Shown in pieces: positions 1-64,000 of a stretch of 64,000 nucleotides of DNA. The notes below the pieces were generated by a model, which saw only the letters and a program-made list of their open reading frames with translations, made no database searches and was not told the origin of the DNA. This DNA comes from Clavelina lepadiformis (taxonomy: Eukaryota > Chordata > Ascidiacea > Aplousobranchia > Clavelinidae), in assembly GCF_947623445.1 (NCBI RefSeq), contig NC_135247.1:1676501-1740500 (forward strand), given 5' to 3'. Position 1 is the first letter of the stretch, and the number at the start of each line of letters is the position of its first letter. Both the position numbers and the translations under genes were made by a program.

Positions 1-248
1 AATTAAGACTGTAGACAGACATAACCTAGGTCTTGTTGCAAGCCAAAATTCAGGGTAGGTTTATGATGTAGTTTTGCGTTGGTAGCTTCTTGATTTAATG
101 TACTTTGCATTGAAAAGCCTATCTCTTTGAATTGGGACATGAACCCTTAAGCAAATAACAGAAGTTTACTTTAGTACTTAAAATTTAGTTGAAACTAGCT
201 TATAGTTAATACACTACAGAGACGTAGGCGTAGCTAGGTCTCGAAATC

Positions 249-716
249 AGCTTGATTTTCATCTAGACTACGCTAGCTTGATTTTCATCTAGACTACGCT
301 AGCTTGATTTTCATCTAGACTACGCTAGGTTGATTTTCATCTAGACTACGCTAGCTTGATTTTCATCTAGACTACGCTAGCTTGATTTTCATCTAGACTA
401 CGCTAGCTAGATTTTCATCTAGACTACGCTAGCTTGATTTTCATCTAGACTACGCTAGCTTGATTTTCATCTAGACTACGCTAGCTTGATTTTCATCTAG
501 ATTACGCTAGCTTGATTTTCATCTAGACTACGCTAGCTTGATTTTCATCTAGACTACGCTAGCTTGATTTTCATCTAGACTATGCTAGCTTGATTTTCAT
601 CTAGACTACCCTAGCTAGATTTTCATCTAGACTACGCTAGCTTGATTTTCATCTAGACTACACTAGCTTGATTTTCATCTAGACTACGCTAGCTTGATTT
701 TCATCTAGACTACGCT
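249..716 (+). repeat. 26-bp minisatellite, 18 copies (unit 1)
   Basis: Eighteen direct copies of a 26-bp motif with core AGCTTGATTTTCATCTAG followed by ACTACGCT, plus a diverged partial copy to about 733. Individual copies carry recognisable variants: a GGTTG start in copy 4, AGCTAG in copies 7 and 16, GATTACG, TATGCT, TACCCT and TACACT. They recur in the same order in other units and so mark copy identity. There are no unique spacers between copies, so this is not a CRISPR array. Confidence 0.97.
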
Positions 717-842
717 AGCTACATTTTCATCTTGTCAGATTTGAAAGTCAGGAGAAGATTCCGGAAACACCGACATGGTGGAATCTATCTAGTGATTCGA
801 GAAAAGTGCGATTTTATCTATTTGCATTGCACATTAAGCACA

Positions 843-924
843 GTTGTCGTGGCCGAGTGGTTAAGGCGACAGACTCGAAATCAGTTAGGCTATGCCCGCG
901 TAGGTTCGAATCCCGCCGACAACG
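843..924 (+). tRNA. tRNA-Ser(CGA): tRNA-Ser(CGA), type a, unit 1
   Basis: An 82-nt class II tRNA. The acceptor strand GTTGTCG pairs with CGACAAC and discriminator G73 fits serine. The A-box-like TGGCCGAGTGG, anticodon loop CTCGAAA (anticodon CGA, reads UCG), long variable arm and T-loop TTCGAAT are all present. Oddities: the 3' anticodon strand TCAGT gives an A29-A41 mismatch, the variable-arm stem is one pair shorter than in types b-d, and the T stem has A51-C63. A TTTT Pol III stop lies 10 nt past the end (935-938). First of four copies spaced 159 bp apart. Probably transcribable; function less certain than type b. Confidence 0.75.
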
Positions 925-1001
925 CCGATATTACTTTTGCAATTTCATATGGATATTCGGAAAAGTGCGATTTTATCTATTTCATCTATGCATTAAGCAC
1001 A

Positions 1002-1083
1002 GTTGTCGTGGCCGAGTGGTTAAGGCGACAGACTCGAAATCTGTTGGGCCCTGCCCGCGTAGGTTCGAATCCCGCTGACAACG
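1002..1083 (+). tRNA. tRNA-Ser(CGA): tRNA-Ser(CGA), type b, unit 1 (best-preserved copy)
   Basis: This has the best cloverleaf of the four types. The anticodon stem ACAGA/TCTGT is fully paired around loop CTCGAAA. The variable arm has a four-pair GGGC/GCCC stem, the D stem is GCC/GGC, and the B box GGTTCGAATCC is intact. Weak points are a G7-U66 wobble in the acceptor stem and the A51-C63 mismatch in the T stem that is shared with types a and c. A TTTT run follows within about 15 nt. It is the likeliest functional serine tRNA of the unit. Confidence 0.85.
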
Positions 1084-1160
1084 CCAATATTACTTTTGCA
1101 ATTTCATATGGATATTCGGAAAAGTGCGATTTTATCTATTTCATCTATGCATTAAGCACA

Positions 1161-1242
1161 GTTGTCGTGGCCGAGTGGTTAAGGCGACAGACTCGAAATC
1201 TGTTGGGCCCTGCCCGCGTAGGTTCAAAGCCCGCCGACAACG
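1161..1242 (+). tRNA. tRNA-Ser(CGA): tRNA-Ser(CGA), type c, unit 1
   Basis: Acceptor, D, anticodon and variable arms are as in type b. The T loop reads TTCAAAG instead of TTCGAAT (A57 and G60), which also weakens the B box. C56 and A58 are kept. A TTTT run follows the gene. It may be expressed poorly or be a decaying copy. Confidence 0.68.
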
Positions 1243-1319
1243 CCGATATTACTTTTGCAATTTCATATGGATATTCAGAAATGTACCATTTTAACAATTT
1301 CATCTATGCATTAAGCACA

Positions 1320-1401
1320 GTTGTCGTGGCCGAGTGGTTAAAGTGACAGACTCGAAATATGTTGGGCCCAGCCCGCGTAGGTTCGAATCCTGCCGACAAC
1401 G
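1320..1401 (+). tRNA. tRNA-Ser(CGA): tRNA-Ser(CGA), type d, unit 1 (degenerate)
   Basis: Two stems are weakened. In the D stem GCC faces AGT, giving one mismatch and one wobble. The 3' anticodon strand TATGT gives G30-A40. By contrast the T stem is better than in the other types (CCTGC, so A51-U63 pairs). Anticodon CGA, the variable-arm stem and G73 are kept. It is probably a tRNA pseudogene or a poor tRNA; the TTTT run downstream persists. Confidence 0.58.
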
Positions 1402-1480
1402 CCGATATTACTTTTGCAATTTCATATGGATATTGCATATGCATATTCATATGGATATGAAAGCAGAGGGTGGGTGGAGG

Positions 1481-1575
1481 GAACTCATGGCGCAGTGGAA
1501 AAATCGGAGAACGTCGATCGACAAGCTGCAGGTTCAAACCAGCGAGCCGCAGAGCGACGAGCCAACAACCGTTTG
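1481..1575 (+). other. tRNA-like element with Pol III A and B boxes (SINE head or tRNA relic)
   Basis: TGGCGCAGTGG at 1488-1498 is a perfect A box, and GGTTCAAACC at 1531-1540 fits the B-box consensus. They lie 43 bp apart, the spacing found in a tRNA without an intron. The flanks do not pair as acceptor or T stems (CAGCG cannot pair with GCAGG), so this is not a normal tRNA. It follows the fourth tRNA-Ser by about 85 bp, after a palindrome-rich CATATG stretch. The same element recurs in all nine units. It could be a tRNA-derived SINE head, a relic tRNA, or an extra TFIIIC-binding site. Confidence 0.5.
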
Positions 1576-1589
1576 ATGACCATTTGTCC

Positions 1590-1673
1590 GTCTACACCAC
1601 CAGCTGGCTAGACTCACGTCTACACCACCAGCTGGCTAGACTCACGTCTACACCACCAGCTGGCTAGACTCAC
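1590..1673 (+). repeat. 28-bp minisatellite, 3 copies (unit 1)
   Basis: Perfect direct copies of a 28-bp motif beginning GTCTACACCACCAGCTGG. Copy number differs among units and explains most unit-length differences. Confidence 0.96.
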
Positions 1674-2158
1674 GTAAATTCTGAGTATTTAGGAAGCTGC
1701 CGGAAGCTGTAAAAAAAGTTGCAAAAGTTGCAAAAACTTGCCCTCCTAATCACCTAATCCTAATCCTAATCACTTACCTTATATAATATATATAGATATC
1801 TATATATAGATATAGTCATAAGTAAAACTATAATTTATGAATTTCTTCACGTTTAAGGGGTCACTTCCCAATAAAACGACAAATTTGTGCCGGCAACACA
1901 GTGATTGTGACCGTGTCGCACTCAATGCGTCATATTAAAAAAAGTAAAATTTTCCGGTCCAATGCGCATGTGACTTCGATGTGGAGTATTTCGTCGTTGC
2001 TTTGACGACAGCTGGTTCCAGGTCTAGGCTAAGTTTTAAATTTTGTGTGGGTTTGAATTTTTGTTTTTTTGGAGTATTTGTCATAAAATGTTAAGCTAAA
2101 AACTTGTTGTAAAGTTTAGGCAATTGTTATAGAAAACTGAGTACATGGATTTTGTCCA
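1674..2158. other. AT-rich spacer of the tRNA unit
   Basis: No gene is visible. It holds three CCTAAT hexamers in a row (about 1753-1770), which resemble but are not the TTAGGG telomere repeat. It also holds a perfect AT palindrome centred on GATATC near 1800 that could extrude as a cruciform, and CCAAT followed by GCGCATG near 1960. The spacer recurs in every unit. Confidence 0.6.
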
Positions 2159-2406
2159 AATTAAGACTGTAGACAGACATAACCTAGGTCTTGTTGCAAG
2201 CCAAAATTCAGGGTAGGTTTATGATGTAGTTTTGCGTTGGTAGCTTCTTGATTTAATGTACTTTGCATTGAAAAGCCTATCTCTTTGAATTGGGACATGA
2301 ACCCTTAAGCAAATAACAGAAGTTTACTTTAGTACTTAAAATTTAGTTGAAACTAGCTTATAGTTAATACACTACAGAGACGTAGGCGTAGCTAGGTCTC
2401 GAAATC

Positions 2407-2874
2407 AGCTTGATTTTCATCTAGACTACGCTAGCTTGATTTTCATCTAGACTACGCTAGCTTGATTTTCATCTAGACTACGCTAGGTTGATTTTCATCT
2501 AGACTACGCTAGCTTGATTTTCATCTAGACTACGCTAGCTTGATTTTCATCTAGACTACGCTAGCTAGATTTTCATCTAGACTACGCTAGCTTGATTTTC
2601 ATCTAGACTACGCTAGCTTGATTTTCATCTAGACTACGCTAGCTTGATTTTCATCTAGATTACGCTAGCTTGATTTTCATCTAGACTACGCTAGCTTGAT
2701 TTTCATCTAGACTACGCTAGCTTGATTTTCATCTAGACTATGCTAGCTTGATTTTCATCTAGACTACCCTAGCTAGATTTTCATCTAGACTACGCTAGCT
2801 TGATTTTCATCTAGACTACACTAGCTTGATTTTCATCTAGACTACGCTAGCTTGATTTTCATCTAGACTACGCT
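2407..2874 (+). repeat. 26-bp minisatellite, 18 copies (unit 2)
   Basis: Same variant order as the unit 1 array. Confidence 0.96.
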
Positions 2875-3000
2875 AGCTACATTTTCATCTTGTCAGATTT
2901 GAAAGTCAGGAGAAGATTCCGGAAACACCGACATGGTGGAATCTATCTAGTGATTCGAGAAAAGTGCGATTTTATCTATTTGCATTGCACATTAAGCACA

Positions 3001-3082
3001 GTTGTCGTGGCCGAGTGGTTAAGGCGACAGACTCGAAATCAGTTAGGCTATGCCCGCGTAGGTTCGAATCCCGCCGACAACG
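3001..3082 (+). tRNA. tRNA-Ser(CGA): tRNA-Ser(CGA), type a, unit 2
   Basis: Copy of the type a sequence at 843, with the same A29-A41 mismatch. Confidence 0.74.
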
Positions 3083-3159
3083 CCGATATTACTTTTGCAA
3101 TTTCATATGGATATTCGGAAAAGTGCGATTTTATCTATTTCATCTATGCATTAAGCACA

Positions 3160-3241
3160 GTTGTCGTGGCCGAGTGGTTAAGGCGACAGACTCGAAATCT
3201 GTTGGGCCCTGCCCGCGTAGGTTCGAATCCCGCTGACAACG
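3160..3241 (+). tRNA. tRNA-Ser(CGA): tRNA-Ser(CGA), type b, unit 2
   Basis: Copy of the type b sequence at 1002. Confidence 0.85.
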
Positions 3242-3318
3242 CCAATATTACTTTTGCAATTTCATATGGATATTCGGAAAAGTGCGATTTTATCTATTTC
3301 ATCTATGCATTAAGCACA

Positions 3319-3400
3319 GTTGTCGTGGCCGAGTGGTTAAGGCGACAGACTCGAAATCTGTTGGGCCCTGCCCGCGTAGGTTCAAAGCCCGCCGACAACG
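3319..3400 (+). tRNA. tRNA-Ser(CGA): tRNA-Ser(CGA), type c, unit 2
   Basis: Copy of the type c sequence at 1161, T loop TTCAAAG. Confidence 0.67.
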
Positions 3401-3477
3401 CCGATATTACTTTTGCAATTTCATATGGATATTCAGAAATGTACCATTTTAACAATTTCATCTATGCATTAAGCACA

Positions 3478-3559
3478 GTTGTCGTGGCCGAGTGGTTAAA
3501 GTGACAGACTCGAAATATGTTGGGCCCAGCCCGCGTAGGTTCGAATCCTGCCGACAACG
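3478..3559 (+). tRNA. tRNA-Ser(CGA): tRNA-Ser(CGA), type d, unit 2 (degenerate)
   Basis: Copy of the type d sequence at 1320. Confidence 0.57.
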
Positions 3560-3747
3560 CCGATATTACTTTTGCAATTTCATATGGATATTGCATATGC
3601 ATATTCATATGGATATGAAAGCAGAGGGTGGGTGGAGGGAACTCATGGCGCAGTGGAAAAATCGGAGAACGTCGATCGACAAGCTGCAGGTTCAAACCAG
3701 CGAGCCGCAGAGCGACGAGCCAACAACCGTTTGATGACCATTTGTCC

Positions 3748-3831
3748 GTCTACACCACCAGCTGGCTAGACTCACGTCTACACCACCAGCTGGCTAGACT
3801 CACGTCTACACCACCAGCTGGCTAGACTCAC
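3748..3831 (+). repeat. 28-bp minisatellite, 3 copies (unit 2)
   Basis: Three perfect copies. Confidence 0.95.
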
Positions 3832-4564
3832 GTAAATTCTGAGTATTTAGGAAGCTGCCGGAAGCTGTAAAAAAAGTTGCAAAAGTTGCAAAAACTTGCC
3901 CTCCTAATCACCTAATCCTAATCCTAATCACTTACCTTATATAATATATATAGATATCTATATATAGATATAGTCATAAGTAAAACTATAATTTATGAAT
4001 TTCTTCACGTTTAAGGGGTCACTTCCCAATAAAACGACAAATTTGTGCCGGCAACACAGTGATTGTGACCGTGTCGCACTCAATGCGTCATATTAAAAAA
4101 AGTAAAATTTTCCGGTCCAATGCGCATGTGACTTCGATGTGGAGTATTTCGTCGTTGCTTTGACGACAGCTGGTTCCAGGTCTAGGCTAAGTTTTAAATT
4201 TTGTGTGGGTTTGAATTTTTGTTTTTTTGGAGTATTTGTCATAAAATGTTAAGCTAAAAACTTGTTGTAAAGTTTAGGCAATTGTTATAGAAAACTGAGT
4301 ACATGGATTTTGTCCAAATTAAGACTGTAGACAGACATAACCTAGGTCTTGTTGCAAGCCAAAATTCAGGGTAGGTTTATGATGTAGTTTTGCGTTGGTA
4401 GCTTCTTGATTTAATGTACTTTGCATTGAAAAGCCTATCTCTTTGAATTGGGACATGAACCCTTAAGCAAATAACAGAAGTTTACTTTAGTACTTAAAAT
4501 TTAGTTGAAACTAGCTTATAGTTAATACACTACAGAGACGTAGGCGTAGCTAGGTCTCGAAATC

Positions 4565-5032
4565 AGCTTGATTTTCATCTAGACTACGCTAGCTTGATTT
4601 TCATCTAGACTACGCTAGCTTGATTTTCATCTAGACTACGCTAGGTTGATTTTCATCTAGACTACGCTAGCTTGATTTTCATCTAGACTACGCTAGCTTG
4701 ATTTTCATCTAGACTACGCTAGCTAGATTTTCATCTAGACTACGCTAGCTTGATTTTCATCTAGACTACGCTAGCTTGATTTTCATCTAGACTACGCTAG
4801 CTTGATTTTCATCTAGATTACGCTAGCTTGATTTTCATCTAGACTACGCTAGCTTGATTTTCATCTAGACTACGCTAGCTTGATTTTCATCTAGACTATG
4901 CTAGCTTGATTTTCATCTAGACTACCCTAGCTAGATTTTCATCTAGACTACGCTAGCTTGATTTTCATCTAGACTACACTAGCTTGATTTTCATCTAGAC
5001 TACGCTAGCTTGATTTTCATCTAGACTACGCT
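4565..5032 (+). repeat. 26-bp minisatellite, 18 copies (unit 3)
   Basis: Same variant order as the unit 1 array. Confidence 0.96.
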
Positions 5033-5158
5033 AGCTACATTTTCATCTTGTCAGATTTGAAAGTCAGGAGAAGATTCCGGAAACACCGACATGGTGGAAT
5101 CTATCTAGTGATTCGAGAAAAGTGCGATTTTATCTATTTGCATTGCACATTAAGCACA

Positions 5159-5240
5159 GTTGTCGTGGCCGAGTGGTTAAGGCGACAGACTCGAAATCAG
5201 TTAGGCTATGCCCGCGTAGGTTCGAATCCCGCCGACAACG
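5159..5240 (+). tRNA. tRNA-Ser(CGA): tRNA-Ser(CGA), type a, unit 3
   Basis: Copy of the type a sequence at 843. Confidence 0.74.
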
Positions 5241-5317
5241 CCGATATTACTTTTGCAATTTCATATGGATATTCGGAAAAGTGCGATTTTATCTATTTCA
5301 TCTATGCATTAAGCACA

Positions 5318-5399
5318 GTTGTCGTGGCCGAGTGGTTAAGGCGACAGACTCGAAATCTGTTGGGCCCTGCCCGCGTAGGTTCGAATCCCGCTGACAACG
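5318..5399 (+). tRNA. tRNA-Ser(CGA): tRNA-Ser(CGA), type b, unit 3
   Basis: Copy of the type b sequence at 1002. Confidence 0.85.
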
Positions 5400-5476
5400 C
5401 CAATATTACTTTTGCAATTTCATATGGATATTCGGAAAAGTGCGATTTTATCTATTTCATCTATGCATTAAGCACA

Positions 5477-5558
5477 GTTGTCGTGGCCGAGTGGTTAAGG
5501 CGACAGACTCGAAATCTGTTGGGCCCTGCCCGCGTAGGTTCAAAGCCCGCCGACAACG
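5477..5558 (+). tRNA. tRNA-Ser(CGA): tRNA-Ser(CGA), type c, unit 3
   Basis: Copy of the type c sequence at 1161. Confidence 0.67.
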
Positions 5559-5635
5559 CCGATATTACTTTTGCAATTTCATATGGATATTCAGAAATGT
5601 ACCATTTTAACAATTTCATCTATGCATTAAGCACA

Positions 5636-5717
5636 GTTGTCGTGGCCGAGTGGTTAAAGTGACAGACTCGAAATATGTTGGGCCCAGCCCGCGTAGGTTC
5701 GAATCCTGCCGACAACG
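5636..5717 (+). tRNA. tRNA-Ser(CGA): tRNA-Ser(CGA), type d, unit 3 (degenerate)
   Basis: Copy of the type d sequence at 1320. Confidence 0.57.
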
Positions 5718-5905
5718 CCGATATTACTTTTGCAATTTCATATGGATATTGCATATGCATATTCATATGGATATGAAAGCAGAGGGTGGGTGGAGGGAAC
5801 TCATGGCGCAGTGGAAAAATCGGAGAACGTCGATCGACAAGCTGCAGGTTCAAACCAGCGAGCCGCAGAGCGACGAGCCAACAACCGTTTGATGACCATT
5901 TGTCC

Positions 5906-5961
5906 GTCTACACCACCAGCTGGCTAGACTCACGTCTACACCACCAGCTGGCTAGACTCAC
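5906..5961 (+). repeat. 28-bp minisatellite, 2 copies (unit 3)
   Basis: Two perfect copies; the unit is 28 bp shorter as a result. Confidence 0.95.
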
Positions 5962-6694
5962 GTAAATTCTGAGTATTTAGGAAGCTGCCGGAAGCTGTAA
6001 AAAAAGTTGCAAAAGTTGCAAAAACTTGCCCTCCTAATCACCTAATCCTAATCCTAATCACTTACCTTATATAATATATATAGATATCTATATATAGATA
6101 TAGTCATAAGTAAAACTATAATTTATGAATTTCTTCACGTTTAAGGGGTCACTTCCCAATAAAACGACAAATTTGTGCCGGCAACACAGTGATTGTGACC
6201 GTGTCGCACTCAATGCGTCATATTAAAAAAAGTAAAATTTTCCGGTCCAATGCGCATGTGACTTCGATGTGGAGTATTTCGTCGTTGCTTTGACGACAGC
6301 TGGTTCCAGGTCTAGGCTAAGTTTTAAATTTTGTGTGGGTTTGAATTTTTGTTTTTTTGGAGTATTTGTCATAAAATGTTAAGCTAAAAACTTGTTGTAA
6401 AGTTTAGGCAATTGTTATAGAAAACTGAGTACATGGATTTTGTCCAAATTAAGACTGTAGACAGACATAACCTAGGTCTTGTTGCAAGCCAAAATTCAGG
6501 GTAGGTTTATGATGTAGTTTTGCGTTGGTAGCTTCTTGATTTAATGTACTTTGCATTGAAAAGCCTATCTCTTTGAATTGGGACATGAACCCTTAAGCAA
6601 ATAACAGAAGTTTACTTTAGTACTTAAAATTTAGTTGAAACTAGCTTATAGTTAATACACTACAGAGACGTAGGCGTAGCTAGGTCTCGAAATC

Positions 6695-7162
6695 AGCTTG
6701 ATTTTCATCTAGACTACGCTAGCTTGATTTTCATCTAGACTACGCTAGCTTGATTTTCATCTAGACTACGCTAGGTTGATTTTCATCTAGACTACGCTAG
6801 CTTGATTTTCATCTAGACTACGCTAGCTTGATTTTCATCTAGACTACGCTAGCTAGATTTTCATCTAGACTACGCTAGCTTGATTTTCATCTAGACTACG
6901 CTAGCTTGATTTTCATCTAGACTACGCTAGCTTGATTTTCATCTAGATTACGCTAGCTTGATTTTCATCTAGACTACGCTAGCTTGATTTTCATCTAGAC
7001 TACGCTAGCTTGATTTTCATCTAGACTATGCTAGCTTGATTTTCATCTAGACTACCCTAGCTAGATTTTCATCTAGACTACGCTAGCTTGATTTTCATCT
7101 AGACTACACTAGCTTGATTTTCATCTAGACTACGCTAGCTTGATTTTCATCTAGACTACGCT
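6695..7162 (+). repeat. 26-bp minisatellite, 18 copies (unit 4)
   Basis: Same variant order as the unit 1 array. Confidence 0.96.
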
Positions 7163-7288
7163 AGCTACATTTTCATCTTGTCAGATTTGAAAGTCAGGAG
7201 AAGATTCCGGAAACACCGACATGGTGGAATCTATCTAGTGATTCGAGAAAAGTGCGATTTTATCTATTTGCATTGCACATTAAGCACA

Positions 7289-7370
7289 GTTGTCGTGGCC
7301 GAGTGGTTAAGGCGACAGACTCGAAATCAGTTAGGCTATGCCCGCGTAGGTTCGAATCCCGCCGACAACG
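7289..7370 (+). tRNA. tRNA-Ser(CGA): tRNA-Ser(CGA), type a, unit 4
   Basis: Copy of the type a sequence at 843. Confidence 0.74.
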
Positions 7371-7447
7371 CCGATATTACTTTTGCAATTTCATATGGAT
7401 ATTCGGAAAAGTGCGATTTTATCTATTTCATCTATGCATTAAGCACA

Positions 7448-7529
7448 GTTGTCGTGGCCGAGTGGTTAAGGCGACAGACTCGAAATCTGTTGGGCCCTGC
7501 CCGCGTAGGTTCGAATCCCGCTGACAACG
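7448..7529 (+). tRNA. tRNA-Ser(CGA): tRNA-Ser(CGA), type b, unit 4
   Basis: Copy of the type b sequence at 1002. The spacer just downstream carries a unit-specific G-to-C change at 7564. Confidence 0.85.
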
Positions 7530-7606
7530 CCAATATTACTTTTGCAATTTCATATGGATATTCCGAAAAGTGCGATTTTATCTATTTCATCTATGCATTA
7601 AGCACA

Positions 7607-7688
7607 GTTGTCGTGGCCGAGTGGTTAAGGCGACAGACTCGAAATCTGTTGGGCCCTGCCCGCGTAGGTTCAAAGCCCGCCGACAACG
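7607..7688 (+). tRNA. tRNA-Ser(CGA): tRNA-Ser(CGA), type c, unit 4
   Basis: Copy of the type c sequence at 1161. Confidence 0.67.
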
Positions 7689-7765
7689 CCGATATTACTT
7701 TTGCAATTTCATATGGATATTCAGAAATGTACCATTTTAACAATTTCATCTATGCATTAAGCACA

Positions 7766-7847
7766 GTTGTCGTGGCCGAGTGGTTAAAGTGACAGACTCG
7801 AAATATGTTGGGCCCAGCCCGCGTAGGTTCGAATCCTGCCGACAACG
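7766..7847 (+). tRNA. tRNA-Ser(CGA): tRNA-Ser(CGA), type d, unit 4 (degenerate)
   Basis: Copy of the type d sequence at 1320. Confidence 0.57.
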
Positions 7848-8035
7848 CCGATATTACTTTTGCAATTTCATATGGATATTGCATATGCATATTCATATGG
7901 ATATGAAAGCAGAGGGTGGGTGGAGGGAACTCATGGCGCAGTGGAAAAATCGGAGAACGTCGATCGACAAGCTGCAGGTTCAAACCAGCGAGCCGCAGAG
8001 CGACGAGCCAACAACCGTTTGATGACCATTTGTCC

Positions 8036-8175
8036 GTCTACACCACCAGCTGGCTAGACTCACGTCTACACCACCAGCTGGCTAGACTCACGTCTACACC
8101 ACCAGCTGGCTAGACTCACGTCTACACCACCAGCTGGCTAGACTCACGTCTACACCACCAGCTGGCTAGACTCAC
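8036..8175 (+). repeat. 28-bp minisatellite, 5 copies (unit 4)
   Basis: Five perfect copies, the longest array seen; the unit is 2,214 bp long. Confidence 0.95.
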
Positions 8176-8908
8176 GTAAATTCTGAGTATTTAGGAAGCT
8201 GCCGGAAGCTGTAAAAAAAGTTGCAAAAGTTGCAAAAACTTGCCCTCCTAATCACCTAATCCTAATCCTAATCACTTACCTTATATAATATATATAGATA
8301 TCTATATATAGATATAGTCATAAGTAAAACTATAATTTATGAATTTCTTCACGTTTAAGGGGTCACTTCCCAATAAAACGACAAATTTGTGCCGGCAACA
8401 CAGTGATTGTGACCGTGTCGCACTCAATGCGTCATATTAAAAAAAGTAAAATTTTCCGGTCCAATGCGCATGTGACTTCGATGTGGAGTATTTCGTCGTT
8501 GCTTTGACGACAGCTGGTTCCAGGTCTAGGCTAAGTTTTAAATTTTGTGTGGGTTTGAATTTTTGTTTTTTTGGAGTATTTGTCATAAAATGTTAAGCTA
8601 AAAACTTGTTGTAAAGTTTAGGCAATTGTTATAGAAAACTGAGTACATGGATTTTGTCCAAATTAAGACTGTAGACAGACATAACCTAGGTCTTGTTGCA
8701 AGCCAAAATTCAGGGTAGGTTTATGATGTAGTTTTGCGTTGGTAGCTTCTTGATTTAATGTACTTTGCATTGAAAAGCCTATCTCTTTGAATTGGGACAT
8801 GAACCCTTAAGCAAATAACAGAAGTTTACTTTAGTACTTAAAATTTAGTTGAAACTAGCTTATAGTTAATACACTACAGAGACGTAGGCGTAGCTAGGTC
8901 TCGAAATC

Positions 8909-9376
8909 AGCTTGATTTTCATCTAGACTACGCTAGCTTGATTTTCATCTAGACTACGCTAGCTTGATTTTCATCTAGACTACGCTAGGTTGATTTTCAT
9001 CTAGACTACGCTAGCTTGATTTTCATCTAGACTACGCTAGCTTGATTTTCATCTAGACTACGCTAGCTAGATTTTCATCTAGACTACGCTAGCTTGATTT
9101 TCATCTAGACTACGCTAGCTTGATTTTCATCTAGACTACGCTAGCTTGATTTTCATCTAGATTACGCTAGCTTGATTTTCATCTAGACTACGCTAGCTTG
9201 ATTTTCATCTAGACTACGCTAGCTTGATTTTCATCTAGACTATGCTAGCTTGATTTTCATCTAGACTACCCTAGCTAGATTTTCATCTAGACTACGCTAG
9301 CTTGATTTTCATCTAGACTACACTAGCTTGATTTTCATCTAGACTACGCTAGCTTGATTTTCATCTAGACTACGCT
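8909..9376 (+). repeat. 26-bp minisatellite, 18 copies (unit 5)
   Basis: Same variant order as the unit 1 array. Confidence 0.96.
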
Positions 9377-9502
9377 AGCTACATTTTCATCTTGTCAGAT
9401 TTGAAAGTCAGGAGAAGATTCCGGAAACACCGACATGGTGGAATCTATCTAGTGATTCGAGAAAAGTGCGATTTTATCTATTTGCATTGCACATTAAGCA
9501 CA

Positions 9503-9584
9503 GTTGTCGTGGCCGAGTGGTTAAGGCGACAGACTCGAAATCAGTTAGGCTATGCCCGCGTAGGTTCGAATCCCGCCGACAACG
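9503..9584 (+). tRNA. tRNA-Ser(CGA): tRNA-Ser(CGA), type a, unit 5
   Basis: Copy of the type a sequence at 843. Confidence 0.74.
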
Positions 9585-9661
9585 CCGATATTACTTTTGC
9601 AATTTCATATGGATATTCGGAAAAGTGCGATTTTATCTATTTCATCTATGCATTAAGCACA

Positions 9662-9743
9662 GTTGTCGTGGCCGAGTGGTTAAGGCGACAGACTCGAAAT
9701 CTGTTGGGCCCTGCCCGCGTAGGTTCGAATCCCGCTGACAACG
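9662..9743 (+). tRNA. tRNA-Ser(CGA): tRNA-Ser(CGA), type b, unit 5
   Basis: Copy of the type b sequence at 1002. Confidence 0.85.
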
Positions 9744-9820
9744 CCAATATTACTTTTGCAATTTCATATGGATATTCGGAAAAGTGCGATTTTATCTATT
9801 TCATCTATGCATTAAGCACA

Positions 9821-9902
9821 GTTGTCGTGGCCGAGTGGTTAAGGCGACAGACTCGAAATCTGTTGGGCCCTGCCCGCGTAGGTTCAAAGCCCGCCGACAA
9901 CG
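9821..9902 (+). tRNA. tRNA-Ser(CGA): tRNA-Ser(CGA), type c, unit 5
   Basis: Copy of the type c sequence at 1161. Confidence 0.67.
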
Positions 9903-9979
9903 CCGATATTACTTTTGCAATTTCATATGGATATTCAGAAATGTACCATTTTAACAATTTCATCTATGCATTAAGCACA

Positions 9980-10061
9980 GTTGTCGTGGCCGAGTGGTTA
10001 AAGTGACAGACTCGAAATATGTTGGGCCCAGCCCGCGTAGGTTCGAATCCTGCCGACAACG
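9980..10061 (+). tRNA. tRNA-Ser(CGA): tRNA-Ser(CGA), type d, unit 5 (degenerate)
   Basis: Copy of the type d sequence at 1320. Confidence 0.57.
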
Positions 10062-10249
10062 CCGATATTACTTTTGCAATTTCATATGGATATTGCATAT
10101 GCATATTCATATGGATATGAAAGCAGAGGGTGGGTGGAGGGAACTCATGGCGCAGTGGAAAAATCGGAGAACGTCGATCGACAAGCTGCAGGTTCAAACC
10201 AGCGAGCCGCAGAGCGACGAGCCAACAACCGTTTGATGACCATTTGTCC

Positions 10250-10305
10250 GTCTACACCACCAGCTGGCTAGACTCACGTCTACACCACCAGCTGGCTAGA
10301 CTCAC
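10250..10305 (+). repeat. 28-bp minisatellite, 2 copies (unit 5)
   Basis: Two perfect copies. Confidence 0.95.
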
Positions 10306-11038
10306 GTAAATTCTGAGTATTTAGGAAGCTGCCGGAAGCTGTAAAAAAAGTTGCAAAAGTTGCAAAAACTTGCCCTCCTAATCACCTAATCCTAATCCTA
10401 ATCACTTACCTTATATAATATATATAGATATCTATATATAGATATAGTCATAAGTAAAACTATAATTTATGAATTTCTTCACGTTTAAGGGGTCACTTCC
10501 CAATAAAACGACAAATTTGTGCCGGCAACACAGTGATTGTGACCGTGTCGCACTCAATGCGTCATATTAAAAAAAGTAAAATTTTCCGGTCCAATGCGCA
10601 TGTGACTTCGATGTGGAGTATTTCGTCGTTGCTTTGACGACAGCTGGTTCCAGGTCTAGGCTAAGTTTTAAATTTTGTGTGGGTTTGAATTTTTGTTTTT
10701 TTGGAGTATTTGTCATAAAATGTTAAGCTAAAAACTTGTTGTAAAGTTTAGGCAATTGTTATAGAAAACTGAGTACATGGATTTTGTCCAAATTAAGACT
10801 GTAGACAGACATAACCTAGGTCTTGTTGCAAGCCAAAATTCAGGGTAGGTTTATGATGTAGTTTTGCGTTGGTAGCTTCTTGATTTAATGTACTTTGCAT
10901 TGAAAAGCCTATCTCTTTGAATTGGGACATGAACCCTTAAGCAAATAACAGAAGTTTACTTTAGTACTTAAAATTTAGTTGAAACTAGCTTATAGTTAAT
11001 ACACTACAGAGACGTAGGCGTAGCTAGGTCTCGAAATC

Positions 11039-11506
11039 AGCTTGATTTTCATCTAGACTACGCTAGCTTGATTTTCATCTAGACTACGCTAGCTTGATTT
11101 TCATCTAGACTACGCTAGGTTGATTTTCATCTAGACTACGCTAGCTTGATTTTCATCTAGACTACGCTAGCTTGATTTTCATCTAGACTACGCTAGCTAG
11201 ATTTTCATCTAGACTACGCTAGCTTGATTTTCATCTAGACTACGCTAGCTTGATTTTCATCTAGACTACGCTAGCTTGATTTTCATCTAGATTACGCTAG
11301 CTTGATTTTCATCTAGACTACGCTAGCTTGATTTTCATCTAGACTACGCTAGCTTGATTTTCATCTAGACTATGCTAGCTTGATTTTCATCTAGACTACC
11401 CTAGCTAGATTTTCATCTAGACTACGCTAGCTTGATTTTCATCTAGACTACACTAGCTTGATTTTCATCTAGACTACGCTAGCTTGATTTTCATCTAGAC
11501 TACGCT
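11039..11506 (+). repeat. 26-bp minisatellite, 18 copies (unit 6)
   Basis: Same variant order as the unit 1 array. Confidence 0.96.
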
Positions 11507-11632
11507 AGCTACATTTTCATCTTGTCAGATTTGAAAGTCAGGAGAAGATTCCGGAAACACCGACATGGTGGAATCTATCTAGTGATTCGAGAAAAGTGCG
11601 ATTTTATCTATTTGCATTGCACATTAAGCACA

Positions 11633-11714
11633 GTTGTCGTGGCCGAGTGGTTAAGGCGACAGACTCGAAATCAGTTAGGCTATGCCCGCGTAGGTTCGAA
11701 TCCCGCCGACAACG
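11633..11714 (+). tRNA. tRNA-Ser(CGA): tRNA-Ser(CGA), type a, unit 6
   Basis: Copy of the type a sequence at 843. Confidence 0.74.
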
Positions 11715-11791
11715 CCGATATTACTTTTGCAATTTCATATGGATATTCGGAAAAGTGCGATTTTATCTATTTCATCTATGCATTAAGCACA

Positions 11792-11873
11792 GTTGTCGTG
11801 GCCGAGTGGTTAAGGCGACAGACTCGAAATCTGTTGGGCCCTGCCCGCGTAGGTTCGAATCCCGCTGACAACG
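11792..11873 (+). tRNA. tRNA-Ser(CGA): tRNA-Ser(CGA), type b, unit 6
   Basis: Copy of the type b sequence at 1002. Confidence 0.85.
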
Positions 11874-11950
11874 CCAATATTACTTTTGCAATTTCATATG
11901 GATATTCGGAAAAGTGCGATTTTATCTATTTCATCTATGCATTAAGCACA

Positions 11951-12032
11951 GTTGTCGTGGCCGAGTGGTTAAGGCGACAGACTCGAAATCTGTTGGGCCC
12001 TGCCCGCGTAGGTTCAAAGCCCGCCGACAACG
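11951..12032 (+). tRNA. tRNA-Ser(CGA): tRNA-Ser(CGA), type c, unit 6
   Basis: Copy of the type c sequence at 1161. Confidence 0.67.
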
Positions 12033-12109
12033 CCGATATTACTTTTGCAATTTCATATGGATATTCAGAAATGTACCATTTTAACAATTTCATCTATGCA
12101 TTAAGCACA

Positions 12110-12191
12110 GTTGTCGTGGCCGAGTGGTTAAAGTGACAGACTCGAAATATGTTGGGCCCAGCCCGCGTAGGTTCGAATCCTGCCGACAACG
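12110..12191 (+). tRNA. tRNA-Ser(CGA): tRNA-Ser(CGA), type d, unit 6 (degenerate)
   Basis: Copy of the type d sequence at 1320. Confidence 0.57.
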
Positions 12192-12379
12192 CCGATATTA
12201 CTTTTGCAATTTCATATGGATATTGCATATGCATATTCATATGGATATGAAAGCAGAGGGTGGGTGGAGGGAACTCATGGCGCAGTGGAAAAATCGGAGA
12301 ACGTCGATCGACAAGCTGCAGGTTCAAACCAGCGAGCCGCAGAGCGACGAGCCAACAACCGTTTGATGACCATTTGTCC

Positions 12380-12463
12380 GTCTACACCACCAGCTGGCTA
12401 GACTCACGTCTACACCACCAGCTGGCTAGACTCACGTCTACACCACCAGCTGGCTAGACTCAC
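12380..12463 (+). repeat. 28-bp minisatellite, 3 copies (unit 6)
   Basis: Three perfect copies. Confidence 0.95.
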
Positions 12464-13196
12464 GTAAATTCTGAGTATTTAGGAAGCTGCCGGAAGCTGT
12501 AAAAAAAGTTGCAAAAGTTGCAAAAACTTGCCCTCCTAATCACCTAATCCTAATCCTAATCACTTACCTTATATAATATATATAGATATCTATATATAGA
12601 TATAGTCATAAGTAAAACTATAATTTATGAATTTCTTCACGTTTAAGGGGTCACTTCCCAATAAAACGACAAATTTGTGCCGGCAACACAGTGATTGTGA
12701 CCGTGTCGCACTCAATGCGTCATATTAAAAAAAGTAAAATTTTCCGGTCCAATGCGCATGTGACTTCGATGTGGAGTATTTCGTCGTTGCTTTGACGACA
12801 GCTGGTTCCAGGTCTAGGCTAAGTTTTAAATTTTGTGTGGGTTTGAATTTTTGTTTTTTTGGAGTATTTGTCATAAAATGTTAAGCTAAAAACTTGTTGT
12901 AAAGTTTAGGCAATTGTTATAGAAAACTGAGTACATGGATTTTGTCCAAATTAAGACTGTAGACAGACATAACCTAGGTCTTGTTGCAAGCCAAAATTCA
13001 GGGTAGGTTTATGATGTAGTTTTGCGTTGGTAGCTTCTTGATTTAATGTACTTTGCATTGAAAAGCCTATCTCTTTGAATTGGGACATGAACCCTTAAGC
13101 AAATAACAGAAGTTTACTTTAGTACTTAAAATTTAGTTGAAACTAGCTTATAGTTAATACACTACAGAGACGTAGGCGTAGCTAGGTCTCGAAATC

Positions 13197-13924
13197 AGCT
13201 TGATTTTCATCTAGACTACGCTAGCTTGATTTTCATCTAGACTACGCTAGCTTGATTTTCATCTAGACTACGCTAGGTTGATTTTCATCTAGACTACGCT
13301 AGCTTGATTTTCATCTAGACTACGCTAGCTTGATTTTCATCTAGACTACGCTAGCTAGATTTTCATCTAGACTACGCTAGCTTGATTTTCATCTAGACTA
13401 CGCTAGCTTGATTTTCATCTAGACTATGCTAGCTTGATTTTCATCTAGACTACCCTAGCTAGATTTTCATCTAGACTACGCTAGCTTGATTTTCATCTAG
13501 ACTACACTAGCTTGATTTTCATCTAGACTACGCTAGCTTGATTTTCATCTAGACTACGCTAGCTTGATTTTCATCTAGACTACGCTAGCTTGATTTTCAT
13601 CTAGACTACGCTAGCTAGATTTTCATCTAGACTACGCTAGCTTGATTTTCATCTAGACTACGCTAGCTTGATTTTCATCTAGACTACGCTAGCTTGATTT
13701 TCATCTAGATTACGCTAGCTTGATTTTCATCTAGACTACGCTAGCTTGATTTTCATCTAGACTACGCTAGCTTGATTTTCATCTAGACTATGCTAGCTTG
13801 ATTTTCATCTAGACTACCCTAGCTAGATTTTCATCTAGACTACGCTAGCTTGATTTTCATCTAGACTACACTAGCTTGATTTTCATCTAGACTACGCTAG
13901 CTTGATTTTCATCTAGACTACGCT
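13197..13924 (+). repeat. 26-bp minisatellite, expanded to 28 copies (unit 7)
   Basis: This array is exactly 260 bp (ten copies) longer than the others. The marker series TATGCT, TACCCT, AGCTAG, TACACT occurs twice, near 13,426-13,510 and 13,790-13,870. This is what an out-of-register exchange between two 18-copy arrays would leave. Confidence 0.96.
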
Positions 13925-14050
13925 AGCTACATTTTCATCTTGTCAGATTTGAAAGTCAGGAGAAGATTCCGGAAACACCGACATGGTGGAATCTATCTAG
14001 TGATTCGAGAAAAGTGCGATTTTATCTATTTGCATTGCACATTAAGCACA

Positions 14051-14132
14051 GTTGTCGTGGCCGAGTGGTTAAGGCGACAGACTCGAAATCAGTTAGGCTA
14101 TGCCCGCGTAGGTTCGAATCCCGCCGACAACG
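14051..14132 (+). tRNA. tRNA-Ser(CGA): tRNA-Ser(CGA), type a, unit 7
   Basis: Copy of the type a sequence at 843, shifted 260 bp within its unit by the expanded minisatellite. Confidence 0.74.
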
Positions 14133-14209
14133 CCGATATTACTTTTGCAATTTCATATGGATATTCGGAAAAGTGCGATTTTATCTATTTCATCTATGCA
14201 TTAAGCACA

Positions 14210-14291
14210 GTTGTCGTGGCCGAGTGGTTAAGGCGACAGACTCGAAATCTGTTGGGCCCTGCCCGCGTAGGTTCGAATCCCGCTGACAACG
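14210..14291 (+). tRNA. tRNA-Ser(CGA): tRNA-Ser(CGA), type b, unit 7
   Basis: Copy of the type b sequence at 1002. Confidence 0.85.
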
Positions 14292-14368
14292 CCAATATTA
14301 CTTTTGCAATTTCATATGGATATTCGGAAAAGTGCGATTTTATCTATTTCATCTATGCATTAAGCACA

Positions 14369-14450
14369 GTTGTCGTGGCCGAGTGGTTAAGGCGACAGAC
14401 TCGAAATCTGTTGGGCCCTGCCCGCGTAGGTTCAAAGCCCGCCGACAACG
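14369..14450 (+). tRNA. tRNA-Ser(CGA): tRNA-Ser(CGA), type c, unit 7
   Basis: Copy of the type c sequence at 1161. Confidence 0.67.
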
Positions 14451-14527
14451 CCGATATTACTTTTGCAATTTCATATGGATATTCAGAAATGTACCATTTT
14501 AACAATTTCATCTATGCATTAAGCACA

Positions 14528-14609
14528 GTTGTCGTGGCCGAGTGGTTAAAGTGACAGACTCGAAATATGTTGGGCCCAGCCCGCGTAGGTTCGAATCCTG
14601 CCGACAACG
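14528..14609 (+). tRNA. tRNA-Ser(CGA): tRNA-Ser(CGA), type d, unit 7 (degenerate)
   Basis: Copy of the type d sequence at 1320. Confidence 0.57.
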
Positions 14610-14797
14610 CCGATATTACTTTTGCAATTTCATATGGATATTGCATATGCATATTCATATGGATATGAAAGCAGAGGGTGGGTGGAGGGAACTCATGGCG
14701 CAGTGGAAAAATCGGAGAACGTCGATCGACAAGCTGCAGGTTCAAACCAGCGAGCCGCAGAGCGACGAGCCAACAACCGTTTGATGACCATTTGTCC

Positions 14798-14881
14798 GTC
14801 TACACCACCAGCTGGCTAGACTCACGTCTACACCACCAGCTGGCTAGACTCACGTCTACACCACCAGCTGGCTAGACTCAC
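14798..14881 (+). repeat. 28-bp minisatellite, 3 copies (unit 7)
   Basis: Three perfect copies. Confidence 0.95.
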
Positions 14882-15614
14882 GTAAATTCTGAGTATTTAG
14901 GAAGCTGCCGGAAGCTGTAAAAAAAGTTGCAAAAGTTGCAAAAACTTGCCCTCCTAATCACCTAATCCTAATCCTAATCACTTACCTTATATAATATATA
15001 TAGATATCTATATATAGATATAGTCATAAGTAAAACTATAATTTATGAATTTCTTCACGTTTAAGGGGTCACTTCCCAATAAAACGACAAATTTGTGCCG
15101 GCAACACAGTGATTGTGACCGTGTCGCACTCAATGCGTCATATTAAAAAAAGTAAAATTTTCCGGTCCAATGCGCATGTGACTTCGATGTGGAGTATTTC
15201 GTCGTTGCTTTGACGACAGCTGGTTCCAGGTCTAGGCTAAGTTTTAAATTTTGTGTGGGTTTGAATTTTTGTTTTTTTGGAGTATTTGTCATAAAATGTT
15301 AAGCTAAAAACTTGTTGTAAAGTTTAGGCAATTGTTATAGAAAACTGAGTACATGGATTTTGTCCAAATTAAGACTGTAGACAGACATAACCTAGGTCTT
15401 GTTGCAAGCCAAAATTCAGGGTAGGTTTATGATGTAGTTTTGCGTTGGTAGCTTCTTGATTTAATGTACTTTGCATTGAAAAGCCTATCTCTTTGAATTG
15501 GGACATGAACCCTTAAGCAAATAACAGAAGTTTACTTTAGTACTTAAAATTTAGTTGAAACTAGCTTATAGTTAATACACTACAGAGACGTAGGCGTAGC
15601 TAGGTCTCGAAATC

Positions 15615-16082
15615 AGCTTGATTTTCATCTAGACTACGCTAGCTTGATTTTCATCTAGACTACGCTAGCTTGATTTTCATCTAGACTACGCTAGGTTGAT
15701 TTTCATCTAGACTACGCTAGCTTGATTTTCATCTAGACTACGCTAGCTTGATTTTCATCTAGACTACGCTAGCTAGATTTTCATCTAGACTACGCTAGCT
15801 TGATTTTCATCTAGACTACGCTAGCTTGATTTTCATCTAGACTACGCTAGCTTGATTTTCATCTAGATTACGCTAGCTTGATTTTCATCTAGACTACGCT
15901 AGCTTGATTTTCATCTAGACTACGCTAGCTTGATTTTCATCTAGACTATGCTAGCTTGATTTTCATCTAGACTACCCTAGCTAGATTTTCATCTAGACTA
16001 CGCTAGCTTGATTTTCATCTAGACTACACTAGCTTGATTTTCATCTAGACTACGCTAGCTTGATTTTCATCTAGACTACGCT
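15615..16082 (+). repeat. 26-bp minisatellite, 18 copies (unit 8)
   Basis: Same variant order as the unit 1 array. Confidence 0.96.
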
Positions 16083-16208
16083 AGCTACATTTTCATCTTG
16101 TCAGATTTGAAAGTCAGGAGAAGATTCCGGAAACACCGACATGGTGGAATCTATCTAGTGATTCGAGAAAAGTGCGATTTTATCTATTTGCATTGCACAT
16201 TAAGCACA

Positions 16209-16290
16209 GTTGTCGTGGCCGAGTGGTTAAGGCGACAGACTCGAAATCAGTTAGGCTATGCCCGCGTAGGTTCGAATCCCGCCGACAACG
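16209..16290 (+). tRNA. tRNA-Ser(CGA): tRNA-Ser(CGA), type a, unit 8
   Basis: Copy of the type a sequence at 843. Confidence 0.74.
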
Positions 16291-16367
16291 CCGATATTAC
16301 TTTTGCAATTTCATATGGATATTCGGAAAAGTGCGATTTTATCTATTTCATCTATGCATTAAGCACA

Positions 16368-16449
16368 GTTGTCGTGGCCGAGTGGTTAAGGCGACAGACT
16401 CGAAATCTGTTGGGCCCTGCCCGCGTAGGTTCGAATCCCGCTGACAACG
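16368..16449 (+). tRNA. tRNA-Ser(CGA): tRNA-Ser(CGA), type b, unit 8
   Basis: Copy of the type b sequence at 1002. Confidence 0.85.
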
Positions 16450-16526
16450 CCAATATTACTTTTGCAATTTCATATGGATATTCGGAAAAGTGCGATTTTA
16501 TCTATTTCATCTATGCATTAAGCACA

Positions 16527-16608
16527 GTTGTCGTGGCCGAGTGGTTAAGGCGACAGACTCGAAATCTGTTGGGCCCTGCCCGCGTAGGTTCAAAGCCCGC
16601 CGACAACG
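16527..16608 (+). tRNA. tRNA-Ser(CGA): tRNA-Ser(CGA), type c, unit 8
   Basis: Copy of the type c sequence at 1161. Confidence 0.67.
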
Positions 16609-16685
16609 CCGATATTACTTTTGCAATTTCATATGGATATTCAGAAATGTACCATTTTAACAATTTCATCTATGCATTAAGCACA

Positions 16686-16767
16686 GTTGTCGTGGCCGAG
16701 TGGTTAAAGTGACAGACTCGAAATATGTTGGGCCCAGCCCGCGTAGGTTCGAATCCTGCCGACAACG
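16686..16767 (+). tRNA. tRNA-Ser(CGA): tRNA-Ser(CGA), type d, unit 8 (degenerate)
   Basis: Copy of the type d sequence at 1320. Confidence 0.57.
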
Positions 16768-16955
16768 CCGATATTACTTTTGCAATTTCATATGGATATT
16801 GCATATGCATATTCATATGGATATGAAAGCAGAGGGTGGGTGGAGGGAACTCATGGCGCAGTGGAAAAATCGGAGAACGTCGATCGACAAGCTGCAGGTT
16901 CAAACCAGCGAGCCGCAGAGCGACGAGCCAACAACCGTTTGATGACCATTTGTCC

Positions 16956-17039
16956 GTCTACACCACCAGCTGGCTAGACTCACGTCTACACCACCAGCTG
17001 GCTAGACTCACGTCTACACCACCAGCTGGCTAGACTCAC
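16956..17039 (+). repeat. 28-bp minisatellite, 3 copies (unit 8)
   Basis: Three perfect copies. Confidence 0.95.
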
Positions 17040-17772
17040 GTAAATTCTGAGTATTTAGGAAGCTGCCGGAAGCTGTAAAAAAAGTTGCAAAAGTTGCAAA
17101 AACTTGCCCTCCTAATCACCTAATCCTAATCCTAATCACTTACCTTATATAATATATATAGATATCTATATATAGATATAGTCATAAGTAAAACTATAAT
17201 TTATGAATTTCTTCACGTTTAAGGGGTCACTTCCCAATAAAACGACAAATTTGTGCCGGCAACACAGTGATTGTGACCGTGTCGCACTCAATGCGTCATA
17301 TTAAAAAAAGTAAAATTTTCCGGTCCAATGCGCATGTGACTTCGATGTGGAGTATTTCGTCGTTGCTTTGACGACAGCTGGTTCCAGGTCTAGGCTAAGT
17401 TTTAAATTTTGTGTGGGTTTGAATTTTTGTTTTTTTGGAGTATTTGTCATAAAATGTTAAGCTAAAAACTTGTTGTAAAGTTTAGGCAATTGTTATAGAA
17501 AACTGAGTACATGGATTTTGTCCAAATTAAGACTGTAGACAGACATAACCTAGGTCTTGTTGCAAGCCAAAATTCAGGGTAGGTTTATGATGTAGTTTTG
17601 CGTTGGTAGCTTCTTGATTTAATGTACTTTGCATTGAAAAGCCTATCTCTTTGAATTGGGACATGAACCCTTAAGCAAATAACAGAAGTTTACTTTAGTA
17701 CTTAAAATTTAGTTGAAACTAGCTTATAGTTAATACACTACAGAGACGTAGGCGTAGCTAGGTCTCGAAATC

Positions 17773-18214
17773 AGCTTGATTTTCATCTAGACTACGCTAG
17801 CTTGATTTTCATCTAGACTACGCTAGGTTGATTTTCATCTAGACTACGCTAGCTTGATTTTCATCTAGACTACGCTAGCTTGATTTTCATCTAGACTACG
17901 CTAGCTAGATTTTCATCTAGACTACGCTAGCTTGATTTTCATCTAGACTACGCTAGCTTGATTTTCATCTAGACTACGCTAGCTTGATTTTCATCTAGAT
18001 TACGCTAGCTTGATTTTCATCTAGACTACGCTAGCTTGATTTTCATCTAGACTACGCTAGCTTGATTTTCATCTAGACTATGCTAGCTTGATTTTCATCT
18101 AGACTACCCTAGCTAGATTTTCATCTAGACTACGCTAGCTTGATTTTCATCTAGACTACACTAGCTTGATTTTCATCTAGACTACGCTAGCTTGATTTTC
18201 ATCTAGACTACGCT
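17773..18214 (+). repeat. 26-bp minisatellite, 17 copies (unit 9)
   Basis: One copy shorter: only two standard copies precede the GGTTG marker copy, instead of three. Confidence 0.96.
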
Positions 18215-18340
18215 AGCTACATTTTCATCTTGTCAGATTTGAAAGTCAGGAGAAGATTCCGGAAACACCGACATGGTGGAATCTATCTAGTGATTCGAGA
18301 AAAGTGCGATTTTATCTATTTGCATTGCACATTAAGCACA

Positions 18341-18422
18341 GTTGTCGTGGCCGAGTGGTTAAGGCGACAGACTCGAAATCAGTTAGGCTATGCCCGCGTA
18401 GGTTCGAATCCCGCCGACAACG
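18341..18422 (+). tRNA. tRNA-Ser(CGA): tRNA-Ser(CGA), type a, unit 9
   Basis: Copy of the type a sequence at 843. Confidence 0.74.
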
Positions 18423-18499
18423 CCGATATTACTTTTGCAATTTCATATGGATATTCGGAAAAGTGCGATTTTATCTATTTCATCTATGCATTAAGCACA

Positions 18500-18581
18500 G
18501 TTGTCGTGGCCGAGTGGTTAAGGCGACAGACTCGAAATCTGTTGGGCCCTGCCCGCGTAGGTTCGAATCCCGCTGACAACG
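18500..18581 (+). tRNA. tRNA-Ser(CGA): tRNA-Ser(CGA), type b, unit 9
   Basis: Copy of the type b sequence at 1002. Confidence 0.85.
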
Positions 18582-18658
18582 CCAATATTACTTTTGCAAT
18601 TTCATATGGATATTCGGAAAAGTGCGATTTTATCTATTTCATCTATGCATTAAGCACA

Positions 18659-18740
18659 GTTGTCGTGGCCGAGTGGTTAAGGCGACAGACTCGAAATCTG
18701 TTGGGCCCTGCCCGCGTAGGTTCAAAGCCCGCCGACAACG
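18659..18740 (+). tRNA. tRNA-Ser(CGA): tRNA-Ser(CGA), type c, unit 9
   Basis: Copy of the type c sequence at 1161. Confidence 0.67.
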
Positions 18741-18817
18741 CCGATATTACTTTTGCAATTTCATATGGATATTCAGAAATGTACCATTTTAACAATTTCA
18801 TCTATGCATTAAGCACA

Positions 18818-18899
18818 GTTGTCGTGGCCGAGTGGTTAAAGTGACAGACTCGAAATATGTTGGGCCCAGCCCGCGTAGGTTCGAATCCTGCCGACAACG
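18818..18899 (+). tRNA. tRNA-Ser(CGA): tRNA-Ser(CGA), type d, unit 9 (degenerate)
   Basis: Copy of the type d sequence at 1320; last tRNA of the array inside this window. Confidence 0.57.
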
Positions 18900-19087
18900 C
18901 CGATATTACTTTTGCAATTTCATATGGATATTGCATATGCATATTCATATGGATATGAAAGCAGAGGGTGGGTGGAGGGAACTCATGGCGCAGTGGAAAA
19001 ATCGGAGAACGTCGATCGACAAGCTGCAGGTTCAAACCAGCGAGCCGCAGAGCGACGAGCCAACAACCGTTTGATGACCATTTGTCC

Positions 19088-19171
19088 GTCTACACCACCA
19101 GCTGGCTAGACTCACGTCTACACCACCAGCTGGCTAGACTCACGTCTACACCACCAGCTGGCTAGACTCAC
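19088..19171 (+). repeat. 28-bp minisatellite, 3 copies (unit 9)
   Basis: Three perfect copies. Confidence 0.95.
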
Positions 19172-19656
19172 GTAAATTCTGAGTATTTAGGAAGCTGCCG
19201 GAAGCTGTAAAAAAAGTTGCAAAAGTTGCAAAAACTTGCCCTCCTAATCACCTAATCCTAATCCTAATCACTTACCTTATATAATATATATAGATATCTA
19301 TATATAGATATAGTCATAAGTAAAACTATAATTTATGAATTTCTTCACGTTTAAGGGGTCACTTCCCAATAAAACGACAAATTTGTGCCGGCAACACAGT
19401 GATTGTGACCGTGTCGCACTCAATGCGTCATATTAAAAAAAGTAAAATTTTCCGGTCCAATGCGCATGTGACTTCGATGTGGAGTATTTCGTCGTTGCTT
19501 TGACGACAGCTGGTTCCAGGTCTAGGCTAAGTTTTAAATTTTGTGTGGGTTTGAATTTTTGTTTTTTTGGAGTATTTGTCATAAAATGTTAAGCTAAAAA
19601 CTTGTTGTAAAGTTTAGGCAATTGTTATAGAAAACTGAGTACATGGATTTTGTCCA

Positions 19657-19805
19657 AATTAAGACTGTAGACAGACATAACCTAGGTCTTGTTGCAAGCC
19701 AAAATTCAGGGTAGGTTTATGATGTAGTTTTGCGTTGGTAGCTTCTTGATTTAATGTACTTTGCATTGAAAAGCCTATCTCTTTGAATTGGGACATGACC
19801 CCTTA
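19657..19805 (+). repeat. Truncated tenth tRNA unit (array right end)
   Basis: The first 149 bp of the unit match the others up to GGGACATGA, then diverge within CCTTAAG. The sequence to the right matches the 61.19-kb region instead, so this is the physical edge of the tRNA array. Confidence 0.9.
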
Positions 19806-19965
19806 AGGAAAAAATTGAAGAACAGGCTATGTCAACCATATACGCTATAGAATTTAACGATTGCTTTGTTTTTGTGCAGACTTGATTTAAAAATGTGGTT
19901 AGCAAGTTTAATTAGTGGATTTAGTTTCTTTGTTAAATGACGAGGTGAAAGAAAAGCTTTGGAAG
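19803..19965 (+). repeat. Left copy of a dispersed segment also found at 61.19 kb
   Basis: From about CTTAAG onward this aligns in the same orientation, with scattered changes, to 61,192-61,350. Shared landmarks include GAACAGGCT, GCTTTGTTT, TGTGCAGACTTGATTTAAAA and AAGTTTAATTA. The right copy lies just upstream of the plus-strand lectin-like gene, so the left flank of the lectin array carries sequence belonging to that gene neighbourhood. Confidence 0.75.
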
Positions 19966-20125
19966 TCTTTGCCCGTTTGGTGTTTGCTACACTGTCATTC
20001 ATTTTTTCAACAAATTTAAACACCACAAAAGTACCTTCTTTTTTGCACGTTTAAATTGCAACACGTTCTAATTTAAGGTGTTGCAAATTCACATGTTTGG
20101 CTGTTCAGGAGTTTCCTTTTTTGTG

Positions 20126-20220
20126 GCGTTCTGATTGGACATGTTTGTTTTTTTACTGTTTTGATCGGACGTGTTTACTTTCTGTAGTGTTTTGATCTGA
20201 CATGTTTTTTTTTTTCAATG
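20126..20220 (+). repeat. Three degenerate T-rich repeats of about 31 bp
   Basis: Three loosely matching copies built around TGAT(C/T)(G/T)GAC(A/G)TGTTT followed by T-rich sequence start near 20,126, 20,158 and 20,189. Function unknown. Confidence 0.5.
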
Positions 20221-20408
20221 TGTTCTGTTGCTTGTAGCGTTTTATTTTTCGATGGTAATATATTGCACCCACATTTTGAAATTAATAGTGGCCAAGTAAG
20301 ACATTGAAAATACAAAACGCAACTGTTAACAAAACTCATTCAAAAGCAAAATCCTGTTTAATAACCGATCCTAGGCTGGCAACAAGCAGGCTACCGTATT
20401 TTGTTTAA

Positions 20409-20962
20409 CCCTATCCAAACCGGGTGAGCGACATTACTATTTTAACTAGGTGTGGCCGACACTGAACACATATTTTCAATCGTTAATTACTCGAAAACTA
20501 TACGTCGTAAACTGATCGGATTTTTACAGGTTAGTAGCAAAAACATCTGGCTTCCTGTATACATCATAATTGTAAAACTAAAAAAAGTGCATTTAGTGTA
20601 AATTAAGTATTTCTACAAGTGATACATTTCTAGAAGTTTTTCTTGTTACGCCGCGTCCCCGCTGTGCAGAAAACCAGCTGACCGCGAGAAGAGAACACAA
20701 GAGAATAGTTAGTCGAGTTAGTGGTGCGTAAATGAGTAAACGAATAGGATACGCTTCATTGCGGAGAGAGAGCAAAATTATGAAAATATGACAATATGTC
20801 AAAAATTACAAAATCCAACTTTATAAAACAAACATGGATAGATAGCTGAACATTTTTTAGGAAAAGTCACCAAATTTCAAATTTCTGCAGCAAACAATGC
20901 AACTGTACGCCACGTTTTGCTGTGACTGTGTGCAGGAGAAGCCACACCTAGTGTAAATAGGG
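20409..20962. mobile_element. Possible piggyBac-like MITE remnant
   Basis: The left end reads TTAA then CCCTAT (20,405-20,414) and the right end is the inverted ATAGGG (20,957-20,962). A perfect 12-bp inverted pair ACTAGGTGTGGC lies inside, at 20,445-20,456 and 20,941-20,952. TTAA next to CCC-type ends is typical of piggyBac-family elements. The left arm has about 29 extra bases between CCCTAT and the 12-bp motif, and the right flank is TTGC rather than TTAA. The copy is therefore old or the family assignment is wrong. No transposase frame is present in 554 bp. Confidence 0.33.
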
Positions 20963-22816
20963 TTGCTGATCAACTTCAATCGAACTTCACATTTATAAGC
21001 ACATAATATCATGGTGGGCAACCAAAATAAGGAAACAATCTGAATAAAAAAAGAAATTGATCACTTGATCGATCACTTCATTTTGAAATTGTTTGATTAA
21101 TTAGAAGCGAAGTGCAACCAGAAATTTCGTTTTTGCTCCAAAAAGTCCTTGTAAAGTGTTTGACTCAGTTTACTTATGCAAATGAACTTGTTAAGGCTGA
21201 TGCATAAAAGGAAAATGTAAAAATATAATGCACGTTGCCCATTGTTATTCAGTTTGCTAAACCAACTACGGTTTTGCAGACGAAATATTTTTTGAACATT
21301 TTCCTATTTTTTTGGCAAACAGATACAAGAAATTACACCCACATTTACAAATAGGAAAATTAGCTTCTTAGTTGCTTACGGTATAGGCTATTTTTAATTT
21401 AAAATTGAACTTGTGCTACACAAGCTTACAACAACCTAATACTTGTTAAGCTAAGATCAGGTCATTTTTATAAGGATAAAAATCTATTTGGTCATTTGCC
21501 AAGACTTAAATTATCGTATTTTGTTAAAAATTGAAAATAATTTTTATAGGCATCAAGATGTCGCAATAACAATTAAAAAGTGCTGCTTTGTTAAAAAGAA
21601 AGAATTAAAATAACTTTTACTTTTAATCGCTTCAAATGGTTACCAGCAAAAAAGGTAGCAAATAATCCCAACTAAAGGATAAAATTCGTTTTCGATCGCC
21701 CGTTTAGGCTATTGGACTCAAACGACGGACTCCAGTAGCTAATGAACATCCATAAAAAATTGGAAATTCCAAAACGCAACGATTTCCTGCTTTTATGCAG
21801 CACTAATACGACTCATGATTAGTCAGACGACAAACTCCAGTAGTTAACACCAATTCATAAAAAATTGCAAAATCTGCAACGCAACGAATTTTTATACAAA
21901 GCTGAAAAAATTGGAATAATATCGCTTTGTTAATTCACTATGACGGTTTTCCTGATCCTTCAATAATGACCTTTGTTCTTAACGCCTACATAGACCGTCG
22001 AGGGTCGAATGATTTTTTTGGTCACACCTACTACAAATGATTAATAGAGATATAGACGAGTAGAGTATGAAAGAACTTTCTACATTTGTAGATGCCGACG
22101 TTCGACGTTAAAGAGGGAGCTTGCCAGGCTGATTACTGCCGGGGGACGATCGCTTGTTCCTTCCCCTCCATCGTCATCTCCAAACACCTGGAGTTGGGTA
22201 CTCGGCTCCGGTAAAGTTTGAGAGCCAATGTGGACAACAATGCAACAGGCATGGAAGTGACATGAGGTTACATGAGAGCCGGGTTAATTTAAATCTGCTG
22301 AATAATCTCAATCTGAACATAATTTTTCTTAAAGCAAAAGAAGCTGTAATTTAAAGACGTGATGGAATGTGTTGAAACTACAAACATTTAATGCTTAGTT
22401 GTGGTCTTTGCTAATTACTGTTGTTTCTAGAAGTCTCTCAAAAGTTAGCATAAGCAGCATAAGACACACAATGGCAATTGATTAGATTCCGTTTAATATT
22501 TGATTACGAATTATTGGATACAAGCAGCACGATCAATGACAATCACCTCACAAAGAAATATAGAATGCACTTTAAACGCGGTCATAATTTTTACGAATCA
22601 TAGACAAGGTGTGAACCAGCAATTCATCGTGTACTCCACCACTACAGTAGAGATACACATTGGACTCAAAGTGCAAAACTTTCTACGCATGATTAATTTT
22701 TCGTTGACAACAATATAATATTATATCAGATAACTTTCAGTAGACATATTAAATCACACATTCGTAATATTATTGGCTACAAGAGTGCGCAATTTCCAGA
22801 TGTTGAAAAGCAGTTG

Positions 22817-23757
22817 TTATTTTTGAATTATGGTCCAGAACAAAGAAGGGCTTTCATCCCAACCGCTGGTAGTATCAGTTCGTTTAACCGTGCATTGGAA
22901 ACCACTGCTGTTAATGCTGCCCATTTGTACAGCGTATCTGTAACATTGTTAAAATAACGTGTTTCAATACAGTTTATCAATGGTCCATAGCACATGCACT
23001 TTTGGCCTGATGTCATCATTACACAATAAGAGTCACTTACGTTATCTGGCCAAAGAAATCTCCAATAACCCAAGCAAATATTTTTTTAGGTGCTGGATCT
23101 ATTGTTGATGGGAACTTGACCGTTATGTCTGCTGTGTTGGAGCTGGATTTTTCAATGACCTGAGTTCCTGAAGAAAGATTCGGATAACATATAAAACGGA
23201 ATAGTCTGACAAGCTAATCAGTTATTTATATGACTTGAACAAACGAATAAGTTGATGTGATAATAAAATTTTAGGTTTTTGTACATAACAGCTACAGCAG
23301 ACAAGGTAGTAATTTCACAAAGTAAGTTATTATAAAGGTAATTGTGCGCTTTTTAAACGTGTATTAACGAGTAAAAATCACACCAGTACCTTCTGCCGGA
23401 GGTACTTCTCTTCCTACAGCAGTCCATTCTAACTGTGGCTCTTCAGTCCATCCGTTAGTTTGGTCAGTACGAGTCACGCCAAACTTGAACTGTAAAGGGG
23501 TAATAACGACGTCTTGAACTTTGTATCTGTTAGAAATTATTGTTTGTAAACTTTATGCATTTAATGTGGCTTCTAATAGAGTTCAACGTTTCGTCAATTC
23601 TTTTCATCTATAGCTAACACCGGTCATTGTCGTTCGTACGTTCCGATGCTTCCTTGTACAGTTGCCGTCACTTGGGGTTTTGTGCCATTGTATGGGATGG
23701 GAAAACTGAAGGTCAAGTTCAAGGTATTCTTATCCGATGTAGGAAGAGACTGGGTTC
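22817..23757 (-). CDS. Two-domain H-type-lectin-like gene, copy R1 (5' exon not identified)
   Basis: Four minus-strand exons: A1 23640-23757, B1 23390-23526, A2 23041-23167, B2 22817-22937 (TAA stop at 22817-22819). All introns have GT/AG ends. A exons enter at phase 1, A/B junctions are phase 2, and B1 leaves at phase 1, so A+B is one symmetric module repeated twice (about 167 residues in all). Both modules fit one pattern: (S/D)xNT...(I/L)T(V/F)xF...P...V.G, then Y.VQ......F...V.RTD.T.GW.E.P.L.WT. The closing W, preceded by a hydrophobic strand, and the F..P..P..V opening resemble H-type lectin (galactose-binding beta-sandwich) domains. That assignment is inference from pattern only. No signal peptide is seen, so at least one 5' exon is missing. 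A possible exon at 24076-24154 has a compatible phase-1 end but a weak donor. Confidence 0.72.
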
Positions 23758-25030
23758 CTGTTGAAAACAAATTTACTTGTCAAAACCGTGTTTGCGATGA
23801 ACACAAAAATCACAACAAATCAGTTTTCATGTTTTGCAATATTTTTGCATTTAATCGTTTTCCATTAAAACAAGATAACATTAACTTGCAATATAAGCTT
23901 AATGCAAGGCAAATCGTATTCAATGTCGTTACCTCTTTGAGTGCTCATCTTGATTATTAGCAAACAAATGTATTACTTTTTAGGCAATGTAATCTGCAAA
24001 TATAGCACCGACTTATTAACAACAAAATCACGTAAACTTCAACATATTATATATAGTAAGCAAGTATAACATAACCCTTAACTTCCTGACTTGCATTACC
24101 CCAATCGCCAGTTATATCGTAAAGATAAGTCATTGCGGTGTCTTTGACACTTGTCTGATTAACCCATTTCTTAAAGGCTCAACTCTTGTCCTAAGACTCT
24201 TGATTTTTGGCCATTAACCCAGCCTCTTTATAGCCGGTCTGATCAAGCTGAAAGAAAAAGGTTCGCGTTTCCACGATTCCTATTGTTGACGACAATCCAT
24301 TTTCGTTGAGTCATACTTGCTTGCAGTGTGCATATAATTAACGGCGATGATTGTCTAAAATTATGTGTATAATTTGTTTTAATTAATGTACACCCCTTAG
24401 ATGCAATATAAGTATTCTGAGCGATGTGTATAGAAAAAAAACCGGAGATTACAATGGGTAACGTGTTGGGATGAAAGTTAATCAACTCCAGTTGATGAGT
24501 TAAGTGTGTAAGATTGACATTCATGATCATATAATTCTGGATTACTGAAAAATAAAGAGTAACTTATGGTTTCACTATAGGCTAATATTCGTGTGCAGTG
24601 TTTGTTTTTTTTCAGCGCCTATACACAAATAGGGCCGCCCTCTTGGAATGGAGCCCGACGAGGCCGCATCGCTCGCCTCAACCTGAAGCCACTACTGGGT
24701 CCAGTTGCGTGACCAGGTTTGGGGAACTTTGGTGTCTACATATAGAGAGTACAGAGAGAAGTTAGGAACTAGTCTGGAAAGGAAAATTCCAATTACAAGG
24801 TCTGAACAGAGAAAGTTGCTCAAGGAGCCCGTGCGTAGGCTACCTGGATATTAACTTGAACAATAGCCTAGTGTCGCAGTGGGCTACTGTATATGCTAAC
24901 TCGATTCAAAAAATCGGAAATTCGACGTACCAACCAACACACTTATCTGTTAAATTTTAGTTATGTAGTTGTTTGTAGATAAGTGGTTGAAGAATAACCC
25001 AATGAAAACTCTGAAAAATCTGATAATAAT

Positions 25031-26533
25031 CTGACAAATCCTGGCTCACTTTGCTGCAGCATAAAAGTAGGAAATCGTTGCGTTGCAGAATTCCCAATTT
25101 TCTATGGATGTGTATTAACTACTGGAATTCATTGTCTGACTAATCCTGGCTCACTTTGCTGCAGCATAAAAGTAGGAAATCGTTGTGTTGCAGAATTCCC
25201 AATTTTCAATGGGTGTGTATTAACTACTGGAATTCATTTTCTGAATAATCCTGGCTCACTTTGGTGCTGCATAAAAGTAGGAAATCGTTGTATTGCAGAA
25301 TTCCCAATTTTCTATGGATGTGTATTAACTACTGGAATTCATTGTCTGACTAATCCTGGCTCACTTTGGTGCTGCATAAAAGTGGGAAATCGTTGTATTG
25401 CAGAATTCCCAATTTTCTATGGATGTGTATTAACTACTGGAATTCATTGTCTGACTAATCCTGGATCACTTTGCTGCAGCATGAAAGTAGGAAATCGTTG
25501 CGTTGCAGAATTCCCAATTTTATATGGATGTGTATTAACTACTGGAATTCATTGTCTGACTAATCCTGGCTCAATTTGCTGCAGCATGAAAGTAGGAAAT
25601 CGTTGCGTTGCAGAATTCCCAATTTTATATGGATGTGTATTAACTACTGGAATTCATTGTCTGACTAATCCTGGCTCAATTTGCTGCAGCATAAAAGTAG
25701 GAAATCGTTGTGTTGCAGAATTCCCAATTTTCTATGAATGTGTATTAACTACTGGAATTCATTGTCTGACTAATCCTGGCTCACTTTGCTGCAGCATAAA
25801 AGTAGGAAATCGTTGCGTTACACAATTCCCAATTTTCTATGAATGTGTAGGCCTATTAACTACTGGAATTCATTGTCTGACTAATCCTGGCTCACTTTGC
25901 TGCAGCATAAAAGTAGGAAATCGTTGTGTTGCAGAATTTCCAATTTTCTATGAATGTGTATTAACTACTGGAATTCATTGTCTGACTAATCCTGGCTCAA
26001 TTTGCTGCAGCATAAAAGTGGGAAATCGTTGTGTTGCAGAATTCCCAATTTTCTATGAATGTGTATTAACTACTGGAATTCATTGTCTGACTAATCCTGG
26101 CTCAATTTGATTCTGCGTAAAAGTAGGAAATCGTTGCGTTGCAGAATTCCCAATTTTCTATGAATGTGTATTAACTACTGGAATTCATTGTCTGACTAAT
26201 CCTGGTTCACTTTGCTGCAGCATAAAAGTAGGAAATCGTTGTATTGCAGAATTCCCAATTTTCTATGAATGCGTATTAACTACTGGAATTCATTGTCTGA
26301 CTAATCCTGGCTAACTTTGCTGTAGCATAAAAGTAGGAAATCGTTGCGTTGCAAAATTCCCAACTTTCTATGGATGTGTATTAACTACTGGAATTCATCG
26401 TTTGACTAATCCTGGCTCACTTTGCTGCAGCATAAAAGTAGGAAATCGTTGCGTTGCAGAATTCCCAATTTTCTATGAATGTGTATTAATTATTGGAATT
26501 CATCGTCTGGCTAATTCTGGTTCACTTTGGTGA
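25031..26533 (+). repeat. 105-bp repeat array in R1 (about 14 copies)
   Basis: Tandem 105-bp units with landmarks GGAAATCGTTG, GAATTCCCAATTTTCTATG, ACTACTGGAATTCATTG and CTTTGCTGCAGCATAAAAG. Because 105 is divisible by 3, one + frame stays open over several units (35 residues per unit with five Cys, core VGNRC.AEFPIFYECVLT). Stops break it in several units, and no start or splice context supports a protein. One unit near 25,850 has a 6-bp AGGCCT insertion. The array lies between the gene and the promoter-like block of its unit. Confidence 0.93.
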
Positions 26534-27049
26534 TGTATTGATTTTAGCCGAACACCATAATTGCCATAAATATTTCACCCGAAAATGTATCTATAATTCA
26601 ACTTTTACATTATTCGCTTAATAGACATTAGTTGTTACCTTCTTTCTGTTGCCGATATCAAGTGATAAAAATTGAAAATTATTTTAATTGTTTTCTTTGG
26701 ACGCAGTGACATTTTTCAATTAATATTGTGACATTTTATTAGTTTTTAATTTCACTTTTTTATTTTAAGCAAAATATGTCAATGAATTCCTCACGATTGA
26801 CCAAATAGATTTCTAGACAATGAGCAGCAACGTCATTGTACAGCATTTTAGAGCAAAGCCTGCAACTATGACTTCGACCTGACTTTTGAATTGTTCACCG
26901 CTCAGAACTTGTCTGAAATTTGTCAGAATGCATATAAGAGTAGTAATCTATAATTTATTGTCCAAAAATTGTGGTAGCGTTGTCTAATTGTAACAAAATG
27001 AGTACCTGTAAAATATTTTACCTGCATTTTCTAGGACCTGAAGTTCATT

Positions 27050-27361
27050 TGTCATCACACTTTCCGACAACGCATTTTTCGCGCATGCGCACAACGGATG
27101 GCGCAAAAGGTCTACTGAACGTTACAATTATGCCAAAACAAAGACCTTTTGAATTAAACGCAGTGGTAAACTTTCCAGTTCTGATTAACCGTCAGCGAAA
27201 AGCACAGAAACAATGCCACTTCCGATGTCGTTATGGCGTTATCGTTATGACGTCAGCATGTAGTTGAAACGCGTAAATACGTTGGCGGTACGAAGAAGCG
27301 GAAGATAAACGTCAAACTATCAGCGGTTCAACTAAGTACCTATTTATATATAGAAAGGAAC
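27050..27361. promoter_or_regulatory. Promoter-like block at the R1/R2 boundary
   Basis: Several binding-site matches cluster here: an NRF1-type palindrome GCGCATGCGC at 27081-27090, an ETS-type ACTTCCG at 27218-27224, a perfect CRE TGACGTCA at 27248-27255, a second ETS-type CGGAAG at 27299-27304, and a TATA element at 27341-27350. The TATA reads TATATAAATA on the minus strand, toward the R1 gene, and TATATATAG on the plus strand, so direction is ambiguous. The sites are seen; promoter function is inferred. Confidence 0.42.
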
Positions 27362-28974
27362 ATGTAAAAATATAATGCACGTTGTCCTTTGTTATTCAGT
27401 CTGCTAAATCAACTACGGTTTTGCAGACAAAATGTTTTTAGAACATTTTCCTATGTAGTTGGCAAACCGATACAAGAATTTACTTTCACATTTACAAGTA
27501 AGAAAATTAGCCTCTGAGTTGTTTACGGTAAAGGCTATTTTTAATTTAAAATTGAAGTTGTACTAAACAGGCTTACAATAGTCTAACCCTTGTTAAACTA
27601 AGATCAGGTGATTTTTGTAAGGATAGAAATCTATTTGGTCATTTGCCAAGGCTTAGATTATCGTATTTTGCTTAAAATACGAAAATAAGTTTTATAGGCC
27701 ATCAAGATGTCGCAATAACAATTAAAAATTGCTGCTTGGTTTTAAAAAAAAGAATTAAAATAAGCTTTATTTTTAATCGCTTGTAATGGGTAACAGCAAA
27801 AAAGGTAGCAAATAATCCCAACTAAGCGATAATATTGGTTTTAGATCGCCCGTTTAGGCTATTGGACTCAAACGGCGGACTCCAGTAGCTAATGAACATC
27901 CATAAAAAATTGGAAATTCCAAAACGCAACGATTTTCTGCTTTTATGCAGCACTAATACGACTCATGATTAGTCAGCCGACAAACTCCAGTAGTTGATAT
28001 CAATTCATAAAAAATTGCAAATTCTGCAAAACAACGACTTTTTATACAAAGCTGAAAATGTGGAAAAATATCGCTTTGTTAAGTCACTATGATGGTTTTC
28101 CTGACCCTTCAATAATGACCTTTGTTCTTAACGTCTACATAGACTCCAGAGACCTTCGAGAGTCGAATGATTTTTTTTGGTAACACCTACTACAAATGAT
28201 TAATAGAGATATAGTCGGGTAGAGTGTGAAATAACTTTCTACAATTGTAGATGCCGACGTTCGACGTTAAAGAGGGAGCTTGCCAGGCTGACTACTGCCG
28301 GGAACGATTGCTTGTTCCTTCCCCTCCATCGTCATCTCCAAACACCTGGAGTTGGGTACTCGGCTCGGGTAAAGTTTGAGAGCCAATGTGGACAACAATG
28401 CAACAGGCATGGAAGTGACATGAGGTTATATGAGAGCCGGGTTAATTTAAATCTGCTGAATAATCTCAATCTGAGCATAATTTTTCTTAAAGCAAAAGAA
28501 GCTGTAATTTAAAGACGTGATGGTATGTGTTGAAACTACAAACATTTAATGCTTAGTTGTGGTCTTTGCTAATTACTGTTGTTTCTAGAAGTCTCTCAAA
28601 AGTTATCATAAGCAGCATAAGACACACAATAGCAATTGAATAGATTCCGTTTAATATTTGATTTTGAATTATTGGATACAAGCAGCACGATCAATGACAA
28701 TCATCTCACAAAGAAACGTAGAATTCACTTTAAACACGGTCATAATTTTTACGAATCATAGACAAGGTGTGAACCAGCAATTCATCGTGTACTCCACCAC
28801 TACAGTAGAGATACACATTGGACTCAAAGTGCAAAACTTTCTACGCATGATTAATTTTTCGTTGACAACAATATAATATTATATCAGATAACTTTCAGTA
28901 GACATATTAAATCACACATTCGTAATATTATTGGCTACAAGAGTGCGCAATTTCCAGATGTTGAAAAGCAGTTG

Positions 28975-29915
28975 TTATTTTTGAATTATGGTCCAGAACA
29001 AAGAAGGGCTTTCATCCCAACCGCTGGCAGTATCAGTTCGTTTAACCGTGCATTGGAAACCACTGCTATTAATGCTGCCCATTTGTACAGCGTATCTGTA
29101 ACATTGTTAAAACAACGTGTTTCAATACAGTTTATCAACGGTCCAAAGCACATGCACTTTTGGCCTGATGTCATCATTACACAATAAGAGTCACTTACGT
29201 TATCTGGCTAAAGAAATCTCCAATAACCCAAGCAAATATTTTTTTAGGTGCTGGATCTATTGTTGATGGGAACTTGACCGTTATGTCCGCTGTGTTGGAG
29301 CTGGATTTTTCAATGACCTGAGTTCCTGAAGAAAGATTCGGATAACATATAAAACGGAATAGTCTGACAAGCTAATCAGTTATTTATATGACTTGAACAA
29401 ACGAATAAGTTGATGTGATAATAAAGTTTTAGGTTTTTGTACATAACACCTACAGCAGACAAGGTAGTAATTTCACAAAGTAAGTTATTATAAAGGTAAT
29501 TGTGCGCTTTTTAAACGTGTATTAACGAGTAAAAATCACACCAGTACCTTCTGCCGGAGGTACTTCTCTTCCTACAGCAGTCCATTCTAACTGTGGCTCT
29601 TCAGTCCATCCGTTAGTTTGGTCAGTACGAGTCACGCCAAACTTGAACTGTAAAGGGGTAATAACGACGTCTTGAACTTTGTAGCTGTTAGAAATTATTA
29701 TTTGTAAACTTTATGCATTTAATGTGGCTTCTAATAGAGTTCAACGTTTCGTCAATTCTTTTCATCTATAGCTAACACCGGTCATTGTCGTTCGTACGTT
29801 CCGATGCTTCCTTGTACAGTTGCCGTCACTTGGGGTTTTGTGCCATTGTATGGGATGGGAAAACTGAAGGTCAAGTTCAAGGTATTCTTATCCGATGTAG
29901 GAAGAGACTGGGTTC
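28975..29915 (-). CDS. Two-domain H-type-lectin-like gene, copy R2
   Basis: Exons A1 29798-29915, B1 29548-29684, A2 29199-29325, B2 28975-29095. All splice sites and the stop are kept. Differences from R1: FSQIT instead of FGQIT at the end of A2, Thr to Ala in RTDTASGW of B2, and a silent change at the first base of B1 (ACA to ACC across the junction). Confidence 0.72.
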
Positions 29916-31187
29916 CTGTTGAAAACAAATTTACTTGTCAAAACCGTGTTTGCGATTAACACAAAAATCACAACAAATCAGTTTTCATGTTTTGCAATAT
30001 TTTTGCATTTAATCGTTTTCCATTATAACAAGATAATATTAACTTGCAATATAAGCTTAATGCAAGGCAAATCGTATTCAATTTCGTTACCTCTTTGAGT
30101 ACTCATCTTGATTATTAGCAAACAAATGTATTACTTTTCGGGCAATGTAATCTGCAAATATAATACCAACTTTTAACAACAAAATCACGTAAACTTCAAC
30201 ATATTATATATAGTAAGCAAGTATAACATAACCCTTAACTTCCTGACTTGCATTACCCCAATCGCCAGTTATATCGTAAAGATAAGTCATTGCGGTGTCT
30301 TTGACACTTGTCTGATTAACCCATTTCTTAAAGGCTCAACTCTTGTCCTAAGACTCTTGATTTTTGGCCATTAACCCAGCCTCTTTATAGCCGGTCTGAT
30401 CAAGCTGAAAGAAAAAGGTTCGCGTTTCCACGATTCCTATTGTTGACGACAATCCATTTTCGTTGAGTCATACTTGCTTGCAGTGTGCATATAATTAACG
30501 GCGATGATTGTCTAAAATTATGTGTATAATTTGTTTTAATTAATGTACACCCCTTAGATGCAATATAAGTATTCTGAGCGATGTGTATAGAAAAAAAACC
30601 GGAGATTACAATGGGTAACGTGTTGGGATGAAAGTTAATCAACTCCAGTTGATGAGTTAAGTGTGTAAGATTGACATTCATGATCATATAATTCTGGATT
30701 ATTGAAAAATAAAGAGTAACTTATGGCTTCACTATAGGCTAATATTCGTGTGCAGTGTTTGTTTTTTTTCAGCGCCTATACACAAATAGGGCCGCCCTCT
30801 TGGAATGGAGCCCGACGAGGCCGCATCGCTCGCCTCAACCTGAAGCCACTACTGGGTCCAGTTGCGTGACCAGGTTTGGGGAACTTTGGTGTCTACATAT
30901 AGAGAGTACAGAGAGAAGTTAGGAACTAGTCTGGAAAGGAAAATTCCAATTACAAGGTCTGAACAGAGAAAGTTGCTCAAGGAGCCCGTGCGTAGGCTAC
31001 CTGGATATTAACTTGAACAATAGCCTAGTGTCGCAGTGGGCTACTGTATATGCTAACTCGATTCAAATAATCGGAAATTCGACGTTCCAACCAACACACT
31101 TATCTGTTAAATTTTAGTTATGTAGTTGTTTGTAGATAAGTGGTTGAAGAATAACCCAATGAAAACTCTGAAAAATCTGATAATAAT

Positions 31188-32583
31188 CTGACAAATCCTG
31201 GCTCACTTTGCTGCAGCATAAAAGTAGGAAATCGTTGTGTTGCAGAATTCCCAATTTTCTATGGATGTGTATTAACTACTGGAATTCATTGTCTGACTAA
31301 TCCTGGCTCACTTTGCTGCAGCATAAAAGTAGGAAATCGTTGTGTTGCAGAATTCCCAATTTTCAATGGGTGTGTATTAACTACTGGAATTCATTTTCTG
31401 AATAATCCTGGCTCACTTTGGTGCTGCATAAAAGTAGGAAATCGTTGTATTGCAGAATTCCCAATTTTCTATAGATGTGTATTAACTACTGGAATTCATT
31501 GTTTGACTAATCCTGGATCACTTTGCTGCAGCATAAAAGTAGGAAATCGTTGCGTTGCAGAAATCAAAATTTTATATGGATGTGTATTAACTACTGGAAT
31601 TCATTGTCTGACTAATCCTGGCTCAATTTGCTGCAGCATGAAAGTAGGAAATCGTTGCGTTGCAGAATTCCCAATTTTATATGGATGTGTATTAACTACT
31701 GGAATTCATTGTCTGACTAATCCTGGCTCAATTTGCTGCAGCATAAAAGTAGGAAATCGTTGTGTTGCAGAATTCCCAATTTTCTATGAATGTGTATTAA
31801 CTACTGGAATTCATTGTCTGACTAATCCTGGCTCACTTTGCTGCAGCATAAAAGTAGGAAATCGTTGCGTTACACAATTCCCAATTTTCTATGAATGTGT
31901 AGGCCTATTAACTACTGGAATTCATTGTCTGACTAATCCTGGCTCACTTTGCTGCAGCATAAAAGTAGGAAATCGTTGTGTTGCAGAATTTCCAATTTTC
32001 TATGAATGTGTATTAACTACTGGAATTCATTGTCTGACTAATCCTGGCTCAATTTGCTGCAGCATAAAAGTGGGAAATCGTTGTGTTGCAGAATTCCCAA
32101 TTTTCTATGAATGTGTATTAACTACTGGAATTCATTGTCTGACTAATCCTGGCTCAATTTGATTCTGCGTAAAAGTAGGAAATCGTTGCGTTGCAGAATT
32201 CCCAATTTTCTATGAATGTGTATTAACTACTGGAATTCATTGTCTGACTAATCCTGGTTCACTTTGCTGCAGCATAAAAGTAGGAAATCGTTGTATTGCA
32301 GAATTCCCAATTTTCTATGAATGCGTATTACCTACTGGAATTCATTGTCTGACTAATCCTGGCTAACTTTGCTGTAGCATAAAAGTAGGAAATCGTTGCG
32401 TTGCAAAATTCCCAACTTTCTATGGATGTGTATTAACTACTGGAATTCATCGTCTGACTAATCCTGGCTCACTTTGCTGCAGCATAAAAGTAGGAAATCG
32501 TTGCGTTGCAGAATTCCAAATTTTCTATGAATGTGTATTAATTATTGGAATTCATCGTCTGGCTAATTCTGGTTCACTTTGGT
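31188..32583 (+). repeat. 105-bp repeat array in R2 (about 13 copies)
   Basis: Has the AGGCCT-bearing 111-bp copy near 31,900 and a marker copy reading GAAATCAAAATTTTATATGG near 31,560; both are shared with R4. Confidence 0.93.
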
Positions 32584-33101
32584 GATGTATTGATTTTAGC
32601 CGAACACCATAATTGCCATAAATATTTCACCCGAAAATGTATCTATAATTCAACTTTTACATTATTCGCTTAATAGACATTAGTTGTTACCTTCTTTCTG
32701 TTGCCGATATCAAGTGATAAAAATTGAAAATTATTTTAATTGTTTTTTTTGGACGCAGTGACATTTTTCAATTAATATTGTGACATTTTATTAGTTTTTA
32801 ATTTCACTTTTTTATTTTAAGCAAAATATGTCAATTAAGTCCTCACGATTGACCAAATAGATTTCTAGACAATGAGCAGCAACGTCATTGTACAGCATTT
32901 TAGAGCAAAGCCTGCAACTATGACTTCGACCTGACTTTTGAATTGTTCACCGCTCAGAACTTGTCTGAAATTTGTCAGAATGCATATAAGAGTAGTAATC
33001 TATAATTTATTGTCCAAAAATTGTGGTAGCGTTGTCTAATTGTAACAAAATGAGTACCTGTAAAATATTTTACCTGCATTTTCTAGGACCTGAAGTTCAT
33101 T

Positions 33102-33412
33102 TGTCATCACACTTTCCGACAACGCATTTTTCGCGCATGCGCACAACGGATGGCGCAAAAGGTCTACTGAACGTTACAATTATGCCAAAACAAAGACCTT
33201 TTGAATTAAACGCAGTGGTAAACTTTCCAGTTCTGATTAACCGTCAGCGAAGAGCACAGAAACAATGCCACTTCCGATGTCGTTATGGCGTTATTGTTAT
33301 GACGTCAGCATGTAGTTGAAACGCGTAAATACGTTGGCGGTACGAAGAAGCGGAAGATAAACGTCAAACTATCAGCGGTCAACTAAGTACCTATTTATAT
33401 ATAGAAAGGAAC
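33102..33412. promoter_or_regulatory. Promoter-like block at the R2/R3 boundary
   Basis: NRF1 palindrome at 33133-33142 and CRE from 33300; ETS and TATA elements kept. Confidence 0.4.
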
Positions 33413-35023
33413 ATGTAAAAATATAATGCACGTTGTCCTTTGTTATTCAGTCTGCTAAATCAACTACGGTTTTGCAGACAAAATGTTTTTAGAACATTTT
33501 CCTATGTAGTTGGCAAACCGATACAAGAATTTACTTTCACATTTACAAGTAAGAAAATTAGCCTCTGAGTTGTTTACGGTAAAGGCTATTTTTAATTTAA
33601 AATTGAAGTTGTACTAAACAGGCTTACAATAGTCTAACCCTTGTTAAAATAAGATCAGGTGATTTTTGTAAGGATAGAAATCTATTTGGTCATTTGCCAA
33701 GGCTTAGATTATCGTATTTTGCTTAAAATACGAAAATAAGTTTTATAGGCATCAAGATGTCGCAATAACAATTAAAAATTGCTGCTTGGTTTTAAAAAAT
33801 GAATTAAAATAAGCTTTATTTTTAATCGCTTGAAATGGGTAACAGCAAAAAAGGTAGCAAATAATCCCAACTAAGCGATAATATTGGTTTTAGATCGCCC
33901 GTTTAGGCTATTGGACTCAAACGGCGGACTCCAGTAGCTAATGAACATCCATAAAAAATTGGAAATTCCAAAACGCAACGATTTTCTGCTTTTATGCAGC
34001 ACTAATACGACTCATGATTAGTCAGCCGACAAACTCCAGTAGTTGATATCAATTCATAAAAAATTGCAAATTCTGCAAAACAACGACTTTTTATACAAAG
34101 CTGAAAATGTGGAAAAATATCGCTTTGTTAAGTCACTATGATGGTTTTCCTGACCCTTCAATAATGACCTTTGTTCTTAACGTCTACATAGACTCCAGAG
34201 ACCTTCGAGAGTCGAATGATTTTTTTTGGTAACACCTACTACAAATGATTAATAGAGATATAGTCGGGTAGAGTGTGAAATAACTTTCTACAATTGTAGA
34301 TGCCGACGTTCGACGTTAAAGAGGGAGCTTGCCAGGCTGACTACTGCCGGGAACGATTGCTTGTTCCTTCCCCTCCATCGTCATCTCCAAACACCTGGAG
34401 TTGGGTACTCGGCTCCGGTAAAGTTTGAGAGCCAATGTGGACAACAATGCAACAGGCATGGAAGTGACATGAGGTTATATGAGAGCCGGGTTAATTTAAA
34501 TCTGCTGAATAATCTCAATCTGAGCATAATTTTTCTTAAAGCAAAAGAAGCTGTAATTTAAAGACGTGATGGAATGTGTTGAAACTACAAACATTTAATG
34601 CTTAGTTGTGGTCTTTGCTAATTACTGTTGTTTCTAGAAGTCTCTCAAAAGTTATCATAAGCAGCATAAGACACACAATGGCAATTGAATAGATTCCGTT
34701 TAATATTTGATTTTGAATTATTGGATACAAGCAGCACGATCAATGACAATCATCTCACAAAGAAACGTAGAATTCACTTTAAACACGGTCATAATTTTTA
34801 CGAATCATAGACAAGGTGTGAACCAGCAATTCATCGTGTACTCCACCACTACAGTAGAGATACACATTGGACTCAAAGTGCAAAACTTTCTACGCATGAT
34901 TAATTTTTCGTTGACAACAATATAATATTATATCAGATAACTTTCAGTAGACATATTAAATCACACATTCGAAATATTATTGGCTACAAGAGTGCGCAAT
35001 TTCCAGATGTTGAAAAGCAGTTG

Positions 35024-35964
35024 TTATTTTTGAATTATGGTCCAGAACAAAGAAGGGCTTTCATCCCAACCGCTGGTAGTATCAGTTCGTTTAACCGTGC
35101 ATTGGAAACCACTGCTATTAATGCTGCCCATTTGTACAGCGTATCTGTAACATTGTTAAAACAACGTGTTTCAATACAGTTTATCAACGGTCCAAAGCAC
35201 ATGCACTTTTGGCCTGATGTCATCATTACACAATAAGAGTCACTTACGTTATCTGGCTAAAGAAATCTCCAATAACCCAAGCAAATATTTTTTTAGGTGC
35301 TGGATCTATTGTTGATGGGAACTTGACCGTTATGTCTGCTGTGTTGGAGCTGGATTTTTCAATGACCTGAGTTCCTGAAGAAAGATTCGGATAACATATA
35401 AAACGGAATAGTCTGACAAGCTAATCAGTTATTTATATGACTTGAACAAACGAATAAGTTGATGTGATAATAAAGTTTTAGGTTTTTGTACATAACAGCT
35501 ACAGCAGACAAGGTAGTAATTTCACAAAGTAAGTTATTATAAAGGTAATTGTGCGCTTTTTAAACGTGTATTGACGAGTAAAAATCACACCAGTACCTTC
35601 TGCCGGAGGTACTTCTCTTCCTACAGCAGTCCATTCTAACTGTGGCTCTTCAGTCCATCCGTTAGTTTGGTCAGTACGAGTCACGCCAAACTTGAACTGT
35701 AAAGGGGTAATAACGACGTCTTGAACTTTGTAGCTGTTAGAAATTATTATTTGTAAACTTTATGCATTTAATGTGGCTTCTAATAGAGTTCAACGTTTCG
35801 TCAATTCTTTTCATCTATAGCTAACACCGGTCATTGTCGTTCGTACGTTCCGATGCTTCCTTGTACAGTTGCCGTCACTTGGGGTTTTGTGCCATTGTAT
35901 GGGATGGGAAAACTGAAGGTCAAGTTCAAGGTATTCTTATCCGATGTAGGAAGAGACTGGGTTC
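35024..35964 (-). CDS. Two-domain H-type-lectin-like gene, copy R3
   Basis: Exons A1 35847-35964, B1 35597-35733, A2 35248-35374, B2 35024-35144. FSQIT-type A2; B2 keeps RTDTTSGW. Open, with intact GT/AG sites. Confidence 0.72.
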
Positions 35965-37221
35965 CTGTTGAAAACAAATTTACTTGTCAAAACCGTGTTT
36001 GCGATGAACACAAAAATCACAACAAATCAGTTTTCATGTTTTGCAATATTTTTGCATTTAATCGTTTTCCATTATAACAAGATAATATTAACTTGCAATA
36101 TAAGCTTAATGCAAGGCAAATCGTATTCAATTTCGTTACCTCTTTGAGTGCTCATCTTGATTATTAGCAAACAAATGTATTACTTTTTAGGCAATGTAAT
36201 CTGCAAATATAGCACCGACTTATTAACAACAAAATCACGTAAACTTCAACATATTATATATAGTAAGCAAGTATAACATAACCCTTAACTTCCTGACTTG
36301 CATTACCCCAATCGCCAGTTATATCGTAAAGATAAGTCATTGCGGTGTCTTTGACACTTGTCTGATTTTTCCGTGTCTTAAAGGCTCAACTCTTGTCCTA
36401 AGACTCTTGATTTTTGGCCATTAACCCAGCCTCTTTATAGCCGGTCTGATCAAGCTGAAAGAAAAAGTTTTGCGTTTCCACGATTCCTATTGTTGACGAC
36501 AATCCATTTTCGTTGAGTCATACTTGCTTGCAGTGTGCATATAATTAACGGCGATGATTGTCTAAAATTATGTGTATAATTTGTTTTAATTAACCTACAC
36601 ACTTTAGATGCAATATAAGTATTCTGAGCGATGTGAGGAGAAAAACAAACCGGAGATTACAATGAGTAACGTGTTGGGGTGAAGAGTAATCAACTCCAAT
36701 TGATGAGTAAAGTGTGTAAGCTTGACATTATTAATCATATAATTCTGGATTATTGCAAAACAAAGAGTATGGCTTCACTATAGGCTAATATTCGTGTGCA
36801 AGGTTTGTTTTTTTTTACAGCGCGTACACACAAATACCTCTTGGAGGGGAGCCCGTCGCGGCCGCATCACTCGCCTCAACCTAAAGCCACTAAGGGGTTC
36901 AGTGGCGTGGCCAGGGTTGGGGAACTTTGGTGTCTACATATAGAGAGTACAGAGAGAAGTTGGGAACCAGTCTAGAAAGGAAAATTCCAATTTCAGGGTA
37001 TGAGCACAGAAAGTTGCTTAAGGGGCCGTGCGTACTTTGATATTCCCTGAGCAATAGCATAGTGTCGCAGTGGGCTACTGTATATACTAAGTCGATTCAA
37101 ATAATCGCGAGTTCGACGTTCCAACCAACACACTTATCTGTTAAACTTTAGTTATGCAGTATTTTGTTAATACGTGGTTGAAGAATAACCCAATGAAAAC
37201 TCTGAAAAATCTGATAATAAT

Positions 37222-37772
37222 CTGACTAATCCTGGCTCCTTTTGGTGCAGCATAAAAGTAGGAAATCGTTGCGTTGCAGAATTCCCAATTTTCTATGAAT
37301 GTGTATTAACTACTGGAATTCATTGTCTGACTAATCCTGGCTCAATTTGATTCTGCGTAAAAGTAGGAAATCGTTGCGTTACAGAATTCCCAATTTTCTA
37401 TGAATGTGTATTAACTACTGGAATTCATTGTCTGACTGATACTGGCTCAATTTGATTCTGCGTAAAAGTAGGAAATCGTTGCGTTACAGAATTCCCAATT
37501 TTCTATGAATGTGTATTAACTACTGGAATTCATTGTCTGACTAATACTGGCTAACTTTGCTGTAGCATAAAAGTAGGAAATCGTTGCGTTGCAAAATTCC
37601 CAACTTTCTATGGATGTGTATTAACTACTGGAATTCATTGTCTGACTAATCCTGGCTCACTTTTCTGCAGCATAAAAGTAGGAAATCGTTGCGTTGCAGA
37701 ATTCCCAATTTTCTATGAATGTGTATTAATTATTGGAATTCATCGTCTGGCTAATTCTGGTTCACCTTGGTG
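37222..37772 (+). repeat. 105-bp repeat array in R3 (about 5 copies)
   Basis: A short array whose first copies have GATTCTGCGTAAAAG in place of the usual CTGCAGCATAAAAG, which puts a stop in the otherwise open frame. Confidence 0.93.
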
Positions 37773-38289
37773 ATGTATTGATTTTAGACGAACACCATAA
37801 TTGCCATAATTATTTCACCCGAAAATGTATCTATAATTCAACTTTTACATTATTCGCTTAATAGACATTATTTGTTACCTTCTTTCTGTTGCCGATATCA
37901 AGTGATAAAAATTGAAAATTATTTTAATTGTTTTCTTTGGACTAAGTGACATTTTTCAATTGATATTGTGACATTTTATTAGTTTTAAATTTCACTTTTT
38001 TATTTTAAGCAAAATATGTCAATGAAGTCCTCACAATTGACCAAACAGATTTCTAGACAATGAGCAGCAACGTCATTGTACAGCATTTTAGAGCAAAGCC
38101 TGCAACTATGACTTCGACCTGACATTTGAATTGTTCACCGCTCAGAACTTGTCTGAAATTTGTCGGAATGCATATAAGAGTAGTAATCTATAATTTATTG
38201 TCCAAAAATTGTGGTGGCGTTGTCTAATTGTAACAAAATGAGTACCTGTAATATATTTTACCTGCATTTTCTAGGACCTGAAGTTCATT

Positions 38290-38600
38290 TGTCATCACAC
38301 TTTCCGACAACGCATTTTTCGCGCATGCGCACAACGGATGGCGCAAAAGGTCTACTGAACGTTACAATTATGCCAAAACAAAGACCTTTTGAATTAAACG
38401 CAGTGGTAAACTTTCCAGTTCTGATTAACCGTCAGCGAAGAGCACAGAAACAATGCCACTTCCGATGTCGTTATGGCGTTATTGTTATGACGTCAGCATG
38501 TAGTTGAAACGCGTAAATACGTTGGCGGTACGAAGAAGCGGAAGATAAACGTCAAACTATCAGCGGTCAACTAAGTACCTATTTATATATAGAAAGGAAC
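38290..38600. promoter_or_regulatory. Promoter-like block at the R3/R4 boundary
   Basis: Same element order; CRE from 38488. Confidence 0.4.
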
Positions 38601-40211
38601 ATGTAAAAATATAATGCACGTTGTCCTTTGTTATTCAGTCTGCTAAATCAACTACGGTTTTGCAGACAAAATGTTTTTAGAACATTTTCCTATGTAGTTG
38701 GCAAACCGATACAAGAATTTACTTTCACATTTACAAGTAAGAAAATTAGCCTCTGAGTTGTTTACGGTAAAGGCTATTTTTAATTTAAAATTGAAGTTGT
38801 ACTAAACAGGCTTACAATAGTCTAACCCTTGTTAAAATAAGATCAGGTGATTTTTGTAAGGATAGAAATCTATTTGGTCATTTGCCAAGGCTTAGATTAT
38901 CGTATTTTGCTTAAAATACGAAAATAAGTTTTATAGGCATCAAGATGTCGCAATAACAATTAAAAATTGCTGCTTGGTTTTAAAAAATGAATTAAAATAA
39001 GCTTTATTTTTAATCGCTTGAAATGGGTAACAGCAAAAAAGGTAGCAAATAATCCCAACTAAGCGATAATATTGGTTTTAGATCGCCCGTTTAGGCTATT
39101 GGACTCAAACGGCGGACTCCAGTAGCTAATGAACATCCATAAAAAATTGGAAATTCCAAAACGCAACGATTTTCTGCTTTTATGCAGCACTAATACGACT
39201 CATGATTAGTCAGCCGACAAACTCCAGTAGTTGATATCAATTCATAAAAAATTGCAAATTCTGCAAAACAACGACTTTTTATACAAAGCTGAAAATGTGG
39301 AAAAATATCGCTTTGTTAAGTCACTATGATGGTTTTCCTGACCCTTCAATAATGACCTTTGTTCTTAACGTCTACATAGACTCCAGAGACCTTCGAGAGT
39401 CGAATGATTTTTTTTGGTAACACCTACTACAAATGATTAATAGAGATATAGTCGGGTAGAGTGTGAAATAACTTTCTACAATTGTAGATGCCGACGTTCG
39501 ACGTTAAAGAGGGAGCTTGCCAGGCTGACTACTGCCGGGAACGATTGCTTGTTCCTTCCCCTCCATCGTCATCTCCAAACACCTGGAGTTGGGTACTCGG
39601 CTCGGGTAAAGTTTGAGAGCCAATGTGGACAACAATGCAACAGGCATGGAAGTGACATGAGGTTATATGAGAGCCGGGTTAATTTAAATCTGCTGAATAA
39701 TCTCAATCTGAACATAATTTTTCTTAAAGTAAAAGAAGCTGTAATTTAAAGACGTGATGGAATGTGTTGAAACTACAAACATTTAATGCTTAGTTGTGGT
39801 CTTTGCTAATCACTGTTGTTTCTAGAAGTCTCTCAAAAGTTAGCATAAGCAGCATAAGACACACAATGGCAATTGATTAGATTCCGTTTAATATTTGATT
39901 ACGAATTATTGGATACAAGCAGCACGATCAATGACAATCACCTCACAAAGAAATATAGAATGCACTTTAAACGCGGTCATAATTTTTACGAATCATAGAC
40001 AAGGTGTGAACCAGCAATTCATCGTGTACTCCACCACTACAGTAGAGATACACATTGGACTCAAAGTGCAAAACTTTCTACGCATGATTAATTTTTCGTT
40101 GACAACAATATAATATTATATAAGATAACTTTCAGTAGACATATTAAATCACACATTCGTAATATTATTGGCTACAAGAGTGCGCAATTTCCAGATGTTG
40201 AAAAGCAGTTG

Positions 40212-41152
40212 TTATTTTTGAATTATGGTCCAGAACAAAGAAGGGCTTTCATCCCAACCGCTGGTAGTATCAGTTCGTTTAACCGTGCATTGAAAACCAC
40301 TGCTGTTAATGCTGCCCATTTGTACAGCGTATCTGTAACATTGTTAAAATAACGTGTTTCAATACAGTTTATCAATGGTCCATAGCACATGCACTTTTGG
40401 CCTGATGTCATCATTACACAATAAGAGTCACTTACGTTATCTGGCCAAAGAAATCTCCAATAACCCAAGCAAATATTTTTTTAGGTGCTGGATCTATTGT
40501 TGATGGGAACTTGACCGTTATGTCTGCTGTGTTGGAGCTGGATTTTTCAATGACCTGAGTTCCTGAAGAAAGATTCGGATAACATATAAAACGGAATAGT
40601 CTGACAAGCTAATCAGTTATTTATATGACTTGAACAAACGAATAAGTTGATGTGATAATAAAGTTTTAGGTTTTTGTACATAACAGCTACAGCAGACAAG
40701 GTAGTAATTTCACAAAGTAAGTTATTATAAAGGTAATTGTGCGCTTTTTAAACGTGTATTAACGAGTAAAAATCACACCAGTACCTTCTGCCGGAGGTAC
40801 TTCTCTTCCTACAGCAGTCCATTCTAACTGTGGCTCTTCAGTCCATCCGTTAGTTTGGTCAGTACGAGTCACGCCAAACTTGAACTGTAAAGGGGTAATA
40901 ACGACGTCTTGAACTTTGTATCTGTTAGAAATTATTGTTTGTAAACTTTATGCATTTAATGTGGCTTCTAATAGAGTTCAACGTTTCGTCAATTCTTTTC
41001 ATCTATAGCTAACACCGGTCATTGTCGTTCGTACGTTCCGATGCTTCCTTGTACAGTTGCCGTCACTTGGGGTTTTGTGCCATTGTATGGGATGGGAAAA
41101 CTGAAGGTCAAGTTCAAGGTATTCTTATCCGATGTAGGAAGAGACTGGGTTC
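40212..41152 (-). CDS. Two-domain H-type-lectin-like gene, copy R4
   Basis: Exons A1 41035-41152, B1 40785-40921, A2 40436-40562, B2 40212-40332. FGQIT-type A2 like R1 and R6. One base change in B2 (GGTTTCCAA to GGTTTTCAA) is silent. Confidence 0.72.
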
Positions 41153-42429
41153 CTGTTGAAAACAAATTTAATTGTCAAAACCGTGTTTGCGATGAGCACA
41201 AAAATCAAAACAAATCAGTTTTCATGTTGTGCAATATTTTTGCATTTAATCGTTTTCCATTATAACAAGATAATAGGCTATTGACTTGCAATATAAGCTT
41301 AATGCAAGGCAAATCGTATTCAATTTCGTTACCTCTTTGAGTGCTCATGTTGATTATTAGCAAACAAATGTATTACTTTTCGGGCAATGTAATCTGCAAA
41401 TATAATACCAACTTTTAACAACAAAATCACGTAAACTTCAACATATTATATATAGTAAGCAAGTATAACATAACCCTTAACTTCCTGACTTGCATTACCC
41501 CAATCGCCAGTTATATCGTAAAGATAAGTCATTGCGGTGTCTTTGACACTTGTCTGATTATTCCGTGTCTTAAAGGCTCAACTCTTGTCCTAAGACTCTT
41601 GATTTTTGGCCATTAACCCAGCCTCTTTATAGCCGGTCTGATCAAGCTGAAAGAAAAAGGTTCGCGTTTCCACGATTCCTATTGTTGACGACAATCCATT
41701 TTCGTTGAGTCATACTTGCTTGCAGTGTGCATACAATTAACGGCGATGATTGTCTAAAATTATGTGTATAATTTGTTTTAATTAATGTACACCCCTTAGA
41801 TGCAATATAAGTATTCTGAGCGATGTGTATAGAAAAAAAACCGGAGATTACAATGGGTAACGTGTTGGGATGAAAGTTAATCAACTCCAGTTGATGAGTT
41901 AAGTGTGTAAGATTGACATTCATGATCATATAATTCTGGATTATTGAAAACTAAAGAGTAACTTATGGCTTCACTATAGGCTAATATTCGTGTGCAGTGT
42001 TTGTTTTTTTTCAGCGCCTATACACAAATAGGGCCGCCCTCTTGGAATGGAGCCCGACGAGGCCGCATCGCTCGCCTCAACCTGAAGCCACTACTGGGTC
42101 CAGTTGCGTGACCAGGTTTGGGGAACTTTGGTGTCTACATATAGAGAGTACAGAGAGAAGTTAGGAACTAGTCTGGAAAGGAAAATTCCAATTACAAGGT
42201 CTGAACAGAGAAAGTTGCTCAAGGAGCCCGTGCGTAGGCTACCTGGATATTAACTTGAACAATAGCCTAGTGTCGCAGTGGGCTACTGTATATGCTAACT
42301 CGATTCAAATAATCGGAAATTCGACGTTCCAACCAACACACTTATCTGTTAAATTTTAGTTATGTAGTTGTTTGTAGATAAGTGGTTGAAGAATAACCCA
42401 ATGAAAACTCTGAAAAATCTGATAATAAT

Positions 42430-43825
42430 CTGACAAATCCTGGCTCACTTTGCTGCAGCATAAAAGTAGGAAATCGTTGTGTTGCAGAATTCCCAATTTT
42501 CTATGGATGTGTATTAACTACTGGAATTCATTGTCTGACTAATCCTGGCTCACTTTGCTGCAGCATAAAAGTAGGAAATCGTTGTGTTGCAGAATTCCCA
42601 ATTTTCAATGGGTGTGTATTAACTACTGGAATTCATTTTCTGAATAATCCTGGCTCACTTTGGTGCTGCATAAAAGTAGGAAATCGTTGTATTGCAGAAT
42701 TCCCAATTTTCTATAGATGTGTATTAACTACTGGAATTCATTGTTTGACTAATCCTGGATCACTTTGCTGCAGCATAAAAGTAGGAAATCGTTGCGTTGC
42801 AGAAATCAAAATTTTATATGGATGTGTATTAACTACTGGAATTCATTGTCTGACTAATCCTGGCTCAATTTGCTGCAGCATGAAAGTAGGAAATCGTTGC
42901 GTTGCAGAATTCCCAATTTTATATGGATGTGTATTAACTACTGGAATTCATTGTCTGACTAATCCTGGCTCAATTTGCTGCAGCATAAAAGTAGGAAATC
43001 GTTGTGTTGCAGAATTCCCAATTTTCTATGAATGTGTATTAACTACTGGAATTCATTGTCTGACTAATCCTGGCTCACTTTGCTGCAGCATAAAAGTAGG
43101 AAATCGTTGCGTTACACAATTCCCAATTTTCTATGAATGTGTAGGCCTATTAACTACTGGAATTCATTGTCTGACTAATCCTGGCTCACTTTGCTGCAGC
43201 ATAAAAGTAGGAAATCGTTGTGTTGCAGAATTTCCAATTTTCTATGAATGTGTATTAACTACTGGAATTCATTGTCTGACTAATCCTGGCTCAATTTGCT
43301 GCAGCATAAAAGTGGGAAATCGTTGTGTTGCAGAATTCCCAATTTTCTATGAATGTGTATTAACTACTGGAATTCATTGTCTGACTAATCCTGGCTCAAT
43401 TTGATTCTGCGTAAAAGTAGGAAATCGTTGCGTTGCAGAATTCCCAATTTTCTATGAATGTGTATTAACTACTGGAATTCATTGTCTGACTAATCCTGGT
43501 TCACTTTGCTGCAGCATAAAAGTAGGAAATCGTTGTATTGCAGAATTCCCAATTTTCTATGAATGCGTATTACCTACTGGAATTCATTGTCTGACTAATC
43601 CTGGCTAACTTTGCTGTAGCATAAAAGTAGGAAATCGTTGCGTTGCAAAATTCCCAACTTTCTATGGATGTGTATTAACTACTGGAATTCATCGTCTGAC
43701 TAATCCTGGCTCACTTTGCTGCAGCATAAAAGTAGGAAATCGTTGCGTTGCAGAATTCCAAATTTTCTATGAATGTGTATTAATTATTGGAATTCATCGT
43801 CTGGCTAATTCTGGTTCACTTTGGT
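42430..43825 (+). repeat. 105-bp repeat array in R4 (about 13 copies)
   Basis: Copy-by-copy match to the R2 array, marker copies included. Confidence 0.93.
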
Positions 43826-44343
43826 GATGTATTGATTTTAGCCGAACACCATAATTGCCATAAATATTTCACCCGAAAATGTATCTATAATTCAACTTTT
43901 ACATTATTCGCTTAATAGACATTAGTTGTTACCTTCTTTCTGTTGCCGATATCAAGTGATAAAAATTGAAAATTATTTTAATTGTTTTTTTTGGACGCAG
44001 TGACATTTTTCAATTAATATTGTGACATTTTATTAGTTTTTAATTTCACTTTTTTATTTTAAGCAAAATATGTCAATTAAGTCCTCACGATTGACCAAAT
44101 AGATTTCTAGACAATGAGCAGCAACGTCATTGTACAGCATTTTAGAGCAAAGCCTGCAACTATGACTTCGACCTGACTTTTGAATTGTTCACCGCTCAGA
44201 ACTTGTCTGAAATTTGTCAGAATGCATATAAGAGTAGTAATCTATAATTTATTGTCCAAAAATTGTGGTAGCGTTGTCTAATTGTAACAAAATGAGTACC
44301 TGTAAAATATTTTACCTGCATTTTCTAGGACCTGAAGTTCATT

Positions 44344-44654
44344 TGTCATCACACTTTCCGACAACGCATTTTTCGCGCATGCGCACAACGGATGGCGCAA
44401 AAGGTCTACTGAACGTTACAATTATGCCAAAACAAAGACCTTTTGAATTAAACGCAGTGGTAAACTTTCCAGTTCTGATTAACCGTCAGCGAAGAGCACA
44501 GAAACAATGCCACTTCCGATGTCGTTATGGCGTTATTGTTATGACGTCAGCATGTAGTTGAAACGCGTAAATACGTTGGCGGTACGAAGAAGCGGAAGAT
44601 AAACGTCAAACTATCAGCGGTCAACTAAGTACCTATTTATATATAGAAAGGAAC
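44344..44654. promoter_or_regulatory. Promoter-like block at the R4/R5 boundary
   Basis: Same element order; CRE from 44542. Confidence 0.4.
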
Positions 44655-46265
44655 ATGTAAAAATATAATGCACGTTGTCCTTTGTTATTCAGTCTGCTAA
44701 ATCAACTACGGTTTTGCAGACAAAATGTTTTTAGAACATTTTCCTATGTAGTTGGCAAACCGATACAAGAATTTACTTTCACATTTACAAGTAAGAAAAT
44801 TAGCCTCTGAGTTGTTTACGGTAAAGGCTATTTTTAATTTAAAATTGAAGTTGTACTAAACAGGCTTACAATAGTCTAACCCTTGTTAAAATAAGATCAG
44901 GTGATTTTTGTAAGGATAGAAATCTATTTGGTCATTTGCCAAGGCTTAGATTATCGTATTTTGCTTAAAATACGAAAATAAGTTTTATAGGCATCAAGAT
45001 GTCGCAATAACAATTAAAAATTGCTGCTTGGTTTTAAAAAATGAATTAAAATAAGCTTTATTTTTAATCGCTTGAAATGGGTAACAGCAAAAAAGGTAGC
45101 AAATAATCCCAACTAAGCGATAATATTGGTTTTAGATCGCCCGTTTAGGCTATTGGACTCAAACGGCGGACTCCAGTAGCTAATGAACATCCATAAAAAA
45201 TTGGAAATTCCAAAACGCAACGATTTTCTGCTTTTATGCAGCACTAATACGACTCATGATTAGTCAGCCGACAAACTCCAGTAGTTGATATCAATTCATA
45301 AAAAATTGCAAATTCTGCAAAACAACGACTTTTTATACAAAGCTGAAAATGTGGAAAAATATCGCTTTGTTAAGTCACTATGATGGTTTTCCTGACCCTT
45401 CAATAATGACCTTTGTTCTTAACGTCTACATAGACTCCAGAGACCTTCGAGAGTCGAATGATTTTTTTTGGTAACACCTACTACAAATGATTAATAGAGA
45501 TATAGTCGGGTAGAGTGTGAAATAACTTTCTACAATTGTAGATGCCGACGTTCGACGTTAAAGAGGGAGCTTGCCAGGCTGACTACTGCCGGGAACGATT
45601 GCTTGTTCCTTCCCCTCCATCGTCATCTCCAAACACCTGGAGTTGGGTACTCGGCTCCGGTAAAGTTTGAGAGCCAATGTGGACAACAATGCAACAGGCA
45701 TGGAAGTGACATGAGGTTATATGAGAGCCGGGTTAATTTAAATCTGCTGAATAATCTCAATCTGAGCATAATTTTTCTTAAAGCAAAAGAAGCTGTAATT
45801 TAAAGACGTGATGGAATGTGTTGAAACTACAAACATTTAATGCTTAGTTGTGGTCTTTGCTAATTACTGTTGTTTCTAGAAGTCTCTCAAAAGTTATCAT
45901 AAGCAGCATAAGACACACAATGGCAATTGAATAGATTCCGTTTAATATTTGATTTTGAATTATTGGATACAAGCAGCACGATCAATGACAATCATCTCAC
46001 AAAGAAACGTAGAATTCACTTTAAACACGGTCATAATTTTTACGAATCATAGACAAGGTGTGAACCAGCAATTCATCGTGTACTCCACCACTACAGTAGA
46101 GATACACATTGGACTCAAAGTGCAAAACTTTCTACGCATGATTAATTTTTCGTTGACAACAATATAATATTATATCAGATAACTTTCAGTAGACATATTA
46201 AATCACACATTCGAAATATTATTGGCTACAAGAGTGCGCAATTTCCAGATGTTGAAAAGCAGTTG

Positions 46266-47206
46266 TTATTTTTGAATTATGGTCCAGAACAAAGAAGGGC
46301 TTTCATCCCAACCGCTGGTAGTATCAGTTCGTTTAACCGTGCATTGGAAACCACTGCTATTAATGCTGCCCATTTGTACAGCGTATCTGTAACATTGTTA
46401 AAACAACGTGTTTCAATACAGTTTATCAACGGTCCAAAGCACATGCACTTTTGGCCTGATGTCATCATTACACAATAAGAGTCACTTACGTTATCTGGCT
46501 AAAGAAATCTCCAATAACCCAAGCAAATATTTTTTTAGGTGCTGGATCTATTGTTGATGGGAACTTGACCGTTATGTCTGCTGTGTTGGAGCTGGATTTT
46601 TCAATGACCTGAGTTCCTGAAGAAAGATTCGGATAACATATAAAACGGAATAGTCTGACAAGCTAATCAGTTATTTATATGACTTGAACAAACGAATAAG
46701 TTGATGTGATAATAAAGTTTTAGGTTTTTGTACATAACAGCTACAGCAGACAAGGTAGTAATTTCACAAAGTAAGTTATTATAAAGGTAATTGTGCGCTT
46801 TTTAAACGTGTATTGACGAGTAAAAATCACACCAGTACCTTCTGCCGGAGGTACTTCTCTTCCTACAGCAGTCCATTCTAACTGTGGCTCTTCAGTCCAT
46901 CCGTTAGTTTGGTCAGTACGAGTCACGCCAAACTTGAACTGTAAAGGGGTAATAACGACGTCTTGAACTTTGTAGCTGTTAGAAATTATTATTTGTAAAC
47001 TTTATGCATTTAATGTGGCTTCTAATAGAGTTCAACGTTTCGTCAATTCTTTTCATCTATAGCTAACACCGGTCATTGTCGTTCGTACGTTCCGATGCTT
47101 CCTTGTACAGTTGCCGTCACTTGGGGTTTTGTGCCATTGTATGGGATGGGAAAACTGAAGGTCAAGTTCAAGGTATTCTTATCCGATGTAGGAAGAGACT
47201 GGGTTC
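46266..47206 (-). CDS. Two-domain H-type-lectin-like gene, copy R5
   Basis: Exons A1 47089-47206, B1 46839-46975, A2 46490-46616, B2 46266-46386. Matches R3 at +11,242 bp. Confidence 0.72.
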
Positions 47207-48463
47207 CTGTTGAAAACAAATTTACTTGTCAAAACCGTGTTTGCGATGAACACAAAAATCACAACAAATCAGTTTTCATGTTTTGCAATATTTTTGCATT
47301 TAATCGTTTTCCATTATAACAAGATAATATTAACTTGCAATATAAGCTTAATGCAAGGCAAATCGTATTCAATTTCGTTACCTCTTTGAGTGCTCATCTT
47401 GATTATTAGCAAACAAATGTATTACTTTTTAGGCAATGTAATCTGCAAATATAGCACCGACTTATTAACAACAAAATCACGTAAACTTCAACATATTATA
47501 TATAGTAAGCAAGTATAACATAACCCTTAACTTCCTGACTTGCATTACCCCAATCGCCAGTTATATCGTAAAGATAAGTCATTGCGGTGTCTTTGACACT
47601 TGTCTGATTTTTCCGTGTCTTAAAGGCTCAACTCTTGTCCTAAGACTCTTGATTTTTGGCCATTAACCCAGCCTCTTTATAGCCGGTCTGATCAAGCTGA
47701 AAGAAAAAGTTTTGCGTTTCCACGATTCCTATTGTTGACGACAATCCATTTTCGTTGAGTCATACTTGCTTGCAGTGTGCATATAATTAACGGCGATGAT
47801 TGTCTAAAATTATGTGTATAATTTGTTTTAATTAACCTACACACTTTAGATGCAATATAAGTATTCTGAGCGATGTGAGGAGAAAAACAAACCGGAGATT
47901 ACAATGAGTAACGTGTTGGGGTGAAGAGTAATCAACTCCAATTGATGAGTAAAGTGTGTAAGCTTGACATTATTAATCATATAATTCTGGATTATTGCAA
48001 AACAAAGAGTATGGCTTCACTATAGGCTAATATTCGTGTGCAAGGTTTGTTTTTTTTTACAGCGCGTACACACAAATACCTCTTGGAGGGGAGCCCGTCG
48101 CGGCCGCATCACTCGCCTCAACCTAAAGCCACTAAGGGGTTCAGTGGCGTGGCCAGGGTTGGGGAACTTTGGTGTCTACATATAGAGAGTACAGAGAGAA
48201 GTTGGGAACCAGTCTAGAAAGGAAAATTCCAATTTCAGGGTATGAGCACAGAAAGTTGCTTAAGGGGCCGTGCGTACTTTGATATTCCCTGAGCAATAGC
48301 ATAGTGTCGCAGTGGGCTACTGTATATACTAAGTCGATTCAAATAATCGCGAGTTCGACGTTCCAACCAACACACTTATCTGTTAAACTTTAGTTATGCA
48401 GTATTTTGTTAATACGTGGTTGAAGAATAACCCAATGAAAACTCTGAAAAATCTGATAATAAT

Positions 48464-49014
48464 CTGACTAATCCTGGCTCCTTTTGGTGCAGCATAAAAG
48501 TAGGAAATCGTTGCGTTGCAGAATTCCCAATTTTCTATGAATGTGTATTAACTACTGGAATTCATTGTCTGACTAATCCTGGCTCAATTTGATTCTGCGT
48601 AAAAGTAGGAAATCGTTGCGTTACAGAATTCCCAATTTTCTATGAATGTGTATTAACTACTGGAATTCATTGTCTGACTGATACTGGCTCAATTTGATTC
48701 TGCGTAAAAGTAGGAAATCGTTGCGTTACAGAATTCCCAATTTTCTATGAATGTGTATTAACTACTGGAATTCATTGTCTGACTAATACTGGCTAACTTT
48801 GCTGTAGCATAAAAGTAGGAAATCGTTGCGTTGCAAAATTCCCAACTTTCTATGGATGTGTATTAACTACTGGAATTCATTGTCTGACTAATCCTGGCTC
48901 ACTTTTCTGCAGCATAAAAGTAGGAAATCGTTGCGTTGCAGAATTCCCAATTTTCTATGAATGTGTATTAATTATTGGAATTCATCGTCTGGCTAATTCT
49001 GGTTCACCTTGGTG
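48464..49014 (+). repeat. 105-bp repeat array in R5 (about 5 copies)
   Basis: Copy-by-copy match to the R3 array. Confidence 0.93.
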
Positions 49015-49531
49015 ATGTATTGATTTTAGACGAACACCATAATTGCCATAATTATTTCACCCGAAAATGTATCTATAATTCAACTTTTACATTATTCGCT
49101 TAATAGACATTATTTGTTACCTTCTTTCTGTTGCCGATATCAAGTGATAAAAATTGAAAATTATTTTAATTGTTTTCTTTGGACTAAGTGACATTTTTCA
49201 ATTGATATTGTGACATTTTATTAGTTTTAAATTTCACTTTTTTATTTTAAGCAAAATATGTCAATGAAGTCCTCACAATTGACCAAACAGATTTCTAGAC
49301 AATGAGCAGCAACGTCATTGTACAGCATTTTAGAGCAAAGCCTGCAACTATGACTTCGACCTGACATTTGAATTGTTCACCGCTCAGAACTTGTCTGAAA
49401 TTTGTCGGAATGCATATAAGAGTAGTAATCTATAATTTATTGTCCAAAAATTGTGGTGGCGTTGTCTAATTGTAACAAAATGAGTACCTGTAATATATTT
49501 TACCTGCATTTTCTAGGACCTGAAGTTCATT

Positions 49532-49842
49532 TGTCATCACACTTTCCGACAACGCATTTTTCGCGCATGCGCACAACGGATGGCGCAAAAGGTCTACTGA
49601 ACGTTACAATTATGCCAAAACAAAGACCTTTTGAATTAAACGCAGTGGTAAACTTTCCAGTTCTGATTAACCGTCAGCGAAGAGCACAGAAACAATGCCA
49701 CTTCCGATGTCGTTATGGCGTTATTGTTATGACGTCAGCATGTAGTTGAAACGCGTAAATACGTTGGCGGTACGAAGAAGCGGAAGATAAACGTCAAACT
49801 ATCAGCGGTCAACTAAGTACCTATTTATATATAGAAAGGAAC
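49532..49842. promoter_or_regulatory. Promoter-like block at the R5/R6 boundary
   Basis: Same element order; CRE from 49730. Confidence 0.4.
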
Positions 49843-51453
49843 ATGTAAAAATATAATGCACGTTGTCCTTTGTTATTCAGTCTGCTAAATCAACTACGGT
49901 TTTGCAGACAAAATGTTTTTAGAACATTTTCCTATGTAGTTGGCAAACCGATACAAGAATTTACTTTCACATTTACAAGTAAGAAAATTAGCCTCTGAGT
50001 TGTTTACGGTAAAGGCTATTTTTAATTTAAAATTGAAGTTGTACTAAACAGGCTTACAATAGTCTAACCCTTGTTAAAATAAGATCAGGTGATTTTTGTA
50101 AGGATAGAAATCTATTTGGTCATTTGCCAAGGCTTAGATTATCGTATTTTGCTTAAAATACGAAAATAAGTTTTATAGGCATCAAGATGTCGCAATAACA
50201 ATTAAAAATTGCTGCTTGGTTTTAAAAAATGAATTAAAATAAGCTTTATTTTTAATCGCTTGAAATGGGTAACAGCAAAAAAGGTAGCAAATAATCCCAA
50301 CTAAGCGATAATATTGGTTTTAGATCGCCCGTTTAGGCTATTGGACTCAAACGGCGGACTCCAGTAGCTAATGAACATCCATAAAAAATTGGAAATTCCA
50401 AAACGCAACGATTTTCTGCTTTTATGCAGCACTAATACGACTCATGATTAGTCAGCCGACAAACTCCAGTAGTTGATATCAATTCATAAAAAATTGCAAA
50501 TTCTGCAAAACAACGACTTTTTATACAAAGCTGAAAATGTGGAAAAATATCGCTTTGTTAAGTCACTATGATGGTTTTCCTGACCCTTCAATAATGACCT
50601 TTGTTCTTAACGTCTACATAGACTCCAGAGACCTTCGAGAGTCGAATGATTTTTTTTGGTAACACCTACTACAAATGATTAATAGAGATATAGTCGGGTA
50701 GAGTGTGAAATAACTTTCTACAATTGTAGATGCCGACGTTCGACGTTAAAGAGGGAGCTTGCCAGGCTGACTACTGCCGGGAACGATTGCTTGTTCCTTC
50801 CCCTCCATCGTCATCTCCAAACACCTGGAGTTGGGTACTCGGCTCGGGTAAAGTTTGAGAGCCAATGTGGACAACAATGCAACAGGCATGGAAGTGACAT
50901 GAGGTTATATGAGAGCCGGGTTAATTTAAATCTGCTGAATAATCTCAATCTGAACATAATTTTTCTTAAAGTAAAAGAAGCTGTAATTTAAAGACGTGAT
51001 GGAATGTGTTGAAACTACAAACATTTAATGCTTAGTTGTGGTCTTTGCTAATCACTGTTGTTTCTAGAAGTCTCTCAAAAGTTAGCATAAGCAGCATAAG
51101 ACACACAATGGCAATTGATTAGATTCCGTTTAATATTTGATTACGAATTATTGGATACAAGCAGCACGATCAATGACAATCACCTCACAAAGAAATATAG
51201 AATGCACTTTAAACGCGGTCATAATTTTTACGAATCATAGACAAGGTGTGAACCAGCAATTCATCGTGTACTCCACCACTACAGTAGAGATACACATTGG
51301 ACTCAAAGTGCAAAACTTTCTACGCATGATTAATTTTTCGTTGACAACAATATAATATTATATAAGATAACTTTCAGTAGACATATTAAATCACACATTC
51401 GTAATATTATTGGCTACAAGAGTGCGCAATTTCCAGATGTTGAAAAGCAGTTG

Positions 51454-52394
51454 TTATTTTTGAATTATGGTCCAGAACAAAGAAGGGCTTTCATCCCAAC
51501 CGCTGGTAGTATCAGTTCGTTTAACCGTGCATTGAAAACCACTGCTGTTAATGCTGCCCATTTGTACAGCGTATCTGTAACATTGTTAAAATAACGTGTT
51601 TCAATACAGTTTATCAATGGTCCATAGCACATGCACTTTTGGCCTGATGTCATCATTACACAATAAGAGTCACTTACGTTATCTGGCCAAAGAAATCTCC
51701 AATAACCCAAGCAAATATTTTTTTAGGTGCTGGATCTATTGTTGATGGGAACTTGACCGTTATGTCTGCTGTGTTGGAGCTGGATTTTTCAATGACCTGA
51801 GTTCCTGAAGAAAGATTCGGATAACATATAAAACGGAATAGTCTGACAAGCTAATCAGTTATTTATATGACTTGAACAAACGAATAAGTTGATGTGATAA
51901 TAAAGTTTTAGGTTTTTGTACATAACAGCTACAGCAGACAAGGTAGTAATTTCACAAAGTAAGTTATTATAAAGGTAATTGTGCGCTTTTTAAACGTGTA
52001 TTAACGAGTAAAAATCACACCAGTACCTTCTGCCGGAGGTACTTCTCTTCCTACAGCAGTCCATTCTAACTGTGGCTCTTCAGTCCATCCGTTAGTTTGG
52101 TCAGTACGAGTCACGCCAAACTTGAACTGTAAAGGGGTAATAACGACGTCTTGAACTTTGTATCTGTTAGAAATTATTGTTTGTAAACTTTATGCATTTA
52201 ATGTGGCTTCTAATAGAGTTCAACGTTTCGTCAATTCTTTTCATCTATAGCTAACACCGGTCATTGTCGTTCGTACGTTCCGATGCTTCCTTGTACAGTT
52301 GCCGTCACTTGGGGTTTTGTGCCATTGTATGGGATGGGAAAACTGAAGGTCAAGTTCAAGGTATTCTTATCCGATGTAGGAAGAGACTGGGTTC
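51454..52394 (-). CDS. Two-domain H-type-lectin-like gene, copy R6
   Basis: Exons A1 52277-52394, B1 52027-52163, A2 51678-51804, B2 51454-51574. Matches R4 at +11,242 bp, including the silent B2 change. Confidence 0.72.
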
Positions 52395-53671
52395 CTGTTG
52401 AAAACAAATTTAATTGTCAAAACCGTGTTTGCGATGAGCACAAAAATCAAAACAAATCAGTTTTCATGTTGTGCAATATTTTTGCATTTAATCGTTTTCC
52501 ATTATAACAAGATAATAGGCTATTGACTTGCAATATAAGCTTAATGCAAGGCAAATCGTGTTCAATTTCGTTACCTCTTTGAGTGCTCATGTTGATTATT
52601 AGCAAACAAATGTATTACTTTTCGGGCAATGTAATCTGCAAATATAATACCAACTTCTAACAACAAAATCACGTAAACTTCAACATATTATATATAGTAA
52701 GCAAGTATAACATAACCCTTAACTTCCTGACTTGCATTACCCCAATCGCCAGTTATATCGTAAAGATAAGTCATTGCGGTGTCTTTGACACTTGTCTGAT
52801 TATTCCGTGTCTTAAAGGCTCAACTCTTGTCCTAAGACTCTTGATTTTTGGCCATTAACCCAGCCTCTTTATAGCCGGTCTGATCAAGCTGAAAGAAAAA
52901 GGTTCGCGTTTCCACGATTCCTATTGTTGACGACAATCCATTTTCGTTGAGTCATACTTGCTTGCAGTGTGCATACAATTAACGGCGATGATTGTCTAAA
53001 ATTATGTGTATAATTTGTTTTAATTAATGTACACCCCTTAGATGCAATATAAGTATTCTGAGCGATGTGTATAGAAAAAAAACCGGAGATTACAATGGGT
53101 AACGTGTTGGGATGAAAGTTAATCAACTCCAGTTGATGAGTTAAGTGTGTAAGATTGACATTCATGATCATATAATTCTGGATTATTGAAAACTAAAGAG
53201 TAACTTATGGCTTCACTATAGGCTAATATTCGTGTGCAGTGTTTGTTTTTTTTCAGCGCCTATACACAAATAGGGCCGCCCTCTTGGAATGGAGCCCGAC
53301 GAGGCCGCATCGCTCGCCTCAACCTGAAGCCACTACTGGGTCCAGTTGCGTGACCAGGTTTGGGGAACTTTGGTGTCTACATATAGAGAGTACAGAGAGA
53401 AGTTAGGAACTAGTCTGGAAAGGAAAATTCCAATTACAAGGTCTGAACAGAGAAAGTTGCTCAAGGAGCCCGTGCGTAGGCTACCTGGATATTAACTTGA
53501 ACAATAGCCTAGTGTCGCAGTGGGCTACTGTATATGCTAACTCGATTCAAATAATCGGAAATTCGACGTTCCAACCAACACACTTATCTGTTAAATTTTA
53601 GTTATGTAGTTGTTTGTAGATAAGTGGTTGAAGAATAACCCAATGAAAACTCTGAAAAATCTGATAATAAT

Positions 53672-54747
53672 CTGACAAATCCTGGCTCACTTTGCTGCAG
53701 CATAAAAGTAGGAAATCGTTGTGTTGCAGAATTCCCAATTTTCTATGGATGTGTATTAACTACTGGAATTCATTGTCTGACTAATCCTGGCTCACTTTGC
53801 TGCAGCATAAAAGTAGGAAATCGTTGTGTTGCAGAATTCCCAATTTTCAATGGGTGTGTATTAACTACTGGAATTCATTTTCTGAATAATCCTGGCTCAC
53901 TTTGGTGCTGCATAAAAGTAGGAAATCGTTGTATTGCAGAATTCCCAATTTTCTATGGATGTGTATTAACTACTGGAATTCATTGTCTGACTAATCCTGG
54001 CTCACTTTGGTGCTGCATAAAAGTAGGAAATCGTTGTATTGCAGAATTCTCAATTTTCTATAGATGTGTATTAACTACTGGAATTCATTGTCTGACTAAT
54101 CCTGGATCACTTTGCTGCAGCATGAAAGTAGGAAATCGTTGCGTTGCAGAAATCCCAATTTTATATGGATGTGTATTAACTACTGGAATTCATTGTCTGA
54201 CTAATCCTGGCTCAATTTGCTGCAGCATAAAAGTGGGAAATCGTTGTGTTGCAGAATTCCCAATTTTCTATGAATGTGTATTAACTACTGGAATTCATTG
54301 TCTGACTAATCCTGGCTCAATTTGATTCTGCGTAAAAGTAGGAAATCGTTGCGTTGCAGATTTCCCAATTTTCTATGAATGTGTATTAACTACTGGAATT
54401 CATTGTCTGACTAATCCTGGTTCACTTTGCTGCAGCATAAAAGTAGGAAATCGTTGTATTGCAGGATTCCCAATTTTCTATGAATGCGTATTAACTACTG
54501 GAATTCATTGTCTGACTAATCCTGGTTCACTTTGCTGTAGCATAAAAGTAGGAAATCGTTGCGTTGCAAAATTCCCAACTTTCTATGGATGTGTATTAAC
54601 TACTGGAATTCATCGTCTGACTAATCCTGGCTCACTTTGCTGCAGCATAAAAGTAGGAAATCGTTGCGTTGCAGAATTCTCAATTTTCTATGAATGTGTA
54701 TTAATTATTGGAATTCATCGTCTGGCTAATTCTGGTTCACTTTGGTG
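53672..54747 (+). repeat. 105-bp repeat array in R6 (about 10 copies)
   Basis: Starts like R4 but lacks the AGGCCT copy and has its own order of variants. Confidence 0.93.
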
Positions 54748-55265
54748 ATGTATTGATTTTAGCCGAACACCATAATTGCCATAATTATTTCACCCGAAAA
54801 TGTATCTATAATTCAACTTTTACATTATTCGCTTAATAGACATTAGTTGTTACCTTCTTTCTGTTGCCGATATCAAGTGATAAAAATTGAAAATTATTTT
54901 AATTGTTTTCTTTGGACGCAGTGACATTTTTCAATTAATATTGTGACATTTTATTAGTTTTTAATTTCACTTTTTTATTTTAAGCAAAATATGTCAATGA
55001 ATTCCTCACGATTGACCAAATAGATTTCTAGACAATGAGCAGCAACGTCATTGTACAGCATTTTAGAGCAAAGCCTGCAACTATGACTTCGACCTGACTT
55101 TTGAATTGTTCACCGCTCAGAACTTGTCTGAAATTTGTCAGAATGCATATAAGAGTAGTAATCTATAATTTATTGTCCAAAAATTGTGGTAGCGTTGTCT
55201 AATTGTAACAAAATGAGTACCTGTAAATGATTTTACCTGCATTTTCTAGGACATGAAGTTCATTT

Positions 55266-55576
55266 GTCATCACACTTTCCGACAACGCATTTTTCGCGCA
55301 TGCGCACAACGGATGGCGCAAAAGGTCTACTGAACGTTACAATTATGCCAAAACAAAGACCTTTTGAATTAAACGCAGTGGTAAACTTTCCAGTTCTGAT
55401 TAACCGTCAGCGAAGAGCACAGAAACAATGCCACTTCCGATGTCGTTATGGCGTTATCGTTATGACGTCAGCATGTAGTTGAAACGCGTAAATACGTTGG
55501 CGGTACGAAGAAGCGGAAGATAAACGTCAAACTATCAGCGGTTCAACTAAGTACCTATTTATATATAGAAAGGAAC
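55266..55576. promoter_or_regulatory. Promoter-like block at the R6/R7 boundary
   Basis: Same element order; CRE from 55463. Confidence 0.4.
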
Positions 55577-57189
55577 ATGTAAAAATATAATGCACGTTGT
55601 CCTTTGTTATTCAGTCTGCTAAATCAACTACGGTTTTGCAGACAAAATGTTTTTAGAACATTTTCCTATGTAGTTGGCAAACCGATACAAGAATTTACTT
55701 TCACATTTACAAGTAAGAAAATTAGCCTCTGAGTTGTTTACGGTAAAGGCTATTTTTAATTTAAAATTGAAGTTGTACTAAACAGGCTTACAATAGTCTA
55801 ACCCTTGTTAAACTAAGATCAGGTGATTTTTGTAAGGATAGAAATCTATTTGGTCATTTGCCAAGGCTTAGATTATCGTATTTTGCTTAAAATACGAAAA
55901 TAAGTTTTATAGGCATCAAGATGTCGCAATAACAATTAAAAATTGCTGCTTGGTTTTAAAAAAAAAGAATTAAAATAAGCTTTATTTTTGATCGCTTGCA
56001 ATGGGTAACAGCAAAAAAGGTAGCAAATAATCCCAACTAAGCGATAATATTGGTTTTGGATCGCCCGTTTAGGCTATTGGACTCAAACGGCGGACTCCAG
56101 TAGCTAATGAACATCCATAAAAAATTGGAAATTCCAAAACGCAACGATTTTCTGCTTTTATGCAGCACTAATACGACTCATGATTAGTCAGCCGACAAAC
56201 TCCAGTAGTTGATATCAATTCATAAAAAATTGCAAATTCTGCAAAACAACGACTTTTTATACAAAGCTGAAAATGTGGAAAAATATCGCTTTGTTAAGTC
56301 ACTATGATGGTTTTCCTGACCCTTCAATAATGACCTTTGTTCTTAACGTCTACATAGACTCCAGAGACCTTCGAGAGTCGAATGATTTTTTTTGGTAACA
56401 CCTACTACAAATGATTAATAGAGATATAGTCGGGTAGAGTATGAAATAACTTTCTACAATTGTAGATGCCGACGTTCGACGTTAAAGAGGGAGCTTGCCA
56501 GGCTGACTACTGCCGGGAACGATTGCTTGTTCCTTCCCCTCCATCGTCATCTCCAAACACCTGGAGTTGGGTACTCGGCTCGGGTAAAGTTTGAGAGCCA
56601 ATGTGGACAACAATGCAACAGGCATGGAAGTGACATGAGGTTATATGAGAGCCGGGTTAATTTAAATCTGCTGAATAATCTCAATCTGAGCATAATTTTT
56701 CTTAAAGCAAAAGAAGCTGTAATTTAAAGACGTGATGGAATGTGTTGAAACTACAAACATTTAATGCTTAGTTGTGGTCTTTGCTAATTACTGTTGTTTC
56801 TAGAAGTCTCTCAAAAGTTATCATAAGCAGCATAAGACACACAATAGCAATTGAATAGATTCCGTTTAATATTTGATTTTGAATTATTGGATACAAGCAG
56901 CACGATCAATGACAATCATCTCACAAAGAAACGTAGAATTCACTTTAAACACGGTCATAATTTTTACGAATCATAGACAAGGTGTGAACCAGCAATTCAT
57001 CGTGTACTCCACCACTACAGTAGAGATACACATTGGACTCAAAGTGCAAAACTTTCTACGCATGATTAATTTTTCGTTGACAACAATATAATATTATATA
57101 AGATAACTTTCAGTAGACATATTAAATCACACATTCGTAATATTATTGGCTACAAGAGTGCGCAATTTCCAGATGTTGAAAAGCAGTTG

Positions 57190-58130
57190 TTATTTTTGAA
57201 TTATGGTCCAGAACAAAGAAGGGCTTTCATCCCAACCGCTGGTAGTATCAGTTCGTTTAACCGTGCATTGGAAACCACTGCTATTAATGCTGCCCATTTG
57301 TACAGCGTATCTGTAACATTGTTAAAACAACGTGTTTCAATACAGTTTATCAACGGTCCAAAGCACATGCACTTTTGGCCTGATGTCATCATTACACAAT
57401 AAGAGTCACTTACGTTATCTGGCTAAAGAAATCTCCAATAACCCAAGCAAATATTTTTTTAGGTGCTGGATCTATTGTTGATGGGAACTTGACCGTTATG
57501 TCCGCTGTGTTGGAGCTGGATTTTTCAATGACCTGAGTTCCTGAAGAAAGATTCGGATAACATATAAAACGGAATAGTCTGACAAGCTAATCAGTTATTT
57601 ATATGACTTGAACAAACGAATAAGTTGATGTGATAATAAAGTTTTAGGTTTTTGTACATAACAGCTACAGCAGACAAGGTAGTAATTTCACAAAGTAAGT
57701 TATTATAAAGGTAATTGTGCGCTTTTTAAACGTGTATTAACGAGTAAAAATCACACCAGTACCTTCTGCCGGAGGTACTTCTCTTCCTACAGCAGTCCAT
57801 TCTAACTGTGGCTCTTCAGTCCATCCGTTAGTTTGGTCAGTACGAGTCACGCCAAACTTGAACTGTAAAGGGGTAATAACGACGTCTTGAACTTTGTAGC
57901 TGTTAGAAATTATTATTTGTAAACTTTATGCATTTAATGTGGCTTCTAATAGAGTTCAACGTTTCGTCAATTCTTTTCATCTATAGCTAACACCGGTCAT
58001 TGTCGTTCGTACGTTCCGATGCTTCCTTGTACAGTTGCCGTCACTTGGGGTTTTGTGCCATTGTATGGGATGGGAAAACTGAAGGTCAAGTTCAAGGTAT
58101 TCTTATCCGATGTAGGAAGAGACTGGGTTC
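57190..58130 (-). CDS. Two-domain H-type-lectin-like gene, copy R7
   Basis: Exons A1 58013-58130, B1 57763-57899, A2 57414-57540, B2 57190-57310. FSQIT-type A2. This is the array copy nearest to the divergent plus-strand paralogue. Confidence 0.72.
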
Positions 58131-59387
58131 CTGTTGAAAACAAATTTACTTGTCAAAACCGTGTTTGCGATGAGCACAAAAATCAAAACAAATCAGTTTT
58201 CATGTTTTGCAATATTTTTGCATTTAATCGTTTTCCATTATAACAAGATAACATTAACTTGCAATATAAGCTTAATGCAAGGCAAATCTTGTTCAATTTC
58301 GTTACCTCTTTGAGTGCTCATCTTGATTATTAGCAAACAAATGTATTACTTTTTAGGCAATGTAATCTGCAAATATAGCATCGACTTATTAACAACGAAA
58401 TCACGTAAATTTCAACATATTATATATAGTAAGCAAGTATAACATAACCCTTAACTTCCTGATTTGCATTACCCCAATCGCCAGTTATATCGTAAAGATA
58501 AGTCATTGCGGTGTCTTTGACACTTGTCTGATTATTCCGTGTCCTAAAGGCTCAACTCTTGTCCTAAGACTCTTGATGTTTGGCCATTGACCCAGCCTCT
58601 TTATAGTCGGTCTGATCAAGCTGAAAGAAAAAGGTCCGCGTTTCCACGATTCCTATTGTTGACGACAATCCATTTTCGTTGAGTCATACTTGCTTGCAGT
58701 GTGCATATAATTAACGGCGATGATTGTCTAAAATTATGTGTATAATTTGTTTTAATTAACCTACACACTTTAGATGCAATATAAGTATTCTGAGCGATGT
58801 GTGGAGAAAAACAAACCGGAGATTACAATGGGTAACGTGCAGGGGTGAAGGGTAATCAACTCCAATTGATGAATAAAGCGTGTAAGCTTGATATTATTAA
58901 TCATATAATTCTGGATTATTGCAAAACAAAGAGTATGGCTTCACTATAGGCTAATATTCGTGTGCAAGGTTTGTTTTTTTTTACAGCGCGTACACACAAA
59001 TACCTCTTGGAGGGGAGCCCGTCGCGGCCGCATCACTCGCCTCAACCTAAAGCCACTACGGGGTTCAGTGGCGTGGCCAGGGTTGGGGAACTTTGGTGTC
59101 TACATATAGAGAGTACAGAGAGAAGTTAGGAACCAGTCTTGAAAGAAAATTCCAATTTCAGGGTCTGAGCACAGAAAGTTGCTTAAGGAGCCGTGCGTAC
59201 TTTGATATTCCCTGAGCAATAGCATAGTGATGCAGTGGGCTACTGTATATGCTAAGTCGATTCAAATAATCGCGAGTTCGACGTTCCAACCAACACACTT
59301 ATCTGTTAAACTTTAGTTATGCAGTATTTTGTTAATACGTGGTTGAAGAATAACTCAATGAAAAATTCTGAAAAATCTGATAATAAT

Positions 59388-59725
59388 CTGACTAATCCTG
59401 GCTCCTTTTGGTGCAGCATGAAAGTAGGAAATCGTTGCGTTGCAGAATTCCCAATTTTCTATGAATGTGTATTAACTACTGGAATTCATTGTCTGACTAA
59501 TCCTGGCTCACTTTGCTGCAGCATAAAAGTAGGAAATCGTTGCGTTGCAGAATTCCCAATTTTCTATGAATGTGTATTAACTACTGGAATTCATTGTCTG
59601 ACTAATCCTGGCTCAATTTGCTGCAGCATAAAACTAGGAAATCGTTGCGTTGCAGAATTCCCAATTTTCTATGAATGTGTATTAACTACTGGAATTCATT
59701 GTCTGTCTAATCATGGATTACTTTA
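59388..59725 (+). repeat. 105-bp repeat array in R7 (about 3 copies)
   Basis: The smallest array. The final copy is diverged (GTCTAATCATGGATTACTTTAG). Confidence 0.9.
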
Positions 59726-60000
59726 GTTGTGTATTTATTTTAGCCAAACACCATAATTGCCATAATTGTATCACCTGGAAATGTGTCTTTAATTCACTTT
59801 TATCTTTCGCTTAGTAGAGACTATTTGTTACCTTCTTTCTATTGCCGATTTCAAGGGATAAATTGGAAAATTATTTTAATAATGTTCTTTGGACGAAGTG
59901 ACATTTTTCAATTGTTATCGCCACATTTTATTAGCTTTAAATTTCACTTTTTTATTTTAAGCAAAATATGTGAATGAAGTCTCCACGATTGACGAAAAAG

Positions 60001-60092
60001 ATTTTTATTCTTATAAAATTGACCTAATCTCAGCTTAACAAGGGTTAGGTTATTGCAAGCCTGTTTAGCGCAATTTCAAATTAAAAAAAAAA
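60001..60092 (-). repeat. Inverted fragment of the lectin-array unit inside R7
   Basis: This is the reverse complement of the unit segment seen at about 21,395-21,485 in R1 and 27,530-27,620 in R2 (landmarks CTTAACAAGGGTTAG, GCAAGCCTGTTTAG). It replaces ordinary unit sequence, so the right edge of the array has been rearranged. Confidence 0.7.
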
Positions 60093-60379
60093 CAACACCA
60101 ACGATATGATGAAAGATGTTTGGAAATCCCGTGGAATTACAGCATGCTTTCACCTGAGTTCTACGCAGGAAACAATGTGCAGCATTTTATGGGCAACGCC
60201 TGCATTTTTGACTTCGGCCTGACTTTTGAATTGTTCACCACTCAGAACTTGTCCGACATTAGTCGGAATGCATATACGAGTCGTGATCTATAATTTGTTG
60301 TCAAAAAATGGTGGTGACGTTGTCTAAAAGTAACAAACAGAGTGCCTGTAAAAACTTGTAAACTTGAATCTCATTTGTG

Positions 60380-60673
60380 AGCACACTTTCTGACAAAGCA
60401 TTTTTCGCGCACGCGCACAACGGATGGCGCATAAGTTTTATTGAACGTTTCGAATATGACAAAACAAAGGCCTTTTGAATTAAACGCAGCGGTAAACTTT
60501 CCAGTTCTGATAAATCATTAGTGAAGAGCACAGAACCAATACCACTTCCGATGTCGTTATGACGTCAGCATGTAGTTGGAACGCGTAAATACGTTGGTGG
60601 TACGAAGAAGCGGAAGGGATACGTCAAACGCTCAGCAGTTCAACTAAGTACCGATTATACAGTATATAGAAAG
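60380..60673. promoter_or_regulatory. Diverged promoter-like block at the right end of R7
   Basis: The CRE (from 60560), ACTTCCG and CGGAAG survive although the surrounding sequence has changed. The NRF1 palindrome is reduced to CACGCGCAC. The TATA region now reads TATACAGTATATAG. In the + direction it points at the plus-strand paralogue about 0.9 kb away. Confidence 0.38.
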
Positions 60674-61587
60674 GAAGAGAAACTGTGTGCGCATTTTATT
60701 TTATAAAGCATTCCCGTTTCCGATCTTTCTTGACAGTGAAATAAGATTCAAAATAGAGTAGTAAATTTTGAAAATTTCAATCTTTTAAAGACAGCAGTAG
60801 GATTTTCTTAGAGTGATGCAGATAAGTTCGAAGCTTGTATCAAAACTGGTTGTCAATTAGTTGTGATTGTTTTCACATGAATCATAACTTTCATTGATCA
60901 AATCTAATATTGATTTTACCCAGTCATATATGATTCGTATAAAGTCGAATCGTTTCACTGCAAGAATAAATATGAAGACGAGCTGTATCCTATTATCAGA
61001 AAAGCTACCAACAAAAAGCTTACCTTGATTACTAATGATTAAAGGTTTAGTTTATAGAGCATTTGGAAAAGCGATAAGTTTAAATCGATGCAACACAAAA
61101 ACTTCAATTCAAGCTAATTGGAAGGTGTTGAATAGAGTAAATGTCATGAATTCAGTAATACAAAAATTTCTGACTGATTAATAAATTTGTCACTTAAGAA
61201 AAAATGTAAGAACAGGCTTTGTCAGCAATATGTCATAGAATTTTACTATTGCTTTGTTTCTGTGCAGACTTGATTTAAAAATCTAGTTAAAAAGTTTAAT
61301 TACTGAATTTAGATTTGCTGATATTTAATTGGTGAGGTGCAAAAAAGTTGTAAAAGTTGTTTTTTAATACAGTATACAGATTTTATTTTTTCTAGATTTT
61401 TCTCTAGATTTCTGAAACGTTGTATAGGATATCAAACTTTGCACTTATATAATGACTTCTGAATGTGGTAATTAAACTAGTAGTCAAATTAAAAAGGATT
61501 CCGTTATTGCACATTAACAACATAAACGCAACTACATCAGATCAATGTTTCACTTTGATAAATTTTTTTTTTAATAAATTTAATCAG
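60674..61587. other. Region between R7 and the plus-strand gene
   Basis: AT-rich, with no confident exon. The right part (61,192-61,350) is the second copy of the segment at 19.80-19.96 kb. The start exon of the plus-strand gene should lie here, or mRNA 5' ends may come from trans-splicing if the organism is a tunicate. I cannot tell which. Confidence 0.5.
61192..61350 (+). repeat. Right copy of the dispersed segment at 19.80 kb
   Basis: Same-orientation match to 19,803-19,965, beginning at CTTAAG. Confidence 0.75.
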
Positions 61588-63033
61588 GTGAGCAGTACCT
61601 ACCTAAATCGAAAAGAAACTCGTTGCAAATGACGTTGGTGTATCCCATTCCATTTCGAGTAACTCCTACTGTAACGGTCAACGTACTAGAGAATGGAAAC
61701 AGGTTAGGACTTAACGTGAATTGGTAAAAATTCTAATAAGATAAGCGAAAAGTCTAAACCAACATTCGGGCTATTTTAACAAGAAACCGGGACGAATGTT
61801 TTCAAAAGTAAAACAGTGACACATTACTTTTTTCAAAACAACCGCTGTATCTGCATTATGAGCCACAGTGTTTAAAGATTTCAGGTTGAAGGCATTGTCT
61901 CCACTCCATTAGCATTTCGGTTTACCGTAGCACGCACTGACTCACCGGATGGCTGGACCGAGTCACCAATGATGATTTGGAAAGCAATGGGGCCGAAAGT
62001 GCCAGACCCAAAAGGTATTATAGCCCAAAAGCTGGCAACGAAAACTCAACATCATCAAGTACCAAAAATTTAATGATTTTGTCTTGGGTAATTAAGAGAT
62101 ATTTGTTGATTGACTGTGTCCTTATTGGCATGGAGTGTGTAGATGTGATGTTACCCAGCTTACCCCAAATTTTGTATTTCCTTCGACGTACCAGGTACTC
62201 TATGACGTCGCAAAGTAGGCCTACCTTTTTTGACGTAAACTTGTGATACATCACGTCTTCAAACCCAAGCGGTGACGCAGCTGGTCAATTAAACTTTTTA
62301 GTTGAGATGCAGTTGATCAAAATAGACCAGCACACGTCTGACACTTAGCAGTGTTGTGTTAATTTTGTTCCGAGTTTCATACGATTAATTAATTATCAGT
62401 GGAACTTTCACTTACATAGTCAGCTAAGTTTTAATCATTGTAATAATTATAATTATATTGTATTAATTATTATGTCATATTATAATTTTCCTATAATTCT
62501 TCTTTAAATTTACCAATTAAACAGTAATTCCTTGGGAAATTTTGTTTCTTAGGGTTTCAGAATATTGGGAATTCGGATAAAAACACCTTAGATGTTACAG
62601 TCAATTTCTCTGAACCACGAGATGAAGCTCCCAACATATTTGCTTGGGTGCTAGGAACATTTGCTAATCAGATCACGTGAGTACCGGCTGTCAAAAGTTT
62701 ATTGTCGTGTTTTCTAGTTTTTTTTTAATATTACAAAGTTATCTATGTTTCTTTGTATTAGTTGGTTTCATAATTTGCTTCAATATTTATCACAGATACG
62801 CCGTGCAAATGGGCAGCATTAACAGCGGTGGTTTCCAATGCACGGTTCGTCGAACTGATGATACCAACGGTTGGAACCAGAATCCAACTTTGATCTGGAC
62901 TATAATAGATAAAGACTCAAATCATTGGATCTCAATCATGGAGAATTTAGAAATTTGTAGCGGGAATTGTGTTTGTGGAACTTTGTTTAGCGATACAGTT
63001 TTGCAACGACCAGATTGCAGTCTGCAGGAATAA
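61588..63033 (+). CDS. Divergent plus-strand paralogue of the two-domain lectin-like gene
   Basis: The same A1-B1-A2-B2 order on the opposite strand: A1 61588-61715, B1 61885-62014, A2 62553-62676, B2 62796-63033. A1 aligns residue for residue with array A1 (YLPKSKRNSLQMTLVYPIP against SLPTSDKNTLNLTFSFPIP). B1 keeps TPLAFRFTVARTD and GWTESP. B2 matches array B2 at 24 of 33 positions from MGSIN to WTII. The A1/B1 junction has apparently slid to phase 0 (AAC|GT...CAG|GTT); the other junctions keep the family phases. B2 runs about 40 residues past the array genes' stop, ending in a tail with four Cys (EICSGNCVCG ... DC). An upstream exon with start codon and signal peptide is required but not recognised. 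It could drive from the promoter-like block near 60.6 kb. Confidence 0.7.
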
Positions 63034-63238
63034 CAATGACCAAAATAATTTAAAATCTCACACATGTTAAGTTTCACTTTCACGCTTGTTTGTAGTAATG
63101 TTAAGTTCATGCTTTGCTTTAACTGTTGTACTATCTTTAAACATTTGTTGTGCTATCGTTACAAAATCCGTTTTTGAGCAGTAGCTTTATTGCATCATAA
63201 CACCCACTTAAAATTTCGACTTGCTTACTGTGCTGTTA

Positions 63239-63759
63239 CTGTATCGCAGTGGTTCCCAAACTTTATCTACTCGCGTACCATTTTTTTGGTTCATGTAGCG
63301 TTCGCGTACCACCTACATTGTAAGTGGTCCGACAAAACTCCAGAATTCACAAATAAAAAATGATAAGCAAAATGTTTACTAAAGGCTCGTGAATATTAAA
63401 CAAAAATTAGTCGAACTTTTACCGCCCTCGCTACAGTGCTACAGCATAACTAACGTATTACAAAAACTAACTTCAAGGATTTGTTATGTAGTAATAAACG
63501 ACGTTCTATTTCGTCACAAAGAAACCCTGTTTTACAATCCAATGCGTGAATACCCTAAGGAATTAGTATTCAGTAGGGAATATAGCATGAAATTTTACGC
63601 TCTACCTAATTTATGTGAATTAAATTAATGCCCAAGACAATAAAAGATCTTTTGTGATCGTTTAGTGTGAATTTGATAAGTTGCTCGCGTACCACCTGGA
63701 AGACCTTCGTGTACCACTAGTGGTACGCGTACCATAGTTTGGGAACCACTGCTGTATCG
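63239..63759. mobile_element. Non-autonomous hAT-type DNA transposon with 8-bp target duplication
   Basis: The element spans 63247-63751 (505 bp). It begins CAGTGGTTCCCAAACT and ends with the exact inverse AGTTTGGGAACCACTG. The inverted ends continue imperfectly through CGCGTACCA. The flanks are perfect 8-bp direct repeats CTGTATCG at 63239-63246 and 63752-63759. CAGTGGTTC-type ends and 8-bp duplications are hallmarks of hAT elements. CGCGTACCACCT recurs near both ends. A 79-codon frame inside (63389-63628) shows no transposase motif that I recognise. It sits about 210 bp past the stop of the plus-strand gene. Confidence 0.9.
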
Positions 63760-64000
63760 GTACAAAATTCCAAACCTTAGTGGTAGTGAAACTAACTTAT
63801 TGGTCGGTGGTGCCAAATGTATCAATCGTATGCAGTGAGTTATCGAAAACAACCAACTAATTGCTGGCGTCTTAAACGTCGACTTATCTGTGTGAGAGGG
63901 CGTTCTCTGCAACGGTTGTTGTAGAAAGAAAATACAGATATAGGCCTACACCAGACGTGGACAGCGGCATAATTGTGGTTTGTCTGGTACAGAACCATGT
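63760..64000. other. Right edge, no feature recognised
   Basis: Non-repetitive within this window, with no convincing exon. The minus-strand frame 63625-63912 spans the hAT boundary and looks fortuitous. Confidence 0.5.

Follow-up and report, generated by a model that had tools for sequence, protein, structure and literature searches.

The H-type lectin domain is a six-stranded antiparallel beta-sandwich that trimerizes and places its GalNAc/Gal-binding residues at the subunit interface. The discoidins of Dictyostelium combine an N-terminal discoidin domain with one H-type domain and lack a signal peptide, as do the galectins. In the rotifer H-type lectins one domain directly follows the signal peptide (PMC8878817). 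Congerins I and II, the galectins of the conger eel, are one-domain prototype proteins, described as defence lectins whose coding sequences evolved at an accelerated rate (PMC3269628). A search of one literature library found no report of an H-type lectin in a tunicate.

The tandem array described here, from the ascidian Clavelina lepadiformis, encodes a protein that may be compared with each of these systems. The modules of its family are similar in length to those of H-type lectins (PF09458; Helix pomatia agglutinin and the snail, slug and rotifer proteins), but the array chain contains two of them, has no evident signal peptide and carries an additional C-terminal motif, R.D...GW..P.L.W. 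Where discoidins I and II pair a discoidin domain with a single H-type domain, the array protein has two H-type-like modules. The congerins could be functional analogues, although they belong to a different fold and family and have one domain rather than two modules.

Organization of the array

The window, a 64,000-nucleotide stretch that forms part of chromosome 8, contains seven minus-strand genes within positions 22817-58321, each with five exons bounded by GT/AG sites. The array protein has 172 residues (18.9 kDa) in two modules of about 83 residues, each module being encoded by one A exon and one B exon in fixed phases. The exons of all seven copies were located by similarity, GT/AG sites and an open frame, as follows.

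57190-58321, minus strand: array gene copy 1 (E1 58306-58321, E2 58013-58130, E3 57763-57899, E4 57414-57540, E5 57190-57310)
51454-52590, minus strand: array gene copy 2 (E1 52575-52590, E2 52277-52394, E3 52027-52163, E4 51678-51804, E5 51454-51574)
46266-47397, minus strand: array gene copy 3 (E1 47382-47397, E2 47089-47206, E3 46839-46975, E4 46490-46616, E5 46266-46386)
40212-41348, minus strand: array gene copy 4 (E1 41333-41348, E2 41035-41152, E3 40785-40921, E4 40436-40562, E5 40212-40332)
35024-36155, minus strand: array gene copy 5 (E1 36140-36155, E2 35847-35964, E3 35597-35733, E4 35248-35374, E5 35024-35144)
28975-30106, minus strand: array gene copy 6 (E1 30091-30106, E2 29798-29915, E3 29548-29684, E4 29199-29325, E5 28975-29095)
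22817-23948, minus strand: array gene copy 7 (E1 23933-23948, E2 23640-23757, E3 23390-23526, E4 23041-23167, E5 22817-22937)
61452-63033, plus strand: two-module paralogue (E1 61452-61467, E2 61588-61702, E3 61878-62014, E4 62553-62676, E5 62796-63033)

Within the A1-B1-A2-B2 exons an AG acceptor is present in 28 of 28 cases and a GT donor in all 21 that require one, and the reading frame is open in every copy up to one common stop. The seven-copy array in register and the two-domain architecture proposed by the first-pass annotation are thus upheld, as is the near identity of the proteins: only seven codons vary across the copies in 519 coding bases, five silently and two with a change of residue. 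Successive genes are spaced by approximately 5.2-6.2 kb. The long repeats that carry them extend from 21204 to 59724 with identities of 93.9-99.2% (self-matches longer than 1500 nt only), and one segment of 17.5 kb is repeated two units away, at a distance of about 11.24 kb, with 99.2% identity. The end originally assigned to the array, 60673, lies about 1 kb too far, as the long self-matches stop at 59724.

The array copies are recent duplicates and therefore their mutual agreement alone is no proof of a gene. Independent support comes from the plus-strand paralogue, which has the same five-exon plan and is under constraint. It has GT/AG sites, an open frame of 209 residues, a start exon encoding MTSEC/G (the slash marks the exon junction) and an E5 with a longer C-terminal tail than in the array genes.

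Relation to H-type lectins and other families

The family is large and modular and includes one run of 11 modules, and its earlier description as amplified is upheld. Damaged genes occur among the neighbouring copies (L038). Ten modules, chosen from 22, were scanned against Pfam, and four of these, from four loci, pass the 24-bit cut-off of H_lectin (PF09458) with 32.3, 31.7, 29.7 and 29.4 bits; 12 of the 22 match this profile at E ≤ 1. A neighbour that shares the apparently leaderless two-module plan of the array supplies one of these four, its second module, and scores 28.2 bits as a whole protein. Scores for the plus-strand paralogue (21.8 bits) and the whole array protein (9.8 bits) fall below the cut-off, and neither array module scanned separately matches at E ≤ 1. 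The array modules share 61-84% identity, exon by exon, with the intact neighbour L039_1. The H_lectin match in family modules spans approximately 50-58 of 67 profile positions, with the C-terminal family motif lying beyond most of it. Over the whole genome the H_lectin profile gave seven exon-level matches, none above the cut-off because introns split the domain, and a strict DNA pattern of the motif, probably too strict, gave none.

In a PDB sequence search, one module matches residues 178-237 of discoidin-2 best, though weakly (E 0.098). A profile that includes this fragment reaches discoidin-1 with an E of 2.6e-5, which is not an independent test, and the discoidin alignments stop at profile position 62-66. 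A PDB sequence search with the full array protein returned nothing at E ≤ 10, one with a profile of all 22 modules returned only two phage capsid chains (E 1) and one with nine modules returned 21 chance-level matches, the best being to TetR (E 0.11). Taken together, comparison through the paralogue modules supports the assignment of the array modules as divergent H-type lectin domains; the relationship to H-type lectins suggested by the first-pass annotation thus holds by way of the paralogues and not from the array protein's own score.

Array module 1 also produced a weak hit, below the cut-off, with Gp53-like_C (PF21882; 21.9 bits, cut-off 24.9), a C-terminal domain of phage tail fibres; at E ≤ 1 this profile is hit by seven of the 22 family modules. 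Descent from a phage or bacterium was considered on this basis and found no support. Searches that reach close relatives only gave 266 pattern matches among genome contigs with an L031 module as query and four among viral contigs with array module 1, none of which was confirmed; tblastn of both array modules against 50,697 phage records gave no match; and the matches to PHROGs were all weak and scattered, the best at E 0.0059.

Start exon and secretion

A 16-nt exon (ATG..AG/GT) encoding MSTQR/G, which had not been placed previously, is the likely start exon of the array genes, judging from its conservation: a 16-nt start exon with similar residues occurs in the array and in five of the six other neighbouring paralogues examined, where it is in frame and has GT/AG sites. 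The predicted N-terminus (MSTQR/GTQSL...) is polar, with a highest 11-residue mean hydropathy of 0.80 in the first 40 residues, and a scan of the sequence preceding E2, over 1000 nt in copy 6 and 800 nt in L038_1, finds no signal-peptide-like exon. Given the predicted 5' exon model, no signal peptide is evident and the array protein would be leaderless. The first-pass description of the protein as secreted is not supported by the start exon, the polar N-terminus or the 1000 nt scanned in copy 6.

The protein could be secreted after all if a signal peptide were encoded in the true 5' exon, with the 16-nt exon as a minor or untranslated alternative. Upstream candidates that would suit such a model are present in L039_1 (a hydrophobic one 321 nt from E2), in L041 (913-958 nt) and, in weaker form and only far off, in copy 6 (4544-4877 nt from E2). 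The distant multi-module relative L040 has a convincing candidate joined in the same phase (chance rate of 0.083 in 400 nt by shuffling), along with another, less probable start 475 nt upstream. However, shuffling indicates that 22% of 1000-nt stretches carry a candidate by chance, and this, the recurrence of the 16-nt exon in the neighbours and the lack of nearby candidates in copy 6 and L038_1 make secretion by a signal peptide quite improbable. Seven distant loci were scanned over the 700 nt before the first visible module, which in several may not be the true first one; a signal-peptide-like exon is convincing in L040, weak in L046 and absent from five, and general secretion of the distant relatives is not borne out.

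Coding change and proposed function

Exons diverge faster than introns in two of the three close-paralogue pairs tested. Copy 6 and its nearest paralogue, L039_1, differ at 81 of 519 exon sites (15.6%) versus 50 of 606 intron sites (8.3%; p = 1.7e-4), and copy 6 and L038_1 differ at 89 of 519 versus 63 of 609 (p = 1.2e-3); the L038_1/L039_1 pair has no exon excess (65 of 519 versus 64 of 606, p = 0.30). The dN/dS comparison with the plus-strand paralogue, proposed in the first-pass annotation, gave 0.29 for copy 6 (different from 1, p = 3e-8), showing long-range purifying constraint on the coding sequence. At shorter range dN/dS is 2.17 between the array gene and its nearest paralogue (p = 0.02), 1.66 between copy 6 and L038_1 (p = 0.083, not significant) and 0.98, with no excess, between L038_1 and L039_1. 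In a codon model the array stem branch has a dN/dS of 4.3-6.8, exceeding 1 in each of three topologies (p = 0.003-0.005); this is one of four single branches tested, and multiplication by four gives p = 0.011-0.02. Site models give no support for a class of codons under positive selection (M2a versus M1a, p = 0.77). These are signs that the protein sequence changed unusually fast before the array was copied, with the caveat that gene conversion between paralogues could distort the exon/intron and codon tests alike.

On balance we lean towards the array protein being a leaderless tandem-domain H-type-like lectin with putative sugar binding, changed under selection and then amplified intact, probably for defence. 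The array would represent the recent amplification of one gene out of a large modular H-type-lectin-like family, with each module folding as a small glycan-binding beta-sandwich and the two fused modules giving high avidity in an oligomer. Blood, tunic or epithelial cells may retain the protein in their cytosol. Like the leaderless galectins, it could then leave by a non-classical route or on cell damage and agglutinate or mark microbes. The progenitor of the array may have acquired an altered binding surface under positive selection and then been amplified to raise dosage, while the copies were kept uniform.

Alternatively, the modules could retain the H-type fold and have lost sugar binding, leaving an intracellular, structural or storage protein whose dosage is raised by the array. 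The leaderless start, the sub-threshold H_lectin scores of the array modules, the family's own C-terminal motif and the seven intact copies, which point to dosage, are all consistent with this. Fast coding change, of which there are signs on the array stem, is more usual in recognition surfaces than in structural proteins, and a non-binding protein is unlikely. The link to immunity or self-recognition drawn in the first-pass annotation is an inference. Colonial ascidians have allorecognition, and a clustered multigene family with accelerated coding change would suit self/non-self or gamete recognition in this colonial species; a polymorphic recognition locus would need the opposite of seven almost identical copies, and such a function is very unlikely. 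Misassembly, or an array made up of pseudogenes, as the damaged genes at L038 might suggest, is hardly credible, since frames and splice sites are intact in all seven copies, the long self-matches differ by 0.8-6.1% and the assembly is built from HiFi reads with a QV of 67.4 (PMC10884593).

Extending the preferred reading of a leaderless defence lectin, the Clavelina lineage might have produced a leaderless H-type branch in which the 16-nt start exon took the place of a signal-peptide exon, joined at the same phase-1 boundary. The resulting non-classically released tandem-domain lectin would serve as a fast-evolving recognition system, one version of which positive selection remodelled before it was copied into an array of uniform genes. 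This scenario is distinctly unlikely. The start-exon switch, if real, would offer a simple genetic way of turning a secreted lectin into a cytosolic one, and the contrast between exons that diverged faster than introns and the near-identical amplification that followed is testable in a second Clavelina genome. H-type lectins are best known from snails and amoebae, a range that would be extended by a large modular family in so near a relative of the vertebrates.

Organization and 5′ end of the array genes

The genes lie on chromosome 8 of the ascidian Clavelina lepadiformis (window, C8:1676501–1740500 of a 209-Mb assembly), where seven of them follow one another on the minus strand at a spacing of 5.2–6.2 kb, each with the same exon plan.

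Window 22817–58321, minus strand: seven-gene array
E1, minus strand: 16-nt exon
E2 and E4, minus strand: A exons
E3 and E5, minus strand: B exons

As the first-pass annotation had described, all seven copies have A-B-A-B exons in register, GT/AG splice sites and open frames; they encode a protein of 172 residues (18.9 kDa, pI 5.4) beginning MSTQR-G. Window self-matches longer than 1500 nt around the array are 93.9–99.2% identical, and a 17.5-kb stretch is repeated ∼11.24 kb away, a distance of two units, with 99.2% identity. Across the copies, 7 of 519 exon columns and 18 of 613 intron columns vary, with 93 variable columns in the 1000 nt upstream and 95 in the 1500 nt downstream; variation is silent in five of the seven variable codons, bearing out the near-identity claimed for the proteins.

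Other repeats accompany the array. Window 1–19811 holds nine tandem units of ∼2.1–2.4 kb (98.8–100% alike in long self-matches) with four tRNA-Ser(CGA)-like genes per unit, 36 in total by both ARAGORN and Rfam, and represents either a tRNA-derived repeat or a densely packed group of tRNA-Ser genes. Between array genes there is a minisatellite with a 105-bp unit (window 24903–26678 and equivalents in other units); on its plus strand a frame with a period of 35 residues stays open over as many as 370 codons, probably by chance.

The first-pass annotation had left the 5′ exon unplaced. Scanning for it gave several ATG-to-GT candidates, among which the 16-nt exon was chosen as the one common to paralogues. 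Five of the six other neighbouring paralogues examined have a 16-nt exon ahead of E2 in the same phase, encoding MSTQN, MSPQT, MNAQS, MTSEQ and MTSEC. No 16-nt candidate was found in the sixth, the minus-strand member of two damaged neighbours in stretch L038 (C8:1746000–1755999); the first module of the other was not located.

L038, 7717 down to 6791, minus strand: in-frame stop in first B exon
L038, 9075–9777, plus strand: in-frame stop in second A exon

A further gene, L041, has a 16-nt candidate start (MATQE), which alone carries little weight because such a frame is frequent by chance. The protein had been taken to be secreted; against this, its predicted N-terminus, encoded by the 16-nt start exon, is polar, and a scan of copy 6 (28975–30106, minus strand) found no signal-peptide-like exon in the 1000 nt upstream of E2. 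Weak signal-peptide candidates lie 4544–4877 nt upstream in this copy, directly beyond the stop of the preceding gene.

An acceptor-like TTGCAG|ATTA, common to copies 6 and 7 and neighbours, precedes the start codon by 45 nt (for example at window 30151 on the minus strand), accompanied by a TATAAAGAGG box that precedes this codon by ∼280 nt; together they are a candidate 5′-UTR intron or spliced-leader site. In two other stretches (L044 and L045) EQSG stands right ahead of the first module seen, by eye resembling the MTSEQ|G start of leaderless genes, and is perhaps an uninterrupted ancestral start.

Relationship to H-type lectins and extent of the family

In an alignment of 22 modules, Ser8, Pro28, Arg59, Gly65, Trp66 and Pro70 are invariant and Phe19, Gly36, Phe53, Asp61 and Trp74 almost so; 12 of the 22 match the Pfam H_lectin profile (PF09458) at E ≤ 1. 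Of ten modules scanned singly, eight match H_lectin and four exceed its cut-off (24 bits), among them module 2 of L038_2; this neighbour has the same two-module plan as the array, and its whole protein scores 28.2 bits. Neither array module exceeds this cut-off: module 1 matches Gp53-like_C (PF21882) below the cut-off of that profile (24.9 bits) and module 2 has no match in the single-module Pfam scan. The proposed kinship with H-type lectins is supported through these four paralogue modules but not by the array's own. Over E2–E5 the array is 67, 66, 63 and 79% identical to the nearby paralogue L038_1 and 69, 61, 74 and 84% to L039_1, and on this sequence identity its modules are members of the family. 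The best match of one module in a PDB sequence search is discoidin-2 (E 0.098); discoidin-1 was reached at 2.6 × 10−5 with a profile already containing a discoidin-2 fragment and hence lends no independent support.

A six-frame genome search with the array protein gave at least 104 exon-level matches at E ≤ 10 and at least 60 at E ≤ 0.001, and a second search with a module from stretch L031 at least 80 at E ≤ 0.1, all counts being lower bounds. Matches cluster near the window (C8:1.70–1.78 Mb) and at C8:2.02–2.04, C8:16.47–16.68, C4:5.41, C4:17.44, C6:5.76 and C7:18.65 Mb. Most stretches read have alternating A and B exons; one (L033) has a B exon only. Stretch L040 (C8:16653000–16662999) has 11 consecutive A-B pairs on one strand, most with splice-like borders by eye, and a candidate signal-peptide exon, MKFRQAILTCLWLAVLQCSS|G, ∼90 nt ahead of the first module with the same phase at the join, the sole convincing case in a scan of seven distant loci. 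The run may encode one long secreted multi-lectin protein or belong to several genes.

A rotifer paper (PMC8878817) states that H-type lectins in molluscs and brachiopods are not expanded families, and in the library searched the titles and abstract openings listed for H-type lectins name no tunicate member. The array encodes, in a tunicate, an H-type-lectin-like protein that is two-module and apparently leaderless.

Divergence and codon models

With gap columns excluded, and flanks left out because they are mostly without alignment, copy 6 differs from L039_1 at 81 of 519 exon and 50 of 606 intron positions (p = 1.7 × 10−4) and from L038_1 at 89 of 519 and 63 of 609 (p = 1.2 × 10−3); L038_1 and L039_1 differ at 65 of 519 and 64 of 606 (p = 0.30). 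Conversion among paralogues might move exon and intron divergence by different amounts, yet the introns sit among the fast exons.

Codon models were fitted with our own script, unverified against codeml. Pairwise dN/dS on exactly spliced sequences is 2.17 for copy 6 versus L039_1 (p = 0.020), 1.66 versus L038_1 (p = 0.083), 0.98 between L038_1 and L039_1 and 0.47 against L039_2; the comparison of copy 6 with the plus-strand paralogue (window 61452–63033), which had been proposed as a check, gave 0.29. On a seven-sequence tree under three topologies the array stem has dN/dS of 4.50, 4.25 and 6.75, exceeding 1 with p = 0.0037, 0.0051 and 0.0028, or 0.011–0.02 after multiplication by the four single branches tested. 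The L039_1 (1.65–1.93) and L038_1 (1.04–1.09) branches do not differ from 1 and the L039_2 branch (0.28–0.30) is below it. The four-branch set of the recent clade gives 1.55 (p = 0.085), the order of its three recent branches being weakly supported (FastTree support 0.288), and site models gave no support for positive selection.

Proposed mode of action

H-type lectins function as oligomers, and with two modules fused in each chain an oligomer would have twice as many sites. Galectins exit non-classically or when cells are damaged; with no evident signal peptide, the array protein should be cytosolic, and it would be released in the same ways. Its nearest functional parallel may be the conger eel galectins, which PMC3269628 describes as defence lectins in which accelerated coding change altered sugar specificity.
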